A stretch of DNA of 64,000 nt from Heterotrichella gracilis (lineage: Eukaryota; Sar; Xanthophyceae; Tribonematales; Xanthonemataceae). The stretch is taken from contig JAULBX010003777.1 in assembly GCA_032358255.1 (NCBI GenBank), positions 1-64,000 on the forward strand, given 5' to 3'. Below, piece after piece: positions 1 to 64,000 of the stretch (position 1 is the stretch's first letter; every line of letters begins with the position of its first letter). The translations under genes were made by a program, and so were the position numbers. A model generated the notes under the pieces. It saw only the letters and a list, made by a program, of their open reading frames with translations. It made no database searches and was not told the origin of the DNA.

Positions 1-1531
1 CCAAATGACGGGGTAATGATGGCCAGTTTTGGAGATATTTACCGTACCTCATTCCAGGGTGGCTATGCAAATCATTGATCATGAGCTTGCGCGCTCTGCG
101 TGGTCTTTTTACTTCAATTTCAGCCTGGTCATCGTACACTTTTTAGTGGTCCCCTGTCCTTTTTTGTTTTGTTTGTATAAGTGGCGCCAGCACTGCCTTA
201 AATTGTGATGGGATGGATTGAGCTGACTGGCGTTTCAAGATGACATAGTCTCCACGTCCTAGCCTTTGAGTACACAGTTTTGCTGCCTTACCCTACTCAA
301 TTTGTCGTGAAAGATTGCTTATACACCTGATATTGTTGCAACTGCTTGCCAGCTTTTTTGCAACGGAAACTCCATTCAATGCATATCACAGCATCCATCA
401 TATCACCTGGCGTTATTTACTGTATTACAGAATCCATCAGACCAATGGCGTTATTGCAAGACAGAAAAATCCATCAATTAGGTCCGGGACGTGCCTCAAA
501 ACAGCAGCATGCAATCCCAGCTGCCTCTGCAGCAGCCTGTAACAATTACTTTTTGTTGCGACTCAGTGAGCCAAGCCAAGGTGTACCAGCGGCACTCAAG
601 GAATGCAGCTGTTGCCAGGCGCTGCTGTCATCATTTGCTACACTACCCGCCTGCTGGGCTTGCAATCGCAATCTGGCTGTACTAGAGCACCAGGTGGTCC
701 ACGACACCCCTGCCAAACACAATGTGATGTCAAAACTCAGTGTGAGGCCTTTCCATTCCCTCTGCGCCAATAGTGCTTTGCTGCACAACTGCGAGAGTCT
801 TTGAATTTATTAGCCACATAGGCAATGCCAGCACGATGGCCAGAAACATTGCTGACCTGGACGCGCGTAGGGCTACGTGTTGCCAAGCAAAGTTCAATAC
901 TTGCATGAGGGCCTGCCCGGTCTGGTCATGCCACGATGGTCAGAAACTTTGCTAACATTGTCAGCATGCACCATGGTTATCAGAACCATCACTTAGTGTA
1001 GAGTTGGGTCTGGTGCAATGCAATGCCGCCAACTTCACCTACATTGCATGCATATTGATTGTTGGTCATGCAAAGCACCAGGCAAGAGGCTGGATGCATC
1101 TGCCATACATGGCAGACCTAGGTGTCAGCGCAATCCGATATACAGCTTACAATGCCGCAAGGAAAGACAGTCCCAAGACATCACAGCTGGCTCTGGGATG
1201 TAAGCATTTTCAATGTGTCACATCTTGGAGGTTTTTAAAACGGACAAGGCGACGTGCATCAGAATGTTCCTGCAGCCAGTAATCTGCCATCACTACAATA
1301 TTATGCTTGCCATGGCGCCCGCACTTTTCCTCCCAGCCGCAGCTGGCAATACCATAACATTTAATGGCTGGCAGGTTCCGTCAGTCAGCAGCTTCTGCAT
1401 ATGGTCAAGTGCCACTCAGCAACTCCGTACATCCCCAACCGTACGGTCGAGCAAAAATCAAATCACGCACAAGTCCACTCTTGCCCTTCACCTCCTTCCA
1501 CCATTGATTTAGTCCTGCTAATCCAGACAGA
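1..1531. other. intergenic region, no gene recognised
   Basis: I see no ORF with recognisable family sequence, no tRNA and no splice-consistent gene model in this stretch. It holds weak internal repetition: a unit around 385-425 (catccatcat, ggcgttatt) recurs diverged at 430-475, and a 20-bp element (cgatgg-cagaaac-ttgct) occurs near 836 and 931. The WRAP73-like gene on the minus strand ends at 1532, so the last few hundred bases should hold its 3' UTR. Confidence 0.5.
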
Positions 1532-4245
1532 TTAGCTGCTGTCACGGCAGTAGCAGCAGCAAAACCCGTCGTGGCCCAGCAGCGCAAAGTAACCCCCTGT
1601 GGGGCACCATGCCACAGCGCTGGCCCTGAACTGGGGAATGGGCACGTGTACACAGGAGGCTCCCTCTGGGGTCCACAGGTATGCCCTGCCCCCACCCGTG
1701 CACACAGCCAGGCGCGTGCTGTGGGGGTCCCACTCCACCGCTGTGACGGGTTTGGCCTGGATGGAAACGGAGCAATGCAAACACGTAAGTAAATAATGGA
1801 AAATGTGAAAAAAATGGATGAATAAGGACATAGCCTGTTGGTTAGTGTACAAAAGGAAGGGCATTCCTCTGTCAGCATTTCCTAACCCACTGCCATGATG
1901 GATCTGGATGAGGAGAGCAAGAAACGGTACAGGCATGGCGCTGCCCAACATTCGCAGGGTTCCTCGGCCCAAACAGGCAACAAAAACACCCCAAGGGACC
2001 AATAAGGATTATATTGCATGGGCAGACAAAGCAACAGCAAGCCAGCAAATCCGACGCTCTCCCCTGGATTGAGTAACCCTCACACCTAAACCCTGAAGCC
2101 CATACCTGAATGAGGACAGCGCACAGCTCCACCCCTCATACCTTAAACCCTAAACCTTAAACCCTAAACGCACATACCTGGACGAGGACAGCGCACAGCT
2201 CCAACCCCCGTACCCTAAACCCTAACCCAAAACCCTGTACCCTAAAAGCCCATACCTGGATGAGGACAGCGCACAGCTCCACCCCTCGATGCACATCCCA
2301 CACCCACATGACACTGGGCCGCTTGTCATCCACGGTAGCTAGAAATGCGCCATCATGGCTCCAGGCAACAGTGCCAATCCCGCATTTGCTCCAAGGGGTG
2401 GAACCTGTGGCGCCCTTGTGGTGTGCGGGGAGGTCAACAGGCGGCTCGCAGATGACGAATTTGGAGCGCGGCGGCCTTGGCTTGGCGTCGGCGGCTTGCC
2501 TGCAATATGTTTAATTACACAAATACCTGCAGTCTGCATAATTTTAATATATTGAACACTCCTCATACATAATGTACTCTTGATTCCAGCAGTAAAGCCT
2601 ATCGGATTAACCTTTTTGTAATTACTATTGCATGCGTTCCAGCAGCAGCCAGAGTAAATGCCCTTTGTTTCGGTCCAGCTTGCAGATCCAGATCTGGTTG
2701 GTCTCACATCATCAAATTTTTGATGAATTTGAATGTAAAACGACATTGCCCATGTCGTGCGCATGCTTTTCATGACCAAGGAACAGGATTGGGTAAGTGC
2801 CTATTGCTCTCACCTGCATGTGGAAGGTGGCAGGTTGAGGGAGGGGTAAACACCTGGCTCCCTTGCTTGCTCCAGAACCTCCTTATATATGACCAGGTTG
2901 GGTCGTCCATCAGCCGCAGGGGGGTGGGGTAGGGCTGCCAGCGGGGTCCATGTCACTTGATTCAGCACATGGAGGTCCTGCATGAGAGTGGCGAGGAGCA
3001 TTAGCTAATGGTTCTCATGGGTTCATCAATACTAGGGAAATGCTGTTGTTTTATTAGTTTTATAAGTATCCTGAATGAGAAACCACTGGTCACGGTAAGT
3101 GGTAAAAGGATGATGGGGAAGCAAAGACACATGCAAGGTAGGTTACCAGATTGCTAGCAGGCATTCTGCATGGTGGTGATTGTGACACGACCAATGTAGA
3201 AAAGCAATAAGCTGCCATCGGGATTGTGACAGCTACTTGGGTCTCATGCACACCTTGTTGTAGCTCCCAATGGCCAGCAGCTGGCCCGTGGGTGACCACT
3301 TGACAGTCTTCACTGCCATTGCTTCTGCACCTCCACAGAACTCGCCCTCGCATGAGCCCTGTGGTGTGTTGATGAGCACCTTGTGGCTGGTAGCGTCCCA
3401 GGCAGCAATTGCGGTGCTGTCGGGGCTCCAGCATATGTCCTCGAGGTCGTCTGTTGCGGTGAAGAAACGGGACACGCACTCCCAGCTGTTGGTGTCGTAC
3501 ACTGCTATCAGGTCCCGCAGGGCTTCACGCTGCACAGGGGAGAGTGTATTCAGAGAGATGCAGCACATGCTGCAGGTTTTCACGCTGTACAGAGAGGGTG
3601 TGTTCAAAGATGTGGCACGGCTGGCATGTAAGCAGAGGTGAATCAGGTAGGCATGTAAAAATGCCTGGAACGCATGGCTAAGTCTACAGGGATGGTGCAG
3701 CTGTTCGACGCCTATGAGGTGGTTAGCAAGGAAGCAGGTATGCAAGGATGCCCTTGTACCTGATAAGCAGGCAGCAGGATGTAATGTACCTGAGCAACGG
3801 CAAGGTAGTCTGCATTCAGGCTGAAAGCCACTCCTCTGCTTTTGTGTTTTGGTCCTGGTAGATATGAGCAGCTACTTGTAGCCAGGTTGCATACTGTGAG
3901 TGCAAGGCCAAAGTCTGAAACCAGCACCACCTGGCTACCAGACGGGCACCAAACTGCGTGCTGCACCCCTGTTATGCTTTGCTGTATTGAGGCTGACCAG
4001 CTGCTGTGACTGATATTGAAGCACTGAAGCCTGTTGGACTGGGCACACAGGATGAGCTTGGAGTGGGGGCACCAAGCAATGTGTTGGACCTGCTCTGTAC
4101 AGGTGAACGTTTGTACAACTTGGAGGTCATTTGCTGTCCGAATGACAAGCCTGTTTCCTTCAACCGAGGCGATGTAGTGCCCATCGGGTGAAAACTTGAG
4201 AGATGAGATGGGTCCTGAGCAGGCACAGACCTGACTGAAGTCCAT
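1532..4245 (-). CDS. WRAP73: WRAP73/WDR8-like WD40-repeat protein
   Basis: Five exons on the minus strand: 4245..3790, 3529..3254, 2977..2814, 2499..2256 and 1756..1532. They keep phase and give 454 residues, close to the ~460 of animal WRAP73. The start MDFSQV, followed by KFSPDG, matches the family N terminus. KCGIGTVAWSHDG and VMWVWDV (exon 4), then AVEWDP, LAVCTGGG and YLWTPEG (exon 5) match the C-terminal WD blades. The family is a beta-propeller scaffold that works at centrosomes and spindle poles and partners SSX2IP/Msd1 in microtubule anchoring; that role is known from other organisms, not shown here. It is divergent from the ZUP1-like gene across ~555 bp. Odd features are multiplied donor copies after exon 4 and a duplicated acceptor before exon 2, both listed separately. 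Confidence 0.88.
2101..2290 (-). repeat. triplicated exon-4 end with telomere-type spacers
   Basis: Read on the minus strand, the last ~30 coding bases of WRAP73 exon 4 plus its donor (CAG|gtatg) occur three times. The genuine copy is at 2251-2290, and intronic copies lie at 2172-2210 and 2101-2140. The copies differ at a few positions. The spacers are mainly CCCTAAA-type repeats (plus strand). Each copy keeps a plausible GT donor. Confidence 0.9.
3522..3612 (-). repeat. duplicated acceptor region of WRAP73 exon 2
   Basis: The acceptor and first bases of exon 2 (plus-strand 3522-3557, ttcacgctgcacaggggaga) recur diverged at 3577-3612 (ttcacgctgtacagagaggg). The second copy lies in the upstream intron and also keeps a usable pyrimidine-rich AG. 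Confidence 0.7.
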
Positions 4246-4800
4246 TCAATCTTGTTATATGTTGGCGTCTGAATGCGCGCTTGAAAATTGTCAGAACGAT
4301 AGGGCAGACAGTCTAAATATATAAAAAAAAAGGTGTCTGTCTTTGCATGGTCTCTACGTAAAGCACGCCTGGCAAAACAACGAATGTGTCACCCACGGCA
4401 TGCAAAACCGCATGCGACCTGATGTCAGCTCGAGCTCGAGGACCCTTTTGTCTTGCAATGGGAGCCCATACGACTCGCTTGCTGCACCACGGTTTCAGCA
4501 ACATCACCAGGTTCAGTTAGAGTGACTCCTGGTTTGTGGCCTCCAATGCCCGCAGATGATGCATGCATATAAACCCAATTGGGGTCCCGTTCCGACGAAA
4601 TACAGTCAACCCGTAGAAAACCCACCTGGCTATCGATATTGCTTGCCAACCTTTGCATCCTCCTTATCACCGTTTAACCCGATTTGCTTTCTAAAGGCCG
4701 TGTAACTTGCAAAGTAAGGCCTTTCCTTGCAAGTTACACAGAGGCCTCACAGTTGCGTGTGAAACACATCAAAATAACGTATGCATGGTTGCAAGGAGCG
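4246..4800. promoter_or_regulatory. divergent intergenic region of WRAP73-like and ZUP1-like genes
   Basis: These 555 bp separate two start codons that face away from each other, so they should contain both promoters and 5' UTRs. A T/A-rich block at 4313-4332 (atatataaaaa on the plus strand) reads as a TATA-like element about 70 bp upstream of the WRAP73 ATG. A near-palindromic purine/pyrimidine stretch (agctcgagctcgag) lies at 4427-4440. No other element is recognisable. Confidence 0.4.
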
Positions 4801-7800
4801 ATGGATAGCCCTGAGCTGGAAATAGTGGACGAGAAGAGCCCCTGTCCTGTCTGCTCGCTGCTCGTCCCAACGTCTGAGATCCAGGCCCATTGCGATGCTC
4901 ACTTCGCTACTGAGGAGCTCTCTGAGCCTACATCAGAGGCAGCATACAGCTCTGGTGGAAGTAGTTGGGGAGACGATGGCCTGGTGGAGTTGATCACCTG
5001 CCCTTACGGGTGTGGTGTTCAAGTGCATGTGGACGACCTTGAATCGCACGAGCTGGCACACAGGTAAGCCACTGGCCTCAACGCAAAACAGGTCCATTCA
5101 CAGTTTGTTTTGCACAACTGGTGTGTACAGTCATGGCTCCATCTGCAAACCCAGGAAACAACACACACAGGCTTTGGTGAAGTAAGGGCTCAATCTAGTG
5201 CTGTGTTTTGGCACGCATTACCTACCAGCAGTGTGCTGGGTCACTCACTCGTGTTGACCATAAAACTAACTTGACTTTAAACAGGCTGAATCAAGAGGAG
5301 GCCTCCAGCAGCCGAACAATAAGCGACCAGCAGGAGAGGGAGGGCTTTGAGAAGCTGCAAGCAAAGTATGGCTTCTCAACAAAGGTGAGTAACTGCACGA
5401 CTCACTAGTGCACATCAACCCGAATGCATGGACAAAAAACTTGTGTGGCTGCTTGGGCATGGCCCCACAACTTATCACACAATACCGCACCATACCATGG
5501 CACAAAGCATCACACTCCATCTCAACACACCACACCATACTTCACGGCTCCCCACCCAATGACATCCGGTACCTTGCCTTGTGCAGAGGCCTGGCAGCTG
5601 CTTCCGGTGCGGCGGGGAGGGGCACTGGTCGACTGACTGCCCAAGTAACCCTCACCGCAAGAGGTAAGCCCGGCCAGCAAAACTAACCCCAGTGTAACGC
5701 ACTGCAATGTTGGGACACCCATACCACCACCAGCATTGCTCGCATGCGCGCCACCAAGAATAGGCGAAGCGAAGCCATACCTGGTGTCAGTCATTATCAA
5801 CCGTCAGTCACCCATCCCGTCACACACTTCCAAAGCTACTTCAACCATGTTTACAGACCCCATGCCATTGTCACAGGCCCAAGCCCACGCCACCGCTACC
5901 CTAGACTTTGATTCTAACTCTGAACCATTATGCCTATTCCTTTGTGTATGCGCATTACAGGGCCCAGGCGCGTACCATTGATCCCACGCCAGCTGCCATC
6001 ATATCCACTCAGCAGCCAGCAGGCCGCTACTCCATCCCCGAGGGTATTATCCCACTCCTGGCTGCCTGCCTGCGCAATGGACCACCGGGGTCAGCCGCAG
6101 TGCTGTCAGGTAAGCCCTTAGCTAGGGTTTTTGAGCTAGGGTTTTGGGCACGGGGCATCATCCCACTCCTGGCAGCCTGCGCAACGGGCGACCGGGATCA
6201 GCTATAGGAGGTACAAATGGGATTTGGGGGTATGGCTTTGGGAGAATTGCCACCGGAGCTTGGTGGAGTGCTGTCATGTTGACTCTTACCTGGGGATAGC
6301 TGCGGTACTAATCAGTGCACTTGTCACCATCTTTGCAAATCTAATCTATTGGAAATGATAGAATGGTCCCAAAATGTTTTTTCTTTGGTTGGTTGCTCAC
6401 CAACTGATCATAGTTTCTCCTACTTGCCCCAGGCCACGTGGAGCATTTCTGCTGTGGGCATGAGGATCGGGGGTGGGGTTGTGGCTACCGCAACATCCAG
6501 ATGATGGCCTCTCACCTCATCGCATGCAGGCCGGTGAGGACATCCCCAACTGATTTTGCGTATTTGTCTTCAGAAGGAAATCTACTGTCATGTAACTTAG
6601 TATCAATTTATCTTGGGGGTTCATGTTTGTCTTGTACCCATTCACTTCCTGCACTGGGATGGGGTAGGGGTTGGTGTGTGGCTCTTGCATTCAGTTGCAC
6701 CCCATCACATGCAGGAAAGCGGGACCATTACCTCTGCTGTTTATCATTAATATGTAATTTGTTTGCGCTGACGTCCTTGCCTGCCCCCCTGCCACAGGAT
6801 CTGCGCGAGGTGCTGTTTGGCGGGTTCGGGTGGGTGGCTGACATACCGGCGCTGCAGGCATGGGTGGAGTGTGCGTGGCGGGAGGGGTTTGATGCACAGG
6901 GGTGCGAACAGCTGGGGGGCGCTCTGCAGGTACGTGCCAAATGTTGTCGAAATTATATACAAGTAATGTGCCCTAGTGGTGGAATTGTGGCAAAGAACTT
7001 GGAGTCAGCTCGCATTTCACAGGTTTATCTTACTGCGCATTCGTCCAAATCACTGCTATTTGTCACATATTGCGGGGGCCCCGCCGGGGGGGTGGAGTGC
7101 GTGTAGCGGGAGGCGTTTGACGCACAGGGTTGCAGGGGGGAAACTGCAGGGTGCATGCGTAAATGCACTCTAGTGCAAATCATGGTGGCAGTTGTGGGAT
7201 AGGTCAGCAATGTGCACATTTGTATCTGGCAGGCATCGCTCGAGACACTACAAAGTCACTGTGCGATGATCCTCCGTTTCCTCTGCAGGCCGGGCGTAAG
7301 TGGGTAGGCACCACCGAGGCGGCAACGCTGCTGCGCCAGTTTGGAGCTAGGGCACAGATTGTGGACTTCACCGGGGGAGGAGGAGGGGCATCAGGTGGGG
7401 GGTGGGGAGGGGCACACGTGGGAGAAGCAGGGCGTCATGGGAGGAAGGGGGGGGCTTTTCAGGCTCATGGGGCAATTGTATAGTGCAGACCTAGTTGGTC
7501 TTGGGGCTATGGTGTGTTTCAGGCAAACAAACCGGATGTTCCATTAAGCACATGGGACTGAGCAATTTGTGCATGTGGCTGCGCATGCACCTTCAGGAAT
7601 CCAATTCTTGCCCACAGATTGCATTGACCACGCACATGTGGCTGCGCAGATGCCCATCCTGGCGTGGCATGCGATGGCTGCGGCGTGGCGCCAATCACCG
7701 GCCCCCGCTACAAGAGCACCACGCTTCCAGACTACGACCTGTGCGCCAGGTGTCACGCAGGCAGCCAGGCGCGCGCGGTTGGGCCCTTCCAGTGCATACA

Positions 7801-9595
7801 CCCCCCTGGGGGCCCACCCGGTGGGTGCCAGGGGGGCGCGTCACTTGGAGGCGAGGGGGCAGCAGTGTCAAATGGAGGGTTTTTTATGCAGGAGGGCGGA
7901 GGGGGTTCCCATGGGGGGCAAGGAGGTTCGTCCAATGGAGGGTCTGGGATGGGAGGAGGGGGTGACTCTCACGGGGGCCCTGGCAGGGGGGGAGGGGGCG
8001 GGAGACGAGGGGGGCGTGGGAGGGGCGGGCTGCGTGGAAGGGGGGGCGACCATCATCCACACGATCGGGGGAGGCAACACGCTGTGCTGGGGGAGTGGGT
8101 GTGGCGCTACTTCGCCGGCCAATCGCAGCCCTCCGTCCCTCCAGCGCCTGGCTCCCCCCCTGTGGTGACCCTCACTAATAAGGCCCCCTTGTATTTCCAG
8201 CACGAGGGCCACTCCCGCACCATCATCGGCATGGAGAGGCGCAAGGTGTGTGGTGGGGCGAGGGAAGGGGGGATCACTCGTAGGTGGCCAGGGGGACTAA
8301 AATGCAAATCTTAATGCAACAGGGAATATAACTTGTAATGCAACTTATGTTGCGTTGTAGTTCCCCGAGGTGGCGCTTGGGTAGGGAGTGGTTGTTACAT
8401 GCAGCCTCTCTACATAAAACAGTATCAGTACCCTAAACCCTATAACCCTACACCTACTCTGGGTTAGTAGTAGGCCAGGGGTTGCTGATGGCCTGCCGGC
8501 GATGCTGGAATGCAGGAGGGTGCTATGGTAGGATTCTGTGCTGGCAGGTGGCTACTGTGAATGATTACCCTGGCTGTGTTGGGCTCTGTGTTGATAGTGG
8601 CTGTTAGTCGACCTTTTAGCTGGGTGACTATTGGTAGATGAGGGGTAGACCCTCTTATCGACTGATGGTCACCCCAGCTCAATGTTCAACTACCAGCCAC
8701 AATAAATACAGAGCCCATTCCAGCCAAAATACTCCTTCACAGTAGCCATCGGATAGCACAGAATCCCTGCTATGGCACCTGGAATGACCCTTACCCTACA
8801 CAACCTGAGCCTGCAGTCGGAGGATGATGTGGCGCCCCGTTACACGCTGCTGGTGCTTCGACCCAAAAAGACTCAAAACCCTAAACCAAAAACCTTAAAA
8901 ATCACAGGTGAAAGGTGAGGTGGCGCCCACTACACCCTGCTGGTGCTTGGCCTAAACCCTATAAAACCCTAAACCAAAACCCTAAACCACAGGTGGAGGG
9001 TGAGGTGGCACCCCGCTACACCCTGCTGGTGCTTCCACTTCTAACCCTAATTCTGAACCTTAAACCGCAGGTGGAGTTGACCTGGAACCCCCCCTAAAAC
9101 CCTATTTCTGAACCCTAAACCGCAGGTGGAGGGTGAGGAGGCGCCCCGCTACACCCTGTTGGTGCTTGACCCTGGGATGCCATCAGCCTGCCTGGCACAG
9201 GCGCTGCGGGAGGGTGCCGGGTGGCAGCGCCTGGTGAAGCGGGGGCTGCACACGCTGACAAAGCCAGAGTACCAGGTGAGGGGCGTGGGGGGTAAGGAGT
9301 GGCGTAAAGACGGGATTTTTGTAGCGCAGGCCCCATACCCCTGCAGTAACGCCATTTAAACTGGGGGGGCAACGACCATTGCACTGGCTGCTACACCTAC
9401 TCCCAGTCGTTTTTCTTCTTTTTCTTTCCTGTCCACCCCATTATCAATTACCTATCCGTTGTGTTCCTTGTTGATTTTAGTGCTGTGCCTGACACCTGTG
9501 TGTGTGTGTGTCAGTTGATGTATGTGGAGGAGGGGGTGGCAGGGCAGGCGGAGAGGCAGGCGCTCAAGGTCATTGCGGCAGCAGAGCGATTCTAG
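4801..9595 (+). CDS. ZUP1: ZUP1/ZUFSP-like deubiquitinase with CCHC knuckle and inserted ZZ finger
   Basis: Ten phase-consistent exons (4801..5063, 5285..5384, 5587..5663, 5961..6109, 6433..6533, 6798..6929, 7289..7394, 7650..8245, 9126..9275, 9515..9595) encode 584 residues. The N terminus has two C2H2-type ubiquitin-binding-like fingers (CPVC...H...H and CPYGC...H...H). A CCHC knuckle follows (CFRCGGEGHWSTDC, exon 3). The C78-type peptidase domain shows all landmarks: EDRGWGCGYRN with the catalytic Cys (exon 5), EGFDAQG (exon 6), QIVDF (exon 7), HEGHSRTIIG with the catalytic His (exon 8) and LVLDPG with the Asp (exon 9). Between QIVDF and the His sits a ZZ-type finger (CDGCG, RYKS, DYDLCARC) plus a glycine-rich linker. 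Human ZUP1 cleaves K63-linked ubiquitin chains in genome maintenance, and that activity is inferred here. The start at 4801 is chosen for the acidic MDSPELEI; an upstream in-frame start at 4684 is possible. Confidence 0.88.
6043..6212 (+). repeat. intronic copy of ZUP1 exon 4 end
   Basis: The exon-4 stretch at 6046-6105 (attatcccactcctggctgc...) is repeated diverged at 6157-6207 (atcatcccactcctggcagc...), inside the following intron. The junction between copies is built of gctaggg/tttgagctaggg units resembling degraded TTTAGGG. Confidence 0.75.
6858..7165 (+). repeat. intronic copy of ZUP1 exon 6 end
   Basis: The exon-6 end with its donor (6860-6940, from ggtggagtgtgcgtggcggg) has a degenerate copy at about 7089-7165 (ggtggagtgcgtgtagcggg). 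The second copy carries small deletions, and similarity continues past the former splice junction. Confidence 0.75.
8812..9175 (+). repeat. ladder of copies of ZUP1 exon 9 start with CCCTAAA spacers
   Basis: The genuine exon 9 begins at 9126 (caggtggagggtgaggagg). Upstream intronic copies lie at about 8815-8860, 8906-8950, 8990-9035 and, shortened, 9069-9093. The spacers contain repeated cctaaac/ccctaaa. The later copies keep a cag|gtg acceptor-like junction. Spacing shrinks from about 90 to 55 bp toward the real exon. Confidence 0.9.
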
Positions 9596-9692
9596 CCACT
9601 GGGTCCTGATCCCAATGCCGCATCCCAGGCTGGAGCGCTGCTAACACCACGGCACATGTGGGCATCCTGTGCCATGAGGCGAAGCTGCTTGG

Positions 9693-9923
9693 GTGCTCCG
9701 TGGGGTGCCGCAATTCTGGTACTATAACTTTCTCGAGGCCACCGCGCGGCGCAAAATCCGCAAGCAGCGGAAGGAGGGGGAGCGACACAAGCGGCAAAAC
9801 GAGGCCATGGCCATGGCCCCCGCCGCATGCATGCGGCGGGGGCGACAGTCGGGGCACATGGGCAAGGGGAGGAAGGAGGGGGGCAAGGCGGGGCCCAAGG
9901 AGGGCATGAGGAGCAAGTATTGA
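9693..9923 (+). CDS. short basic ORF, unidentified (possible exon remnant)
   Basis: About 100 bp after the ZUP1-like stop lies an open stretch. Its middle (FWYYNFLEATARRKIRKQRK) is aromatic then strongly basic and looks like protein sequence, followed by a Lys/Gly/Arg-rich tail ending in SKY and a TGA. I do not recognise a family. It has no obvious own promoter or preceding exon. It may be a terminal exon of an unseen gene, a remnant, or chance. Confidence 0.25.
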   Translation: MLRGVPQFWYYNFLEATARRKIRKQRKEGERHKRQNEAMAMAPAACMRRGRQSGHMGKGRKEGGKAGPKEGMRSKY

Positions 9924-10587
9924 CCGGGTGCTGGGGGTTGTGGGGTGCTATTATGTTTACAGATTGTGTGAGAAACTGCCCTGACTTGTGTCACACAGTT
10001 AATAAGAAACTGCTGACCACGGTGACATGTGCGTATGGTATGTTGAGCTCCCAGGGGGCCAGGATGTTACCAGGCAATGTGCATCATGCTCGGTAATGAG
10101 TGGCCCATGTCCAGGAATAATGTGCATATGCAATACATATGTTTGGAAACGTTTCAGTTAGGTGCGACGCTCGAGTCAGACTGAAATGAAAGCAGGAGAA
10201 CGTCCCATAACTCCGGCTATATTTTGAGGCCCACAAAAGTCTGTAAAGGAGAGAAAAATGTGTGTGTTTGTCTTGTTGTTGCCTTCAGATGGTAACGCTT
10301 AGCACCCATCCAGCCTTACTCAAGGTATGGGCCAGTGTCATGTGGAGCATTGGTGGGTGAAACTGTGCATTCAACCCGGACACGCATGCATGGTGAGACG
10401 GACCCAGGGGCTACTATGGTTCTACAAAGAAAGGAATGCCAAGGGCTCTAATTAATAAGGCGGCATAGCACCTAATCATAGCCCCTATCGTGGGGTAATT
10501 AAGGAACCCCTCTCAGTGCTGAGTGGCGCATCATGTGCAGTGCTTTGGCATCATCACCAACAAACGTATTAACAGCCTGAATAAATC

Positions 10588-13326
10588 CTACGATTCAACG
10601 ACAATGTCCCCTGCAAGCACTCGATCAACCGCAGCTCGAACTTCAGGGGGCATCTGCTCCGCCTCCCCATGCACATCAAGGACTGCTGCAGTGACCTTGG
10701 CCCTGAATTCGAGTGACTGTCTGATTATGAATTACAGGGCCACAATAGCATTAACCTTCCCTTTTCTACCACTCCCCACAAGGCGGACCAGGGGAGTGAT
10801 CGCGCTCGCAGCAACCACTGCATTTCTGTGCTTATTGGAGCCTGCAACCATGTTCATGAGCGCCCGAGCTGCACACTCCTGGCACGCCTAGCTGCTGCTG
10901 TTCAATAGATGCACCAGTGGTGTGAGGGCGCCAGCAGACACCACTGCCATCCTGCGCTCATCAGACCCCCCGGCAATGTTTACAATTTTGCTGAGCGCCG
11001 CTGCCGCATACCCCTGGCACGCCTGGCTGCTGCTGCTGCCCAACAGGCGCATCAGTGGGGGAATCGCACCAACAGAAACCACCGCATCCTTGCAATCATT
11101 GGAACCCCATGCAATGTTGGCAAGCGCCCGTGCCGCATGCGCCTGGCACACCTGGCTGCTGCTGCCCAACAGGCGTACCAGTGGGGGAATGATACCAGCA
11201 GCATTCACCGAATCCTTGCGCTCCTTGGAAGGTCTCATGGTGTTGGCCAGCGCCCTTACAGCCTTCTCCTGGCACGCCTGGCTGCTGCTGTCCAGTATGC
11301 GCACTAGTGGGCAGATGGCGCCAGCAGACACACAGCGTTCGTGCGCTCATCGGATCCCCAAGCAATCCTGCCGAGCACCGCTGCTGCCCGCTCCTGGCAC
11401 GTCTGGCTGCTGCTGCCCAAAAGGTGCACCAGTGGGGGGATGGCACCAGCAGACTCTAGTGTAATCCTGTGCTGTGCGGACCCAGACACAATGTTGGCAA
11501 TTGTTAGAGCGGCCTCCCTATGGCACGCTTGGCTGCTGCTGTCCAGTATGCACACTAATGGGGGGATGGCGTCAGCAGTTACCACTGCGTTCCTGCAAAC
11601 ATCGGACCCCCCCGCCATTCTGCCAAGCGCCGCTGCCGCATGCAGCTGGCATATCTGGCTGCTGCTGCCCAAAAGGCATACCAGTGGGGGGATGGCGCTG
11701 GCCGCCATCAGTGCCTCCTTGCGCTGATTGGAATTAGTGGCAATGTTGGTGAGCGCAAGAGCGGCGTGCGCCTGGCCCGCCTGGCAGCTGCTGGTCAACA
11801 TACGCACCAGTGGGGGGATGGCACCAGCAGACTCTAGTGAATCACTGCGCTCGGCAGACCCTGACGCAATGTAGGCAATTATTAGAGCGGCCTCATGTTG
11901 CAGATTCTCCCTGCTGTTGTCCAAAAGGCGCACCACTTGGGGGATGGCACCAGCATACACCATTGCATTGTCATGCGGATCTGTCTTGGACGCAATGATT
12001 GCAAGCCCATATACTGCACACTCCTGGGACACATGGCTGCTGCTGTCCAAAAGGCTCACCCAGTGGGGGAATGGCGCCAGCCGCCGCCACTGCATTTGCA
12101 CGCTGACAAGACCCAAATGCAATGTGCGCGAGCACACATGCCGCGTTTTGCTTGGCTGCTGCTGTCAACTACCAGGTGCATTATCCCAGAGGGCCTTGTT
12201 GATGGCACTTGTGGTGTGCTGTCACTGAGGCGCACAATGTCCACCAGTATCCCCAGTGCATCGGCAGCAACGAGGCTGTCTGCTCGCTCCTGAAAATGGT
12301 CTCCAAATGGGCGGCACCACGCTTCCAGTGCAAGAAGGCACTGCCCTTGCGAAGCAGGTGTCTGTGCCCTCAGCATGTCCATTGCTGCATCGATTTGGCC
12401 CCCATCAAGCAGCTGCTGTAGGGATGCCAAAGCGGCTGCTGTTGTCGCTGCCAGCACCTGCAGACATGAAGCACTGCAGGTTGGTACCAGAGGCTACACA
12501 GACAAAGACGCAAACCCACAAGCTTGGCCAATGAGAGCATACAAAGACCCAGGAGACAGAGAAAAAGGTGCTCTGTGCAAAACCTATTGCTCAGCAGTAT
12601 CTGCCTTCCGCGGGAATTGATTAAAACCAACTTAATACTATTTAATCCGTTATGTTATATCTGGTAATATTTGCAAAATAAAACAAGTTAAATGTAATTG
12701 ATTTTAAATGAATACAAATGGCATTATCCCACGCCCCATCCCCAAATTTGACAAACCAGACCAAATTACTACGTTGCTCACTCACATCACAAATTTTCTT
12801 GCTAGCAGTCTCAAGAAAGCTAGCAGCACTCCACTGGCCTTGATCAAGCAGCTGGCAGTATAGCTACAATACAACCACCACAACACAAATACAAATACAA
12901 AAGATCTAGGTGTACTGGGAAGCTCATCTCACACACCTGCTGGTTTGGTGTGCCACCACCTGGTGTGTCTTCTGCAGTGGGCCCATTGGCAGCTGGCTCC
13001 CCTCCCAGGGATTGGGAGGCAAATCCTCCAACACTCGCCTCCCTTTCCAGCCACTCATTGCACTCAGCTCTGAGATAGTGCGGGGTGACCAGGATGGCAG
13101 GGTCCACAGGGACGCGGCTGACTGGGCATGTGGGTGGTGGGTGGCTGGCAAACTACCTCACGATGGCCTCCCTTTCATACACGTGGCCTGACAGGACCAT
13201 CACAGGGTCGCGCATGACGGCAAGGGTGATGGGGCAGACGCAGCAGCGGGGAGGCTCCTGGGTGGCCATGGGTGGGGCATCGGCCTGCAGCTGGCTGTGC
13301 GAGCCTTGGCCTGGGGATGGAGCAGC
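10588..13326 (-). pseudogene. decayed U-box/armadillo-repeat E3 ubiquitin ligase (PUB-ARM type)
   Basis: The first exon (13326..12937) carries a U-box (CCVCPITLAVMRDPVMVLSG, then YEREAI, TCPVSR, LRAECNEWLERE). After a ~480-bp intron, sequence from 12457 downward encodes about nine ~42-residue armadillo repeats of the form AGAIPPLVRLLGSSSQ...A..AL.NIA.GS. The frame is broken. A UAG replaces the conserved Trp of the U-box (13153-13155, ...EAIVR*FASH). One-base frame changes occur near 12155, 12060 and 11335. A UAG replaces the Gln of SSSQAC at 10888-10890. Intact plant-type PUB-ARM proteins bind E2 enzymes through the U-box and targets through the ARM array; this copy should make none. Sequencing error could explain single breaks but hardly five. 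Confidence 0.82.
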
Positions 13327-14056
13327 CTGCATATGGGGACCACAAGCAGTTGGTTTCAGTCCTTGGGCTGAAGGTGTTGCCTGCGTGTGCCTGAGTATGC
13401 AGTTTGGGATTAGGGTTTAGGGTTTGCAAACCCTAATTGCTTGGACCAACAGTGTCAGTCACACTGTTAGTAACTCACCAGAGTGGACGACCACCAGAAC
13501 CGACCTGTACCACAGGGACTTCAGTACTGGACTTGAGAAGGGTACACCAACACCAAGCATTACTGGGCTGAGTCAGGTTTGTACGTAGCTAAACAGTGGA
13601 GATGGCTGAGTGCACTGCAAAGAATGCACTGGCAAATCTCCACGGCACACACAGGAAGGAACCAATGTGCTTTATGTGGTTATATGGTTAAGTGCAAAGG
13701 CAAAAAACCACTATATAGTGGTACAGCAGTACAGCTTAGCAGTCTGCCCTATTGGCAATCGCTCTCTTGGCACCTCTGCACTTGTGGTCAAAGGATGGCG
13801 AGCAATCTCAGTTTCCACTCAAAGTGCAGCTCACCATGGTGCAAAAGGTTGCTCCTCCTCCTCTTGCAAGTCCTTGGACGGTCCAGTCAGAGACGCTCAA
13901 GCTGCACAGCACACAAACTTGCAGTTGACATAAACTCCATGGCTATTGGTTTTTCTGAACGACGTCGTTGTCGTTGTCGACACCACGAGCCCTGCTCGTA
14001 GGTTTCAGCCGGTGATTAGGCACCGTGCAGTGCGATAGGCTATAGCCCTCCACCCC

Positions 14057-14092
14057 AAGGGTGAAGGGTGAAGGGTGAAGGGTGAAGGGTGT
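14057..14092 (+). repeat. AAGGGTG heptamer array
   Basis: About five head-to-tail copies of the 7-mer aagggtg. It differs from the TTTAGGG motif elsewhere in the window but has the same period. Confidence 0.85.
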
Positions 14093-15344
14093 CGGCACTG
14101 AGGATGTAACTCGTATCTTTCGTGGCCAGAAGCCCTTTCAGACAATTCCTTTTCCTGTGTCCTGCAGTATATAGGTAGGCCGTGAGTTCTCCTGCCTTTC
14201 TAAGACCTGCTATGTTGGTATACTGGTACTAGAGGGTCTTGCCATAAGTGTGGGGTACCTTAGTCTTGTCAGCAAGTTGCAGTGGTCTGGTAAAGAGGGT
14301 GGTCTGGCTCACGAGCGATCACGTGTCACTTCACAAACTTTGTATAGTTTGGGAGACTTTCTTGCCCCTTGTTGCCTTGTTAGAAAGACTTTTGGATTCA
14401 ACTACGCAGAGGCCGAACTCGACTCATAGCATGGGCACATCATACCGTGTATAGCATGCTCCAGCAAACCCTTTAGGGTTTTAGAAAACCCTGCAAGGGA
14501 AATACTATAGTAGTACTATAATGGGCTATGGAGTGCCAGTTCGAAACATGTTGCACACTGTATCAACAGATACAACAGTTATCAGAGTTGGCCGAGGGAG
14601 CTGGGCGTTAATTCGTTCTAAAGTGTCCTCCTTCCTCCTTTCCACAAGTTTGTTGACGTTACCAACGCAGTGGTACTGACCCGACCGAGGTAGGTTGCTG
14701 CACAACTAGTCCAGGTGTTGCCCAGCAAGTGCAAAACCATTGGGCCCTTGCAGTCCCTCGCTATGAACGTGCAGCGTAAAGCATGCAGTGGTTATCGTGT
14801 TTATCGGTTATTTGATATGAGACGAAGCGCCCTGCTTGCTGCGGGCTGAAGCTGACCAACGGGTGCTGACGTGCATTTGGGATGCGGAGTGGTATCTATG
14901 CAGAGGCCAAAATATGGGCGCTGTAGTCGACACCAATAATATTTTCTTCTATAATATTTTATAGAGACATGTCAGTATAGGCCGTCTGATTGTTCTCCTG
15001 TGGGGGGGTCCACCCATTTTTATGCATGCATGCAATCAGTCCGTTTGTCCAGGACGATAGGACAAGCCGTTCGCCAGAAAACGGCATTTCCAGCAAACGG
15101 GACCATATAATTTCGTTTACCTTGGCCTGGATGTTGTGCATCATAGTGACAGGTGTATACATCTGGTGTTTGTTTGCCGATTCACCTGGGTCGACAGCTG
15201 AAACGGTGCTTGCTTTAAACACCCTGGTGTTTGCTCTAGTTCAACTGCACCACGCCACATACCTATCCAATCCCACTGCTTGGTTGTGCACCAGGAAGCC
15301 TCTGACCCCAAGTGCACTGTGCAGGTCGCACCAAACACCCTCCA

Positions 15345-15548
15345 CTTTTCAGCCCACCACCGGTACCATCCAGTCACCCTTCAGCCTACCGGTACCATCC
15401 AGTCACCCTTCAGCCTACCGGTACCATCCAGTCACCCCTCAGCCCACCACCTACCAAACTTCAGCCCACCACTCACCACCGGTACTCTTCAGCCTACCAG
15501 CCACCACTCTTCAGCCCACCACCCACCACTCGTCACCCACCACCCCTC
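15345..15548 (+). repeat. proline/serine-codon-like minisatellite just upstream of F-box gene
   Basis: Units of about 29 bp (accatccagtcacccttcag with cctaccggt) repeat at least three times nearly perfectly. They degrade into a cttcagcccaccacc-type array reaching to within 20 bp of the F-box ATG at 15566. The array is open in frame with the gene but looks like low-complexity 5' sequence rather than protein domain. Confidence 0.8.
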
Positions 15549-15565
15549 AGCCCACCACCCAAACC

Positions 15566-18059
15566 ATGGCTGCCCAGCGCGCTCCCTTCCCAATCCACTC
15601 CCTGCCAGAGCCCCTCCTGCAGGAGGTGCTGGGCCACCTCCCAGTCACCGAGCGGGTGCGTTCCCAGGCAGTGTGCAGACGCTGGCGGGACGCCCTACAG
15701 GGGCCCGGTGCAGCATGGCGCAGCATAGTCTGGCCCTACTACCTCTCAGACTGCCCTGCAGACCAGCGCCAGCTCGTGGCGTTGCTGACAGGCAACCAGG
15801 CCACCTTCCCCCTTCCTCTGCGAGAGGTTCTGGCAACCGGGACAGCGGCACTACTTTCTCTGGCAATCGGGGCAGCAGCTATGGTAACTTTACAACCTCG
15901 GGTGACCCCGCGCACTCTCAGTCCCCGTCCGGCAGCAACAGGCCCGTTTGCCCCTGGAGCACCAGGTCAATTTCCTCCATGTGGGCCCCTGGAGGCAGCA
16001 GTAATAAGGCCCTGCAGCCGAGGTTGACCCACACCAGCCACCTGTGCCTGGACAACGCGCAGGAAGCAGCCTACCCCCTGATGCAAGCTGCCAGCACAAG
16101 GCACCTGCAGTCCCTGGAGGGCATGGTGCTCATCTCGAGAGGCGCCGACACCTTGGTGAGTGCGCTGCATTATACCCTAACCCCTAAACCCTAAACTCTA
16201 AAACAGCTCATCTCGAGAAGCACCGACACTTTGGTGAGTGGCGTTGCATTGTACACCTGATGCACGTAGCTGATACACTGCGTGTCGGGGTGTCAGTCTT
16301 TATATGAGGTTGAACGTTGGTACTGACCACAGGGCAGCTCAGGGTTTAGGGTTCTAGGGCGTGGCCATGGCAAGCCTTAGGGAGCATGGTACAGAGCTGT
16401 ACCCTGGTGTCCGACCCTGCAGGTGCGTGAGGTGGCAGCTCTGGGCAGCTTCCAGGGCCTGCAGTCCCTGGGGCTCAAGTGGAACCTCTACCGGAGCACG
16501 ATCGAGCAAGTGGAGGGCTGCGGGAGGGCCATCGCCGCCCTCACCAACCTCAAATCCCTGGTGTTGAAGCTGGTCAACGTGGAGGATCCCAGCATCGGCA
16601 CCTTTGAGGCAGCTGTGGAGTCGCTCTACAGCTTGCAGCTCCTCACCTACCTGGATCTGTCTGTGGAGCACTGGGAATCGGCCGGGGATGGGGATGGCGA
16701 CTGGGGATTCCTGCCGCGCCTCCTTCCCCTGGCCAGCCTGTGCACCCTCCGCCTGAGCGTGAATGGCGCGAGGTTGCCGGATGTCGAGGACCATGGATGG
16801 CTGGTTAGCCTTGAAGACATGCCCCAGCTCAGCGAGCTCAGCGATCTGACCATAACCCTGTTGGCAAAGCGCATGCCCAAGCTGCTCCCAATGGCGCACC
16901 TCACCTCCCTCACCAGCCTGACTCTGATGCTGACCAGCTGCCTCACCGGGGCGCCCGTCTACGCGCCGGTGCACCTCCCGACCCTTGAGCTGCCAGCCAC
17001 GCTCAAGTCTTTGATCATCAGTGGGTGTGAGATGGTTCCCAGCATGCCCCAGCTGGCCATGGCTTTGGCCCCGCTCACCCGCCTCACCTCCCTCCACATG
17101 CCCGTCTACCCCGGCATGGACCTCCAAGGGACCCTCACCCACCTGAATCAGTTAAAAGAGCTCTATTTGGATGATGAGTGCAGCCCCAAGGGAACCTACC
17201 GCCACAACAGGATCCCCGCAATGTTCACCCTGCCACCCCTGCCCAGCCTGCGCTCGCTCCGCCTAGGAAACAGTCCCCAGGGGTCCAGCAGCTGGGCGCT
17301 AGACATGTGGATGTCATACAACCACCCGCATCACCTGATCACCTTGGCCAGGAGCTCCTGGCACGAGGGCAGCGTGTGCGAACGGGCCAGCAGTGTGCTT
17401 TTGGCGGAGTGCAGCGTGATGGTGACAGTCTGGGGCGCTTCGGGCTTGACCTACAACGTTGACCTGGGCCGAGCCCGGCTGGCGTGGTTTCTGGCGGAGC
17501 ACGCGCAGTTTTACAATCCTCTGGAGCTTGCCCGGTTGGTGGTGCCCAATGCGCAGGTGAGAGCGCTGGAGTTTGCTCGCTGTTTGGGGTTGAGGATTAG
17601 GGTTTAGGACCATGAATAGCCACACACCCTAAACGATGATTTGGGCAATGCGCAGGTGAGGGCGCTGGAGTATGCTCGCCGTGTAGGGTTTAGGGTTGGG
17701 ATTTAGGGTAGTGAATAACATAAACCCTAAACCATGATGTGGGCAATGCGCAGGTGAGGGCGCTGGAGTTTGCACGCCAAATTGTGGACGGTGCCCAGGT
17801 GGCAGCGGAGGTGGGGGCGGTGCGCAGCTTGTTGTCCAAGAGCGAAAGCCCCGGGGTTCCAGAAGCAAACGCCTTAGGGTTGGGCGTGAGGCAAGGGGGC
17901 AGTAATATGGGCAATGGAAGCAGCGGCACTCCATGCGTGGCGCCGCGCAGCGCTGCCGCCAGCATACCTCATCCTAGTGCCAGCCACTGTACGAGCGCCC
18001 TTTTGGGGGTTACTCTGAGTGATTGTGTGGGCTTTTCGCCTGCGTACTCCCCACGCTAG
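15566..18059 (+). CDS. F-box / leucine-rich repeat protein
   Basis: The first exon starts MAAQRAPFPIHSLPEPLLQEV and continues with a canonical F-box (SLPEPLLQEVLGHL...VCRRWRDAL). The LRR part lies in 16423..17556 (378 codons; LTNLKSLVLKL, LTYLDLSVEHW, LTSLTSLTLML, LTRLTSLHM). The last exon is 17754..18059 (VRALEFARQIVDG...). F-box proteins dock on SKP1 in SCF ubiquitin ligases, and the LRRs would select the substrate, which is unknown. The region 15880-15925 switches reading frame. Either a 38-bp intron (15884..15921) or a frameshift must join the F-box to the segment ending at 16155 (QSLEGMVLISRGADTL). The model is firm for the F-box and LRR exons and weak at that join. Two splice-edge duplications are listed separately. 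Confidence 0.7.
16127..16240 (+). repeat. duplicated exon end forming a possible 27-nt cassette exon
   Basis: The exon end CTCATCTCGAGAGGCGCCGA... with donor gtgagtg (16129-16160) recurs at 16207-16240 with four or five substitutions. The spacer is ccctaacccctaaaccctaa-type sequence and ends in aacag. The copy therefore has its own AG in front and GT behind, and is exactly 27 nt (16207..16233). Confidence 0.88.
17544..17785 (+). repeat. three copies of coding segment bounding an LRR-gene intron
   Basis: A ~35-bp segment containing aatgcgcaggtgag and gcgctggagt occurs at about 17548-17582, 17646-17681 and 17744-17778. The spacers hold ttagggtttagg/accctaaac motifs. The first copy carries the donor (GCGCAG|gtgag) and the third the acceptor (gcgcag|GTGAG), so the intron is bounded by direct repeats. 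Confidence 0.92.
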
Positions 18060-19105
18060 CTCCGAATAAGTAAAGCAAGAAATACATTGCCACGATTGTT
18101 CCCACTGACTTTCCATGGGCTCCAAATGCGTAGGAGTACAATACTTTATCGAGTTGTTGCTGTGACGATAATAATCACCACCATTATTGTGAGTCACGCC
18201 TTTTACGCAGGCCTTTTTCTTCTTCTCTATGCTTTGGTAGTACGGACCCTATGCCATGCGGTGGGTCAATTTGGCATTAGGCTAAGCCCCCTCAGGCTGA
18301 CGGCCGAGTCTCCCATCACTATATATATAGTACTTTGGGGAGATAATTTTCACGATGATTGCGCAATCATCGCTGGTTTGTGGGTGCTGTCGTGTGTGAG
18401 GGAACTAGAAACACGTGTGTGCACATGTTTCCCTATGTTTTTTGTTTGGCACCCCGCCGGCGTTCACTGGCACTTGGCCAGTGACTGCCATGACCTTGTC
18501 ACTGCCGACAGTTTATAACCCTATAGGGTTTAGGGTTTAGCCGACAGGCATGCCGCATCACTTAGTGCACTAGATAGCTGGTCCACATGTACAAGGTTTG
18601 GACAAGATCATAATAAATTGTAACAATACCTTTGTTATTTTTACATCAACATTGGAAGTGCTCTTGACAAGCATCGAAATTCGCAACACATCTACGTTGC
18701 GCATCACGAGTCGAACTTTGCCATTCTGCAGCCCTCACACTGCATGCGTTCCTCGTGATGACACCCACAGACTCGACCCCCCAGCCCCCCTCATGCCTCC
18801 CAAGGCGTCCCCTCGCGCTGCCCACCCGGACCACTCCTGCTCCAACTTCTGTTGACAGCTAGTGGTCCAAGGCATTCCTAACAATGGCATAGTGTGGCAA
18901 ATTCAAGAGTTTACTTTGCAGCCAACTTCAAGCAGATACAACAATGCCATGCGGCGCGACCACCAGTCGTGGGTAATGTGGCCACTGGCTGCGATACAGC
19001 CCTTCTGAAATTCGAATTTCCGCACCCTGCAACATACCACACTACTTGCCACCCCTGCAACCATCTCTGCACCCATTCCTGCACCACCACCACCACCACC
19101 ACCCC
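18060..19105. other. convergent intergenic region
   Basis: This lies between the stop of the F-box/LRR gene and the stop of the carboxypeptidase gene, so it should hold two 3' UTRs. It contains a telomere-type motif (ataaccctatagggtttagg) at 18516-18542 and a CAC triplet run around 19085-19102. No gene is recognised. Confidence 0.45.
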
Positions 19106-22100
19106 TCACGAGTGGGCCATCAGCCGACGCACCGCCGCCGCCCCCACCGCCTCACCCACCACCTCCTCCACCCCCGCCCCATGGTCCGCCACCAGCCCCT
19201 GGTTGCGCGTGAACATGGTGACTAGATCCAGGGCGCTGCGGGGCTGGTCCATGGGGACCATGTGGCCCTGCACAAGGGGAGTTAGGGTTTAATTCCCGGA
19301 TTTATTGTTAGGGTTTAGGGTTGCGCGTGAACATGGTGACTGGGAGGATGTATGGTGCAGGGCTGGTCCATGGGGACCATGTGGCCCTGCACAAGGGGAT
19401 TTAGGATTTAATTCCCAGATTTATTGTTAGGGTTTAGGGTCTAGGAAGCATGTATGGTGCAGGGCTGGGCCATGGGAACCATGTGGACATGCACAAAGGG
19501 CTAAAAGCACAAACCGGAGAGGAACCATACGAGGTACTGCACAAGGTGATTTGCAGCATTTCGCTGAGCGTGTTCAGACAGCGATTGCATTCTTTGTGCG
19601 CTGTTTGGGGCCAGTTTAGGTTTCTTTGCCCCACACTCAACATCCTCCTCCTCCTTCCTCCTCCCCCCTCCCTTCCTCCCATCCCCACCCCACTCACCGC
19701 ATCAAACACCTTGACGAACGACAGCGGCCCCACCGCCCGCACGTTCCCCGCAGCATCATCCCCCACCCGCCAGGTGTGTGGGGCAGCCTCCGCCCACTTC
19801 TTGGCGCCATGCCACTCCAGGGCATCCATCCACCTCTGATTGCCCAGCCAGTTGCAGATCAAATCCTGATCGCCGGCGTAGATCATTACTCGGATGCCCG
19901 CTTTGAGCATCGCGGGCAGCAGGGTGTCATAGTTCTTGACGATGTCTCCCATCATGTCCTGGTTAACTTCCATGTTGCAGGTCACCCAGCTGCACATGAG
20001 GGATTGTATCAGATTGAAGTATGTTGGATTGAGGTGGATGATCTCCTCCTCCACATCTCTGCAAATGTAAAACACGCCTCCAGCCCGCTGACAACCACAG
20101 CACTACATCCACCATCAAGGAAATATACAGCGCCCCAACACTCTATTTACCCCCTCCTGACCTGACACCAACCTTCCACTCGCGTGATGTCCCTGTCCGC
20201 ACCCCCCGCTTCTCCTGCACACTCTTGAAGTTCATGTAGGCCTCCAAGCCGCTGAAATTGTAGCGTTACACCCACCAAACCAAGGACCAAACAAAACCAC
20301 GAAACCCACTAAAAACACCACCACCACCACCACAACAGCCATCCATCCAACCCCCTCCACTCACGTGATGTCCCTGTCCGCCACCCCCAGCTTCTCCTGC
20401 ACATCCTTGCGGTTCATGTAGGCCTCCAGGCCACTGAAATCGTAGCACAGCGCCCCCTCACATTTCTTGCGAATGTCATACACGTTCACGTTGTCTGATG
20501 CCAGGAGGATGGGGCTGAACAGGGTAGCTTGGCAGAATGCCATGGCCAGCTTGCACTCGGTGGACCACTCGGTGCCCATGCAGAGCGCGATGGCGGCCTG
20601 GCAGGCGGGCAGGGCCTAGGGAACCCGGTAGATAGTTAGTTGTTTGGTTGCAATTGCTTTTTGTGAATTGCGTACACGCCAAGTTGCCTGCTGCCTGGCT
20701 GTAGTGAAATGGTTAGCTTGCATTTGGTGCAGCACTCGATGCCCATGCACAGGGCGATGGCGGGGCCTGGGAGGAAGAGAGGACACCAAGTCTTAAAGGG
20801 GCTTCATTTCGGTGCAGTGCATTATTTCAAGCATTGCAGCACAATCACGGTAGGCACCAAACCCTCCATTTTATTTTGATCGTTAAACAATTACGTTATT
20901 TTACATTATAACGTATGATATAATTTATTTATAACTTTAAATTATGAATTTAGATTTTATTTTATCTTAAATGTTAGCAAACAAACAAACGAAACGTCAC
21001 ATGAGGCCGCACCATGAGCATGTGTTCCTTGGTAGACTCAGAGATGAGGCCGTGCATGACCGCAAAATCCGGGTAGGCACCGTACTGGATGGAGGGGTCT
21101 GTGAGGCCGTTGCCTATGGCTATCCCCTTAAGATTGATGGGGGTGTCAAGCTTGTCTTGCTGCACAGCCTGCCACACCGCATGGCCCACAGCGGGGACGT
21201 AGTGGCCCTGCGTGAAAGTGGACTTGGATTAGAATTGGGTAGAAACTTCAAAAATACTTCGTTGGAGTTTAATAGGGCTTTGGCTAGTCGCTGCTTAGGG
21301 CTTAGGGTAATACCCTTGAGGTTGACCGTGGTGTCCATCTCGCCCCCCTGCAGAGCCTGCCACCCTGCGTAGCCCACCGCGGACGTGTAGTGGGCTGCGT
21401 AAAACAAAGTTCTGGTGCAAATTGGTGGGCTTTTACAAACTCTTGGTTGGGCGCATGTAAGGTTTTGGCAGGCTCTGTTGCCTACTCCAACCCCATTCAA
21501 ATTGACTGGGGTGTCGAGCTTGCACTCCTGCAATGCCTTCCATATGTGGCAGGCTGTGCAGGGGGACAAACACAACCCCTCAGTCGATCTCAAAGCGATA
21601 GCAGTAGGCAACACAGCCTGCCATAACCCTACCTACCGTCAATACACACCCTGCCTCTACCCCAAAAACCTACCCAACTTCTACTAAAATCCTTCCTCAC
21701 ACAGGACCACTACATAGGAGGTACAGGGTTTCATTAGGGTTTGAAGACACGCTAATTGTGGAAAGTTCCTTTGGTTGACTAGCATCGCGTCTGCATCTAT
21801 TTTTGCTCCGCGTCGCACCTTTGCAGCAGCAGCACTTGGCCACATCCTGGATGCGCATGGCACTGGCCGTGGAGGGTTGCTGTTTTTTTAATGGAGGGTT
21901 CTGTGACAGGCAGGAGGGTTTGGGCACGCACCCCGTACGACTCCCCGGTGATGAAGAAATCCCTGTCAGCAAACTCGGGATGGGCTGCAACAAAAACAGG
22001 GGTTCTCATTAGTCCAAAGACGAAGCACTTGCGGCAATTGATTTGGTGCGAAGTGCTATTTGATGGACGGGAATTGCATGCTGCCGGGTGGCAACAGAGC

Positions 22101-23716
22101 GCACAATTGCAGTGACTCAAAGCAAAACAAACAAGCTGTAACATGCCATGTTCCATTGGAACGTGTGCGTTGAGCAGGGTGATCGCCGGTGCAAAGATGG
22201 TATATGCAGAGTGCCAATCAGGCTGCTGCAGCGCATGCTTGCTAGGGTTAATGATCTGCCCCTGCCAAACCCTAGCCTGGGGTCCCAACCTTTGAAGAAC
22301 TCGTTGAGGAAGTCCAGCATGTCATTTGCCACACCCACCTCGTCGTACACGCGGTCCCGGGGATCCTGTGCAAAGGCAAGAAAAGGTCAAGAAATTACTG
22401 AGGGATGGTTAAAAATAAAGGAGAAAACCAGCCGCTGAAAACTGAATCATGAAGACCACTTTGGCAAAATTTGCACTCCACTCTCCACCCTAGTGGCAAC
22501 CCCATCAGGCCCCAAACTATTGCCAATGTGTTGCAAGGCCCAACCCTACTCCCTAGCCCTCATGCCGCCATCGCCACTCGCACCATTGCATGGGGATTTC
22601 CACCCCTAATGGCCATGCCAATCACTACCATTGCCATCATGATGCACCTCGCACACACTTCCCCACCCCACTTACATCGCTGTACGAGAAGCCCACCCCC
22701 AGTGGCTGGTCCACATAGATGAGGTTGTGGCCCCTATCCCAGCCATAGGGCGCGACAGTCACGCTGCCGTTGTTGTCAACACGGTAGGGGCCATTCTCTG
22801 CAATATCGGGGGACAGTGGTTCAATGGTGGGGGTTCAATTTCAGGGGTTTTTGAATGGGGTCCCGCTTCTCAAAATAAGGTTGGGACATGAGGTAGGGAG
22901 GGCGGTCTACGTAGGAGATGACACGCTTTTCAGCAGGGAGTGGACAAATCTACTACAATGGCGGGTGTTGTCCGCAATGGCGTATAGGGTGGGTGAAATG
23001 AGCACCGGGGTTGGTTGTTCAATCAGCAGAGAGTTACAGCAGCGCCCGCTGTGGGTACTCCGTGGCAGGCAGGCAGGATGTGCAGTGTCGCGCGTACCGG
23101 TAGTTAGGGTTGGCTAGGGTTTGGGGAAGGGTTTTTGGCGCACCTTCAAACAGCGCCAGCTCAGAGGAGCAGCCAGGGCCACCTACAGCAGGGACAGGGC
23201 ACCAGAGTCAAACGAGACTACCACATACGAGAAGCCATAACACAGACGCCCTAGTGAGGTGTGGGCTCTGGTCTACGGTGCACATGGGCAGGCATGGGGT
23301 GTGTGCAAAGGCACAAAATGCACCATAGTCTCAACAACAGCTTTCAAGCAAGCAGTTGCAAGAGCATGTCTTGGTACCCACGCTACCACTTTTGCAACGC
23401 AGCATCCTGGCTCCATCACCCCCCCAACCCCACCTGTCATCCACAGCACCACGGGGTCGCTGGCGTTCATCTCCCGGGACTCGAAGAACATGTAGAACAT
23501 GTGCCCGTCATGGGTAGACACCGGGCGGTTCAGTTTGAAGTATCCAGAGATCTGCAGCGGCTTTCTGCCCAAGTCGTTGCCTGCACCCAGCTGCTCCTCT
23601 TCGCTGTAAAGGAGAGTGATTGGCTTCTGGGTGAGCCTGGGTGACGCGTCCGCGTAGCAGCCTTGGAGCACGAGCAGTGCGCAGGTAAGCGCAGCCAAAG
23701 CTGTGGAGGAAGCCAT
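19106..23716 (-). CDS. serine carboxypeptidase, carboxypeptidase Y-like (peptidase S10)
   Basis: Nine exons in phase (23716..23434, 23182..23144, 22797..22676, 22365..22290, 21984..21932, 21207..21013, 20615..20365, 19989..19698, 19267..19106) encode 490 residues. A signal peptide opens it (MASSTALAALTCALLVLQGC). S10 landmarks appear in order: NRPVSTHDGHMFYMFFESRE, GGPGCSS, ENGPYRV, NLIYVDQPLGVGFSYSD, FFITGESYG (catalytic Ser), HYVPAV, IAIGNGLTDP, IYAGDQDLICNWLGN (catalytic Asp) and GHMVPMDQP (catalytic His). The family removes C-terminal residues at acid pH in the vacuole or secretory path. CNWLGN and the overall order resemble carboxypeptidase Y more than plant acyltransferase relatives. 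Introns 5-8 contain copies of neighbouring exons. It diverges from the plastid L21 gene across ~450 bp. Confidence 0.92.
19204..19503 (-). repeat. three ~115-bp copies around carboxypeptidase exon 9 start
   Basis: The genuine segment (gcgtgaacatggtgac...ccatggggaccatgtggc) is at 19204-19280. A near-identical copy lies at 19322-19400 and a shorter one at 19450-19503. Between them lie ttattgttagggtttagggt blocks that are themselves almost identical, so the duplicated unit included the telomere-type motif. Confidence 0.92.
20188..20770 (-). repeat. carboxypeptidase exon 7 flanked by copies of its two ends
   Basis: Exon 7 is 20615..20365. A degenerate copy of its 3' end with donor region lies at about 20188-20262 (SGLEAYMN then altered). 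A copy of its 5' part lies at about 20698-20770, covering the CMGTEWSTECKLAM region in diverged form. Both copies are in the adjacent introns on the same strand. Confidence 0.8.
21194..21655 (-). repeat. direct and inverted copies of carboxypeptidase exon 6
   Basis: Exon 6 begins at 21207. Same-strand degenerate copies lie at about 21300-21405 (…GYAGWQALQGGEMDTTVNLKG) and 21470-21565 (…MWKALQECKLDTPVNLNG-like). A further copy lies on the plus strand at about 21541-21650 (MWQAVQGDKHNPSVDLKAIA). The last two overlap head to head, giving an inverted junction. Confidence 0.85.
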
Positions 23717-24166
23717 GGCTGCGTCGCGGTTTGCTGGGTGGGGTTGGTTGGTCACGGAGGGTTTCGTTCCGGAACAGTCACGTTGTGACGGCCCACCACA
23801 GAGCTCGCAATGCCTGTAATAACTACCAGACAGCACAGAAAACCATGCCCTTTTGCTCGTAGACTGCTTCACAGTGAAAAAGAGCACCCCTTTATTGACA
23901 CGACTCGCGTACATATAGAGAGGCTCCCGCGCATATGCATGCATTGTGCCGACACTCCCGGTCCAGATTAATACCCCCCCCTACACTTGCTTAGCCACAC
24001 AATCTCGGCGGCGAAGTGCCCACTCTAGCCCCACTCGAGACCTTGAACAGCCTGCATTGCGAGCATTACAGCCACTCTTTGCCACCAGTCTGCAGCGTGG
24101 GTCGCGCTAGTTTGGTGTCGGGTCGATTCCCCTTGACAGGCAGTGCGTGCGGCGGCTACCGTGACA
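23717..24166. promoter_or_regulatory. divergent intergenic region, carboxypeptidase / plastid L21
   Basis: These 450 bp lie between two outward-facing start codons. On the minus strand a TATA-like ctatatgta lies near 23912-23922, about 200 bp upstream of the carboxypeptidase ATG. No other element is recognised. Confidence 0.35.
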
Positions 24167-26025
24167 ATGAAGGCATGCGGGGTGCTGGCTCAGCCAGCTG
24201 CAGCACTGACTAGCTCCCGTGTGGTGGCACGGTGCGTCTGCAGCTGCGGAATCTACTACTAGGCTGTTATTGCCGGGTCATGGGGGTGCGGTGACTGACT
24301 GACGTTTTCAATTGCAGGCAACTCACATCAAGCAGGGTGGCAGTGACACAGCAGTTTAATGCCCAGGTAGGCCCAGCATACAGAAAACACAACGCATCCC
24401 AGCCAAACAGACCCTTCAAGAGTTTCAGAGCCACTATTAGTCGTTCCACACCACTCTTGGCTGCCTTCCAATACCTGGCCACCAGTGAACCTTGCAAGCT
24501 GAACTATGTTTTGGTACTGAAACAGTTCCACGTAGGTATTGCACCCACCTGAGGTGCTTCACCTCACTCATAAGCTGCAAAGATTCAATTCCTTAAACGG
24601 GTATTCTGTAGGCTTCCAGGCTATCGGCTGGCAGGCGGGCGCTGAGCGTGCGTGCTCAAACTGTTGAGGCCCCAGCTGCAGTTGAGGCCGATGAGGCCAC
24701 CACAGAGGCCACACCCAGGCCCGAGCCCTCCTACCTGAGCCAGTCTGAGAAGTATGCCGTGATTGACCTGGGGGGCGTGCAGCACCTTGTAGAGGAGGGG
24801 CGGTGGTACACCTGCAACAGGCTAACGGTAGGTGCAGCATTGCAACTGCGACTACCAGTCCCCAGGACGGTAGCAGGTGGCCAGGAGCAGAGGCAATAGC
24901 TGGCTGGGGTTGCACCTATCTTATTCACATAGGTGGTGCGTCTGCAATAGGACACTGGTAGGTGCTCAACGCAGTGATGGGGCAGTAGCTGAAGGGGTTT
25001 CACCTATCCAAGCACTGCAGTTGGATAGCCTCCTGCTGAAGCTTCCCAGGATTAGCACAGCAACAGCAGGAACTGGCGATATATGCATCCAGTTGCAAGC
25101 GCATGGTGGGGAGGCAGTTGGTCCTGACTTTTGAGACGTCCACCAAAGGAGATCATTGTTGCTTAGCCTGCACGCTGCGTTGGGCAGGTGCACCTGCAGA
25201 CCCACCAATCCAGCCCAGCCCACTTTCCACTTTGGGTCGTGTGCTTGGTTTCAAGGACGTACGTTCAAGGACGTACATGGCTGTGCGGCCACCCACCCAC
25301 CCACCCACGCACCCACCCACCATGGCCCCCACTGTACACTGCAGGCTGAGCCGGGGTCCACCGTCCAGTTTGGGCGCGTGCTTGCCTTCAAGAACGAGGG
25401 CACCTTCCATGTGGGCAAGCCATACCTGGAGAACGTTAAGGTGGAGGCGGAGGTCCTGGACGAGGTGAGTGGGGAGGAAAACGGCGGTGGGAGTGGGGTG
25501 GTCCTTGTGCAACTATGGTCAAAAACTGTCTGGCTGCAGACACTGGCTGCATTCAGGGGCACTGAGTTGTATGGGTAGTAAACACTGGGTGGAGGACAGT
25601 TGTAGGACGAGGACAATTAAATTTGAATGTGGGGCGTTTGGGCTACAACACTTGGCACGCCATTGACTGTTACGCATGGCATCCTTACGGGGTATTTGGT
25701 ACTGGTGATGGGTGCACAGAGCAAAATGGAAGCTCGTTCGCCGTATGGGGGGTTGCAATTCTGAGGTCGGGTTTTTTCCTGCCCTGCAGCTGCGTGGCCC
25801 CAAGCTGATCACGTACAAGATGAAGCAGTTTAAATTGTGATGCTAGATGGGTGTAAACTCTATCGGGGGGTACAACCTGCAGTGCTGACTGTGTTTTTCA
25901 CTATGCAGCTGCGCGGCCCCAAGCTGATTGTGTACAAGATGAAGCCCAAGAAGCATTACCAGCGCAAGACCGGCCACAGGCAGGACCTCACCAAGTTCAA
26001 GGTGGTGAAGATAACCTCCGAGTAG
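24167..26025 (+). CDS. RPL21: plastid ribosomal protein bL21 precursor
   Basis: Four exons in phase (24167..24231, 24620..24827, 25345..25464, 25909..26025) give 169 residues. The N terminus ([19 protein letters not shown], then [13 protein letters not shown]) is Ala/Ser/Arg-rich and acid-poor, as in chloroplast transit peptides. The mature part has L21 signatures: [63 protein letters not shown]. bL21 binds 23S rRNA in the large subunit of the plastid ribosome. The first intron was placed by phase: the acceptor at 24619/24620 restores the frame, while one 8 nt earlier would not. Three of its exon edges have intronic copies. Confidence 0.85.
24800..24970 (+). repeat. copy of bL21 exon 2 end with donor
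   Basis: The exon end ggtggtacacctgcaacagg...acg|gtaggtgc (24801-24835) is repeated diverged at about 24932-24965 (ggtggtgcgtctgcaatagg...ctg|gtaggtgc). The second copy keeps a strong donor. Confidence 0.75.
25221..25400 (+). repeat. copy of bL21 exon 3 start
   Basis: Within genuine exon 3 the stretch from 25363 (gtccagtttgggcgcgtgct) continues into tgccttcaagaacg. A diverged copy lies at about 25225-25262 (ttccactttgggtcgtgtgc). A (CACC)n run at 25292-25320 lies between the two. Confidence 0.7.
25790..25950 (+). repeat. duplicated bL21 last-exon start
   Basis: An upstream copy at 25795-25833 (gcag|CTGCGTGGCCCCAAGCTG...) precedes the genuine exon at 25909 (gcag|CTGCGCGGCCCCAAGCTG...). Both have polypyrimidine-AG acceptors. 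The copy runs in frame to a TGA at about 25840. Confidence 0.9.
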
Positions 26026-27894
26026 GCTGGAGGGCAGCTTGTACTGCATACAGCAATTGGCTGTGCACGGAGCAGCACAGTAGGGCGCAACTGGGTTGCG
26101 GTTGGGGCTAAACCAGTGTGGTTGGTTCCACCGACCCTGCCTGTAGGCATTGAGGCTTACGAGCCAGCTATGGCAGCAAACAATGGCAGCCATTGATGCT
26201 TCACACACCACCACGCAGGCCTGGCTTGCGGGTGATGCTGTAAAGGCTTGTTTTTTCCCTTGGTTTTCACCAGTATGTGTTTATTATCCCACAACTTACA
26301 GTTTTCTGAAGCTTTGGCTGTGGTGCCTGCCACACTCGCTACCACTGGACGGGGTTAGCGAGGAAGGGTTGCGGCAGCAGCACATACCTGATACCGCTTA
26401 CCATACCAGTGAGCATCGGGTGCTGCACTTGGTACTCTGGCCCTTCTTTGTTACAAGGCTCCCGCTTGGCAACGGTGGCACTGGGCTGCAGATGTCAGCT
26501 AGTCTTTGTAACATGTAGAACCATTATCAACAAACAATGCACATCTTGCCAGTAGCTTGATGTTCAGGCTTGCGGGCACATTTTGCTGAAATAAGCTGAA
26601 CAGACACTAAACTACATATGCTAGCTGCTCTTGCTAGTGGCTTGGTCTTTGGGGCCTGTGAGTGGAGCGGGGCTGTCAGCTGCCCAGCCAGCAAGATGGG
26701 CCACAGGCGAGGCGGGCAAGCGCAATACAATACATAGAAAAATGTGCCAGCAACAATACTGTCTATTACATATGCTCTGCATAGTTGCAGCGTGCGAGAA
26801 AGGGAGGTCTGAGCAACAAGCTGGCCAACATTGCTAACCCTTGGACATGCTTGTGCACTGGTAGGCCCAAGTTACTCTCGCGCGCGCATTCTGCAAAAGT
26901 CATGTTCAAGTCCCGGATGCCAAACTGAGTGCACCACCTGTCAGGTGGTTACCAAAAATGATTCAAGCCGCCTTGGTGGTCTGTCATACCTTCTCACTTG
27001 TCAACCCTTACACATGGCTCATCAAAAGACCCCCTATCGCTCCAAAATAAAAAAAAAGCACCGTAATTGGAAGCAGTGTGACGAGTGGGGAAGTTCACAG
27101 TTTATATTCTACACTGCTTGTGTAATGCTGTGGCAAGTTCGAGCAAGTTTTCCACACCTTGCCCTAAACATCAATATTACTATGAGAAAACACCACGAGT
27201 CCCTCGTGCAGGGGAAAATTGCACGCTATCAAGGGGCTCAGTGTGCGAAGCACAATCAGATATTTGGTGCAACATTGCTGGCTGGCAATGCCCAAAGGGT
27301 GATGCTGTGCACAAAAGAAAAGGTGGCACGGCTTGCATAAAGTGCATGGCTTGGCGCCACCAGCATAAACGGAAACCAAAACGAGAGCAATATAAACATG
27401 AGTAGTATCCCTCCCAAAGTACGCGCACACCCAACGTGCCCCCCCGCATATGCGCTGTATTTCCCCCTGCTGCTTGTTGTTCACACGCCACTGGGGTCAG
27501 GTAGCGCATGAACCTAATTTCAGTCATGACCCCCCTTGGTCCTTGTGTACCCAAACAAGCAACGACTGCCTCTAGCCATCCTATCCCAATCGCTGCATTC
27601 CCCAAGTGCCATCACGCATCCATATTCACTGAGGGCCCGAACCCCAGCCGCTACCCCATCAGCAGTACATGCATAGGATCCTTCAGCCCTTGATGACTCC
27701 CTTGTCTGCATGTGCACTGCTCGCCACTGATGCAAGCCCTGCTTGTCCCTCAATGTGCACCCCTCCACATGCACATAATCCAAGGAGGGCAGCAGACGAT
27801 GTTGCCTGCCCAGGTAGCTCCAGCACACGATCCTCCAGCCCTTGGATCCAGCGCTGCCCATCCCCACACACCAACCCTCGTTCACGTGGTCACT
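26026..27894. other. convergent intergenic region, L21 / heat shock factor
   Basis: About 1.9 kb without a recognisable gene. Near 27668-27690 and 27826-27850 there are diverged copies of the last coding bases and stop region of the heat shock factor gene (pattern cagccctt-gatg), whose genuine end is at 27895. The rest is unique-looking sequence without family matches. Confidence 0.45.
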
Positions 27895-30325
27895 TCAGCC
27901 CTTTATGTCCCCCATGTCAGCACTCACGCTGGGCGACAAAAACTGCTGCCAGAAGCTGTCCGCAAGCGCGCCGTCATCCCCAGACAGATCCGCCGATCCC
28001 AGGGACCCGATGTTGTCCAGGAGGTACAGGGGAAGGGACAGGTCGTCCAAACCCTGGTCTAGGGCTCCCGCAAGCGGGTGCAAGGGCGCTGCCGAGGGGT
28101 CTGGGAGGAACTGCGCGGTGGGGGTCCCAAGGGGGCTGGATTGGTGGAGGAAGCCCAGGCCGTCGCTGGTGGTGACCCCCTGCATGGCCGCCACGTCTGA
28201 CTGGGGCGGGGACTCCACTTTGACCACCACTGGCCCAGGGAGGAGAACCCCATCAGGCGCCAAGGGGAGGCCGGCTGAGGTGGAGGCCATGGGGGCGGTG
28301 CCCACAGGTAGCAGGGGGAACGGTATGGCGCTATTGGATGCCAAGGGGAGGTCGCCACCCAGGCCCGCTGACATGGCGGGGATGGCTCCCGCGTCGCCAC
28401 CTGGCATGGCCATCCCCGGAAGCGTGGGCAGCATTGGCAGGAGCGAGGCCGCCAGCCCGGTGGTAGGGGCCGCGGCGGCGGTGGGGGGCATGGCGAGCTT
28501 GCTGGGGCTGATGGGCAAATGTTCGCGGATGGTCACTGTGCTGGGCACGGTGGCTGTGTTGATGGAGAGACCATCGAACGCCGAGTCGATGCCGTCCACG
28601 GCCCGATCCCCATGCTCCGGGAGGGCTTCTGCTGGGGCGGCTGGCGCGCTGTTTTGCACCAGCTGCATGAGCAGCGAGGCCAGGTCCGGGGTTGCGTTGG
28701 GGTTGTAGGACACCAGCTGCGAGTTGGGGTCGGAGGGGGTGCCGGCGTCCGCCTCAGAGGGGGCCGCTCGCCGCTTCTTGCCTGCGGGAGGGGGTGGGAG
28801 GAGAGGAGGGTTAATGGGTGGGACATGTGAGGTGTGGGGAGAAAGGGGGGTCAGCGGGCGGGCTTACAATGTGGAACTCATGCACGCACGCACATGCATG
28901 GCAATAGCTTTCTCCAGGCCGTTTTTTGGCAGGCAGTGCACGACTTGGGGTGGGCAGGTGGGAGCGAAGCAGTAGGCCAAAACAATTGTATTGATTTGTC
29001 GCAGGGTTTGTGCAGCAGCCGCAAGGGTTCTCCCCACACACCCCTGAGGCCCGAGACGTCTGGAGGGGAAGACTCACGTGTGCTGCGCTCCGCGGCCTCC
29101 AGGCGCTTGCGCTCCGCCTGTGCCTGCTGCTGCTGCGCCAGCGCCGCCATCTGCTGCAGGATGGCGGGGTTGTGCAGCGCGCGGCCCAGCAGCTGTACCA
29201 GCATGGCCTGGTTCTTCTCCTGCTTCTCAAGCCGCTGGTGCAGCTCCTTCACGGCGCCCTCGGTTTGCTGCGCGGCGGAGGGGGGATATGCATTACACTC
29301 CAGTAAGAGGTTTGTGTGTATATTGCAGATCTACGGTGCAAAATAGCTATTGGGTTGTAATGTGGCTATCAGTACCACTCCATGCTCAAGCCAAAGCCAC
29401 TACTTGCTGTGGAGCACACGCTCAACACCCCACCCACCTGCTGTTGTTGCCGCAGCTTCACCAGCTCCACCAGCAGCACGTTCTTGTCACGCTTCAGGCC
29501 GTCCAGCTCGTCTGACACGCCATAGTGGCCCAGCTGCAGAGCAAGAGGATGTAGATATCAGTCAGGGGGTGCTAGCCATGGCAAAATGCACCCCCACATG
29601 GCACTAGAATGAGAACTTCACAGGAGTGTAGACAGTGGATGACTCTTTTTTGGGTATGTGTAAAAATGTGGGGTGTTGCTGACCTCGATTACGCTCTGAG
29701 CCCCGTTCTGCCCGCCACTGGTTGCCGTGGGTCGCCTCCTGTGGATCTCCTTGAGGAGCTCTTTCCGGCCATGGATGAAGTATTCGTTGGCAAACTCCCA
29801 TCGGTCTGGGTCTACCTTCCGAAAGCCCTGCAGATGCAACCCACCACATTCTATTGGGCTTCTCGAGAGGAGAACGTGACCAAGACGTAACAGCATATGC
29901 ATGGCGTGAAGGACTCACATAGGTGTTGAGCTGCCTCACAAAACTGGAAAAGTTGTTGTGCTTGAAGTGCTTGGGAAGCAGGTCCCTGGCAAACTCCGCT
30001 GGCTTCCACACGACGAAGCTGCAACACGAAGTGGTGTGAGGCTTGGTACCAGGGACACAAAGGGACACGCAGGTAGCACCATGTGTGGCTGTACCTTTGC
30101 CCATCTGCTCCCCAAGACACAATGTCGTCCGAGTTGGCAGCGTCCACCAAGTCGTACTGCACAAGGAAACCAGGGAAAGTTAGAAGGTATGCAGAAGGGA
30201 CAATTTGGCTCACATGTTGGCTCTGTACGCACCGTTTTTGTCAGGAATGGAGGAGGCTGTATCGGCCCACCACCACCCTGATCGGCCCTCCCCTTCTGCT
30301 CGGGGGGTAATTTGCGGCTACCCAT
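27895..30325 (-). CDS. HSF: heat shock transcription factor (HSF)
   Basis: Seven exons in phase (30325..30233, 30156..30095, 30018..29919, 29827..29684, 29533..29438, 29267..29078, 28781..27895) encode 523 residues. The HSF DNA-binding domain is complete: [49 protein letters not shown] and [18 protein letters not shown] coiled-coil oligomerisation region follows ([20 protein letters not shown], then [14 protein letters not shown]) and then a basic GKKRR signal. The long Pro/Ala/Ser/Gly-rich C terminus ends with DSFWQQFL, which resembles the aromatic/acidic activation (AHA) motif of plant class A factors. Trimers bind nGAAn elements in stress-gene promoters. I did not see a clear heat shock element in its own upstream region. 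Confidence 0.93.
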
Positions 30326-31949
30326 CAACTATCAAAGTGGCTGCTTCAGCATACAAGGACAAGGCCGACGGATTGCAGCCGGAAGGTCAAAGGCACTCTA
30401 TATAGCTAAGGCACAAGATGGCAAATCGCCACCCAGAATAGGGCCCTTCAAACTAGCGGTTCAGGTTGAAGCAGTGGTTGGCTGCAGCCTTCACAGGTCT
30501 ATCAAGCACGGAGGAGGCGTAGCAAACTCGCTAGTGGTTGAAACAATGGCTATCGCCAAGTTGTAAGCCATGTTAAAGGGATTCTTGCTTTTTCAGCACC
30601 CCACGTTTTCCACCGACGGCGGACTTCAGTGGCACAGAATTGGCGCCACAGAATATTCAGCACGGCGCTTTCCACCCAAAAGCTGCAAAAGCGCAACCCA
30701 AAAGCCACGGTTGCTGCGCTTTTGCCAGACTTGTGGGCCAGCGCAGCGCTCGTTTGGGCGCTTTAGCACTTTTGGGTGAAAGTGCCGTATTCTGAGGCTC
30801 ATGTTGCCAACACATGCGACACACACAGGTTGTGCCTGCTTCGCCACACAGATTCCTAAGTCCCAATCAAGGTTGCAACTCCTCAAAAGCAGGCGAAATA
30901 GCAACGATTAGCGGTGGCGTGCTGCCTGGTTTGTGGGCAAAAAGCACCGCACTGGGGAAAGTGCCGCTCGGGCTCGGGCCAAGGGTATGACACCTTAAAA
31001 GGTCATAGGCTATAGTGCAGGTTTTCTGGCCGGGCAATTCGGTGGTAGGTTCATGGTGACCATGGTGGGTACGATCCCAGGCTTGATAGTGCGCTGCCAA
31101 TGACCCCTTGACCCCATGTGCCATGCCACATGCAAGGCTCACAAGTGAGGTTCCAGACGAGATTCTAGCAAGGCAGTGCCCAGTGTTTGCCCTGCGCAAG
31201 GCTTGAAGGCACCCATTGTTTGCCCTGAGCAATCATTGTATGATACAAGGGATGTCACATGGGGTCAATGATTCATAAAGGCGCACTGAACTTCGATGAA
31301 CAGAGTGTTTGGGTCACATTGCAATTGCTGTGGCAGCTGCAAGGCAATATAACTGCGGGACAAGAAAGTGTTAATAGCGTCTGCAGCTGTCAAAAAACAA
31401 GTGAGGTTCTCATGGTACCACGCATTCCAGCAGTACAGCCGGATTTGCAGTCATCATGCTGGGCAGTTTTTTGCCAGGAAAAATAAACAGGAACAACTCA
31501 GTTTATGCACTCCCAGCACAGTTGCGCTGACAGCTCAAATTGATACAGAATGGCCAGCAGGGAACACAAAAATGGCAGTACACAACGTGAAGCCTTGCGT
31601 CAAAACCAAAATGCAACAACCAACCAGCGCTGGAAACTCAATATCACGTATAGCGTTTAGGTAATACACGTTGCCGGTCAGATTCAACCACCTCAAGTAG
31701 AAAGGACACGCTCCCAGACCTACACGCCATGATGAGCACTGGGGGAGAGGTAGCATGTGCTGAGGGCAGCGGAAGAGGGCAAGGCAAGTTCTTTACCAGG
31801 AAAACCACAGAAAACACAACTCTGCCCATTGTCACCACAACCATTTTTAGCCAGGCTAGGCGCATGCCACAGCCGCATGGACCACGCACCCATGGCCATT
31901 TATGCGCACGGCTTTTATGCACGGGACGTGAGCAGGGGCGGGTGCATAG
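30326..31949. other. intergenic region between HSF start and coiled-coil gene end
   Basis: About 1.6 kb with no recognisable gene. It should contain the HSF promoter and the 3' UTR of the coiled-coil gene. It includes a nested inverted repeat (listed separately) and a small palindromic block at about 30988-31008 (tgacaccttaaaaggtcata). Confidence 0.45.
30646..30798. repeat. nested foldback element
   Basis: The left arm 30646-30694 (ccacagaatattcagcacgg...) pairs imperfectly with the right arm 30758-30798 (...gtgccgtattctgagg). Inside it, 30684-30696 (gcaaaagcgcaac) pairs with 30710-30725. No ORF is present. It looks like a small non-autonomous foldback or MITE-like element. Confidence 0.65.
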
Positions 31950-34900
31950 TTATCCCCGGGGCCGCGAGCGAATCCCCGCCCCATGCCGCTGGGTCCCCGC
32001 CGGCGCTGGATAGTACCCCGCAGCTTCCCTAAGCTGCTGTTTGGCCCTCAGGATCTGCTCACACACCCTGTCCAGCTGCGTGCCTTCGCCCCCCTTGGGT
32101 GAGGGGGAGGGGAGGGTGGTGACGACAGTTGTCACCAGGTGGTCTCCCGGGTGGGTGTGGGGGTGGTGGCAGGGTGGCGGCGGTGGCGGTTGGTGGTGGG
32201 TGAGGGAGGAGGTGAGTGTGCAGTGAAGGTCTGGTGAGGGGTGGGGGTCGAGGAGGGAGGGGGCGCCGCCTGTGCGTGTGGGGGGGGTTCAGTGAACCGT
32301 CGACAATCATGTCAAATGACTTGTCAAATGCATTTCCGCTTATCTTTATGACAAAGGACTTAGGAATTTGAATCACCAAGACAAGGCAATGTGGCCCAGT
32401 AAGTCAGTAACCCAGCCACATTGCCGCATTGTCAGTAACCCTTTTCCACACAGCACACAAAACAGTGGGGAAAACGAACACTCACCTGTCCCCAGGCTGC
32501 CTTCGCACCCCCAACCCGCCGTCGATAGTGCCAGCCGGTACCGCAGCCGCGCATTCTCGTTGCTCAGCTCCTCGGCCCGCAGCTGCAGGAAGCCAGCAGT
32601 TGCATCCGAAGCTGCGCGGGCGGAATCAGCGGCGCGCGCCGCCACGCGCGCAGAGACATCCTGCAGGCATGGAGTAGGGATTTGTTGGTAGGAGGATACA
32701 TGGGGTCCTTTTTCCACACCTGCCCTACACTCTGGCAGCTTCAGGTGTTTCAAGCTCAATCCTCCAAAAATCCCAAAACCCAGCCCTATCCTCGGGCGCC
32801 ACGAACAACAATGTGATTATTGATACCAACATCAATAATAATAGTAATGAAAATATTTTAATATAAACACTCCTCCATCACCCGCACACCCGGCTACCCT
32901 GTGCGCACCTGGGCGGCGCCCTCGTCCTCAGATGCCTGCCGCCGCCCCGGACCGCGTGCTTCCGCCAGGTGGCGCACCTCTGCCGCCAGCTTGCGCCGCT
33001 CGGCCCGCATGCGCTCCCGTTCGTGTGCCAGCGCCTGCGCCTCCGCCACAATGGTGGCGCGGGCGGAGGGCGGAGGGGAGGGCTGCAGCCAGGTATTTTA
33101 GGGTTTATATTTTAGGGTACAGAATCATGGTCGGAGGCTTAGGATTTATGGTGTTGGAGTTGCAACCAGAGGAGCTTGCCGCAGGGTGGTGCGTGGTTGC
33201 TGCAAGGGCGTGGAAGGCCAACTTGTTTTTATTGCCTTTTTCTATTCTCTCCAATCCTACTCTCCCTTCATATTCTTTTCTTTCTCTATTTTAATATTGT
33301 TTCTGAAGAATATTAAGAATAAATTTGCCTTGTCCTGTTATCCTTCCTATCTAGCTTTCTTCCTACCGCACCTGTCGTGATAGGCTGCCACTGCTTGACA
33401 CGCTGGGGGTGCTGACGGGGCGGGGGCAAGGGGGGGTGCGGTGGCGGGCAGCGGGTGCTGCCGCTGCGCCACGAGGTGCCTCCCGGCTGTCCTCGCGTGC
33501 CTGCCGCAGCTCTCGTTGTAACGTATCTACCTTGCCTGCGCATTCAGTGAGGATGGTGATGAGAGGGCGGTATGGGACCCTACCAATCAGCAGGTTCCAG
33601 GTGAGGTGGCCACATACCCAAACCCAAACCCTAGGCCCCGAGCCCTATCTCACAACCCCGCAGCCAGTGCAGTGAGCTGTGTGCTAGGGCTTCTTGTGGC
33701 ACTTGACACCACGATCCCTAGACTCTTAAGGGTAAGTAAGTATGTACGTAAGTATTTGCTTTCCAGCTTCGAAGCCAGGTTAGCATGTCTGGGTATGCCT
33801 CACCCCAGTCCTAGAGCCAAGGCTTAACTGACTCTTAAGGGTTATTGTATGCACTCTAGCATTCCAACAAGATTAGCAGTCACTCGTCCACATGCGGCGC
33901 CGAGCAATTCCTTTCATATGCAAGCGCTATACCCTAAACCCTAGCCAAAACCACACCGTTCAGCTCGGTGAGTTGCGTATGCAGCGCTTGGTTGGCCAGG
34001 CGTGGCGCCGCCAGGTGTCGTGCGGGTGACATGGCGCTGAGGTCATCTCGCCAGGTGGCGCCACTGGGATAGCCTGCAATGGGGAGGTGGGGGTGGGACA
34101 TGGGAGAGCATGGGAGGGTGTGTGGGCTGGAGGGGTGCACCAGTGGTATGTGCGGGGTATGGGATATTTTCTGGGAGGGTCCCACGCAGCTTAGAGGTAC
34201 ATATCCTGTCAGTTCGCATTGCATGTGAAAGGTCAAAATGCCCATGCACATGTTGTGGAGATGCTTATGCAGCACTGCACCAGCACATGTGTGGGGAGCA
34301 GCAGGAATTTATGACAAGAGCAAAGGTGGTGGGATAGCAGGAGAGAAAAGCAGCCGTACCCTCCACATCCGCCGCCGCCAGTGTGTGCGTGTTGATCGGT
34401 GGGGGGTGGTGGTGCAGCGCGTGCGCGGTGTGGGTGGGGGCTGGGGGCTGGAGGTAGCGCGAGGGGGAGTGTGGGGAGTAGTGAGACGGGGAGGGAGGCG
34501 AGAGGGGCCGGTGGTATGTGCGGGGCTGGTGGGGCTTGGTGGGGCTGGAGGGGTGGGTGTAGGGCTGCAGAGGGGAGGAGGGATCAATGAAATGCTCAGA
34601 GAGGTGGATTACTTAATCATTTATGGACAAACTACTGCCAGCTAGGCGCAGATTGCCAGCTTCAAGCGCCGGCAGGTGTCAGCAGCGGGGGATCGCATCC
34701 ACCACCACCACCCACCCAATCCCTGCCCCCACCACCGCCACCCACACGCACCTGCCCTGCCGCCACCTGCCTGAGCTGGCCCCGGAGTGCTTCGGCAGTC
34801 AACTGGCTGTCCGCAAGTCGCACATTGGCAGCCTCTAGGGCCTGGGCCAGCGCTTCTACCTCGCCGCGTGATGAAGCAAGCTGGGCAGCCATAAGGGAGT

Positions 34901-37900
34901 TTTGTTAGGGTTTGAGCAGGGAGGATAGTAAAGGTATGCAAGGGGGGAATAGTTGCATTATACTCCCCCTGGAGTTTGCCAGCTTTTGCCACGTGTGAGT
35001 CCAAGTATGTGCGGCACCCCACCACGCACCTGTGCAGGCCTATACTGAAAGAACTCCTCCCACCCACACCCCTCCCACCCACAACCCTCCCACCCACACC
35101 CAGTCCCCCACCTGCATGTGCAGGTTCCCATTGCCCCACAGCGCCCAACCCCCATACCCCGCTTGTACATGCAGGTCCCCACTGCCCCAATGCACCCACC
35201 ACCAACACCCCACCTGTGCGTGCAGGTCTGCGCTTCGCCCCTGCGCCCCCTCCGCCTCCTCTCTGTGCCGCACCATGTCTGCTGCATGCTGCTGCCGCTC
35301 CAGGGAGAGCTGGGCGGACAGGGAGGCAGCGCGCTCCTCCGCAGCGTGGGCCTGCAACAGTGAAGGGTTTGAACTTAAATATACTTTTCTTACAATACCC
35401 AAAAGAAAGGTTGCCGCACAAGTAGGGTTTGAATTTTATCAATTTAATCGATATCCTGCAATAGTAGCCGCAGAAGAATGGGTTTGAATTTGGCAAATCC
35501 ACCCAGGGGAGGTGGCCTGGATGTGACGTGGTCTGCAAGGGGTGTAAGGGGACTGCATAAATAGCCTCCACAAACCCTAGACCTGCAACTAAGTCCTGCA
35601 AGCACATTCCCTACACGTGCCGCCAGACCCACCACACCACAAGTGTGCGCCCTGCAACCCAGCCCTACCCGTGCCGCCGCAGCCGCCGCCTCCGCCTCAG
35701 CGGCCCCCCTTGCCACCTCCAGCCCCTCCACCCGCTGCCGCAGCAGCCCCAGGGCAGCCGCCTGGTCCGCGCTCCCCCTGCGGGCACCCTCCACAGCCCC
35801 CTCCGCAGCAGCCACCCGCGCATGCGCAGCCTCCAATCGGGCCAGGGCATCTGCACGCGCAGCGGCCTCACGGTCCGCGGCGGCCTCGGCGGCATTGCGG
35901 GACTCCTGCAAAGTTTGATGGGGTTTTGTCTTGCAGTTGCCGCATAGGTCCATTTACGTAGGATGTATTGCTTTTAACATGCAATTTAAAAATGAAATCT
36001 CCACCATAAATGCAGGCCATCAGGACTGGAAAGGGAAGACATGACAACATGTCAGCTAGCGCTTCTATCCTTGTCCAGCCGGCGGTACATCTGCACCACC
36101 CTACTAAAACCCGTCTTAGGGTCCACCAAAACCCCGCCAGGACTACCCCAAACCCCTACCAATGAAGCCACCCCAAACGATGCTCACCTGCAGCGCCTTG
36201 CACTTTGCATACACCTCCTTCAGCTTGCGCTTGAGCAGCTGCTTGTCCTCGTCCAGCTGCCTGTGCACCTCCACTGCCCTCTGCGCCTGGTCACATGCGC
36301 TGCCATGTGATCGCTCCAGCTCCAGGTGGCGTGCCCTCAGCTTCTCCACATCGCCCTCAAGCTTGTCCAGCTGCGAGGGTAAATTTTGAAATGGGGATGA
36401 AGCGACTGGAGACGAGCGGTGGTTGGGAGGCCATGAGGGGGATATTTTGTTCCAAAGGTTATTGGTTTGTAATGTGTTTAATTGCGACTTCAACGGCCGG
36501 GGTCAGGAGTTGGGGTCATGTGCGCCGCCATGTGATTTTCTCAATAAAACAGAAATTCAATATTATTTTCCGTTTTTGCGCAACCACCTGCAGCCGGTGG
36601 TCTGCCACTGCCAGCTCATTCTCGTGCTGCAGCTGCTCCACCTCCCCTTCAAGCTGCGCGATGCGCTCCTCGCTTGCCTGCTGCGCACCACCCGCCCCCT
36701 GTGCCAGCTGGCTGTATTGCTCCTCCAACTGGCGCAGGGAGGTGACTGCGCGCTCAAACTGGTCAACCATGCGCCGCATCTCCGCGCCCTGCTCATCTAT
36801 CTGGAGGGCGTTGGGGGGAACACGGTTAGAACAACAATTGCTAATATATTACGTACGTAATATGGCTTGATTGTGTACATCGTAAACCACCGCCACCTCT
36901 GTCCTCTACCTGAAGGGGAAGCAGGGCGACAGTTCCACAACAACAAAAAATTGCTGCTATTAATGCGTTGGAGGGTCAGAGGGAGAGTAAGCACAGACGG
37001 TTTTCAGGCTGAGTGCACATTGGCAGCCCACAGCCATCACTCCGCTAGCTCACCGTTGCGTTTGCCGTGTCCAGCTTCTGCCCTAGCTCCATGATTCCCT
37101 CCCTGAGCTGCTGCCGCTCCCCCTTGAGGTGCGCCTCAGCCTTCAGGGCAGCCTGGAGCTGGGACTCGTAGCCTGGGGGAAATGGAGAACCCATTTTTAT
37201 TGTAAATGATTGTACCTCCCATCACGCATTACGCTTTCTTCCACACCATGCCATGGTGATGCACTTAAAATGGCTCCATGGTTTTTCTTGTAAGTCCTGA
37301 TTCCACATTGCGATTTCTCCCACATACTAAGGTAATGCCAGGGTGATGCCAAGGGTGCGCTTTGCAATGGCCTGTTCGATGTATGTAAATGGGGTGGATA
37401 ATGCTCGCCTCTTCCGCACCCGCTGCCCTCTCCCGTCACACCAAGCCCATGAGGCCACTCTCTCCCCTCCCCCCTCCCCACCTGCCACAATGTCTGCCTT
37501 CTCCCGTGCCTGCCCCTCTCGCCTGCTCATGGCCTGCTCCACCAGGGTGCGCTCCTTGGTCTCGTACTCGCGCCGATACCGCTCAACCTCGCCGTCCCTG
37601 GGAGCAAATGGCAATGGCATTATATTTAAAAAGGTGCACCTTTATACCTATTCACTGCAGTTCCTGGCAGATATCCACTTTGCGCGGCCCGCTCTCCCTG
37701 GCACCAAATCCTTCTTATTAATATTAACAATAGGTGTAATCGTTGGTTGCATATATTTTACGGCAACGCTCACCTCCTCCTCCCCACGTCAATGCATCCC
37801 ACCTGGGGCACCCATGCACCTGTGACTAGCAGCCACCTACCTTGCCAATCGTGCCGCGTCCAGCTGCTCCGCCGCGTGCTGCAGCTGTTCATGCAGCGTG

Positions 37901-39682
37901 CGCTCCGCCTCCAGTGCCCGCCCTGCCAGCTGGCGCACCTCCACCTCACGCTCGTGCAGCGCATGGCGGGACTCCAGCAGAGCCTGGGAGCACCCAAAAA
38001 ACCCTTAAAAAATGCCCGGTTTAATTTCAATTGTATCCATGATTTTATGTCCCAATGCGATCATGCATCACAGATGTGGAAGGGCAATCGGCATGCGTAT
38101 GGACTGTGCCCCATGCATTGCTTGCAGTGGATGGCCTAGCTTGACACAGCAATTGCCAGCACCATGCAGACTGTGGATGGGGCCTGGGCATGAGTTGCAA
38201 GGAAGGCAGGTGGAGAACAGCACTATGTGCCACCAGTGCAGGAGGCTGCAGGCGACAAATGGATGGCAGGGCATGCGGCAGGGGGCCGGCATTGGCGAGG
38301 GGCATGCAGGGCGCGAGCAGGCATGATGTGCGCGTGCATGTGGGATGCCCAAACCCTAACCGCCAACCCTAAATGTCACACGCACCGCTTCGCGCGCCTT
38401 CGCTGCGTCCTGCTGTGCTGCCAGCTTGGTTTGCAGGTGCTGGACCTCATTCTCACGCTCATCAAGCAGCTGCAAGGGGTGAGGTGTGGGGGGTAAGGAA
38501 GCGGCACGGGCGAGACATGCACGTCAGCAGCTGGTACTGTACACTGCTTGGCACCCCATGTGCAAGGCTGACTGCTAACCTGGCTGACTGCTAACCTGGC
38601 TGTACTGCTGGGAGGGATTCCATTGACACAATGGGTAGCAAGGGAGGGCTGGCGCCCACGGAGCGAACGAGCCTGGGCCACCCAGGGTGTGCTGAAGCGG
38701 ACTGATCGTGTGGCTTGTAGCGGAAACTGTGCATGGTAAGTGGGTTGGCCCGCTGTGCTTGTGCTTGGTGAATGGGTGGGCCTATAGGTGCTTGAGCAGC
38801 ATGTTTTTTAAAATGCCACTGTGTCCCTGCTAGCTCCCAGAGGCACTGACTCTGACAGTGGACGAGGGTTCGCTGTCTATGTGATCCTCGCTTTCGAGAT
38901 GCCTCGCCAGCTGAAGCACCCTGTGTGGTGAGCACCCCGTGTGTTCCATCTGGCCATTCAACTGTAGGCATTTGCCTCCATTCTCCCTTCTCTTGCGCAC
39001 ACACTCCGAGGCTGCTTTGCACCGGTTGTGACTGCGCAATGAGTGGCTTACTGCAGGCTGCTGACCAGCTGGAGCTGCTTTGGTAACCTGTTTGTAAGCC
39101 TGTCTGGCAATATCCCTGGGTCAGAAGCTTACCTTGAGGTTGAACTTGAAGTCAGCTGTGAGCTGTGCTAGCTGCTCCCTGGTGGAAGCTGCCTCCTGGT
39201 ACCGAAGCCGTACTTTGCCCTCCAACTCCTTGATACGGTCCTAGTTGGTGGAGGAACCCAGTCTCAACCTCTAGGGACACTTACCTTGCTGTTGTGCTGT
39301 GCAGAAAGAGACAGACAGACAGGTGTGGCAAGAAGGATGGCAGCAACAGTGCGTATAATCCAAAAGTATGTGCTGCTCCCACCTCTAGAGCTGTCACTCT
39401 GCTTTCGTGAAGGTGGCTCAGCTCCCTCTCTTTGATCTGCAGTCGCAATCGTTGGCTAAATTGTGCTGTGTAAGACCAGGGACTGCACACGAGACTTGGG
39501 CAGTGGTTGAGCTATTTGGACAACAGTGCACTATGGTTGGGTAGGTGGAATACCTCAATCAGTCCAGCTAGTTCCCGTTTCTGATCCGTGTTCAGGTTGC
39601 TGACAAAGTCGACGGGAGAAGTGAACAACCGGTGGACTGGGGGCGATTTGGGGCTGGATGTTCCAAGGGAGTGGCTGCCCAT
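31950..39682 (-). CDS. large coiled-coil protein, 19 exons, possibly CCDC57-like
   Basis: Exons: 39682..39554, 39436..39383, 39296..39285, 39240..39133, 38469..38386, 37983..37841, 37597..37482, 37172..37054, 36800..36588, 36370..36188, 35905..35669, 35351..35214, 34880..34752, 34447..34360, 34073..33957, 33535..33372, 33082..32909, 32660..32486, 32143..31950. All phases agree and give 858 residues. It starts MGSHSLGTSSPKSPP and is almost entirely heptad-like, rich in E/Q/R/A/L (for example REQLAQLTADFKFNLKLLDE, ERYRREYETKERTLV, RMVDQFERAVTSLRQLEEQY). The segment DFKFNLKLLDERE recalls the DF.YNL..LEERD motif I associate with centrosomal CCDC57; this is a tentative resemblance. Exon 3 is a 12-nt microexon. 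Exon 14 and the last acceptor are the weakest parts. No enzymatic domain is visible. Confidence 0.75.
35107..35235 (-). repeat. copies of coiled-coil exon 12 end and donor
   Basis: On the minus strand the exon end GACCTGCACGCACAG|gtgggg (genuine, ending at 35214) is followed in the intron by diverged copies at about 35158-35180 and 35107-35130 (acctgcacatgcag|gtgggg). The copy at 35107 keeps a perfect donor. A fourth weaker copy may lie near 35030. Confidence 0.75.
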
Positions 39683-40251
39683 TGTTGCCGCGCTGAGCTC
39701 GCCCCTTTGGCTTGCAGGGCAGTGGTAGGGAGCTCAGATTATGTGCCTATGTTTCAATAGCCCAGGTGGTAGTTGTCGGGGTACTGCGTACAAGTGTTTC
39801 GAAAGCCCGGGAAAAAACCGATGCATCTTGAAAGATATATTGTGTTCTTGAAACCACCGACAGAAGCCTAAGCCAAGGCCTGCCCTAGCACAACGACGAC
39901 ACTCACAACAAAACAGCTATCAGGGCACCAGTGCGTGTTGCCTTTGGTCCTTGAGGTAACTCCTCTGTATAAGGTTTTGAGCCGTTTTCAAATGCCAGAG
40001 GCAAACGATCCTGGGTGATTGTTTTTGGATCGAATTGTATGATCAGGGGGATGATGATTTCTCCCCGCATCATCCTGGTGTCACACGGGGCCCGATGTAC
40101 AAAATGGATGTCAAAATCAGCACAAGATGTCTGCCCTTTCTAGCAAGTTTGCGTCGATGCCCGCAGCGGAACCTATCAGTCTGGTGTTGCAAAGAAAGCG
40201 GTAGACATGGCCTGACCTTGATAGCGCACCGTGTAGGGTGCTGAGGAAAGG
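39683..40251. promoter_or_regulatory. divergent intergenic region, coiled-coil gene / MFS transporter
   Basis: These 569 bp separate two outward-facing start codons and so presumably hold both promoters. No TATA box or known element is obvious. Confidence 0.35.
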
Positions 40252-43200
40252 ATGGGGAAAGCCAAGGTCAACAACGTCTCCTTGACGCTATTGTATCGGT
40301 CCTTCGAGGGGGTTGCAGAAGGTGTCTGGTTCGTCTCCTCTCTGGCGCCGTACATCTTCCTGCTCACCAACTCGAACGCGGTACGGCATTTTTGTGCATG
40401 CATGCATGCATATGCCACTCATCCCTGGTCTCGTGGCTAGTGAGAACTTACGGTGTTGATCAGGTCGAGAGAACTGAGCGTGTTTTAAGCTGCTTCTATG
40501 TTATGGATGTTTGTCCCTACAAATAAGAGCAGTAGTTAATCTCAGCCTATTGTGGCCTACAAGGTCAACGCATTCCGTTGGTCTCGGGCCGAGTTCATTG
40601 ACAGTAAGCACTGGTGTTGTATGTTATGTTTCCTTTGTCAACTGAAAAGCTTTCTTTCCTGTACAGCTTGTGGGCATCGCGGAGGGCATCGAGGGGACCT
40701 TCAATGCCCTCGCAGCAATACCAGGTGTGAATCACAAAACATTCGAGCAAAACCCTTGCAGTCCAAACCAACCTGTCCTATTTTGTTGCTACGTTGGGCG
40801 CACTGGCCTCGTAGTGAATATTTTCCTGTGGCTATCTCCAGTACACCGTTGCTGGTAGCCCCTTTCTGGACGTCAACCCTATAAGGGACGAGTCCAACTG
40901 TGGGCATCAGCATAAACAATTCCTTCTTCTGTGGTGTTGCAGCGGGTATCTTGGCTGACAAGGCAGGGCGATCGCGCGTGCTCAAGGTCCAGGGATGCCT
41001 GGGACTGGGTAAGTGAGACACTGATCAAACCCTGCACCTGACGCATGTTCAACGACTGGGATCACTCACTGCATTTTGGGGGGTATTGACCGTGAGAGAT
41101 AGTTTGCTAGCTTATTTGTTTCCCACCGTTGCAGAAAGCAAGCACGATATGCTGCCCAACATGTTGTACAAGCTGTTTCTTCCACTCCCAACCTGGCAAC
41201 ACCCACCACCACTGCATCCACACTTCACCCGCCCACAACCTCCACACCCACCCGCATCCAGCCATCCCCCACCCCCTCTCCACACTCACTTACCTACCCA
41301 CCCTCTTACAGGCGCCATTGCCACAGTGCTAGCTGCTCTGCTACTGCCAGCTGGCAGGGTTATGGTTGTGTGTGGGCGCCAGGTGGCGCTGAGCTATGTG
41401 GTGCTGTGTGGGGGGATGGCCATGTGGGGGGCGGTGCTGGGGGCAGCCCCAGTCATGGAGGCGTTGCTGGCGGACAGCGTGGTCCCAGGTAGGGTTTTGG
41501 TGGTTGGTTAGGGCAATTCCGGTGGTATTTTAGAGTTTTGGGGTGGATCAGCATGTAACTGAGGTGTAGGGGCATGCAGGATTTCTGAGAGCACATGCTA
41601 TGGGAATATACATACAATGGCAATTGGCAGATTGTGGTCATGGTCTCCTTTTGGTCCACTACCATCCGTACCAACACATTTGGAGAGGACACATGGTTAT
41701 CCTCACGCGCACCTTACACATTCACTCTCCTGCAGGCGAGGAGCCGCGCGTGTACGCCACCCTCTACAGCCTGAGCATCGCAGCTACTGCACTTAGCCCC
41801 TAGGTCACCGCTGGGCTGTTCACAATCCAAGGGAATCCATGGACTTGGGCTTTGCATGCAGCTCAATATTTTATTAGTCTAGGGTCAGGGCTCTCATGGG
41901 TTTCACCACACATGGGTTATCACATATATCCCACACACCCCACTGCAGCAGGCGAGGAGCCGCGCGTGTACGCCACCCTCTACAGCCTGAGCATTGCAGC
42001 CACTGCCCTGGGGCCCTTGGTCACCGCTGCGCTGTTCATGATCCAAGGGAACGTCTGGACTCTTGCTGCGCTGCGCACGTGCATGGTGGTGGGGATGGGG
42101 ATCGCGCTGGTCCCCGTGTTCATGCTGTTTTTCTTCGAGGATGAGGAGGCGCCGGGGGGGGCGGGCGAGGGAGTGACGGCACGGTTAGTGGAGAGGGAGG
42201 AGGAGGAGGAAGGTGGGTGGCGGGGTGGGTGGCGGGGAGGCAGCCAAATTCAATGGGGATACTGGAGAGGGCTGCAGCTTACGTGGAACAAGGGTCCCAT
42301 GCAATTACTCAGCGCACTCTGTCATGTGCCTGTGGACACCTACCACTACTGAACATGTCCAATAGAAGCCTCTGAAGCCTTGTCACTCCATTCCTTCCAT
42401 CCCCGCAACTCACGACGGACGTCCACGTCCACCCACAACCCCCCTCTGTATCTCCCCCTCCCCCCTCACCTCCCAACCCCCTGCTGCAGAAGACGACCTC
42501 CCCTCCATCTCCACCACCAAGCACCTGGGATTCCTCACAGTCCAGTGGATCCCAGCAATCCTGGTCACATCGGACATACTGTTTGGCCTGGCATCGGGCA
42601 TGACCATGATGTTCTTCAGCATCTTCTTCCTGAAGGAGGTTGGCCTGTCCCCTGTGGTGGTCACTGTCGTGATGGCGGGGGCGCCTCTGGCCATGAGCGG
42701 AGCAACCCTGGGGGCGCAGACGCTGGCGAGATGGGCAGGTGAAATGTATCACAATAAAAAAATGTTGTATTCAGTTACGGGTTCAGGGTTGTTGGGTACA
42801 TTTGGATTGCAAAATCGCAGCTTGGGGCACAAGTGCTGTCCAACACAGGTTCTACGTGATGCCAAGGATTGTCAAGATCAACCAAATCCAGACAATCCAG
42901 ACAATAGGCTTTCATGCAATATCTTAATCACGCCCATACAATATCTGAAATGCCTGCACATTGGAAACTTTGAGCTACGCCACCTTTTTTCCCTTTGCCC
43001 AGGCCGCGTGCAGACCGCCCTGGTATTCAAGACCCTAGGGGTTTCCATCCTGCTGGTCATGGGCCTACAGCGCTGGGTGTGGCGCATGCCTTTCCTTGTG
43101 GTGGCCCTGTACATCACCCGCACAGCAGCCATGAACTGCTGCTACCCGCTGCAGAGGTCGATCCTGGTGGACTACGTGTCAAAGGTGACAAAAGCCCTTG

Positions 43201-44588
43201 CACAGGGTGTTTTTGTAGGTAGAAAACCCTGGGGTCTCTGTTGTGTCGGTCCTTGGCCTCCGGCGCTGGGTGTGGCGCATTCTCTTCTTCCCGATAAATG
43301 TTCTGCATCACCCGTACTGCTACCCCTTGCAGAATCCTGGTGGAATGAATGTCAAGGGTGGCAAAAAACCCTTGCACAGGGTATTTCACAGTTGTGCACT
43401 TCAGCGAGGTCTTTCGCGCTGATCACAGAATCGCATTGGGAAGTAGGTGCAGCACTCACTCTGATGGTCCACCATCTGTGGGGTGGAAAAAGTGTAGATT
43501 GTTCCTAGGGGGCAAGGGCATACCGGCTGGAAAATCTCTGGAGGACAAGTGCAATCCTTCAGCGCACATTCTACTTACCCCCACTTGCAGGCTGACCGAG
43601 GTTGGTGGAGCAAGTATGAGCGGATAAGCGGGTTTGGGTGGGCAGGCAGTGCGGCTGTGGGGGGATTCCTACTGGACACCTATGGCTTTGGCACAACGTT
43701 TGTCATAACAGGTGGGGATTCCCTGATGCATTTCCTCTGATGTGCGCTGCAGCGGGGGTGGTGAAGGGGGGATGAATTTGTGACATGTTGTATAGTAGCC
43801 TAGCGCTGATCAACCACATTAAGATAGACACCAGCCCCATGCACTGCCCACGCATCCTAGGGACCAACGTGGTGATATGCACACTACCAAGTAAGCAAGG
43901 ATCAAAGGAAAAATGACAATTGGAATTAGGAGAACGAAGGGTAGCAATGGGAAGGCAATCAAACCAAACAAACCACATGTGCAGGTGTGATGCAAGGTGT
44001 GGCACTCTCCCTGTGGCTGCTGCTGCTCCCCCTGGTGCCTGCAAGGGAGGTGGTGTATGATGAAGATGAGGAGGAAGGGGGGGAGTACCTGGACATGGAG
44101 GAGCCTGCTGAGGAGTCGCCATTTGGACGTGCGTGTAGGGTTTAGGGTTTCCAGAGTACATGGGCGCCAAATTCCGGATAGGTATAGTTGTGCGTGATAC
44201 AGCCTGCAATGGAGTCTGACATCCACACAGCTGCAATCGGAATGAAGACATTTATTCGGAGACTTCAATCACATTGTGCGATGTATCCCTCTTCACAAAC
44301 ACTAGCACATAATTCTTCCCTCCCACCACCCCTCCAACCCTCACAGTGCATCCGCCACGATAGACAAAACCACACCGCTCACCCCACTCCCCACCCCACT
44401 CAGGCGCCCCCTCCCTGCGCGCGCACCCCATCAACACCAGCCTCACCTCGCAACCCTCCCTTGGGGAGGTGGTGGCATCCCTGGGGTCGGGCCTGGGGAC
44501 GTCCCACCCCCCGCACAGCCTGGGGCGCAGCAGCTACAGCGGCAGCCTTGAGGGGGTGCGCCATATACACCGCGCAGCAAAACAGTGA
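40252..44588 (+). CDS. major facilitator superfamily (MFS) transporter
   Basis: Ten phase-consistent exons (40252..40380, 40667..40724, 40943..41008, 41312..41488, 41952..42212, 42490..42738, 43003..43184, 43591..43711, 43985..44128, 44404..44588) encode 523 residues. The N half has helices interrupted by GILADKAGRSRVL, a good match to MFS motif A between helices 2 and 3. Further hydrophobic spans include AIATVLAALLLPAG, MVVGMGIALVPVFMLFFF, VVVTVVMAGAPLAM, GVSILLVMGL and GVALSLWLLLLPLVP. A Glu-rich cytoplasmic loop (residue ~230) divides the halves, and a Ser/His-rich tail ends the protein. The substrate cannot be told from sequence. A small extra exon between exons 3 and 4 is possible. Two intronic exon copies are listed separately. 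Confidence 0.82.
41735..42062 (+). repeat. tandem pseudo-exon copy of MFS exon 5
   Basis: About 110 bp at 41737-41850 (ggcgaggagccgcgcgtgta...) is a close copy of the start of genuine exon 5 at 41951-42060. It has an acceptor (ctgcag) of its own but carries an in-frame TAG where the genuine exon has GGG CCC TTG (ALGPL), so inclusion would truncate the protein. Confidence 0.92.
43060..43390 (+). repeat. degenerate copy of MFS exon 7 with donor region
   Basis: Exon 7 from 43066 (cagcgctgggtgtggcgcat) through the donor and into the intron (acaaaagcccttgcacaggg) is repeated with deletions at 43245-43383 (ggcgctgggtgtggcgcatt ... aaaacccttgcacagggtat). The copy is too damaged to act as an exon. 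Confidence 0.85.
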
Positions 44589-46114
44589 GAATCTATAGGG
44601 AGATTGTGGAGAATGTTACCGGAAATTTTGAAGGAGGCAAGGAACAGAAAGCCCCCCACGCATGGCGACACGCCAAGAGCCAGCATGTTGTTGTATTGAA
44701 AATCACAGACAGGCCGGTATAAATTATTGGGAGGGAGGGGAGGAGAGGAGATGCACAGCATATGTCATACAATGATGATTCTGCACAGCCATCGTTTTGA
44801 ACAGCTAGATCGCAGTGGAATTCCGTTTATAAAATGGAGCCAGGAGCCATTAGGAACGAGGCTCCACCTGTTACAGTGAGCTTTCAGCCCCCTAGGGATC
44901 ACAGTCAACCAGGGGATTGGCGCGGATGGATTGATATTACTGCCAGACTGGGTTTCAATTGATGTAATGCTTTGCCGAGTGTAAATAACTCAAAAACTAA
45001 GCTTTCTGCTCAGCATTGAGTCAATGACATAAAAAAAATGCATGGCTCTGTGTTTAGTCAAATTGGTTAACCGTTCAACTCAATTCCAAATCAGTATTAA
45101 CATTGCAACACGCAATATGAATATACGACTACAAAGCGAGTCAACTAGCCGTGCGCACATATATAGCGCTAATATTTTGGGCAATTTGAAATCAGAATGG
45201 CGCATTGTGTACACTGAATTGTACTACGATGGCTCGATTTGGTGTCAACTGAAGTGATTTGCCAATTGTCTTGTCAACCGGTGCCAACTGACAGAATGGT
45301 CACAATTGCTGCGTCATTCACGTCCACTACCTACAAATAATGCCACGCTGCCGCCGCACACCTGCGCACACCTTCAACATTGAATCTGCACTTTGTGGTG
45401 TGCTGCCGTGTGTGGGGCGTTTTTTTTCTTCGTCTTTTTTCCTCTTTCTAAGTGTGCCACGAGTGCCTGACAGCCCAATGAACTTATTGGCAGTGTTTCA
45501 CTTTGGGGCCAGCCCACAACCCTAGAGGAACCCTAAGGGTTATCGATACCACCCAGCACTCTGGGCCGCTTGCAGCAGGTTTTTCTGCGCATGGACGCGG
45601 GTATACCTAATGCTTATGTACACACGCTTATATCAACACTTTCAAGCGTCAAAGCTTGGTGAGGCACGTGATTGTGGTTGGGTGGAGAGTCTTGTAGGTG
45701 GCATGTATGCATGCATATTGGTCGGGGGACTGGTTAGGTTGGATACCGTATACTACCGAAACTGATCGAAACAGCGCAACCCATTTGAATATATCGCCTT
45801 TTGATGGTCACAGGACATGGTGACTTGTACGTGGTCGGCTATCCTTGTCGTTACCCAGTCGTGTTCAGTTTGAAGGGTCCGAAATTGAAAACGTTGCCTG
45901 GCAGGCTCGGCTACAACCACTGAGGTACGTACAGCACCAACTGGAGGTACAATATGTTGGAAGTTGTTACCTAACGAGGGTGTGCACAGTTATGGCATCA
46001 CTGGGTCGAGTTATGTGAAGACCATGCACGGCTTTGAAACTTTATGCATGCCGACTGCCCCCAATTCAACTGCAACCTGCCGTAGGTATCGCCCACGTCA
46101 ACCGTGCTCCAGAC
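44589..46114. other. intergenic region between MFS transporter and F-box/LRR gene
   Basis: No gene is recognised in these 1.5 kb. It includes an A/T-richer part (44930-45260). A segment at 45238-45330 (ggtgtcaactgaag ... ggtcacaattgctgc) has a related copy at 48357-48405, which suggests a dispersed repeat. An inverted ccctaaggg lies near 45530. Confidence 0.45.
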
Positions 46115-47605
46115 ATGAACAAGTCAGGACTTGTTATGACCACCAGCAACTCCGGCGGCCCGTTGCTGCGGGGCCAGCAGGGCAAGGGGTGCCCCATACA
46201 CTCCCTCCCTGATGACCTGCTGCAGCTCATCTTCAAGGCACTGCCACTCTACCCTATGGCCGACACCAGGCACATCGCACGGCTGCAGCTGGTGTGCAGG
46301 CGCTGGCACCAGGCACTTGCAGGCCCGAGTGCAGCTTGGGATACCATCAACTGTGAAAGGATACCTGTCCGCAAGCAGTTTCTGAAGTGGCTGTGCCCCA
46401 AGCTGGCAGCCACTAGGAGCTTGGTTAATCTGAACGGCACGGTACAACACAAGCTGCACCTGCTCAACGCCCTCAACCCAGCTAGTCTCCAATACCTTTT
46501 TCCCTTGGAGTATGACACGTTTTACTGCGGGGACAGTGCCGGGCAGCTGCTTCAGGCCACCTTGCGCCTCACCTCCCTCACTCGCTTGCATTTGGGCCTA
46601 CTCTGCACCCCGGAGCAGGTGGCGCCATACCTGCCTGCCATATCGGCACTGGCCAACCTACAGTATCTCTACCTCAGCGCCAGGAGTCCAATCCCTGGGG
46701 CCCAGCACTGGTGGCCACAGCTCCCCAGCCTTCCCATACAGTCTGCAGCCGTGATGGTGAACGGGGTAGACTACGTCCCCATGCTGGCCCAGCAGCCCGC
46801 CCTCACCAACCTACACATATGCGTCAGCAACGGGACAGGGGATGCAACGGTGGACACTTCCTTGTGGCAGCTCACCCAGCTGAAGAAACTGAGTGCATAC
46901 GTGGCAGCTGGGTTTCCACCTCGCCGGCTACCACCCGGGTGCTTCCCCACATCCCTGCGGGAGCTGGCACTTGATTCCCCCACCACGCATGTTGATGCTG
47001 CTGCAGTCCTCCCAGCGCTTGTCCAGTTGACTTCCCTGGGGATGAAGTGTGTGAGCGTGCAGCGCTTGACCCCTGCCCTGGCCAGCTTCACCAACCTGTG
47101 TGTGCTTTCACTGACCATTGTGGGCTTGGAGCAGCCGCTGGTGCTTCCGGTGATGCCCAGCCTCACACTGCTCAAGGCAAACCACGAGGATGAGGTGCAG
47201 CTTGCGGCTCCAATCCACCCCAGCCTGCGTTTGCCAAAGTGGCGCAGGGGGGACCCAGCGCATCCCCACCTGGTGACCATCAAGGGGCGCTGCGGGGAGT
47301 ACAGCTTAGGCGTGGATGCACAGAACCGCTTGGTGGTGCGGGCGTCGCAGTTCTGGCCCCGAGGTTCTCCAGCGAATGCTCACCCAGTGCAGGGGGCGGC
47401 GGAGGAGTTGGAGCAGTGCTGTGCGTGGCTCCACGCTGTCGCAGCCGCCGGGGAGGAATATGAGGAGGAATGGGAGCCATGGGACACCGATGAAGGGGAA
47501 GAGGAAGGGGAGGACGATGAAGCGGAAGAGGAAGGGGAGGATGATGATTATGAGGGGGAGGACGATGAACAGGAAGATGGTGAAGCTGTAGAACAAGGGG
47601 ATTGA
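46115..47605 (+). CDS. F-box / leucine-rich repeat protein with acidic tail
   Basis: A single open exon of 496 residues from the ATG at 46115 (MNKSGLVMTTSNSG). The F-box is clear: CPIHSLPDDLLQLIFKALPL, then RLQLVCRRWHQAL. LRRs follow (LTSLTRLHLGLL, LANLQYLYLSA, LTNLHICVSN, LTQLKKLSAY, LTSLGMKCVS). The last ~50 residues are almost all Glu/Asp with a few Gly (WDTDEGEEEGEDDEAEEEGE). It shares the PIHSLP-LL start and VCRRW core with the F-box gene at 15.6 kb, so the two are probably paralogues, but this one lacks the introns. Expected role: substrate receptor of an SCF ubiquitin ligase, target unknown. The open frame extends upstream to 46034 without an ATG, so a 5' exon is not excluded. Confidence 0.85.
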   Translation: MNKSGLVMTTSNSGGPLLRGQQGKGCPIHSLPDDLLQLIFKALPLYPMADTRHIARLQLVCRRWHQALAGPSAAWDTINCERIPVRKQFLKWLCPKLAATRSLVNLNGTVQHKLHLLNALNPASLQYLFPLEYDTFYCGDSAGQLLQATLRLTSLTRLHLGLLCTPEQVAPYLPAISALANLQYLYLSARSPIPGAQHWWPQLPSLPIQSAAVMVNGVDYVPMLAQQPALTNLHICVSNGTGDATVDTSLWQLTQLKKLSAYVAAGFPPRRLPPGCFPTSLRELALDSPTTHVDAAAVLPALVQLTSLGMKCVSVQRLTPALASFTNLCVLSLTIVGLEQPLVLPVMPSLTLLKANHEDEVQLAAPIHPSLRLPKWRRGDPAHPHLVTIKGRCGEYSLGVDAQNRLVVRASQFWPRGSPANAHPVQGAAEELEQCCAWLHAVAAAGEEYEEEWEPWDTDEGEEEGEDDEAEEEGEDDDYEGEDDEQEDGEAVEQGD

Positions 47606-49116
47606 GAGCCTCTATTGTAGAGCAACGGAATCAGTGGCCAATGAATGCCAGGGCCTGGCGGGTGCACCATATGACGTCGTACTACTAGCATGCCATGTGG
47701 CGCACTGGAAGCATGATGCAGGAGACAGTCACATGTGGGGCTACTAGCCTAGAAGGCAATTGGTTAACCCTCAGAGTACCAGCCGCCAGTGGTGGGGAGG
47801 GAGTTGTTGTGCCTATAGGTGGCGGGGATTGGGAGGCCTACGTGGTGCCTTAAGTGCCACGGGGTGCACGCAGCCGGTGGCAGGTGCATTTGCCACTCAA
47901 ATTGCAGTGCGAACAATTACTGGAATGTCTTGTGGTGTCGTAACAGCCAACATTTTCACAAGCTAGATTTGCACATTGCAACCAATCGGAATGCTGCATT
48001 GTATGGGCCTAATCTGTCGACTAATAGTATGCATCCAAAACATGATTAATCAACTTTCGGATGAATTCAATGGCAGGGATGGGCCCATCAAAAAATCCAA
48101 CTGCAAGTCAATGGTCAACGGTCCTGGATTCAATTTTGCGTGCAATCTGCAACGCATAATTTACTGTAACGAGTGAGTCATATGTGCCAGCAGGTGCAAT
48201 TGCCCATGGGTGAATCAGTCCCGGGCAAATACAGCAAATCTGGACATGCGCATGGCATGGCACACTAAGCTGGTCAATAGCCTATAGGCTCAACGTGGTG
48301 TCAACTGCAACTGACAGGCCGGAGGTGCTGCTTGGCATTCAACGATATAATTTCCAATGGTGTCAACTGAAAAAACATCACGTTCGGTCACAATTGCTGC
48401 CAGCGGCCACATGGAAGTCCTAAACCCTAATCCCCACACCATTCACAGGCCACCTCTGCCCAATGCGGGGGCTCATAATGTCACACACATTCCACCCATA
48501 CCTAGCCGCTGCCCCTGTCGACCACAAACTGCATGCCATAGCCGTCAAACATGTGCACCGCACAGCCCCCCTGGGTCATGGTGTGCCTAATATGCCAGCT
48601 CTGGCCCTGTCCCCCGCGTATCAATGCTGGCCTACAGCTGTCGCCCACACCAATAACCTGGACAGCTGAGGGGGCTCATCATGGCGCTGGATGCCGCACG
48701 CTCTCTCACGCATGCATGGCTGACGCCCTGAGCTCTGCCTCTGGAGCCTGGTTGGCTGGAAGGCAGGCTAGGTGTCCTTATTGACTGGCTGAGCGGCAGT
48801 AGTGGCTAGCCGAGGGCCATTATTGCCTGACTGAGTGGTCTATAGGGTGGCTGAGGGCCATGTTCTGCTGGTTGCGCGTCATTGCTTGGCCGGCAAGTAG
48901 CGTGGGTTTGGCAAGTGCATGCTGCTGCAGGTACCATGGCCAGCGCTTTGTGCATTGCTGGCTGAATAGGTGACAGCAATGCCTGGGTGAGGCCCACTGC
49001 TACCTGGCTGATATCACGGGTACATGGTTAGGTGGGCATCATAGCTGACTGCCTGGGCGGCTGATCCAATCAGTTGCGTGTTATGACCATGTTTACAGCC
49101 TGGAGCTGGCTGCGCG
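47606..49116. other. convergent intergenic region with copy of the downstream gene's end
   Basis: No gene is recognised. At 48871-48930 there is a ~60-bp copy of the terminal coding bases and stop region of the glycosyltransferase gene (genuine at 49110-49168). From 48780 to 49080 loosely related ctgactg/ggctgagggcc phrases repeat. A dispersed element related to 45238-45330 lies at 48357-48405, and aaaccctaa occurs at 48421. Confidence 0.5.
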
Positions 49117-52100
49117 TCATTGCTTGGCTGGCACGTAGCGTGGGTTGGCTGCATGCATGCCGCAGCTGACCTGGTCCAGCGGTATGTGCCCCTTGGACAC
49201 CACCTTGTCCATCAGCCGCTCAGACTCAACCGCGTGGCGGTACCGGCCCTTGTAGTAGGCAAGCCTGCAGGAGGAGGGGGGTAAATCTATTGTTATCATA
49301 TGTACAATGGAGCTGCATGCGGCATATGGATAAAGATATACGGCGTATGGATAAAAAAATGGAAAGTAAACTAGTATGAAGACAATTATGTGTCCCTGTG
49401 TCCAACCCACAGCCCCCCACCTGTCCTGCCAACAGCGAGGGGAAGCCACAAGAAGTATCATACCTCTTCGTTTATGTTGATTTGTTGATTTTGCCCCTTG
49501 TATACACCACCTTGAGATGCAGCAAAGCGCATTAATTTTTTGTATATGAATCAACCAGTCCTCGCCCCTCCGTTCCACGCTTACCTGTCCTGCACCGATC
49601 GTATCAGCCCGTTGTGCCACTTGAAGTGCTGCACCTTGCAGAAGTAGGCCGCCATGACTGGCTCCCACAGGCTGCTGTCGTTGCGGCTGCTGGGGTAGCG
49701 GTACCTGGGGGGGTGAAGGGGGGGGGAGGGGGAGTAAGCCCGTGCCATGTGCAGGACCAATATAATTGCCGATTTTGTTGTCTAAATGCGCCTTTGCAAA
49801 ACAGAAACCTATACAACTGCTGGACAATAATCTAGTAAATTTGATGAAGTATTTTTCTTTGTGGCAAAAGAGCACGGCGGCAAGGGTACATGGTAGAGCT
49901 ACCCGCCCGAGAGGGTACATGTGTCAATACAGAGGCCCATGATTCAAAGTTAATGCCATGCAATTAGGGCTTGTAAACCCTAGGGTTTAGGGTTTAGTAT
50001 TTAGAGTCCCCGCACCTCCTGTGGTACTTGTAGTATGGCGTGAGCGGGTACAGGTCCTCCCCACCCAAATACCCTCCCCTAGGGCTCAGCTTGTTAGGGT
50101 CCGAGGGGCCGAAGTAAACCCTAGCGTCTGCCGGGAACACAATCTTGTGGTTGCCCTGGTTGGATCGCAGGTATGCCTTGAAGGCCGCCACCTTTTTGAA
50201 CTTGCCCTTTGAGGTCTTGCGCAGCACGTTGCAGTGCTTTGGGAACTGCTCAAACACGCTGGGGGCGGGCTTGATCTGTGGGTGCGGAGGGAGGGCTTAG
50301 TTGCTGGAATTGCTATTTTTTGTGTAGAAAAGGGGGTGCGCGTGGTGGAATGTACAAGAGGGGTGGAGGGGGGTGAATTGGTAGTTGATTGGCATTTCGT
50401 GAAGGTCTTGCGCAGCACGTTGCAGTGCTTGGGGAACTGCTCAAACACGCTGGGGGCGGGCTTGATCTAGGGGGAGAAATGGAGGCATTAGTCTTCTTTC
50501 GTGTTGGGAGAGGTGTTGCATGAGGTGGAATGTACAAGGGGAATGGGAGGGGGGGGGGCAATCATCCTTTGGCTTTGACTTTTTGGATGTCTTGCGCAAC
50601 ATGTTGCAGTGCTCGGGGAACTGCTCAAACATGCTGGGGGCGGGCTTGATCTGTGGGTGCGGAGGGAGGGAAGTTTTGTTTTGCTTGTGTGTATGCTTGC
50701 AAGGCAGCTTTGTTCCCAATTGGAGGGTATCACCTCATGCAACACGAAGAAATGACTGGGCATGGAGGCGTGGAGGGGGGCTGCTTCACAACGTCAGGAA
50801 GTGGCTGTGGCAGGACTGTACAGAGCCAACCCTTGGCTAGGGTTCACAGCTTTTCCTCAGAACCTCCCTTGGCTGGGATCATAAGTTTTCTCACAAAATT
50901 GCCCTAGGCTAGGGTAGGTAGAGTTTACCCACCTTAGCCAGCTCCCCGTTCTCCGTGACCCTGTCCTCCAGAAACCCCCTAACCCAGCTCTGACCCTTGG
51001 CCTCCAGCCCCTCCAGGAACGGCCTAATTTGGGGGGTCATGTACACCTGGAAAACGGGGAGGAAATATTGAGGCTTAGATGTAGGGTTTGGGGGTTTGTT
51101 TGGAATACCAGGTACCACGCTGGCTGTGTTGCTGGGGAACCCATCCGCATCTCCAGTGCCCACCCAGACGCGTGCAGCTGAACCACCACAAACCCTACAC
51201 CCTACACCCTAGATCCAAAACCCTATACCCTCCTCCCTTACCTGGAACTCATCTGCATCCGCGATGACCACCCAGTCCTGTGGGTTGTGCACCTGGTCGA
51301 TCAGGATCTTCAGCTTCAGCTTCAGGTGGCCCTCGGAGGAGTACTGGCCATACCAGATCCTGCGGGAGGTGGTGGTGGGTGGATATGGCGGGTGGAGGGG
51401 TGAAAGAATGGAGGATCATGGATGCACGCGGCAGCTCCCTTTCAAGGTTTGTCAACAAGGATTTTAGGGTATTTCTTGCACCTACCGGTAGGATAGCAGC
51501 TAGTACGAGGCCAGCACCTCCTCACATGGTCCTTCAGGGTTTAGGGTTGCCACATAGGGTTTTAGGGTCTTCTCTTGCAACCTACCAGTAGTCCAGCTCC
51601 TCATACTCCAGTATGGCCAGCACCTTCTCCAGGTGGACCCTTAGGGTTTATGTTTTGCAAGGTGAGGTTTTCTGACTTTTCTCCTTTAGGGTTTAGGGTT
51701 TAGGGTTTTTTCCAGGTAGGGTTTAGGGTTTTACAATGCCCTCACCGGTAGTCCAGCTCCTCATACTCCAGTATGGCCAGCACCTCCTCCAAATGATCCC
51801 GCTTCACCCCCGGGTTGCCAGGATTGTGGTTCACCAGCAGAAGGAACCTGTCCTTGCCAATCCCCAGGTGGTAGTAGTGGTTGATCCAGTGGCGCAGCAG
51901 CGCAGCACCGTCATAGTCGGCTGAGATGAGCGAGTAGAGCCAGATGTTGAAGGGGCCTTGCTGCTGCTGCTGCTGTTGTTGCAAGGAGCGCGCGTGGGGG
52001 AGGGCGTGGGTGGTGGCTGGGTCCCATGGCCGACGGGGGTCCAGGGGTGCGGCTGTGAGTGGGGCTGTGGGCGGGGCTGCGTCGCGCGGGGTGCGGTGGG

Positions 52101-52263
52101 GCGCCGCTGCTGCGGCTGCACTTGAGGGTGATTGTAGTTCTGTCTGTGAGGTGGGGTGGTGCCACTGGTGGGGTGCTGCACCCGTGGGGTGCGGGGTGGA
52201 GGTGGGGGGCCACAGCAGGCAGCTGAGTAGCACAACTGTGGTGGTGCGGGTGGCCCGGCCCAT
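49117..52263 (-). CDS. glycosyltransferase, GT2/GT92-like fold, with DxD motif
   Basis: Six exons in phase (52263..51746, 51359..51242, 51046..50933, 50275..50016, 49704..49585, 49264..49117) give 425 residues. After a short hydrophobic N terminus (TTTVVLLSCLLWPP), a Pro/Ala-rich stem and a poly-Gln run, the catalytic part shows IWLYSLISADYDGA, LLRHWINHYYHLGIGKDRFL and DWVVIADADEFQ. The last contains the DAD metal/nucleotide-sugar motif typical of these families. Later conserved-looking parts are VMAAYFCKVQHFKWH and the C-terminal YYKGRYRHAVESERL. Predicted to be a type II Golgi or secretory enzyme; donor and acceptor sugars are unknown. Exons 1 and 4 and the 3' end have nearby copies. Confidence 0.78.
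50205..50655 (-). repeat. three ~190-bp-spaced copies of glycosyltransferase exon 4 start
   Basis: The exon-4 beginning (genuine, starting at 50275, IKPAPSVFEQFPKHCNVLRK) recurs upstream at 50467-50401 and 50651-50585. Identity is high, including the ag|ATCAAGCCCGCC acceptor junction. The sequence between copies is also related (ggaatgtacaaggggaatgg at 50527 versus ggaatgtacaagaggggtgg at 50347). Confidence 0.92.
51484..51800 (-). repeat. three copies of glycosyltransferase exon 1 end with TTTAGGG spacers
   Basis: The genuine exon end (51746-51795; minus strand EEVLAILEYEELDYR then gtgagg) has an almost perfect copy at 51588-51640 and a damaged one at 51484-51535, each followed by a GT donor. 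The spacers carry repeated ttagggtttagggttt, most densely at 51643-51732. Confidence 0.93.
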
Positions 52264-54045
52264 GGAAGTGCCCACCCACCCCTACCTGTTGGTGCTGCAC
52301 CTACTGTGGCTGTGGCTGTGGCTGTGGCTGTGGTTGTGGCAGTGGCTGGTGCTGTGGCTGTGGCTATGGCTGTGGGGCAATTGCCACAAGTTGCCCATAT
52401 TCTGTTTGTAGGGGTTGAGGATTAGGGGTTTATGCGGAGCGGCGGAGCCTGGCTGAGGGAAGAGCTGCTGCCCAAGGCCTTTTGCCAGCGGTGGGGTGGG
52501 TGGGGGCTGGCTTATGCAGCCATTGTGGGCTGGAGGGTGGTGTGCCGGTGGCGACTGGGCTGTGGTGTTGCAGGTGGTGGAGTTGCCTGTGAAGGGTGGA
52601 TGGGTTAGCACGGGTGTGTGTGCGGGGGGGGAGAGAGTGGGGGTTGGCAGCAGCACACATATATATGCAGGAAGCATATGCATGCAGCCACCTGCTGCTC
52701 TCGTTGCAATTGGTGGGCTGGCAGTGCCTGGGTGGCGTGAGTGAAGCAGTAGAAGCAGTAGCCGAGTGTTATCAGTTGTAAGGGTATGGAATGCAGTAAG
52801 TTACTAGCCTGCAGGGTTTAGCACCACAGTGACACGGTGTGGCCTATTGGTTATGTGCAGGCTGGGGATGTACAAGGATACGCCCACCTGGGCCTGGGTT
52901 GGCATGGACTCACCAGTTGAACAACTGCCAACCTGTAACCTGGTGTAAAGTCGCTGACATATACAGCATTCAAGGTATGCAGGGTTGTGCACGCCACCCC
53001 TCGGGCACATGCATCAGTCATGACTTATGTCGCGCGCTGGGTGGGCTTGCACGCCAGTCCCCAACCTACCTTCACATGCGCCCGCGGCGCCACCCAAAAC
53101 AGCTGGCCTATAGATCCCGGGGACCTCTGCCAGTTTCGAGGCTATGCTAGGGTCCCATCTCGCCCTTGCTCCGAACTGGGTGCACGCTTATACACAGCCC
53201 AAGTTGCGCCAGAACTGCGTGCGCTCAAAAAGATACGTTCTTTATCCCCACAAGCCCACCACGAGAAACTTCGATTGCAGTTGGAACGAACTCGCTGCCT
53301 TGAGGCAGGTTACCAACCCAACGACGGGTTGAGTGTACTGGGCTGGTTGTCTAGGCACCGGGGCGGATCTGAACGGTAAAGACGTAGCAAGGTGGATGCG
53401 TATGCTGTCACACTCTAGAAAGCTCTAAGAGGCTCACATGATTGCATCACATAGTGGTGGCGGGGTGGTGGGTGCTGCGTTTCCAGCTCGATTGCAGGGG
53501 CACCCACACCTGCGCCACCGCTGCACCTGACTTGGGGTAGTATGCCTATTGTTGTGTGTGCGAGGAGGGACTGGGCACTCCATGCCACGACAGGCAGTTT
53601 CTGCACAAAGCAACCAAAGCAACCCGCAAGGGATAGTTTTTAGCTTGGCAGCGCTGCTTTCGAGCACGTTATTTGTGTGCATAGCCTCTGTCGCCACTGC
53701 TTGCCCGAGGGTGCTGGTCTACTCCCGTGACGAGTCATGCCAATTGCCTTGCTATCGCCACTCGTTTATGCACCAGCGTACTGAGATAAGCTTTGACGCA
53801 CGTTCTTGTCTCGCTACTTCCTGTTTCCACACCAACTGCTACCATGTAGCAACGCATGCATATGCATGTTTACGGCACGGTATATTCTCTCTCCGATACG
53901 AGCAGGCTGGGCAGCGCGGCCTCGCCACACCAATGCGCACAGAACCCTGCCACGGGTTCTCATAGACAAGTATCACAATAGCACCCAACCTGGCCAGGGC
54001 CAGCCTGCTGCGTTTGCGCGGGGGACTTTACGACCTTGTCGCACC
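52264..54045. promoter_or_regulatory. divergent intergenic region, glycosyltransferase / EEP enzyme
   Basis: About 1.8 kb between outward-facing start codons. Apart from the TGTGGC array I see no recognisable gene or element. Several open stretches (for example 53150-53380) show no family resemblance. Confidence 0.4.
52300..52378 (+). repeat. TGTGGC hexanucleotide array
   Basis: About a dozen copies of tgtggc with occasional variants (tggtgc, tatggc), immediately upstream of the glycosyltransferase start codon on the opposite strand. Confidence 0.85.
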
Positions 54046-57000
54046 ATGGCTCAGCCCAGTGGGATCGAACCCTCCCCGCCACAGAATCTGCCGGAGCCAG
54101 GGGAGATACTTGTGCAAGACTTTCGAGAGCCTGGTATATTGCACGAGCTGAAGCCAGGTGGCACCATCCGCCTGCTGCAGGTGAGCTTGCACTATGGTGT
54201 CGTGACCATCCAGTGACAAGAGCTTGCTTCCCGCCATTAGCTAGTGGAACGTCTTCCAAATTTCCAGGCCATGCTATACACATGGCAAGTGAGAGTGTAT
54301 AGTTAAGTAAGCTTGGGTTACCAGTGCACAAGTGCAACCACCCACTGCCACTTGCATGGGTGCGTGGGAGGCAGCCATGCCCTGTCAGACTTGCCTGGTT
54401 GGGTATTCTCTGTGCTTCTTTTGCAATGCTCTCTCCGCTTCCACCTGCTGCCGCCACGCCCCTGGCGCATTTGGCCAATCAGCATTGCACACATTCCCCC
54501 ACACACACCCTCACCCTCCCTCCACCCCCCACCCCTTCCCCCCACCCGCTGCAGTGGAACATTGAGCGAGGCTATGAGCTGCCCACTATCATATCCCACA
54601 TGCTGGCGGTGGACGCCGACGTCATTGCACTGCAAGAGGTAGACATAGGCTGCGAGCGAAGCGGGTTTGTGGACACAGGTGGGGTGGGTATGGGGGGTGA
54701 GGTGGGGGTGGGTGATGGGGGACGGGCGGGTGTTGTGTGTTGGCTGAGGCGAATGTGATAGGCTTGCAAGAGGTGGGTATAGCCTGAGAGCGAAGCGGGT
54801 GTATGCATACAGACGAGGGTGGGAGGAGTCGGGGAGGGCAGGGTGGGGAGGTGGACGTCATGTGGCGGTGGATGGGTGCTGATGTGGTGGCCCCACAGGT
54901 GGCCATGGGCTGTGGGGGAAGCAAGCTTGTAGATACAGCTGGGATGTGGGGTGCTGGGTGGCAGGTGGGTGTCATGTGGCGGTGAGTGTTGATCTGATCC
55001 CTGCAGGAGGGGGGCCATCACCCCCCCGATTTCATGGGCACTGGCTGTTGGTCAACCTTTACCCCTCCTGCCCTCACCGGTGCACATGCCCTTAGACACC
55101 GTGCCCATAGACATGGCCCGAGGTAACCTTCATGCGCCCCCTTCCTGCCACACAGGCACCGCAATTGCCCAGGCGCTGCGCCTCAACTACGCCTTCTTCT
55201 GCGAGTTCAAGGAGGTGCACTCGCCACTCAGGGCGCCCAGGGCACAGGTGCAGGGCAATTGCTGCATTTTTGTTGCATATTAATTATTATTGCCAGTAAA
55301 TATTGTCTGGCGTTTTCATTAGTGCATTCCCAATTTCACTGCTTAGATTCTCGTTTTTATAATGGGGATGTAAATGTAAGCAGGACTGTTTTGAACGAAA
55401 ACAACCTGCGCCTGGTCCACCATCAGCATTACCCGGTGGACTGGAATGATGATCATTATTGATGATTCATTACCCCTATGCCTAGTAGAGCAAAATCCAA
55501 TTCTGGTCCTGCGTCACAGCCCTCCAACCTCCAAATCTCACGATCCGCAGGGCGGGGGGGTGCACGGAAATGCGCTGCTGTCCAAATACGACCTCCACAA
55601 CCTGCGCCTGGTCCACCACCAGCACCATCCAGTGGATTGGAACGACCCCAACCACTCGCTGTCCAGGCGCGAGCCCAGGCAAGGGGAGCGGGCCGTGCTT
55701 GTAGGGGAGGTGGCCACGCCCCTGGGACCCCTGGTGGCATACTGCGCGCACTTCGAGGTGGGTGATTGGGGAGATGGGGGTCGTCATGGGGTGGGCTTTA
55801 TGTGCATTGTTAGCTGTGGCGGTGTTGTGTGGGGTCCAGTCTGGTGCGCAACTTTTAGGTGCGAGCCCAGGCAAGGGGAGCAGGCTGTGCTTGTAGGGGA
55901 GGTGGCCGCACCCCTGGGGCCACTGGTGGCATACTGCGTGCACTTCGAGGTGGATTGCACACTGTGGAGCATGGTGGGTGGGGTGGGGGACTAGCGAGGT
56001 AGATTAGTACGCGCACTCTAAGCTGCTGGTGGTGGTGTGTTGGGCAAGCCTGGTGTGCGCCGCACTGTGCAACCCACCGGCAACCCTTGCGGCATTTTCA
56101 AGCCGTGAGCCGCATTGAGCCACACACCACCGCAAATGTTGAGGGTGTGCGGTTAGGTCTGCCGTGGTGTGTGCAGGACAGCAGTGCGGGGGCATTTGCC
56201 ATTGCTTTCACATGCATCCCATTAGAGCCAGGCATGCAGCTGTGAATGTGACCCGCTTTCTGCAGGTGTTTTGTGGCATGCTTGCGCGCGCGCAGCACTT
56301 TGCCGACATCGTGAGGGACGCCAAGGACCAGGTGGTACAGGTGAGACCCCAGAAAGCCGTGCAAACCCCAAATTGACGTTATGAAAATGGTACCCTGGTA
56401 AACCCTAGGATAGGCAACCCCCTAGCTGACCCCTTAGCCCTGCTACCCTAGCCACTGCCCCAAGCCTGCAGAGCAAGCACCACCAGGAATTGCGGGCAAC
56501 CCAAACATATGTGGAGAGACAAGACTCTAGCCAAACTTTACCCTTGCAATCCTAGGGTTTGTTATTGCCCGCCTGTCACCAACAATTTTCAGAGACGAAA
56601 TGTACACATCTTGCCCTGTCACCCAAAGCGCTTTGAGTGTACGTACATGCAGGGGGAGTAGAATAGGATTAGAGTACATTCTATGTTTTACGAGGCCATG
56701 CCACCACTGATCCATGTCATGAATCCAATGCGTGCAGGGCAAGTACCATCAGGTGATCATGGGCGATTTGAACACCATGGCGCACGGCGTTGCACGCCTG
56801 TCACCGGCGCTGTGCAGGGACAAGATGCGGTGGCGGACCCTGGGGATGTACGAGGCGGAATTCTGGGATGCAAATATCCTGCAGGTGCGCACATGTCACC
56901 CAGCCTGGCCTTGAACAAGTGCGCTGATTAAGGGGACTTGACGTGGTGAAGGGCATTGCCTGGGTCTCTCAGGGTTTGAAATTTTATAAATGTATCAGTT

Positions 57001-59261
57001 TATCGGCTCTGATTGATTTATAATAGTATTGTACACATAAAAATAGATCACCATCCAATTGTAGTACCTCAAGGGGCCTTCCTCTTCCTGTCATACATCA
57101 GCAACTGCGCACAAGACAGGCAGCGCATTGGGTTCTGTTGTATATATACACATCTTTTATCATTTCTGCAGGTTCCAGATGCAGAATATGACCCCGCGCG
57201 GGATGGGAAACCCAAGGGTGTAATGGAGGAAGGGGGCGAGGATGGAGATGCGCTGAGCAAGAGTGGGGATGGAAAGGAGCTATTGGGATCAGTTGGGGAT
57301 GAGGAGGAGACTCTGGGATTAGAGGCGGGTCCTGTCCTTTTCATCTTGGCTTGTTGCATATGGGTGTGAATGCTGTGCACAGCCGCTGGGGGTGCTGCCC
57401 CTGTCCTGCCGTGCCTCCTTTGGCTTTTGAGAGCCACAGCGGGTAATCAATGGTAAATCAAAATGATGGGGAATTTGCTCATTCTTCTCTTTATGTTTTC
57501 TGCCCCTGTCCCGGCGTGTTGCCATGGCACTCAAGACAAGGCGCTAAGTGCCATGGCAAGTCCTTGCGTACAGGGTATTCATGAAAATCTGTAATGCTCA
57601 ATGTGCTGATCCTTCTTCTCATTTTCATTGTAGGCGGGTCCTGGCCTGCACAGCATGCACAGCGTACACAGCGTGGAGGCGCTGGAGGCGCTGACCACAC
57701 CCAGGGTGAGGTTTGGAAAGGATGGGATCGGGGAGGTGCAGGCGGTGGCAGACCCGGACTCAGACGAGGAGGTGGCCACGGCAGGGGAGGGGACACACGA
57801 AAATGCTGAGGGGGGGGCACAAGGGGAAGGATCACATGGGAATGGTGACGGGGGCACATCAGGGGAGGCGGTGCATAGAAATGCGTTTGGGGAGGTAGCC
57901 AACAGTTCTGGGGGTAGAGGTGGAGCCAGTGGGTACCCAGGGGGGTTGCAGCAGGAAAGCACAAGCGGGGAGGAGGAGGGAGTGGTTGCACCGGTGCACC
58001 AGTCCTTTGCGCACGATGCAGCCTTGCACCAACAGCTGCCCCGGCTGGCCATCACCCCCCCTCCATCCCCCCTTCCGCCATCCCCCTTGCCCGCCGAGCC
58101 CCCCTACAACGACAAGATGCACGCCTGGGGACTGAGCAAGGAGATCTGCCGGGACTTGCTAAATCCAGGTGGGTATTTTATTTATGCACATTCGTGTTCT
58201 TGTTCTTATGTATGTCACCCACAAAGCACGTTTGGGCGCATATCCAAACGAGGGTTCGCCGCAAGGGGAGTAGACTGTGCGCCATTGGCCAAGCGCTAAA
58301 ACACCTGTCTCAGCATATCGGGGACACGAGTCTGGATGAGCCTCTTGAAGAGCACGATGCAGTGACGCATGTCCCGATATGCTCAGACAGGTGTTTTTAC
58401 CACTTGGCCAATGTTGCACAGTCTACTTCACTTGAGGGCCATGCTCACCCAAAGCTCAAGGGACCAAAGGGTTGTCTGCAAGTAAGTATTCCTTGGGGCT
58501 AGCCTATTATGCACAGGGACCATGGAGGTAGCTTAATATCAAGGGAGTTTCTATCTCTCTGGCTGTAGTGTGCTGGTGTGGCAGTACTAGGGGCATTGCG
58601 TACATGCAGTAGCTCTAAACCCTGAAGCCCTAAATCCCTGGACCCTACCCCACCACCTTTTGACAGGGAGCATGACCACCATCACGCTCGACCACCCCAG
58701 CTGTTAACCCTAAAACCAGTAAAATCCTGACTCCTACCCCACCACCTCCCTGCTGGAAACACCAAGGGCTACTCTCAAGGTTATGATGACCAGGAGCACT
58801 AATTCCATCCCTTTTTACTTATGCTAAACCCCGTGAAATCTTGTTCCCCAGGTTTCCATGACCCCTTTGACCCAGTGACCACCATCACGCTTGACCACCC
58901 CAGCTACCGCACCTTTGGGCGCAGCCTCATGAAGGGCAAGCTGTACACCCTAAACCGTGCAACCCTACCCCACCACTTTCCTACAGGGAACATCAAGCGC
59001 TGCTCTAAGCTTTTGATGTCCAAGGGCAGAGGACTAAACCCTTGAATTTTCTGCCATCCAGGTTTCCACGACCCCTTTGACCCAGTGACCACCATCACGC
59101 TTGACCACCCCAGCTACCGCATCTTTGGGCGCAGCCTCATGAAGGGCAAGCTGGACTGGATGCTGCTGCGGCGACTAGAGGTGCAGCGCCAGGTGGTGGG
59201 CAACCACGACTACCGCGCATCAGATCACAAATGGCTGGCGGTGGACGTGCGATTTGACTAG
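54046..59261 (+). CDS. endonuclease/exonuclease/phosphatase (EEP) family enzyme
   Basis: Nine exons in phase (54046..54180, 54555..54678, 55156..55247, 55551..55757, 56266..56340, 56738..56884, 57172..57324, 57634..58168, 59062..59261) give 555 residues. EEP landmarks in order: WNIERG (Asn), ALQEVD (catalytic Glu), VHGNALLSKY, VAYCAHFE, VIMGDLNT (Asp/Asn) and the terminal ASDHKWLAVDV (SDH motif). Between GDLNT and the C-terminal block is a ~240-residue acidic/Gly-rich insertion (VPDAEYDPARDG..., EEGGEDGDALSKSG) unlike compact family members. The fold includes deadenylases, sphingomyelinase-like and DNA-repair nucleases; I cannot choose among them. The join of exons 7 and 8 requires a GC donor (57325). 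Many exon edges are duplicated in the introns. Confidence 0.82.
54636..54950 (+). repeat. copies of EEP exon 2 end
   Basis: The exon end gaggtagacataggctgcga...gacacag|gtgggg (54636-54690) recurs diverged at about 54762-54815 (gaggtgggtatagcctgaga...) and 54893-54950 (caggtggccatgggctgtgg...). The intervening ggtgggtg-rich sequence is also repeated. Confidence 0.75.
55400..55960 (+). repeat. copies of both ends of EEP exon 4
   Basis: A copy of the internal segment cctggtccaccatcagcatt... (55409-55450) precedes the genuine exon (55608-55650). A copy of its 3' end (gcgagcccaggcaaggggag ... cacttcgaggtgg) at 55860-55955 follows the genuine one at 55669-55760. Exon 4 is thus flanked by fragments of itself. 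Confidence 0.9.
58269..58427. repeat. inverted repeat of tRNA-like sequence in an EEP intron
   Basis: The left arm 58269-58326 and the reverse complement of the right arm 58370-58427 are about 85-90 percent alike over ~57 bp, with a ~43-bp loop. Each arm contains ttggccaag-g-taaaacacc, resembling a tRNA D-arm/box A region, followed by cctgtct-agcatatcggg. It is probably a foldback built from two tRNA-derived (SINE-like) units. Confidence 0.7.
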
Positions 59262-59615
59262 GCAGCTGATTTCGGGGGATGAATCAGGTATAGCGTCGGC
59301 ATGGGGTGGCATTTTAGGCGCAGCCACATGAAGGGCTGGCTGGACTGGATGCTGGTGCTGCGGTGCAGCGGCGGTGGCGGGCAACCACGAATACCGCGCA
59401 AGTGAACAAGTTGCTGGCGGTGGGCGTGCGCTTTGACTGAGCAGTAGCGCTGGGGTCTTTTTCAATCAGATTTGGGATTGATCGCAGCGAGCAAGGATAT
59501 GGCAATTTTTGGCAGGATGTGGGTTTTTTTGGGCTCAGCCTGTTGAAGAGCAAGCTGGATTCATTCCAGCAATTTAAGCTGCCAGTGGACGTGCGTTTGA
59601 CTGTGGCATGAGTCA
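58650..59615 (+). repeat. tandem ~210-bp units containing EEP exon 9 start, plus degenerate 3' copies
   Basis: Genuine exon 9 starts at 59062. A near-identical copy with its own ccccag acceptor lies at 58852-58945, and a shorter one at about 58665-58710. The following intronic sequence (ccaccac...ggaaacacc/ggaacatc...caagg) is repeated too, so whole ~210-bp units were duplicated. After the stop, damaged copies of the exon 3' half lie at 59310-59440 and 59530-59612. Confidence 0.92.
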
Positions 59616-60886
59616 AACCGTGTGACTGAGTGCTTGCTACAGCTAAGGACATGTTTTTCGCAAGAAACAGATATTTTAGAGCAGTGCAAACAACCAGGGT
59701 GGAACTAGCATTATCCAAAAAGGGCTGCCCGGGCCTCTCACGGCGTATTGATGTGTTGAGTGGATGAAAAACTTCAGTCCGGTCATACTGTAAAGTCTGT
59801 CGCAAATTATACCAGGGCAAGTTGTGCATGCCGCGTATGTCGCAAGCATTGGGCCGTTGCAGCTGGCAGCGGTAGTAGTGGCTTGAAAACCCTAAACCCT
59901 AATCTAGCCAGCAGTTGCATCATGATTCAGGTCTGAGTATCTTCAGAGTGAACTTGAGGAGGCTTGAAACCTGGCAAGGGCACAGTCAGTCGGTAACGGT
60001 ATTCAAATGTGGTGACACCACCACCCACTCACCCTCCAGCAAGTGGTGGCATGGCCGTGGAAGGGACCCACCACACTCCTATCCCACCTGCCCAGCAGCA
60101 GGTGATGCACTGCGCTGCCAGCGGACCGGGTCCACCGATATTAGCCTGCAATATCGAAAGATATCCGCGTGTTAAAATCGCGTGCCATCGTACCTCTAGT
60201 TGTCCGCACTTTCACGCATGCATGCATGCATTCGGTGCACTTTCATGCCAACACTGGCCAAGCACAGATATAGCACCCTGTGCAGACTGTAGATTGGGCT
60301 GGGCTGGAGGCACCAGTGTCAATAGCTCGTAGTACCCAAAACATACGTTAAATGGCATCGTCGCGACGGGTAATGGTACAGTTCATATCTGATAAAGATA
60401 CGTACGGTGACGTAGATGGCAGCAGCTGCGACAAGAGCCGCTTGCGTTTACTTGGGTTCACCTGAAATACACCGACGTGCGTTCTGTTGGCTTCAACTGT
60501 CAACATTCCACGTCACTTGGGACCTTCGACGTCAGGTTTGTCAATGGAATGTTGTTGGCGCTACTGGGAAAGAACAACGATGCACGCGGGGCAATAAGGT
60601 CCTTGCACCCTTCGAGCAACTAGGTAGTCGCTTATATTGCAACTTGGAATGTCTACTTACAATCGGTTTTTGCCAGCTTGGTCAACAAGGCTACCTGCAA
60701 GGCTTGTTCAACGGCATGCATGTTGGGTGACAGACTATCTCGCTGACCTATTGGCTGCTCACCCAAGGGTCAGCCACCCGCATCTCCTCCGATAACCCAT
60801 TGCTTACTGCTGCAGGCGTGTGGCAAGCCTGCCCTGCTTGGAACAGCGCATGCGCTTGTGACTCTTGGCGGGAACAGACACTCGCG
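59262..60886. other. intergenic region
   Basis: Apart from the degenerate EEP exon-9 copies up to ~59612 and a telomere-type aaaccctaaaccctaa at 59887-59902, nothing recognisable is present. A gcatgcatgcatgcat run lies at 60217-60232. Confidence 0.45.
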
Positions 60887-63800
60887 ATGACAGCTGTCTG
60901 TATACGTAAGGGACGTGCTTCTGAAGGACTTGTGTTAGGTGAGGGACCTTCTACTCCCTGGTGCGCACCTGAAACTGCACCTCCATTCGCCATGCATACC
61001 AGTGCTTGTCTGCGCCTAGGTGGACGTGTGACAGGTATGTGCAAGTAGGTTGCTGCATGCATGTCTGTGCCTAAGCCTTGTCCTAACCCGGTTAATTCAT
61101 GGAATAGCAATAAAAATAAGGGGATTGTGCAGATGTACCTGACTTTGATCCTCTCATCGTTTTGCCCCCAGGCTTGCTGCTGTTGCTGGTGTGCCAAGCT
61201 CAGCTGGGTGCTGGAGAGGGGCTTGCTAGTACTAGCGGCACCGGGCGGCGGGTGCTTGCTGCCACAACTTCCTGCAAAACAGGAGGAGATGGCTGTGCAG
61301 AGTGCGCAAAGGTCCCTGAATATCTCGTCGACGGCCGCGGAAACATCTGTAGCATGTACGGCTTGCACTTGAGCGTCTACTGTCAGTGTAAAGGGTTTTG
61401 GCCAATGGATAGGTTACAATTACTTTAGAGTTCAAGTCCTACCACCCTTGCAAGTTCTGGTGAATCTGCTGTTGCACGAGGGTAAATCTGCTATCAGTCA
61501 ATGGTCCAACATGTTCTGTACAGATAGTAATTGTTCGAAACTTACTAGGAAATGGTAATGGGACCGGCGTCCATTCAGCTTTGCTGTTGCATTCAATGGT
61601 TGGCAACCACCCTGACTACCCTGACAAGGTTTATAGCATATGCATTTCCCGGGGGGCTGACTTTTGTGCTGTCTGAACACGTGGTGCACCTGCTAAATCA
61701 CCGACTTTATCCTCCATATGAGATCACCGACTCTGCATATATATGTGCACAGGTGCAAGTCCGGGTACACTCTGATCGGCAGTCGTGATATTGGAAACGA
61801 CATGGATGGAATGTGGTCCAAGTGCTTCAGCTGCAGCAAGGACTTGCGGTGCCCCAGTGGAGCCTGCGTGCCAGGTGCGCTCCCTAATTAGGTGAATTAG
61901 AAATGTTTTTGAATCACTGAATATTCTGAACTGAATTATTTAATGTTCATTTAATAATTCAGTTCAGAATATTCAGGTCATCCACCGAGGAGTGATCACA
62001 ACCTGCTGCTGTGGCATATATTACATTCATATTACTTAGGTGCTTTTCATAATGCTGTACCCGTGCTGGTGTGTGACATTGTCAAGATTGGTCAGCTCAA
62101 CTTCCTAATAAATACCTCCGGGAATTATTTAAGAAAGGGTTCAAGCAACAAGGTGTTGCACTAGGGTAGTAACTGCCATGCACTTTCGTATCATAACCAT
62201 TTTGCGTTAAGTTAATCAACTGCATATCAAGCAAGGGTAATTTCAGTGATGGCATCGTCTATGTCACCAGACCCTTAGGTTGCATCTCCTCCCTCGGTGC
62301 TGCACTGTCAAGCTCCTCGGAGCCCACTTATCACAGTACGGTAGCTGGAGACATGCCCTACATGCCTCGATGCTGATGCCTCCCACATGATCAGGTCTTG
62401 TACCTGCAGGAGACATTATGGACTGGAGGGCAATGTCCTGAGCTTCCTGTTCGCTCAACCCATTTTTCACTTGATCCTCCCTACTCGCCAGTTTAGCCAT
62501 TGGCAGCCGCTGGAGTAGCACGTTATCTTTTTCTATTCCTTTTCAGGTCTTGGCTGCAGCCGATGCGCAGGTGGTGACATCCTCATGCAGCAGCTGGTCC
62601 TGGACACATTTGACTCCCACACCGGTACAGTTACATCAAAGGGACAGGTGCAGCTCTTTGTGCAGCCCAAACGCCTTAACTGTGCCACAGCCATTGACTA
62701 CCTGGGGTGTGTCACATGCCATGCAGGTGAATGCATAGGAATGTAACCAATTGCAAGGTCTGCAGTAGGGAATATCCCCTCCTTGCACTTGGCAAAAACA
62801 GTATATTGTTGCACCATGGGCGGCCATAGTAGCATGCTGGTAAACTTGCCTGTGAAGCTGTTGCCAATGCTTTCAATGAGGCAACATGACCAGACATGGC
62901 CACATTGCTGTGCACTGCAGACCTTGCGCAGCTATCGATCCCATACCTGTGTACTACTACTGCTTGATTAGGTCTGATACACAAGCTTAGCCACATATCC
63001 ACCTTTGTCCTTACTTGTGCGCCCTGCGCCCTCCACATTTCCAATTTGACCTCGTGTTGACAGGCGCGTCCCGGATATTGGAGGCATTCTTCTACAACGC
63101 CGATGCCAATTACATCGCCAATGTCACTGCCTATTCCACAGGTATCAGGCGGTGGATGTGGCATGATAAATATGGGAACGTTACACAAACGCCCGCAAAA
63201 TACCAATATACCTCCAGGGCCTGCAGGCCATGGCCATTTGATCAATGATGTGCAGTAATGGTGGTCTCACACTAGGCTAGCTAGCTCTGTATGAAAGCTG
63301 CGTAGATTTATCTACCTACTCAGTAGTATAGTATCACTTTTTTGTATCAGAGCTTGTTGATATAGATCGTCACTGTGGTACCAGTGGAGGGCTAAGGGTC
63401 ACCCACTGAATGGTGGCCATGAGTGCTAGGATGACAAGTGGTTGATATTTTTTATTGGGGTCGATAGTATGAGCCATACTTGCCTTACATCATGGTAATT
63501 GACGCTTGCCCAGGGTTCTCCTGCATGCCCTGCTCGTGGCTGGGCTGTAGCGCTGCTGCCTGCAAGGACAATGTTGGCTGCACCTCCTGCCCTGCTGGCA
63601 AGTACCTAGGGTATAGCCGAGACCCCAAGGTGCCCATCTCTGTACGCATCTGCGCCGCCCCATACAAGTCTACCAAGGCAAACTGCATGTGAGTGGTTAC
63701 CATTGTACTGTATGTCAACCACGTGAATTCAACTCCTAAAACGCAAGCTTTATCTGTGGAATGAGGATTTGTTAGGGGATGTTTGCGTGGTGGAGATCAA

Positions 63801-64000
63801 CTCCAGAAGTGATCCTACATTATTTTGTCATATTACGTATGTATACAAAAGAGCATTGCATCTGCTGGCAGGGTTGAGAATGACGTGCCCAGATTGCATT
63901 GCTTTTGATATTGAGCATCCAGAAGCTTACCTCCCTGTGCAGGCGGTTTGCCCCTAGTGGGGCATGTGCTCAGTGCGCCCAGGGATACATGCTATACCGG
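60887..64000 (+). CDS. secreted cysteine-rich protein, N-terminal part (runs off window)
   Basis: Exons in consistent phase: 60887..60905 (proposed), 61172..61355, 61753..61874, 62547..62726, 63064..63141, 63514..63688 and 63943 to beyond 64000. The proposed start plus exon 2 give MTAVCIRLLLLLVCQAQLGA, a good signal peptide. Downstream are Cys-rich modules: CKTGGDGCAECAKVPEY, CSMCKSGYTLIG, CFSCSKDLRCPSGACVPG, GCSRCAGG, CVTCHAG, CMPCSWLGCSAAACKDN, CTSCPAGKYLG, CAQCAQGYMLY. The C-x2-C and CxxCxxGY spacing recalls furin-like/growth-factor-receptor-type repeats common in algal and protist surface proteins. Function is unknown. The first exon is the least certain part. Confidence 0.65.
61390..61450 (+). 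other. tRNA-like remnant
   Basis: The sequence aagggttttggccaatggat has a D-arm-like look and gagttcaagtcctacc resembles a T arm, closing with cacccttg, which can pair with aagggt. The whole is only ~60 nt and lacks an anticodon arm, so it is not a working tRNA. It may derive from a tRNA-related SINE. Confidence 0.3.
61917..61976. repeat. perfect 24-bp inverted repeat, 12-nt loop
   Basis: The arm 61917-61940 (ctgaatattctgaactgaat then tatt) is the exact reverse complement of 61953-61976. It is A/T-rich and unlike the surrounding sequence, and lies in an intron of the cysteine-rich gene. It would form a strong hairpin in RNA or DNA. Confidence 0.92.

What the first reader, a model, noticed from the sequence alone, without database searches (positions are those of the whole stretch)
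2101..59612. Recurrent exon-edge duplication with telomere-type motifs across many unrelated genes
At least ten genes in one window carry tandem, degenerate copies of an exon's edge in the adjoining intron, splice site usually included. Examples: WRAP73 2101-2290, ZUP1 8812-9175, F-box/LRR 17544-17785, carboxypeptidase 19204-19503, bL21 25790-25950, glycosyltransferase 50205-50655 and 51484-51800, EEP 58650-59615. Short TTTAGGG/CCCTAAA runs often sit between copies. The copies differ from one another, so the process is old and ongoing rather than an assembly artefact. Intron gain by tandem duplication of AGGT-containing coding sequence has been proposed in general. What looks unusual is the genome-scale recurrence and the coupling to telomere motifs, possibly left by double-strand-break repair involving telomerase. 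The mechanism is inference.
Basis: partly seen in the sequence, partly recalled or inferred. Interest (0 to 1): 0.92.

Follow-up and report, generated by a model that had tools for sequence, protein, structure and literature searches.

The report
Telomere-patched tandem duplications enlarging introns
Across this algal-type genome, short stretches straddling the ends of exons have been copied side by side, often with a scrap of chromosome-end (telomere) sequence between the copies, which looks like the scar of a break-repair process that makes introns grow and may now and then create one.

Summary
Clusters of near-duplications occur at 0.30/kb in the window and 0.29/kb in 19 stretches of other contigs; shuffles gave none. 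TTTAGGG is the genome's telomere repeat. Its 7-mer lies in 24 of 55 clusters elsewhere (12.6 expected), mainly between the copies (7.6% of gap bases, 1.5% background). Thirty-eight of 74 duplications span a predicted exon edge (21.8 expected).

Unforeseen: the copy-to-copy distance is bimodal, about 103 and 196 bp; telomeric filler favours the short class.

Best reading: staggered-break repair makes a tandem duplication, telomeric DNA is often inserted at the joint, and the result survives where a working splice site remains. One intron (17557-17753) looks newly born this way.

Telomerase as source is unproven: head-to-head order is favoured genome-wide (263 v 89 matches), but filler shows no polarity (26 v 23) and no priming at donors. 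Exons come from a self-trained gene finder; no RNA, relative or raw reads were available.

The parts
2075..2288 (-). About three degenerate copies of the donor-side edge of the exon at 2256-2499 (WD40 gene on - strand), period 71; TTTAGGG-type runs on the sense strand at 2144-2169 and 2212-2246 between copies
   Evidence: Pfam WD40
6042..6202 (+). Two-copy duplication, period 111, with two TAGGGTT/AACCCTA motifs in the span
8813..9172 (+). Four copies (by eye) of the acceptor plus 5' edge of the exon at 9126-9275 (peptidase C78 gene), with CCCTAAA-type filler between them
16128..16254 (+). Donor-side duplication, period 78, CCCTAA-type block 16174-16196 between the copies
17547..17778 (+). Three copies of an AG|GT-containing coding segment, period 99; filler with TTTAGGG followed by CCCTAAA (head-to-head)
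17557..17753 (+). Candidate newborn intron: donor (copy 1) and acceptor (copy 3) are the same AG|GT of the duplicated unit, register offset 0; splicing would restore the single-copy coding sequence
   Evidence: prediction; no RNA or homologue support
19201..19500 (-). Copies of the acceptor-side edge of the last exon (19106-19267) of a serine carboxypeptidase, period 118-119; TTAGGGTTTAGGG (+ strand) between copies
   Evidence: exon edge supported by homologues
25785..25945 (+). Copy of the acceptor and 5' edge of the last bL21 exon (25909-26025) in the preceding intron, period 119, no telomere motif
41732..42051 (+). Two-copy duplication, period 216 (long class), 90% identical, no telomere motif
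50208..50670 (-). Three copies of an exon edge in the glycosyltransferase gene, period about 190 (long class), no telomere motif
51533..51791 (-). Copies of the donor-side edge of the exon at 51746-52115 (glycosyltransferase gene, - strand), period 159, with several TTTAGGG runs (+ strand) between
54631..54823 (+). Two-copy duplication, period 134, scored as in-register donor/acceptor duplication; doubtful, because the second copy reads like a degenerate exon copy
55401..55953 (+). Two long-class duplications (periods 196 and 192), no telomere motif
58673..59559 (+). Two to three copies of acceptor plus exon edge in the EEP-domain gene, period 231, sparse CCCTAAA motifs, plus degraded pieces further 3'

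Best explanation
These are scars of error-prone repair of staggered breaks. A break with offset nicks is filled in and joined, leaving a direct duplication of the local segment. Telomeric TTTAGGG DNA is often inserted at the joint, giving exon edge - filler - exon edge, and the array can later be duplicated again as a unit. Added lengths cluster at about 103 and 196 bp. Events that leave one working splice site are tolerated, so extra exon-edge copies accumulate as intron sequence; if the unit holds AG|GT, a new intron can be born. SHOWN: the copies, their density in the sample, the two sizes, the excess at predicted exon edges, and telomere sequence at the inner boundary. INFERRED: the staggered break, the end-joining step, telomerase as a maker of the filler, and selection for splice-site preservation.
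For: 98 duplications v 0 in shuffles; equal density in window and 19 other stretches. All 7 rotations of TTTAGGG are the top 7 of 140 same-composition 7-mers in both sets. Eight-unit perfect runs occur on 11 contigs, all within 200 bp of a contig end in telomere orientation. Motifs inside clusters: 31 of 76 in the window (6.3 expected), 52 of 169 elsewhere (20.3 expected); six control motifs show no excess. TAGGG/CCCTA within 8 bp of inner copy boundaries 25, outer boundaries 4; telomeric bases in gaps 7.6% v 1.4-1.6% just outside. 35 of 95 telomere blocks lie between direct copies v 10 of 194 control positions. Introns with a duplication carry the motif in 31 of 50, others in 74 of 328. Exon edge spanned in 38 of 74 v 21.8 expected. 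Head-to-head order 263 v 89 overlapping matches; distinct places on C1-C96 40 v 15. Telomerase (Telomerase_RBD) and Ku domain matches are present.
Against: No strand polarity of filler relative to the copies: 26 agree with 3'-end addition, 23 oppose. No in-register priming at GTGGGT donors, 0 cases. No telomerase-RNA-like flank among the 8-mers listed. In the unbiased letters, opposite-type motif pairs within 60 bp split 4 v 4, with 3 of 3 outside introns against the genome-wide order. Of the inner boundaries, only the start of the right copy is significant alone (14 v 6.4, 6/1000); the end of the left copy is not (11 v 6.9, 86/1000). Exon-edge excess is weak for duplications without telomere motif (18 of 43 v 13.0, 63/1000). 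Motifs are also donor-proximal in introns without a detected duplication (35 of 100 v 14.8 expected), which the model explains only by decay of old events. At sites fetched for telomere patterns, flanking copies were found for 6 of 30 blocks and 7 of 19 loci. Exon edges are from a self-trained gene finder.
Confidence: 0.6

Rival explanations
1. Same repair scars, but the filler is captured telomeric DNA (fragments or extrachromosomal telomeric circles joined in by end-joining), not de novo telomerase synthesis at the break. This differs from the best explanation only in the source of the filler.
For: No polarity relative to the copies; no priming register at donors; in the unbiased set each strand type abuts left and right copies equally often (G 6 and 6, C 10 and 10).
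Against: Two captured fragments of random orientation should give equal head-to-head and tail-to-tail order; 263 v 89 matches were found, 40 v 15 distinct places on C1-C96.
Confidence: 0.3
2. Cause reversed: pre-existing telomere-like motifs in introns are fragile or recombinogenic, and slippage or unequal exchange between them makes the duplications.
For: Telomere motifs are enriched near donors even in introns without duplications. In arrays of three or more copies the filler is part of the repeated unit.
Against: Exchange between two motifs would leave motifs at the outer boundaries too: 4 outer v 25 inner; the outer 80 bp are at background.
Confidence: 0.15
3. A mobile element or introner inserts and makes long target-site duplications.
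For: Two preferred added lengths, about 103 and 196 bp, resemble element-like sizes; introners are known in other algae (recalled).
Against: Within the 254-kb sample, 50 fillers of 25 bp or more gave 20 hits elsewhere: 9 telomere-only and 11 others that are 19-42 bp, mostly low-complexity or telomere-bearing. The whole genome was not searched with fillers.
Confidence: 0.05
4. Ordinary intronic minisatellite growth, with telomere-like motifs kept for a function in splicing or as telo-boxes; the link to duplications is incidental.
For: Exact-phase runs peak at TAGGGTTT, the telo-box core (recalled name), with a non-uniform register. Donor-proximal excess in introns without duplications. C-type exceeds G-type on the sense strand of introns, 119 v 76.
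Against: Telomere sequence is almost never the acceptor (TTTAG in 1 of 378), though GTAGGG is the donor in 13 of 378. Enrichment is at the inner boundary. Three perfect units give 834 overlapping matches genome-wide, contig ends included, against 0 for the reversed sequence.
Confidence: 0.15
5. Assembly artefact from mis-collapsed or mis-joined reads.
For: The assembly is fragmented (903 contigs) and one sampled stretch reads all N. No raw reads were available.
Against: Copies differ at many sites (72-97% identity), and the density is the same in other contigs.
Confidence: 0.03

Closest known systems
Interstitial telomeric sequences inserted at double-strand breaks in mammals (PMC2246262, PMC7215372 and PMC8537989; passages found by term, not whole papers)
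   Same: Short telomere-repeat runs at internal sites, explained by break repair; some flanked by duplications, attributed to staggered breaks; head-to-head runs reported.
   Different: There, simple duplications are a minority: 6 of 130 rodent, 4 of 25 primate and 3 of 66 horse loci (2 more horse loci within complex changes), and the intron share of human loci (31%) is called compatible with random insertion. Here 35 of 95 blocks lie between direct copies and introns are favoured (200 motifs/121 kb v 33/57 kb intergenic or UTR).
Small tandem duplications by CST-guided Pol alpha-primase fill-in at 3' overhangs (PMC8355091, passages)
   Same: Short direct duplications from offset nicks; the fill-in complex is that of telomeres.
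   Different: No telomeric filler and no preferred sizes of 103 and 196 bp are described in the passages seen. The pathway was not tested here.
[quoted passage not shown] PMC4974935, passages)
   Same: Window 17557-17753 has donor and acceptor from the same duplicated AG|GT.
   Different: Here telomeric filler separates the copies, and most events enlarge an existing intron rather than make one.
Direct repeats near intron splice sites (PMC11782384, abstract and passages)
   Same: Direct repeats around intron borders interpreted as break-repair marks.
   Different: Those are 4-30 bp repeats at the two ends of 213 introns; here copies are mostly 30-200 bp, often span one exon edge and often carry telomeric filler.
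Repair-mediated duplication by capture of proximal chromosomal DNA (PMC2671141, search listing and start of abstract only)
   Same: Local DNA duplicated at a break during repair.
   Different: Reported for vertebrates; not compared in detail.

Membership tests
Short interstitial telomeric sequence (break-repair type) | Internal runs of the organism's own telomere repeat | tested here: met
   TTTAGGG at ends of 11 contigs; 95 blocks of 11 bp or more in 254 kb, seven control units 0-3
Short interstitial telomeric sequence (break-repair type) | One-step insertion shown against an empty orthologous site | not testable with these tools
   no relatives are held for this genome
Short interstitial telomeric sequence (break-repair type) | Break ends in register with the inserted repeats | tested here: inconclusive
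   no donor priming, no polarity, non-uniform run ends; no empty sites to align
Short interstitial telomeric sequence (break-repair type) | Distribution compatible with random insertion (as in human) | tested here: not met
   intron 200/121.2 kb, intergenic/UTR 33/56.7 kb, coding 11/66.1 kb; this describes the human set rather than defining the class
Intron gain by AGGT tandem duplication | Donor and acceptor at the same position of two copies of one unit | tested here: met
   17557-17753, offset 0; overall 2 of 378 introns, the second (54679-54812) doubtful
Intron gain by AGGT tandem duplication | Intron absent from orthologues; splicing shown by RNA | not testable with these tools
   no relatives, no RNA data
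CST/Pol alpha fill-in tandem duplication | Dependence on CST, Ku and 3' overhangs | not testable with these tools
   Ku and telomerase domain matches found; CST was not searched
Introner element | Shared insert sequence at many loci | tested here: not met
   no shared filler beyond telomere and mostly simple repeats within the 254-kb sample; not tested genome-wide

The most novel reading that the evidence does not exclude
This lineage has a standing, genome-wide mutational process that inserts about one or two set lengths of DNA (roughly 103 and 196 bp) at breaks near exon edges, each a local duplication sealed with telomerase-made TTTAGGG. The set lengths would reflect chromatin (nucleosome-scale spacing of the paired nicks), and the process would be the main source of intron growth and an occasional source of new introns.
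Probability: 0.25. Interest if true: 0.9.

Novelty: new variant of a known kind. Interest (0 to 1): 0.72.

Why it matters
How introns grow and arise is an old open question, and break repair has been proposed with few worked cases. At the sampled density (74 clusters in 254 kb) this genome would hold roughly 20,000 such scars (extrapolation), a large natural record of junctions. It ties two things usually studied apart, tandem duplication at breaks and interstitial telomere sequence, and adds a measurable regularity (two added lengths) that any mechanism must explain. It can be tested directly by comparing strains.

Tried and rejected
Rejected or not borne out after testing: (a) telomere motif as cause by exchange between motifs (outer boundaries lack it); (b) mobile-element filler (within the 254-kb sample); (c) long class as doubled short class: a further copy lies in the gap in 4 of 24 long-class cases, two of them strong; (d) telomeric TTTAG used as acceptor (1 of 378); (e) priming of telomerase on GTGGGT donors (G-type 5 of 36 v 15 of 232, p 0.16; 0 in-register cases); (f) position polarity of filler (26 v 23); (g) telomerase-RNA read-through (the 25 most shared flanking 8-mers on each side are telomere-like; longer or rarer traces not excluded).

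Led nowhere: ribosomal RNA search (machine error, not repeated); two Pfam calls stopped by stop codons in my coordinates; two calls with badly written terms. Literature: nine searches were answered. In their listings I saw no paper describing telomere-filled exon-edge duplications; listings are capped and the library lacks most subscription papers. Of papers, I saw passages of PMC8226300, PMC2246262, PMC7215372, PMC8537989, PMC8355091, PMC11782384 and PMC4974935, and no whole text. Papers known to me by recall only (rice patch-mediated duplications, plant paired-nick duplications, Daphnia intron gains) were not read.

Choices made after seeing data: thresholds for duplications, exons of 70 bp or more, class limits (under 145, 170-260 bp), and the bimodality test itself. 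L014 (all N) was left out throughout; L009 (GC 0.36, no duplications) is and left out of the gene-based ones. In the pooled runs L032, L037 and L040-L043 were left out; L005 and L006, which overlap, were both kept (no short- or long-class duplication came from them), as were L002 and L029, which overlap by about 0.5 kb.
Full report
WHAT WAS CHECKED. The window is contig 40, bases 1-64000, of an unnamed 68.5-Mb, 903-contig genome. Twenty 10-kb stretches from contigs 1-20 at fixed coordinates served as a sample not chosen for the feature. One was all N and was left out, so 254 kb were examined; gene-based tests also left out L009, so 244 kb. Seventeen 3-kb loci fetched by telomere patterns were used only where said.

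THE DUPLICATIONS ARE REAL AND NOT CONFINED TO THE WINDOW. Self-comparison found 98 near-duplications (30 bp or more, 72% or more, within 700 bp) in 254 kb; three local dinucleotide shuffles gave 0, 0 and 0. They merge into 74 clusters: 19 in the 64-kb window and 55 in 190 kb elsewhere, the same density. Identity of the 74 representative pairs runs from 72 (the cut-off) to 97%, so events are of many ages.

THE TELOMERE LINK. TTTAGGG is the telomere repeat: eight-unit perfect runs occur on 11 contigs, all within 200 bp of a contig end and in the right orientation. Three perfect units give 834 overlapping matches, contig ends included, and the reversed sequence none. All seven rotations are the top 7 of 140 same-composition 7-mers in the window and in the sample. 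By rotation test, 31 of 76 TAGGGTT/AACCCTA motifs in the window (6.3 expected) and 52 of 169 elsewhere (20.3 expected) fall in duplication clusters; six control motifs show no excess. Of 95 telomere blocks, 35 lie between direct copies, against 10 of 194 control positions (score 50 or more). In 56 two-copy cases 7.6% of gap bases are telomeric, against 2.7-3.3% in the copies and 1.4-1.6% in the 80 bp outside. Near copy boundaries the pentamer TAGGG/CCCTA appears 25 times at inner and 4 times at outer boundaries (binomial p 0.0001). Taken singly, only the start of the right copy is significant (14 v 6.4 expected, 6/1000); the end of the left copy is 11 v 6.9 (86/1000); no outer right boundary has it (0 v 5.9). 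This places the telomere sequence at the joint.

EXON EDGES. With no annotation at hand, a small gene finder was trained on the sequence itself; it settled on donor CAG|GTGNGT and acceptor TGCAG|G, 427 exons and 382 introns. Homologues support the edge of the last bL21 and carboxypeptidase exons. One copy spans an exon edge in 38 of 74 duplications (21.8 expected, 0 of 2000 placements as high); 20 of 31 with telomere motif (8.8 expected, 0 of 1000), 18 of 43 without (13.0 expected, 63 of 1000). Donor and acceptor sides are equal (23 and 22). Of 378 introns up to 1500 bp, 50 hold a detectable duplication, and 31 of these carry the motif, against 74 of 328 others. Examples outside the window show the same anatomy: L011 5372-5544 is a 68-bp exon edge with donor, a 37-base filler holding CCCTAAACCCTAA, and a 91% copy.

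AN UNFORESEEN REGULARITY. The copy-to-copy distance is bimodal. Of 100 clusters (244 kb sample plus 17 targeted loci, searched to 1500 bp), 97 lie under 300 bp; a two-component fit gives 103 (sd 19) and 196 (sd 29), and none of 200 bootstraps of a single Gaussian, nor of a gamma, reached the gain in likelihood. The trough at 140-179 bp holds 8, the flanks 35 (100-139) and 27 (180-219). The pattern holds at higher score cut-offs and in the unbiased sample alone (74 distances). Telomere 7-mer between copies: 22 of 39 short-class and 8 of 30 long-class cases in the unbiased sample (p 0.016). Long-class copies are more often wholly coding (10 of 30 v 1 of 39). In short-class two-copy cases copy length and gap are anticorrelated (r -0.73, n 38), so the total added length seems to be what is set, though decay at alignment ends would also produce this. 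A nucleosome-scale origin is a guess.

INTRON BIRTH. At 17557-17753 donor and acceptor come from the same AG|GT of a 99-bp unit present three times, and splicing would restore one copy. This is the Rogers model of intron gain, here with telomeric filler in head-to-head order. It is a prediction without RNA or homologue support. Only 2 of 378 introns show it, and the other is doubtful, so growth of existing introns is the main outcome.

WHO MAKES THE FILLER. For telomerase or another terminal addition: TTTAGGG followed within 30 bases by CCCTAAA gives 263 matches, the opposite order 89 (reversed controls 26 and 20; overlapping matches counted). By distinct places on contigs 1-96, taken from the printed lists, it is 40 against 15, with three spots in both lists. 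Telomerase and Ku domain matches exist; one Ku match reads through two stop codons. Against: filler orientation does not depend on which copy is nearer (26 v 23); donors are not used as primers; no telomerase-RNA trace was seen; in the unbiased letters opposite-type pairs split 4 v 4, those outside introns 3 of 3 the other way. At sites fetched for telomere patterns only 6 of 30 blocks and 7 of 19 loci showed flanking copies at the thresholds used. I leave the source open.

UNEXPLAINED. Telomere motifs are donor-proximal also in introns with no detected duplication (35 of 100 within 50 bp, 14.8 expected). Either these are decayed scars, or the motif has a use near donors.

COMPARISON. Break-repair insertion of telomere repeats is known from mammals, where simple duplications accompany a minority: 6 of 130, 4 of 25 and 3 of 66 loci (PMC2246262, PMC7215372; passages). 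Small tandem duplications from paired nicks depend on a telomere fill-in complex in mouse cells (PMC8355091, passages). A role of break repair in intron number has been suggested for green algae (PMC8226300, passages). The combination, its density in introns and the two sizes set this case apart as a variant of known processes, not a new kind.

Noticed in passing
window, L010-L028 and 17 targeted loci, copy-to-copy distances: Distances between duplicated copies fall in two classes, near 103 and 196 bp, with few between (8 of 97 at 140-179) and few beyond 300 bp (3 of 100).
   Followed up: partly
introns of window and L010-L028: Telomere 7-mers cluster within 50 bp of donors even in introns without a detected duplication (35 of 100, 14.8 expected).
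   Followed up: partly
window 8817-8852, 8993-9028, 51586-51639, 55884-55973, 58852-58956: Some extra exon-edge copies keep frame and splice signals, so the gene finder calls them as extra in-frame exons; they could be used as alternative exons.
   Followed up: no
window 10994-11831: Long degenerate repeat of period about 126/251 bp, mostly in predicted coding sequence.
   Followed up: no
L009 (contig 1, 20001-30000): GC 0.36 against 0.50-0.59 in the other readable stretches, and no local duplications; perhaps an organelle, a contaminant or an element-rich region.
   Followed up: no
genome-wide: TTTAGGG-then-CCCTAAA order exceeds the reverse 263 to 89 matches; some examples have near-palindromic centres.
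   Followed up: partly
window and fetched loci, all telomere-type runs: Short exact-phase telomere runs most often begin at TAGGG or AGGG and end at GGGTTT, i.e. the core TAGGGTTT; the longest runs (18 bp or more, 25 runs) do not show this clearly.
   Followed up: partly
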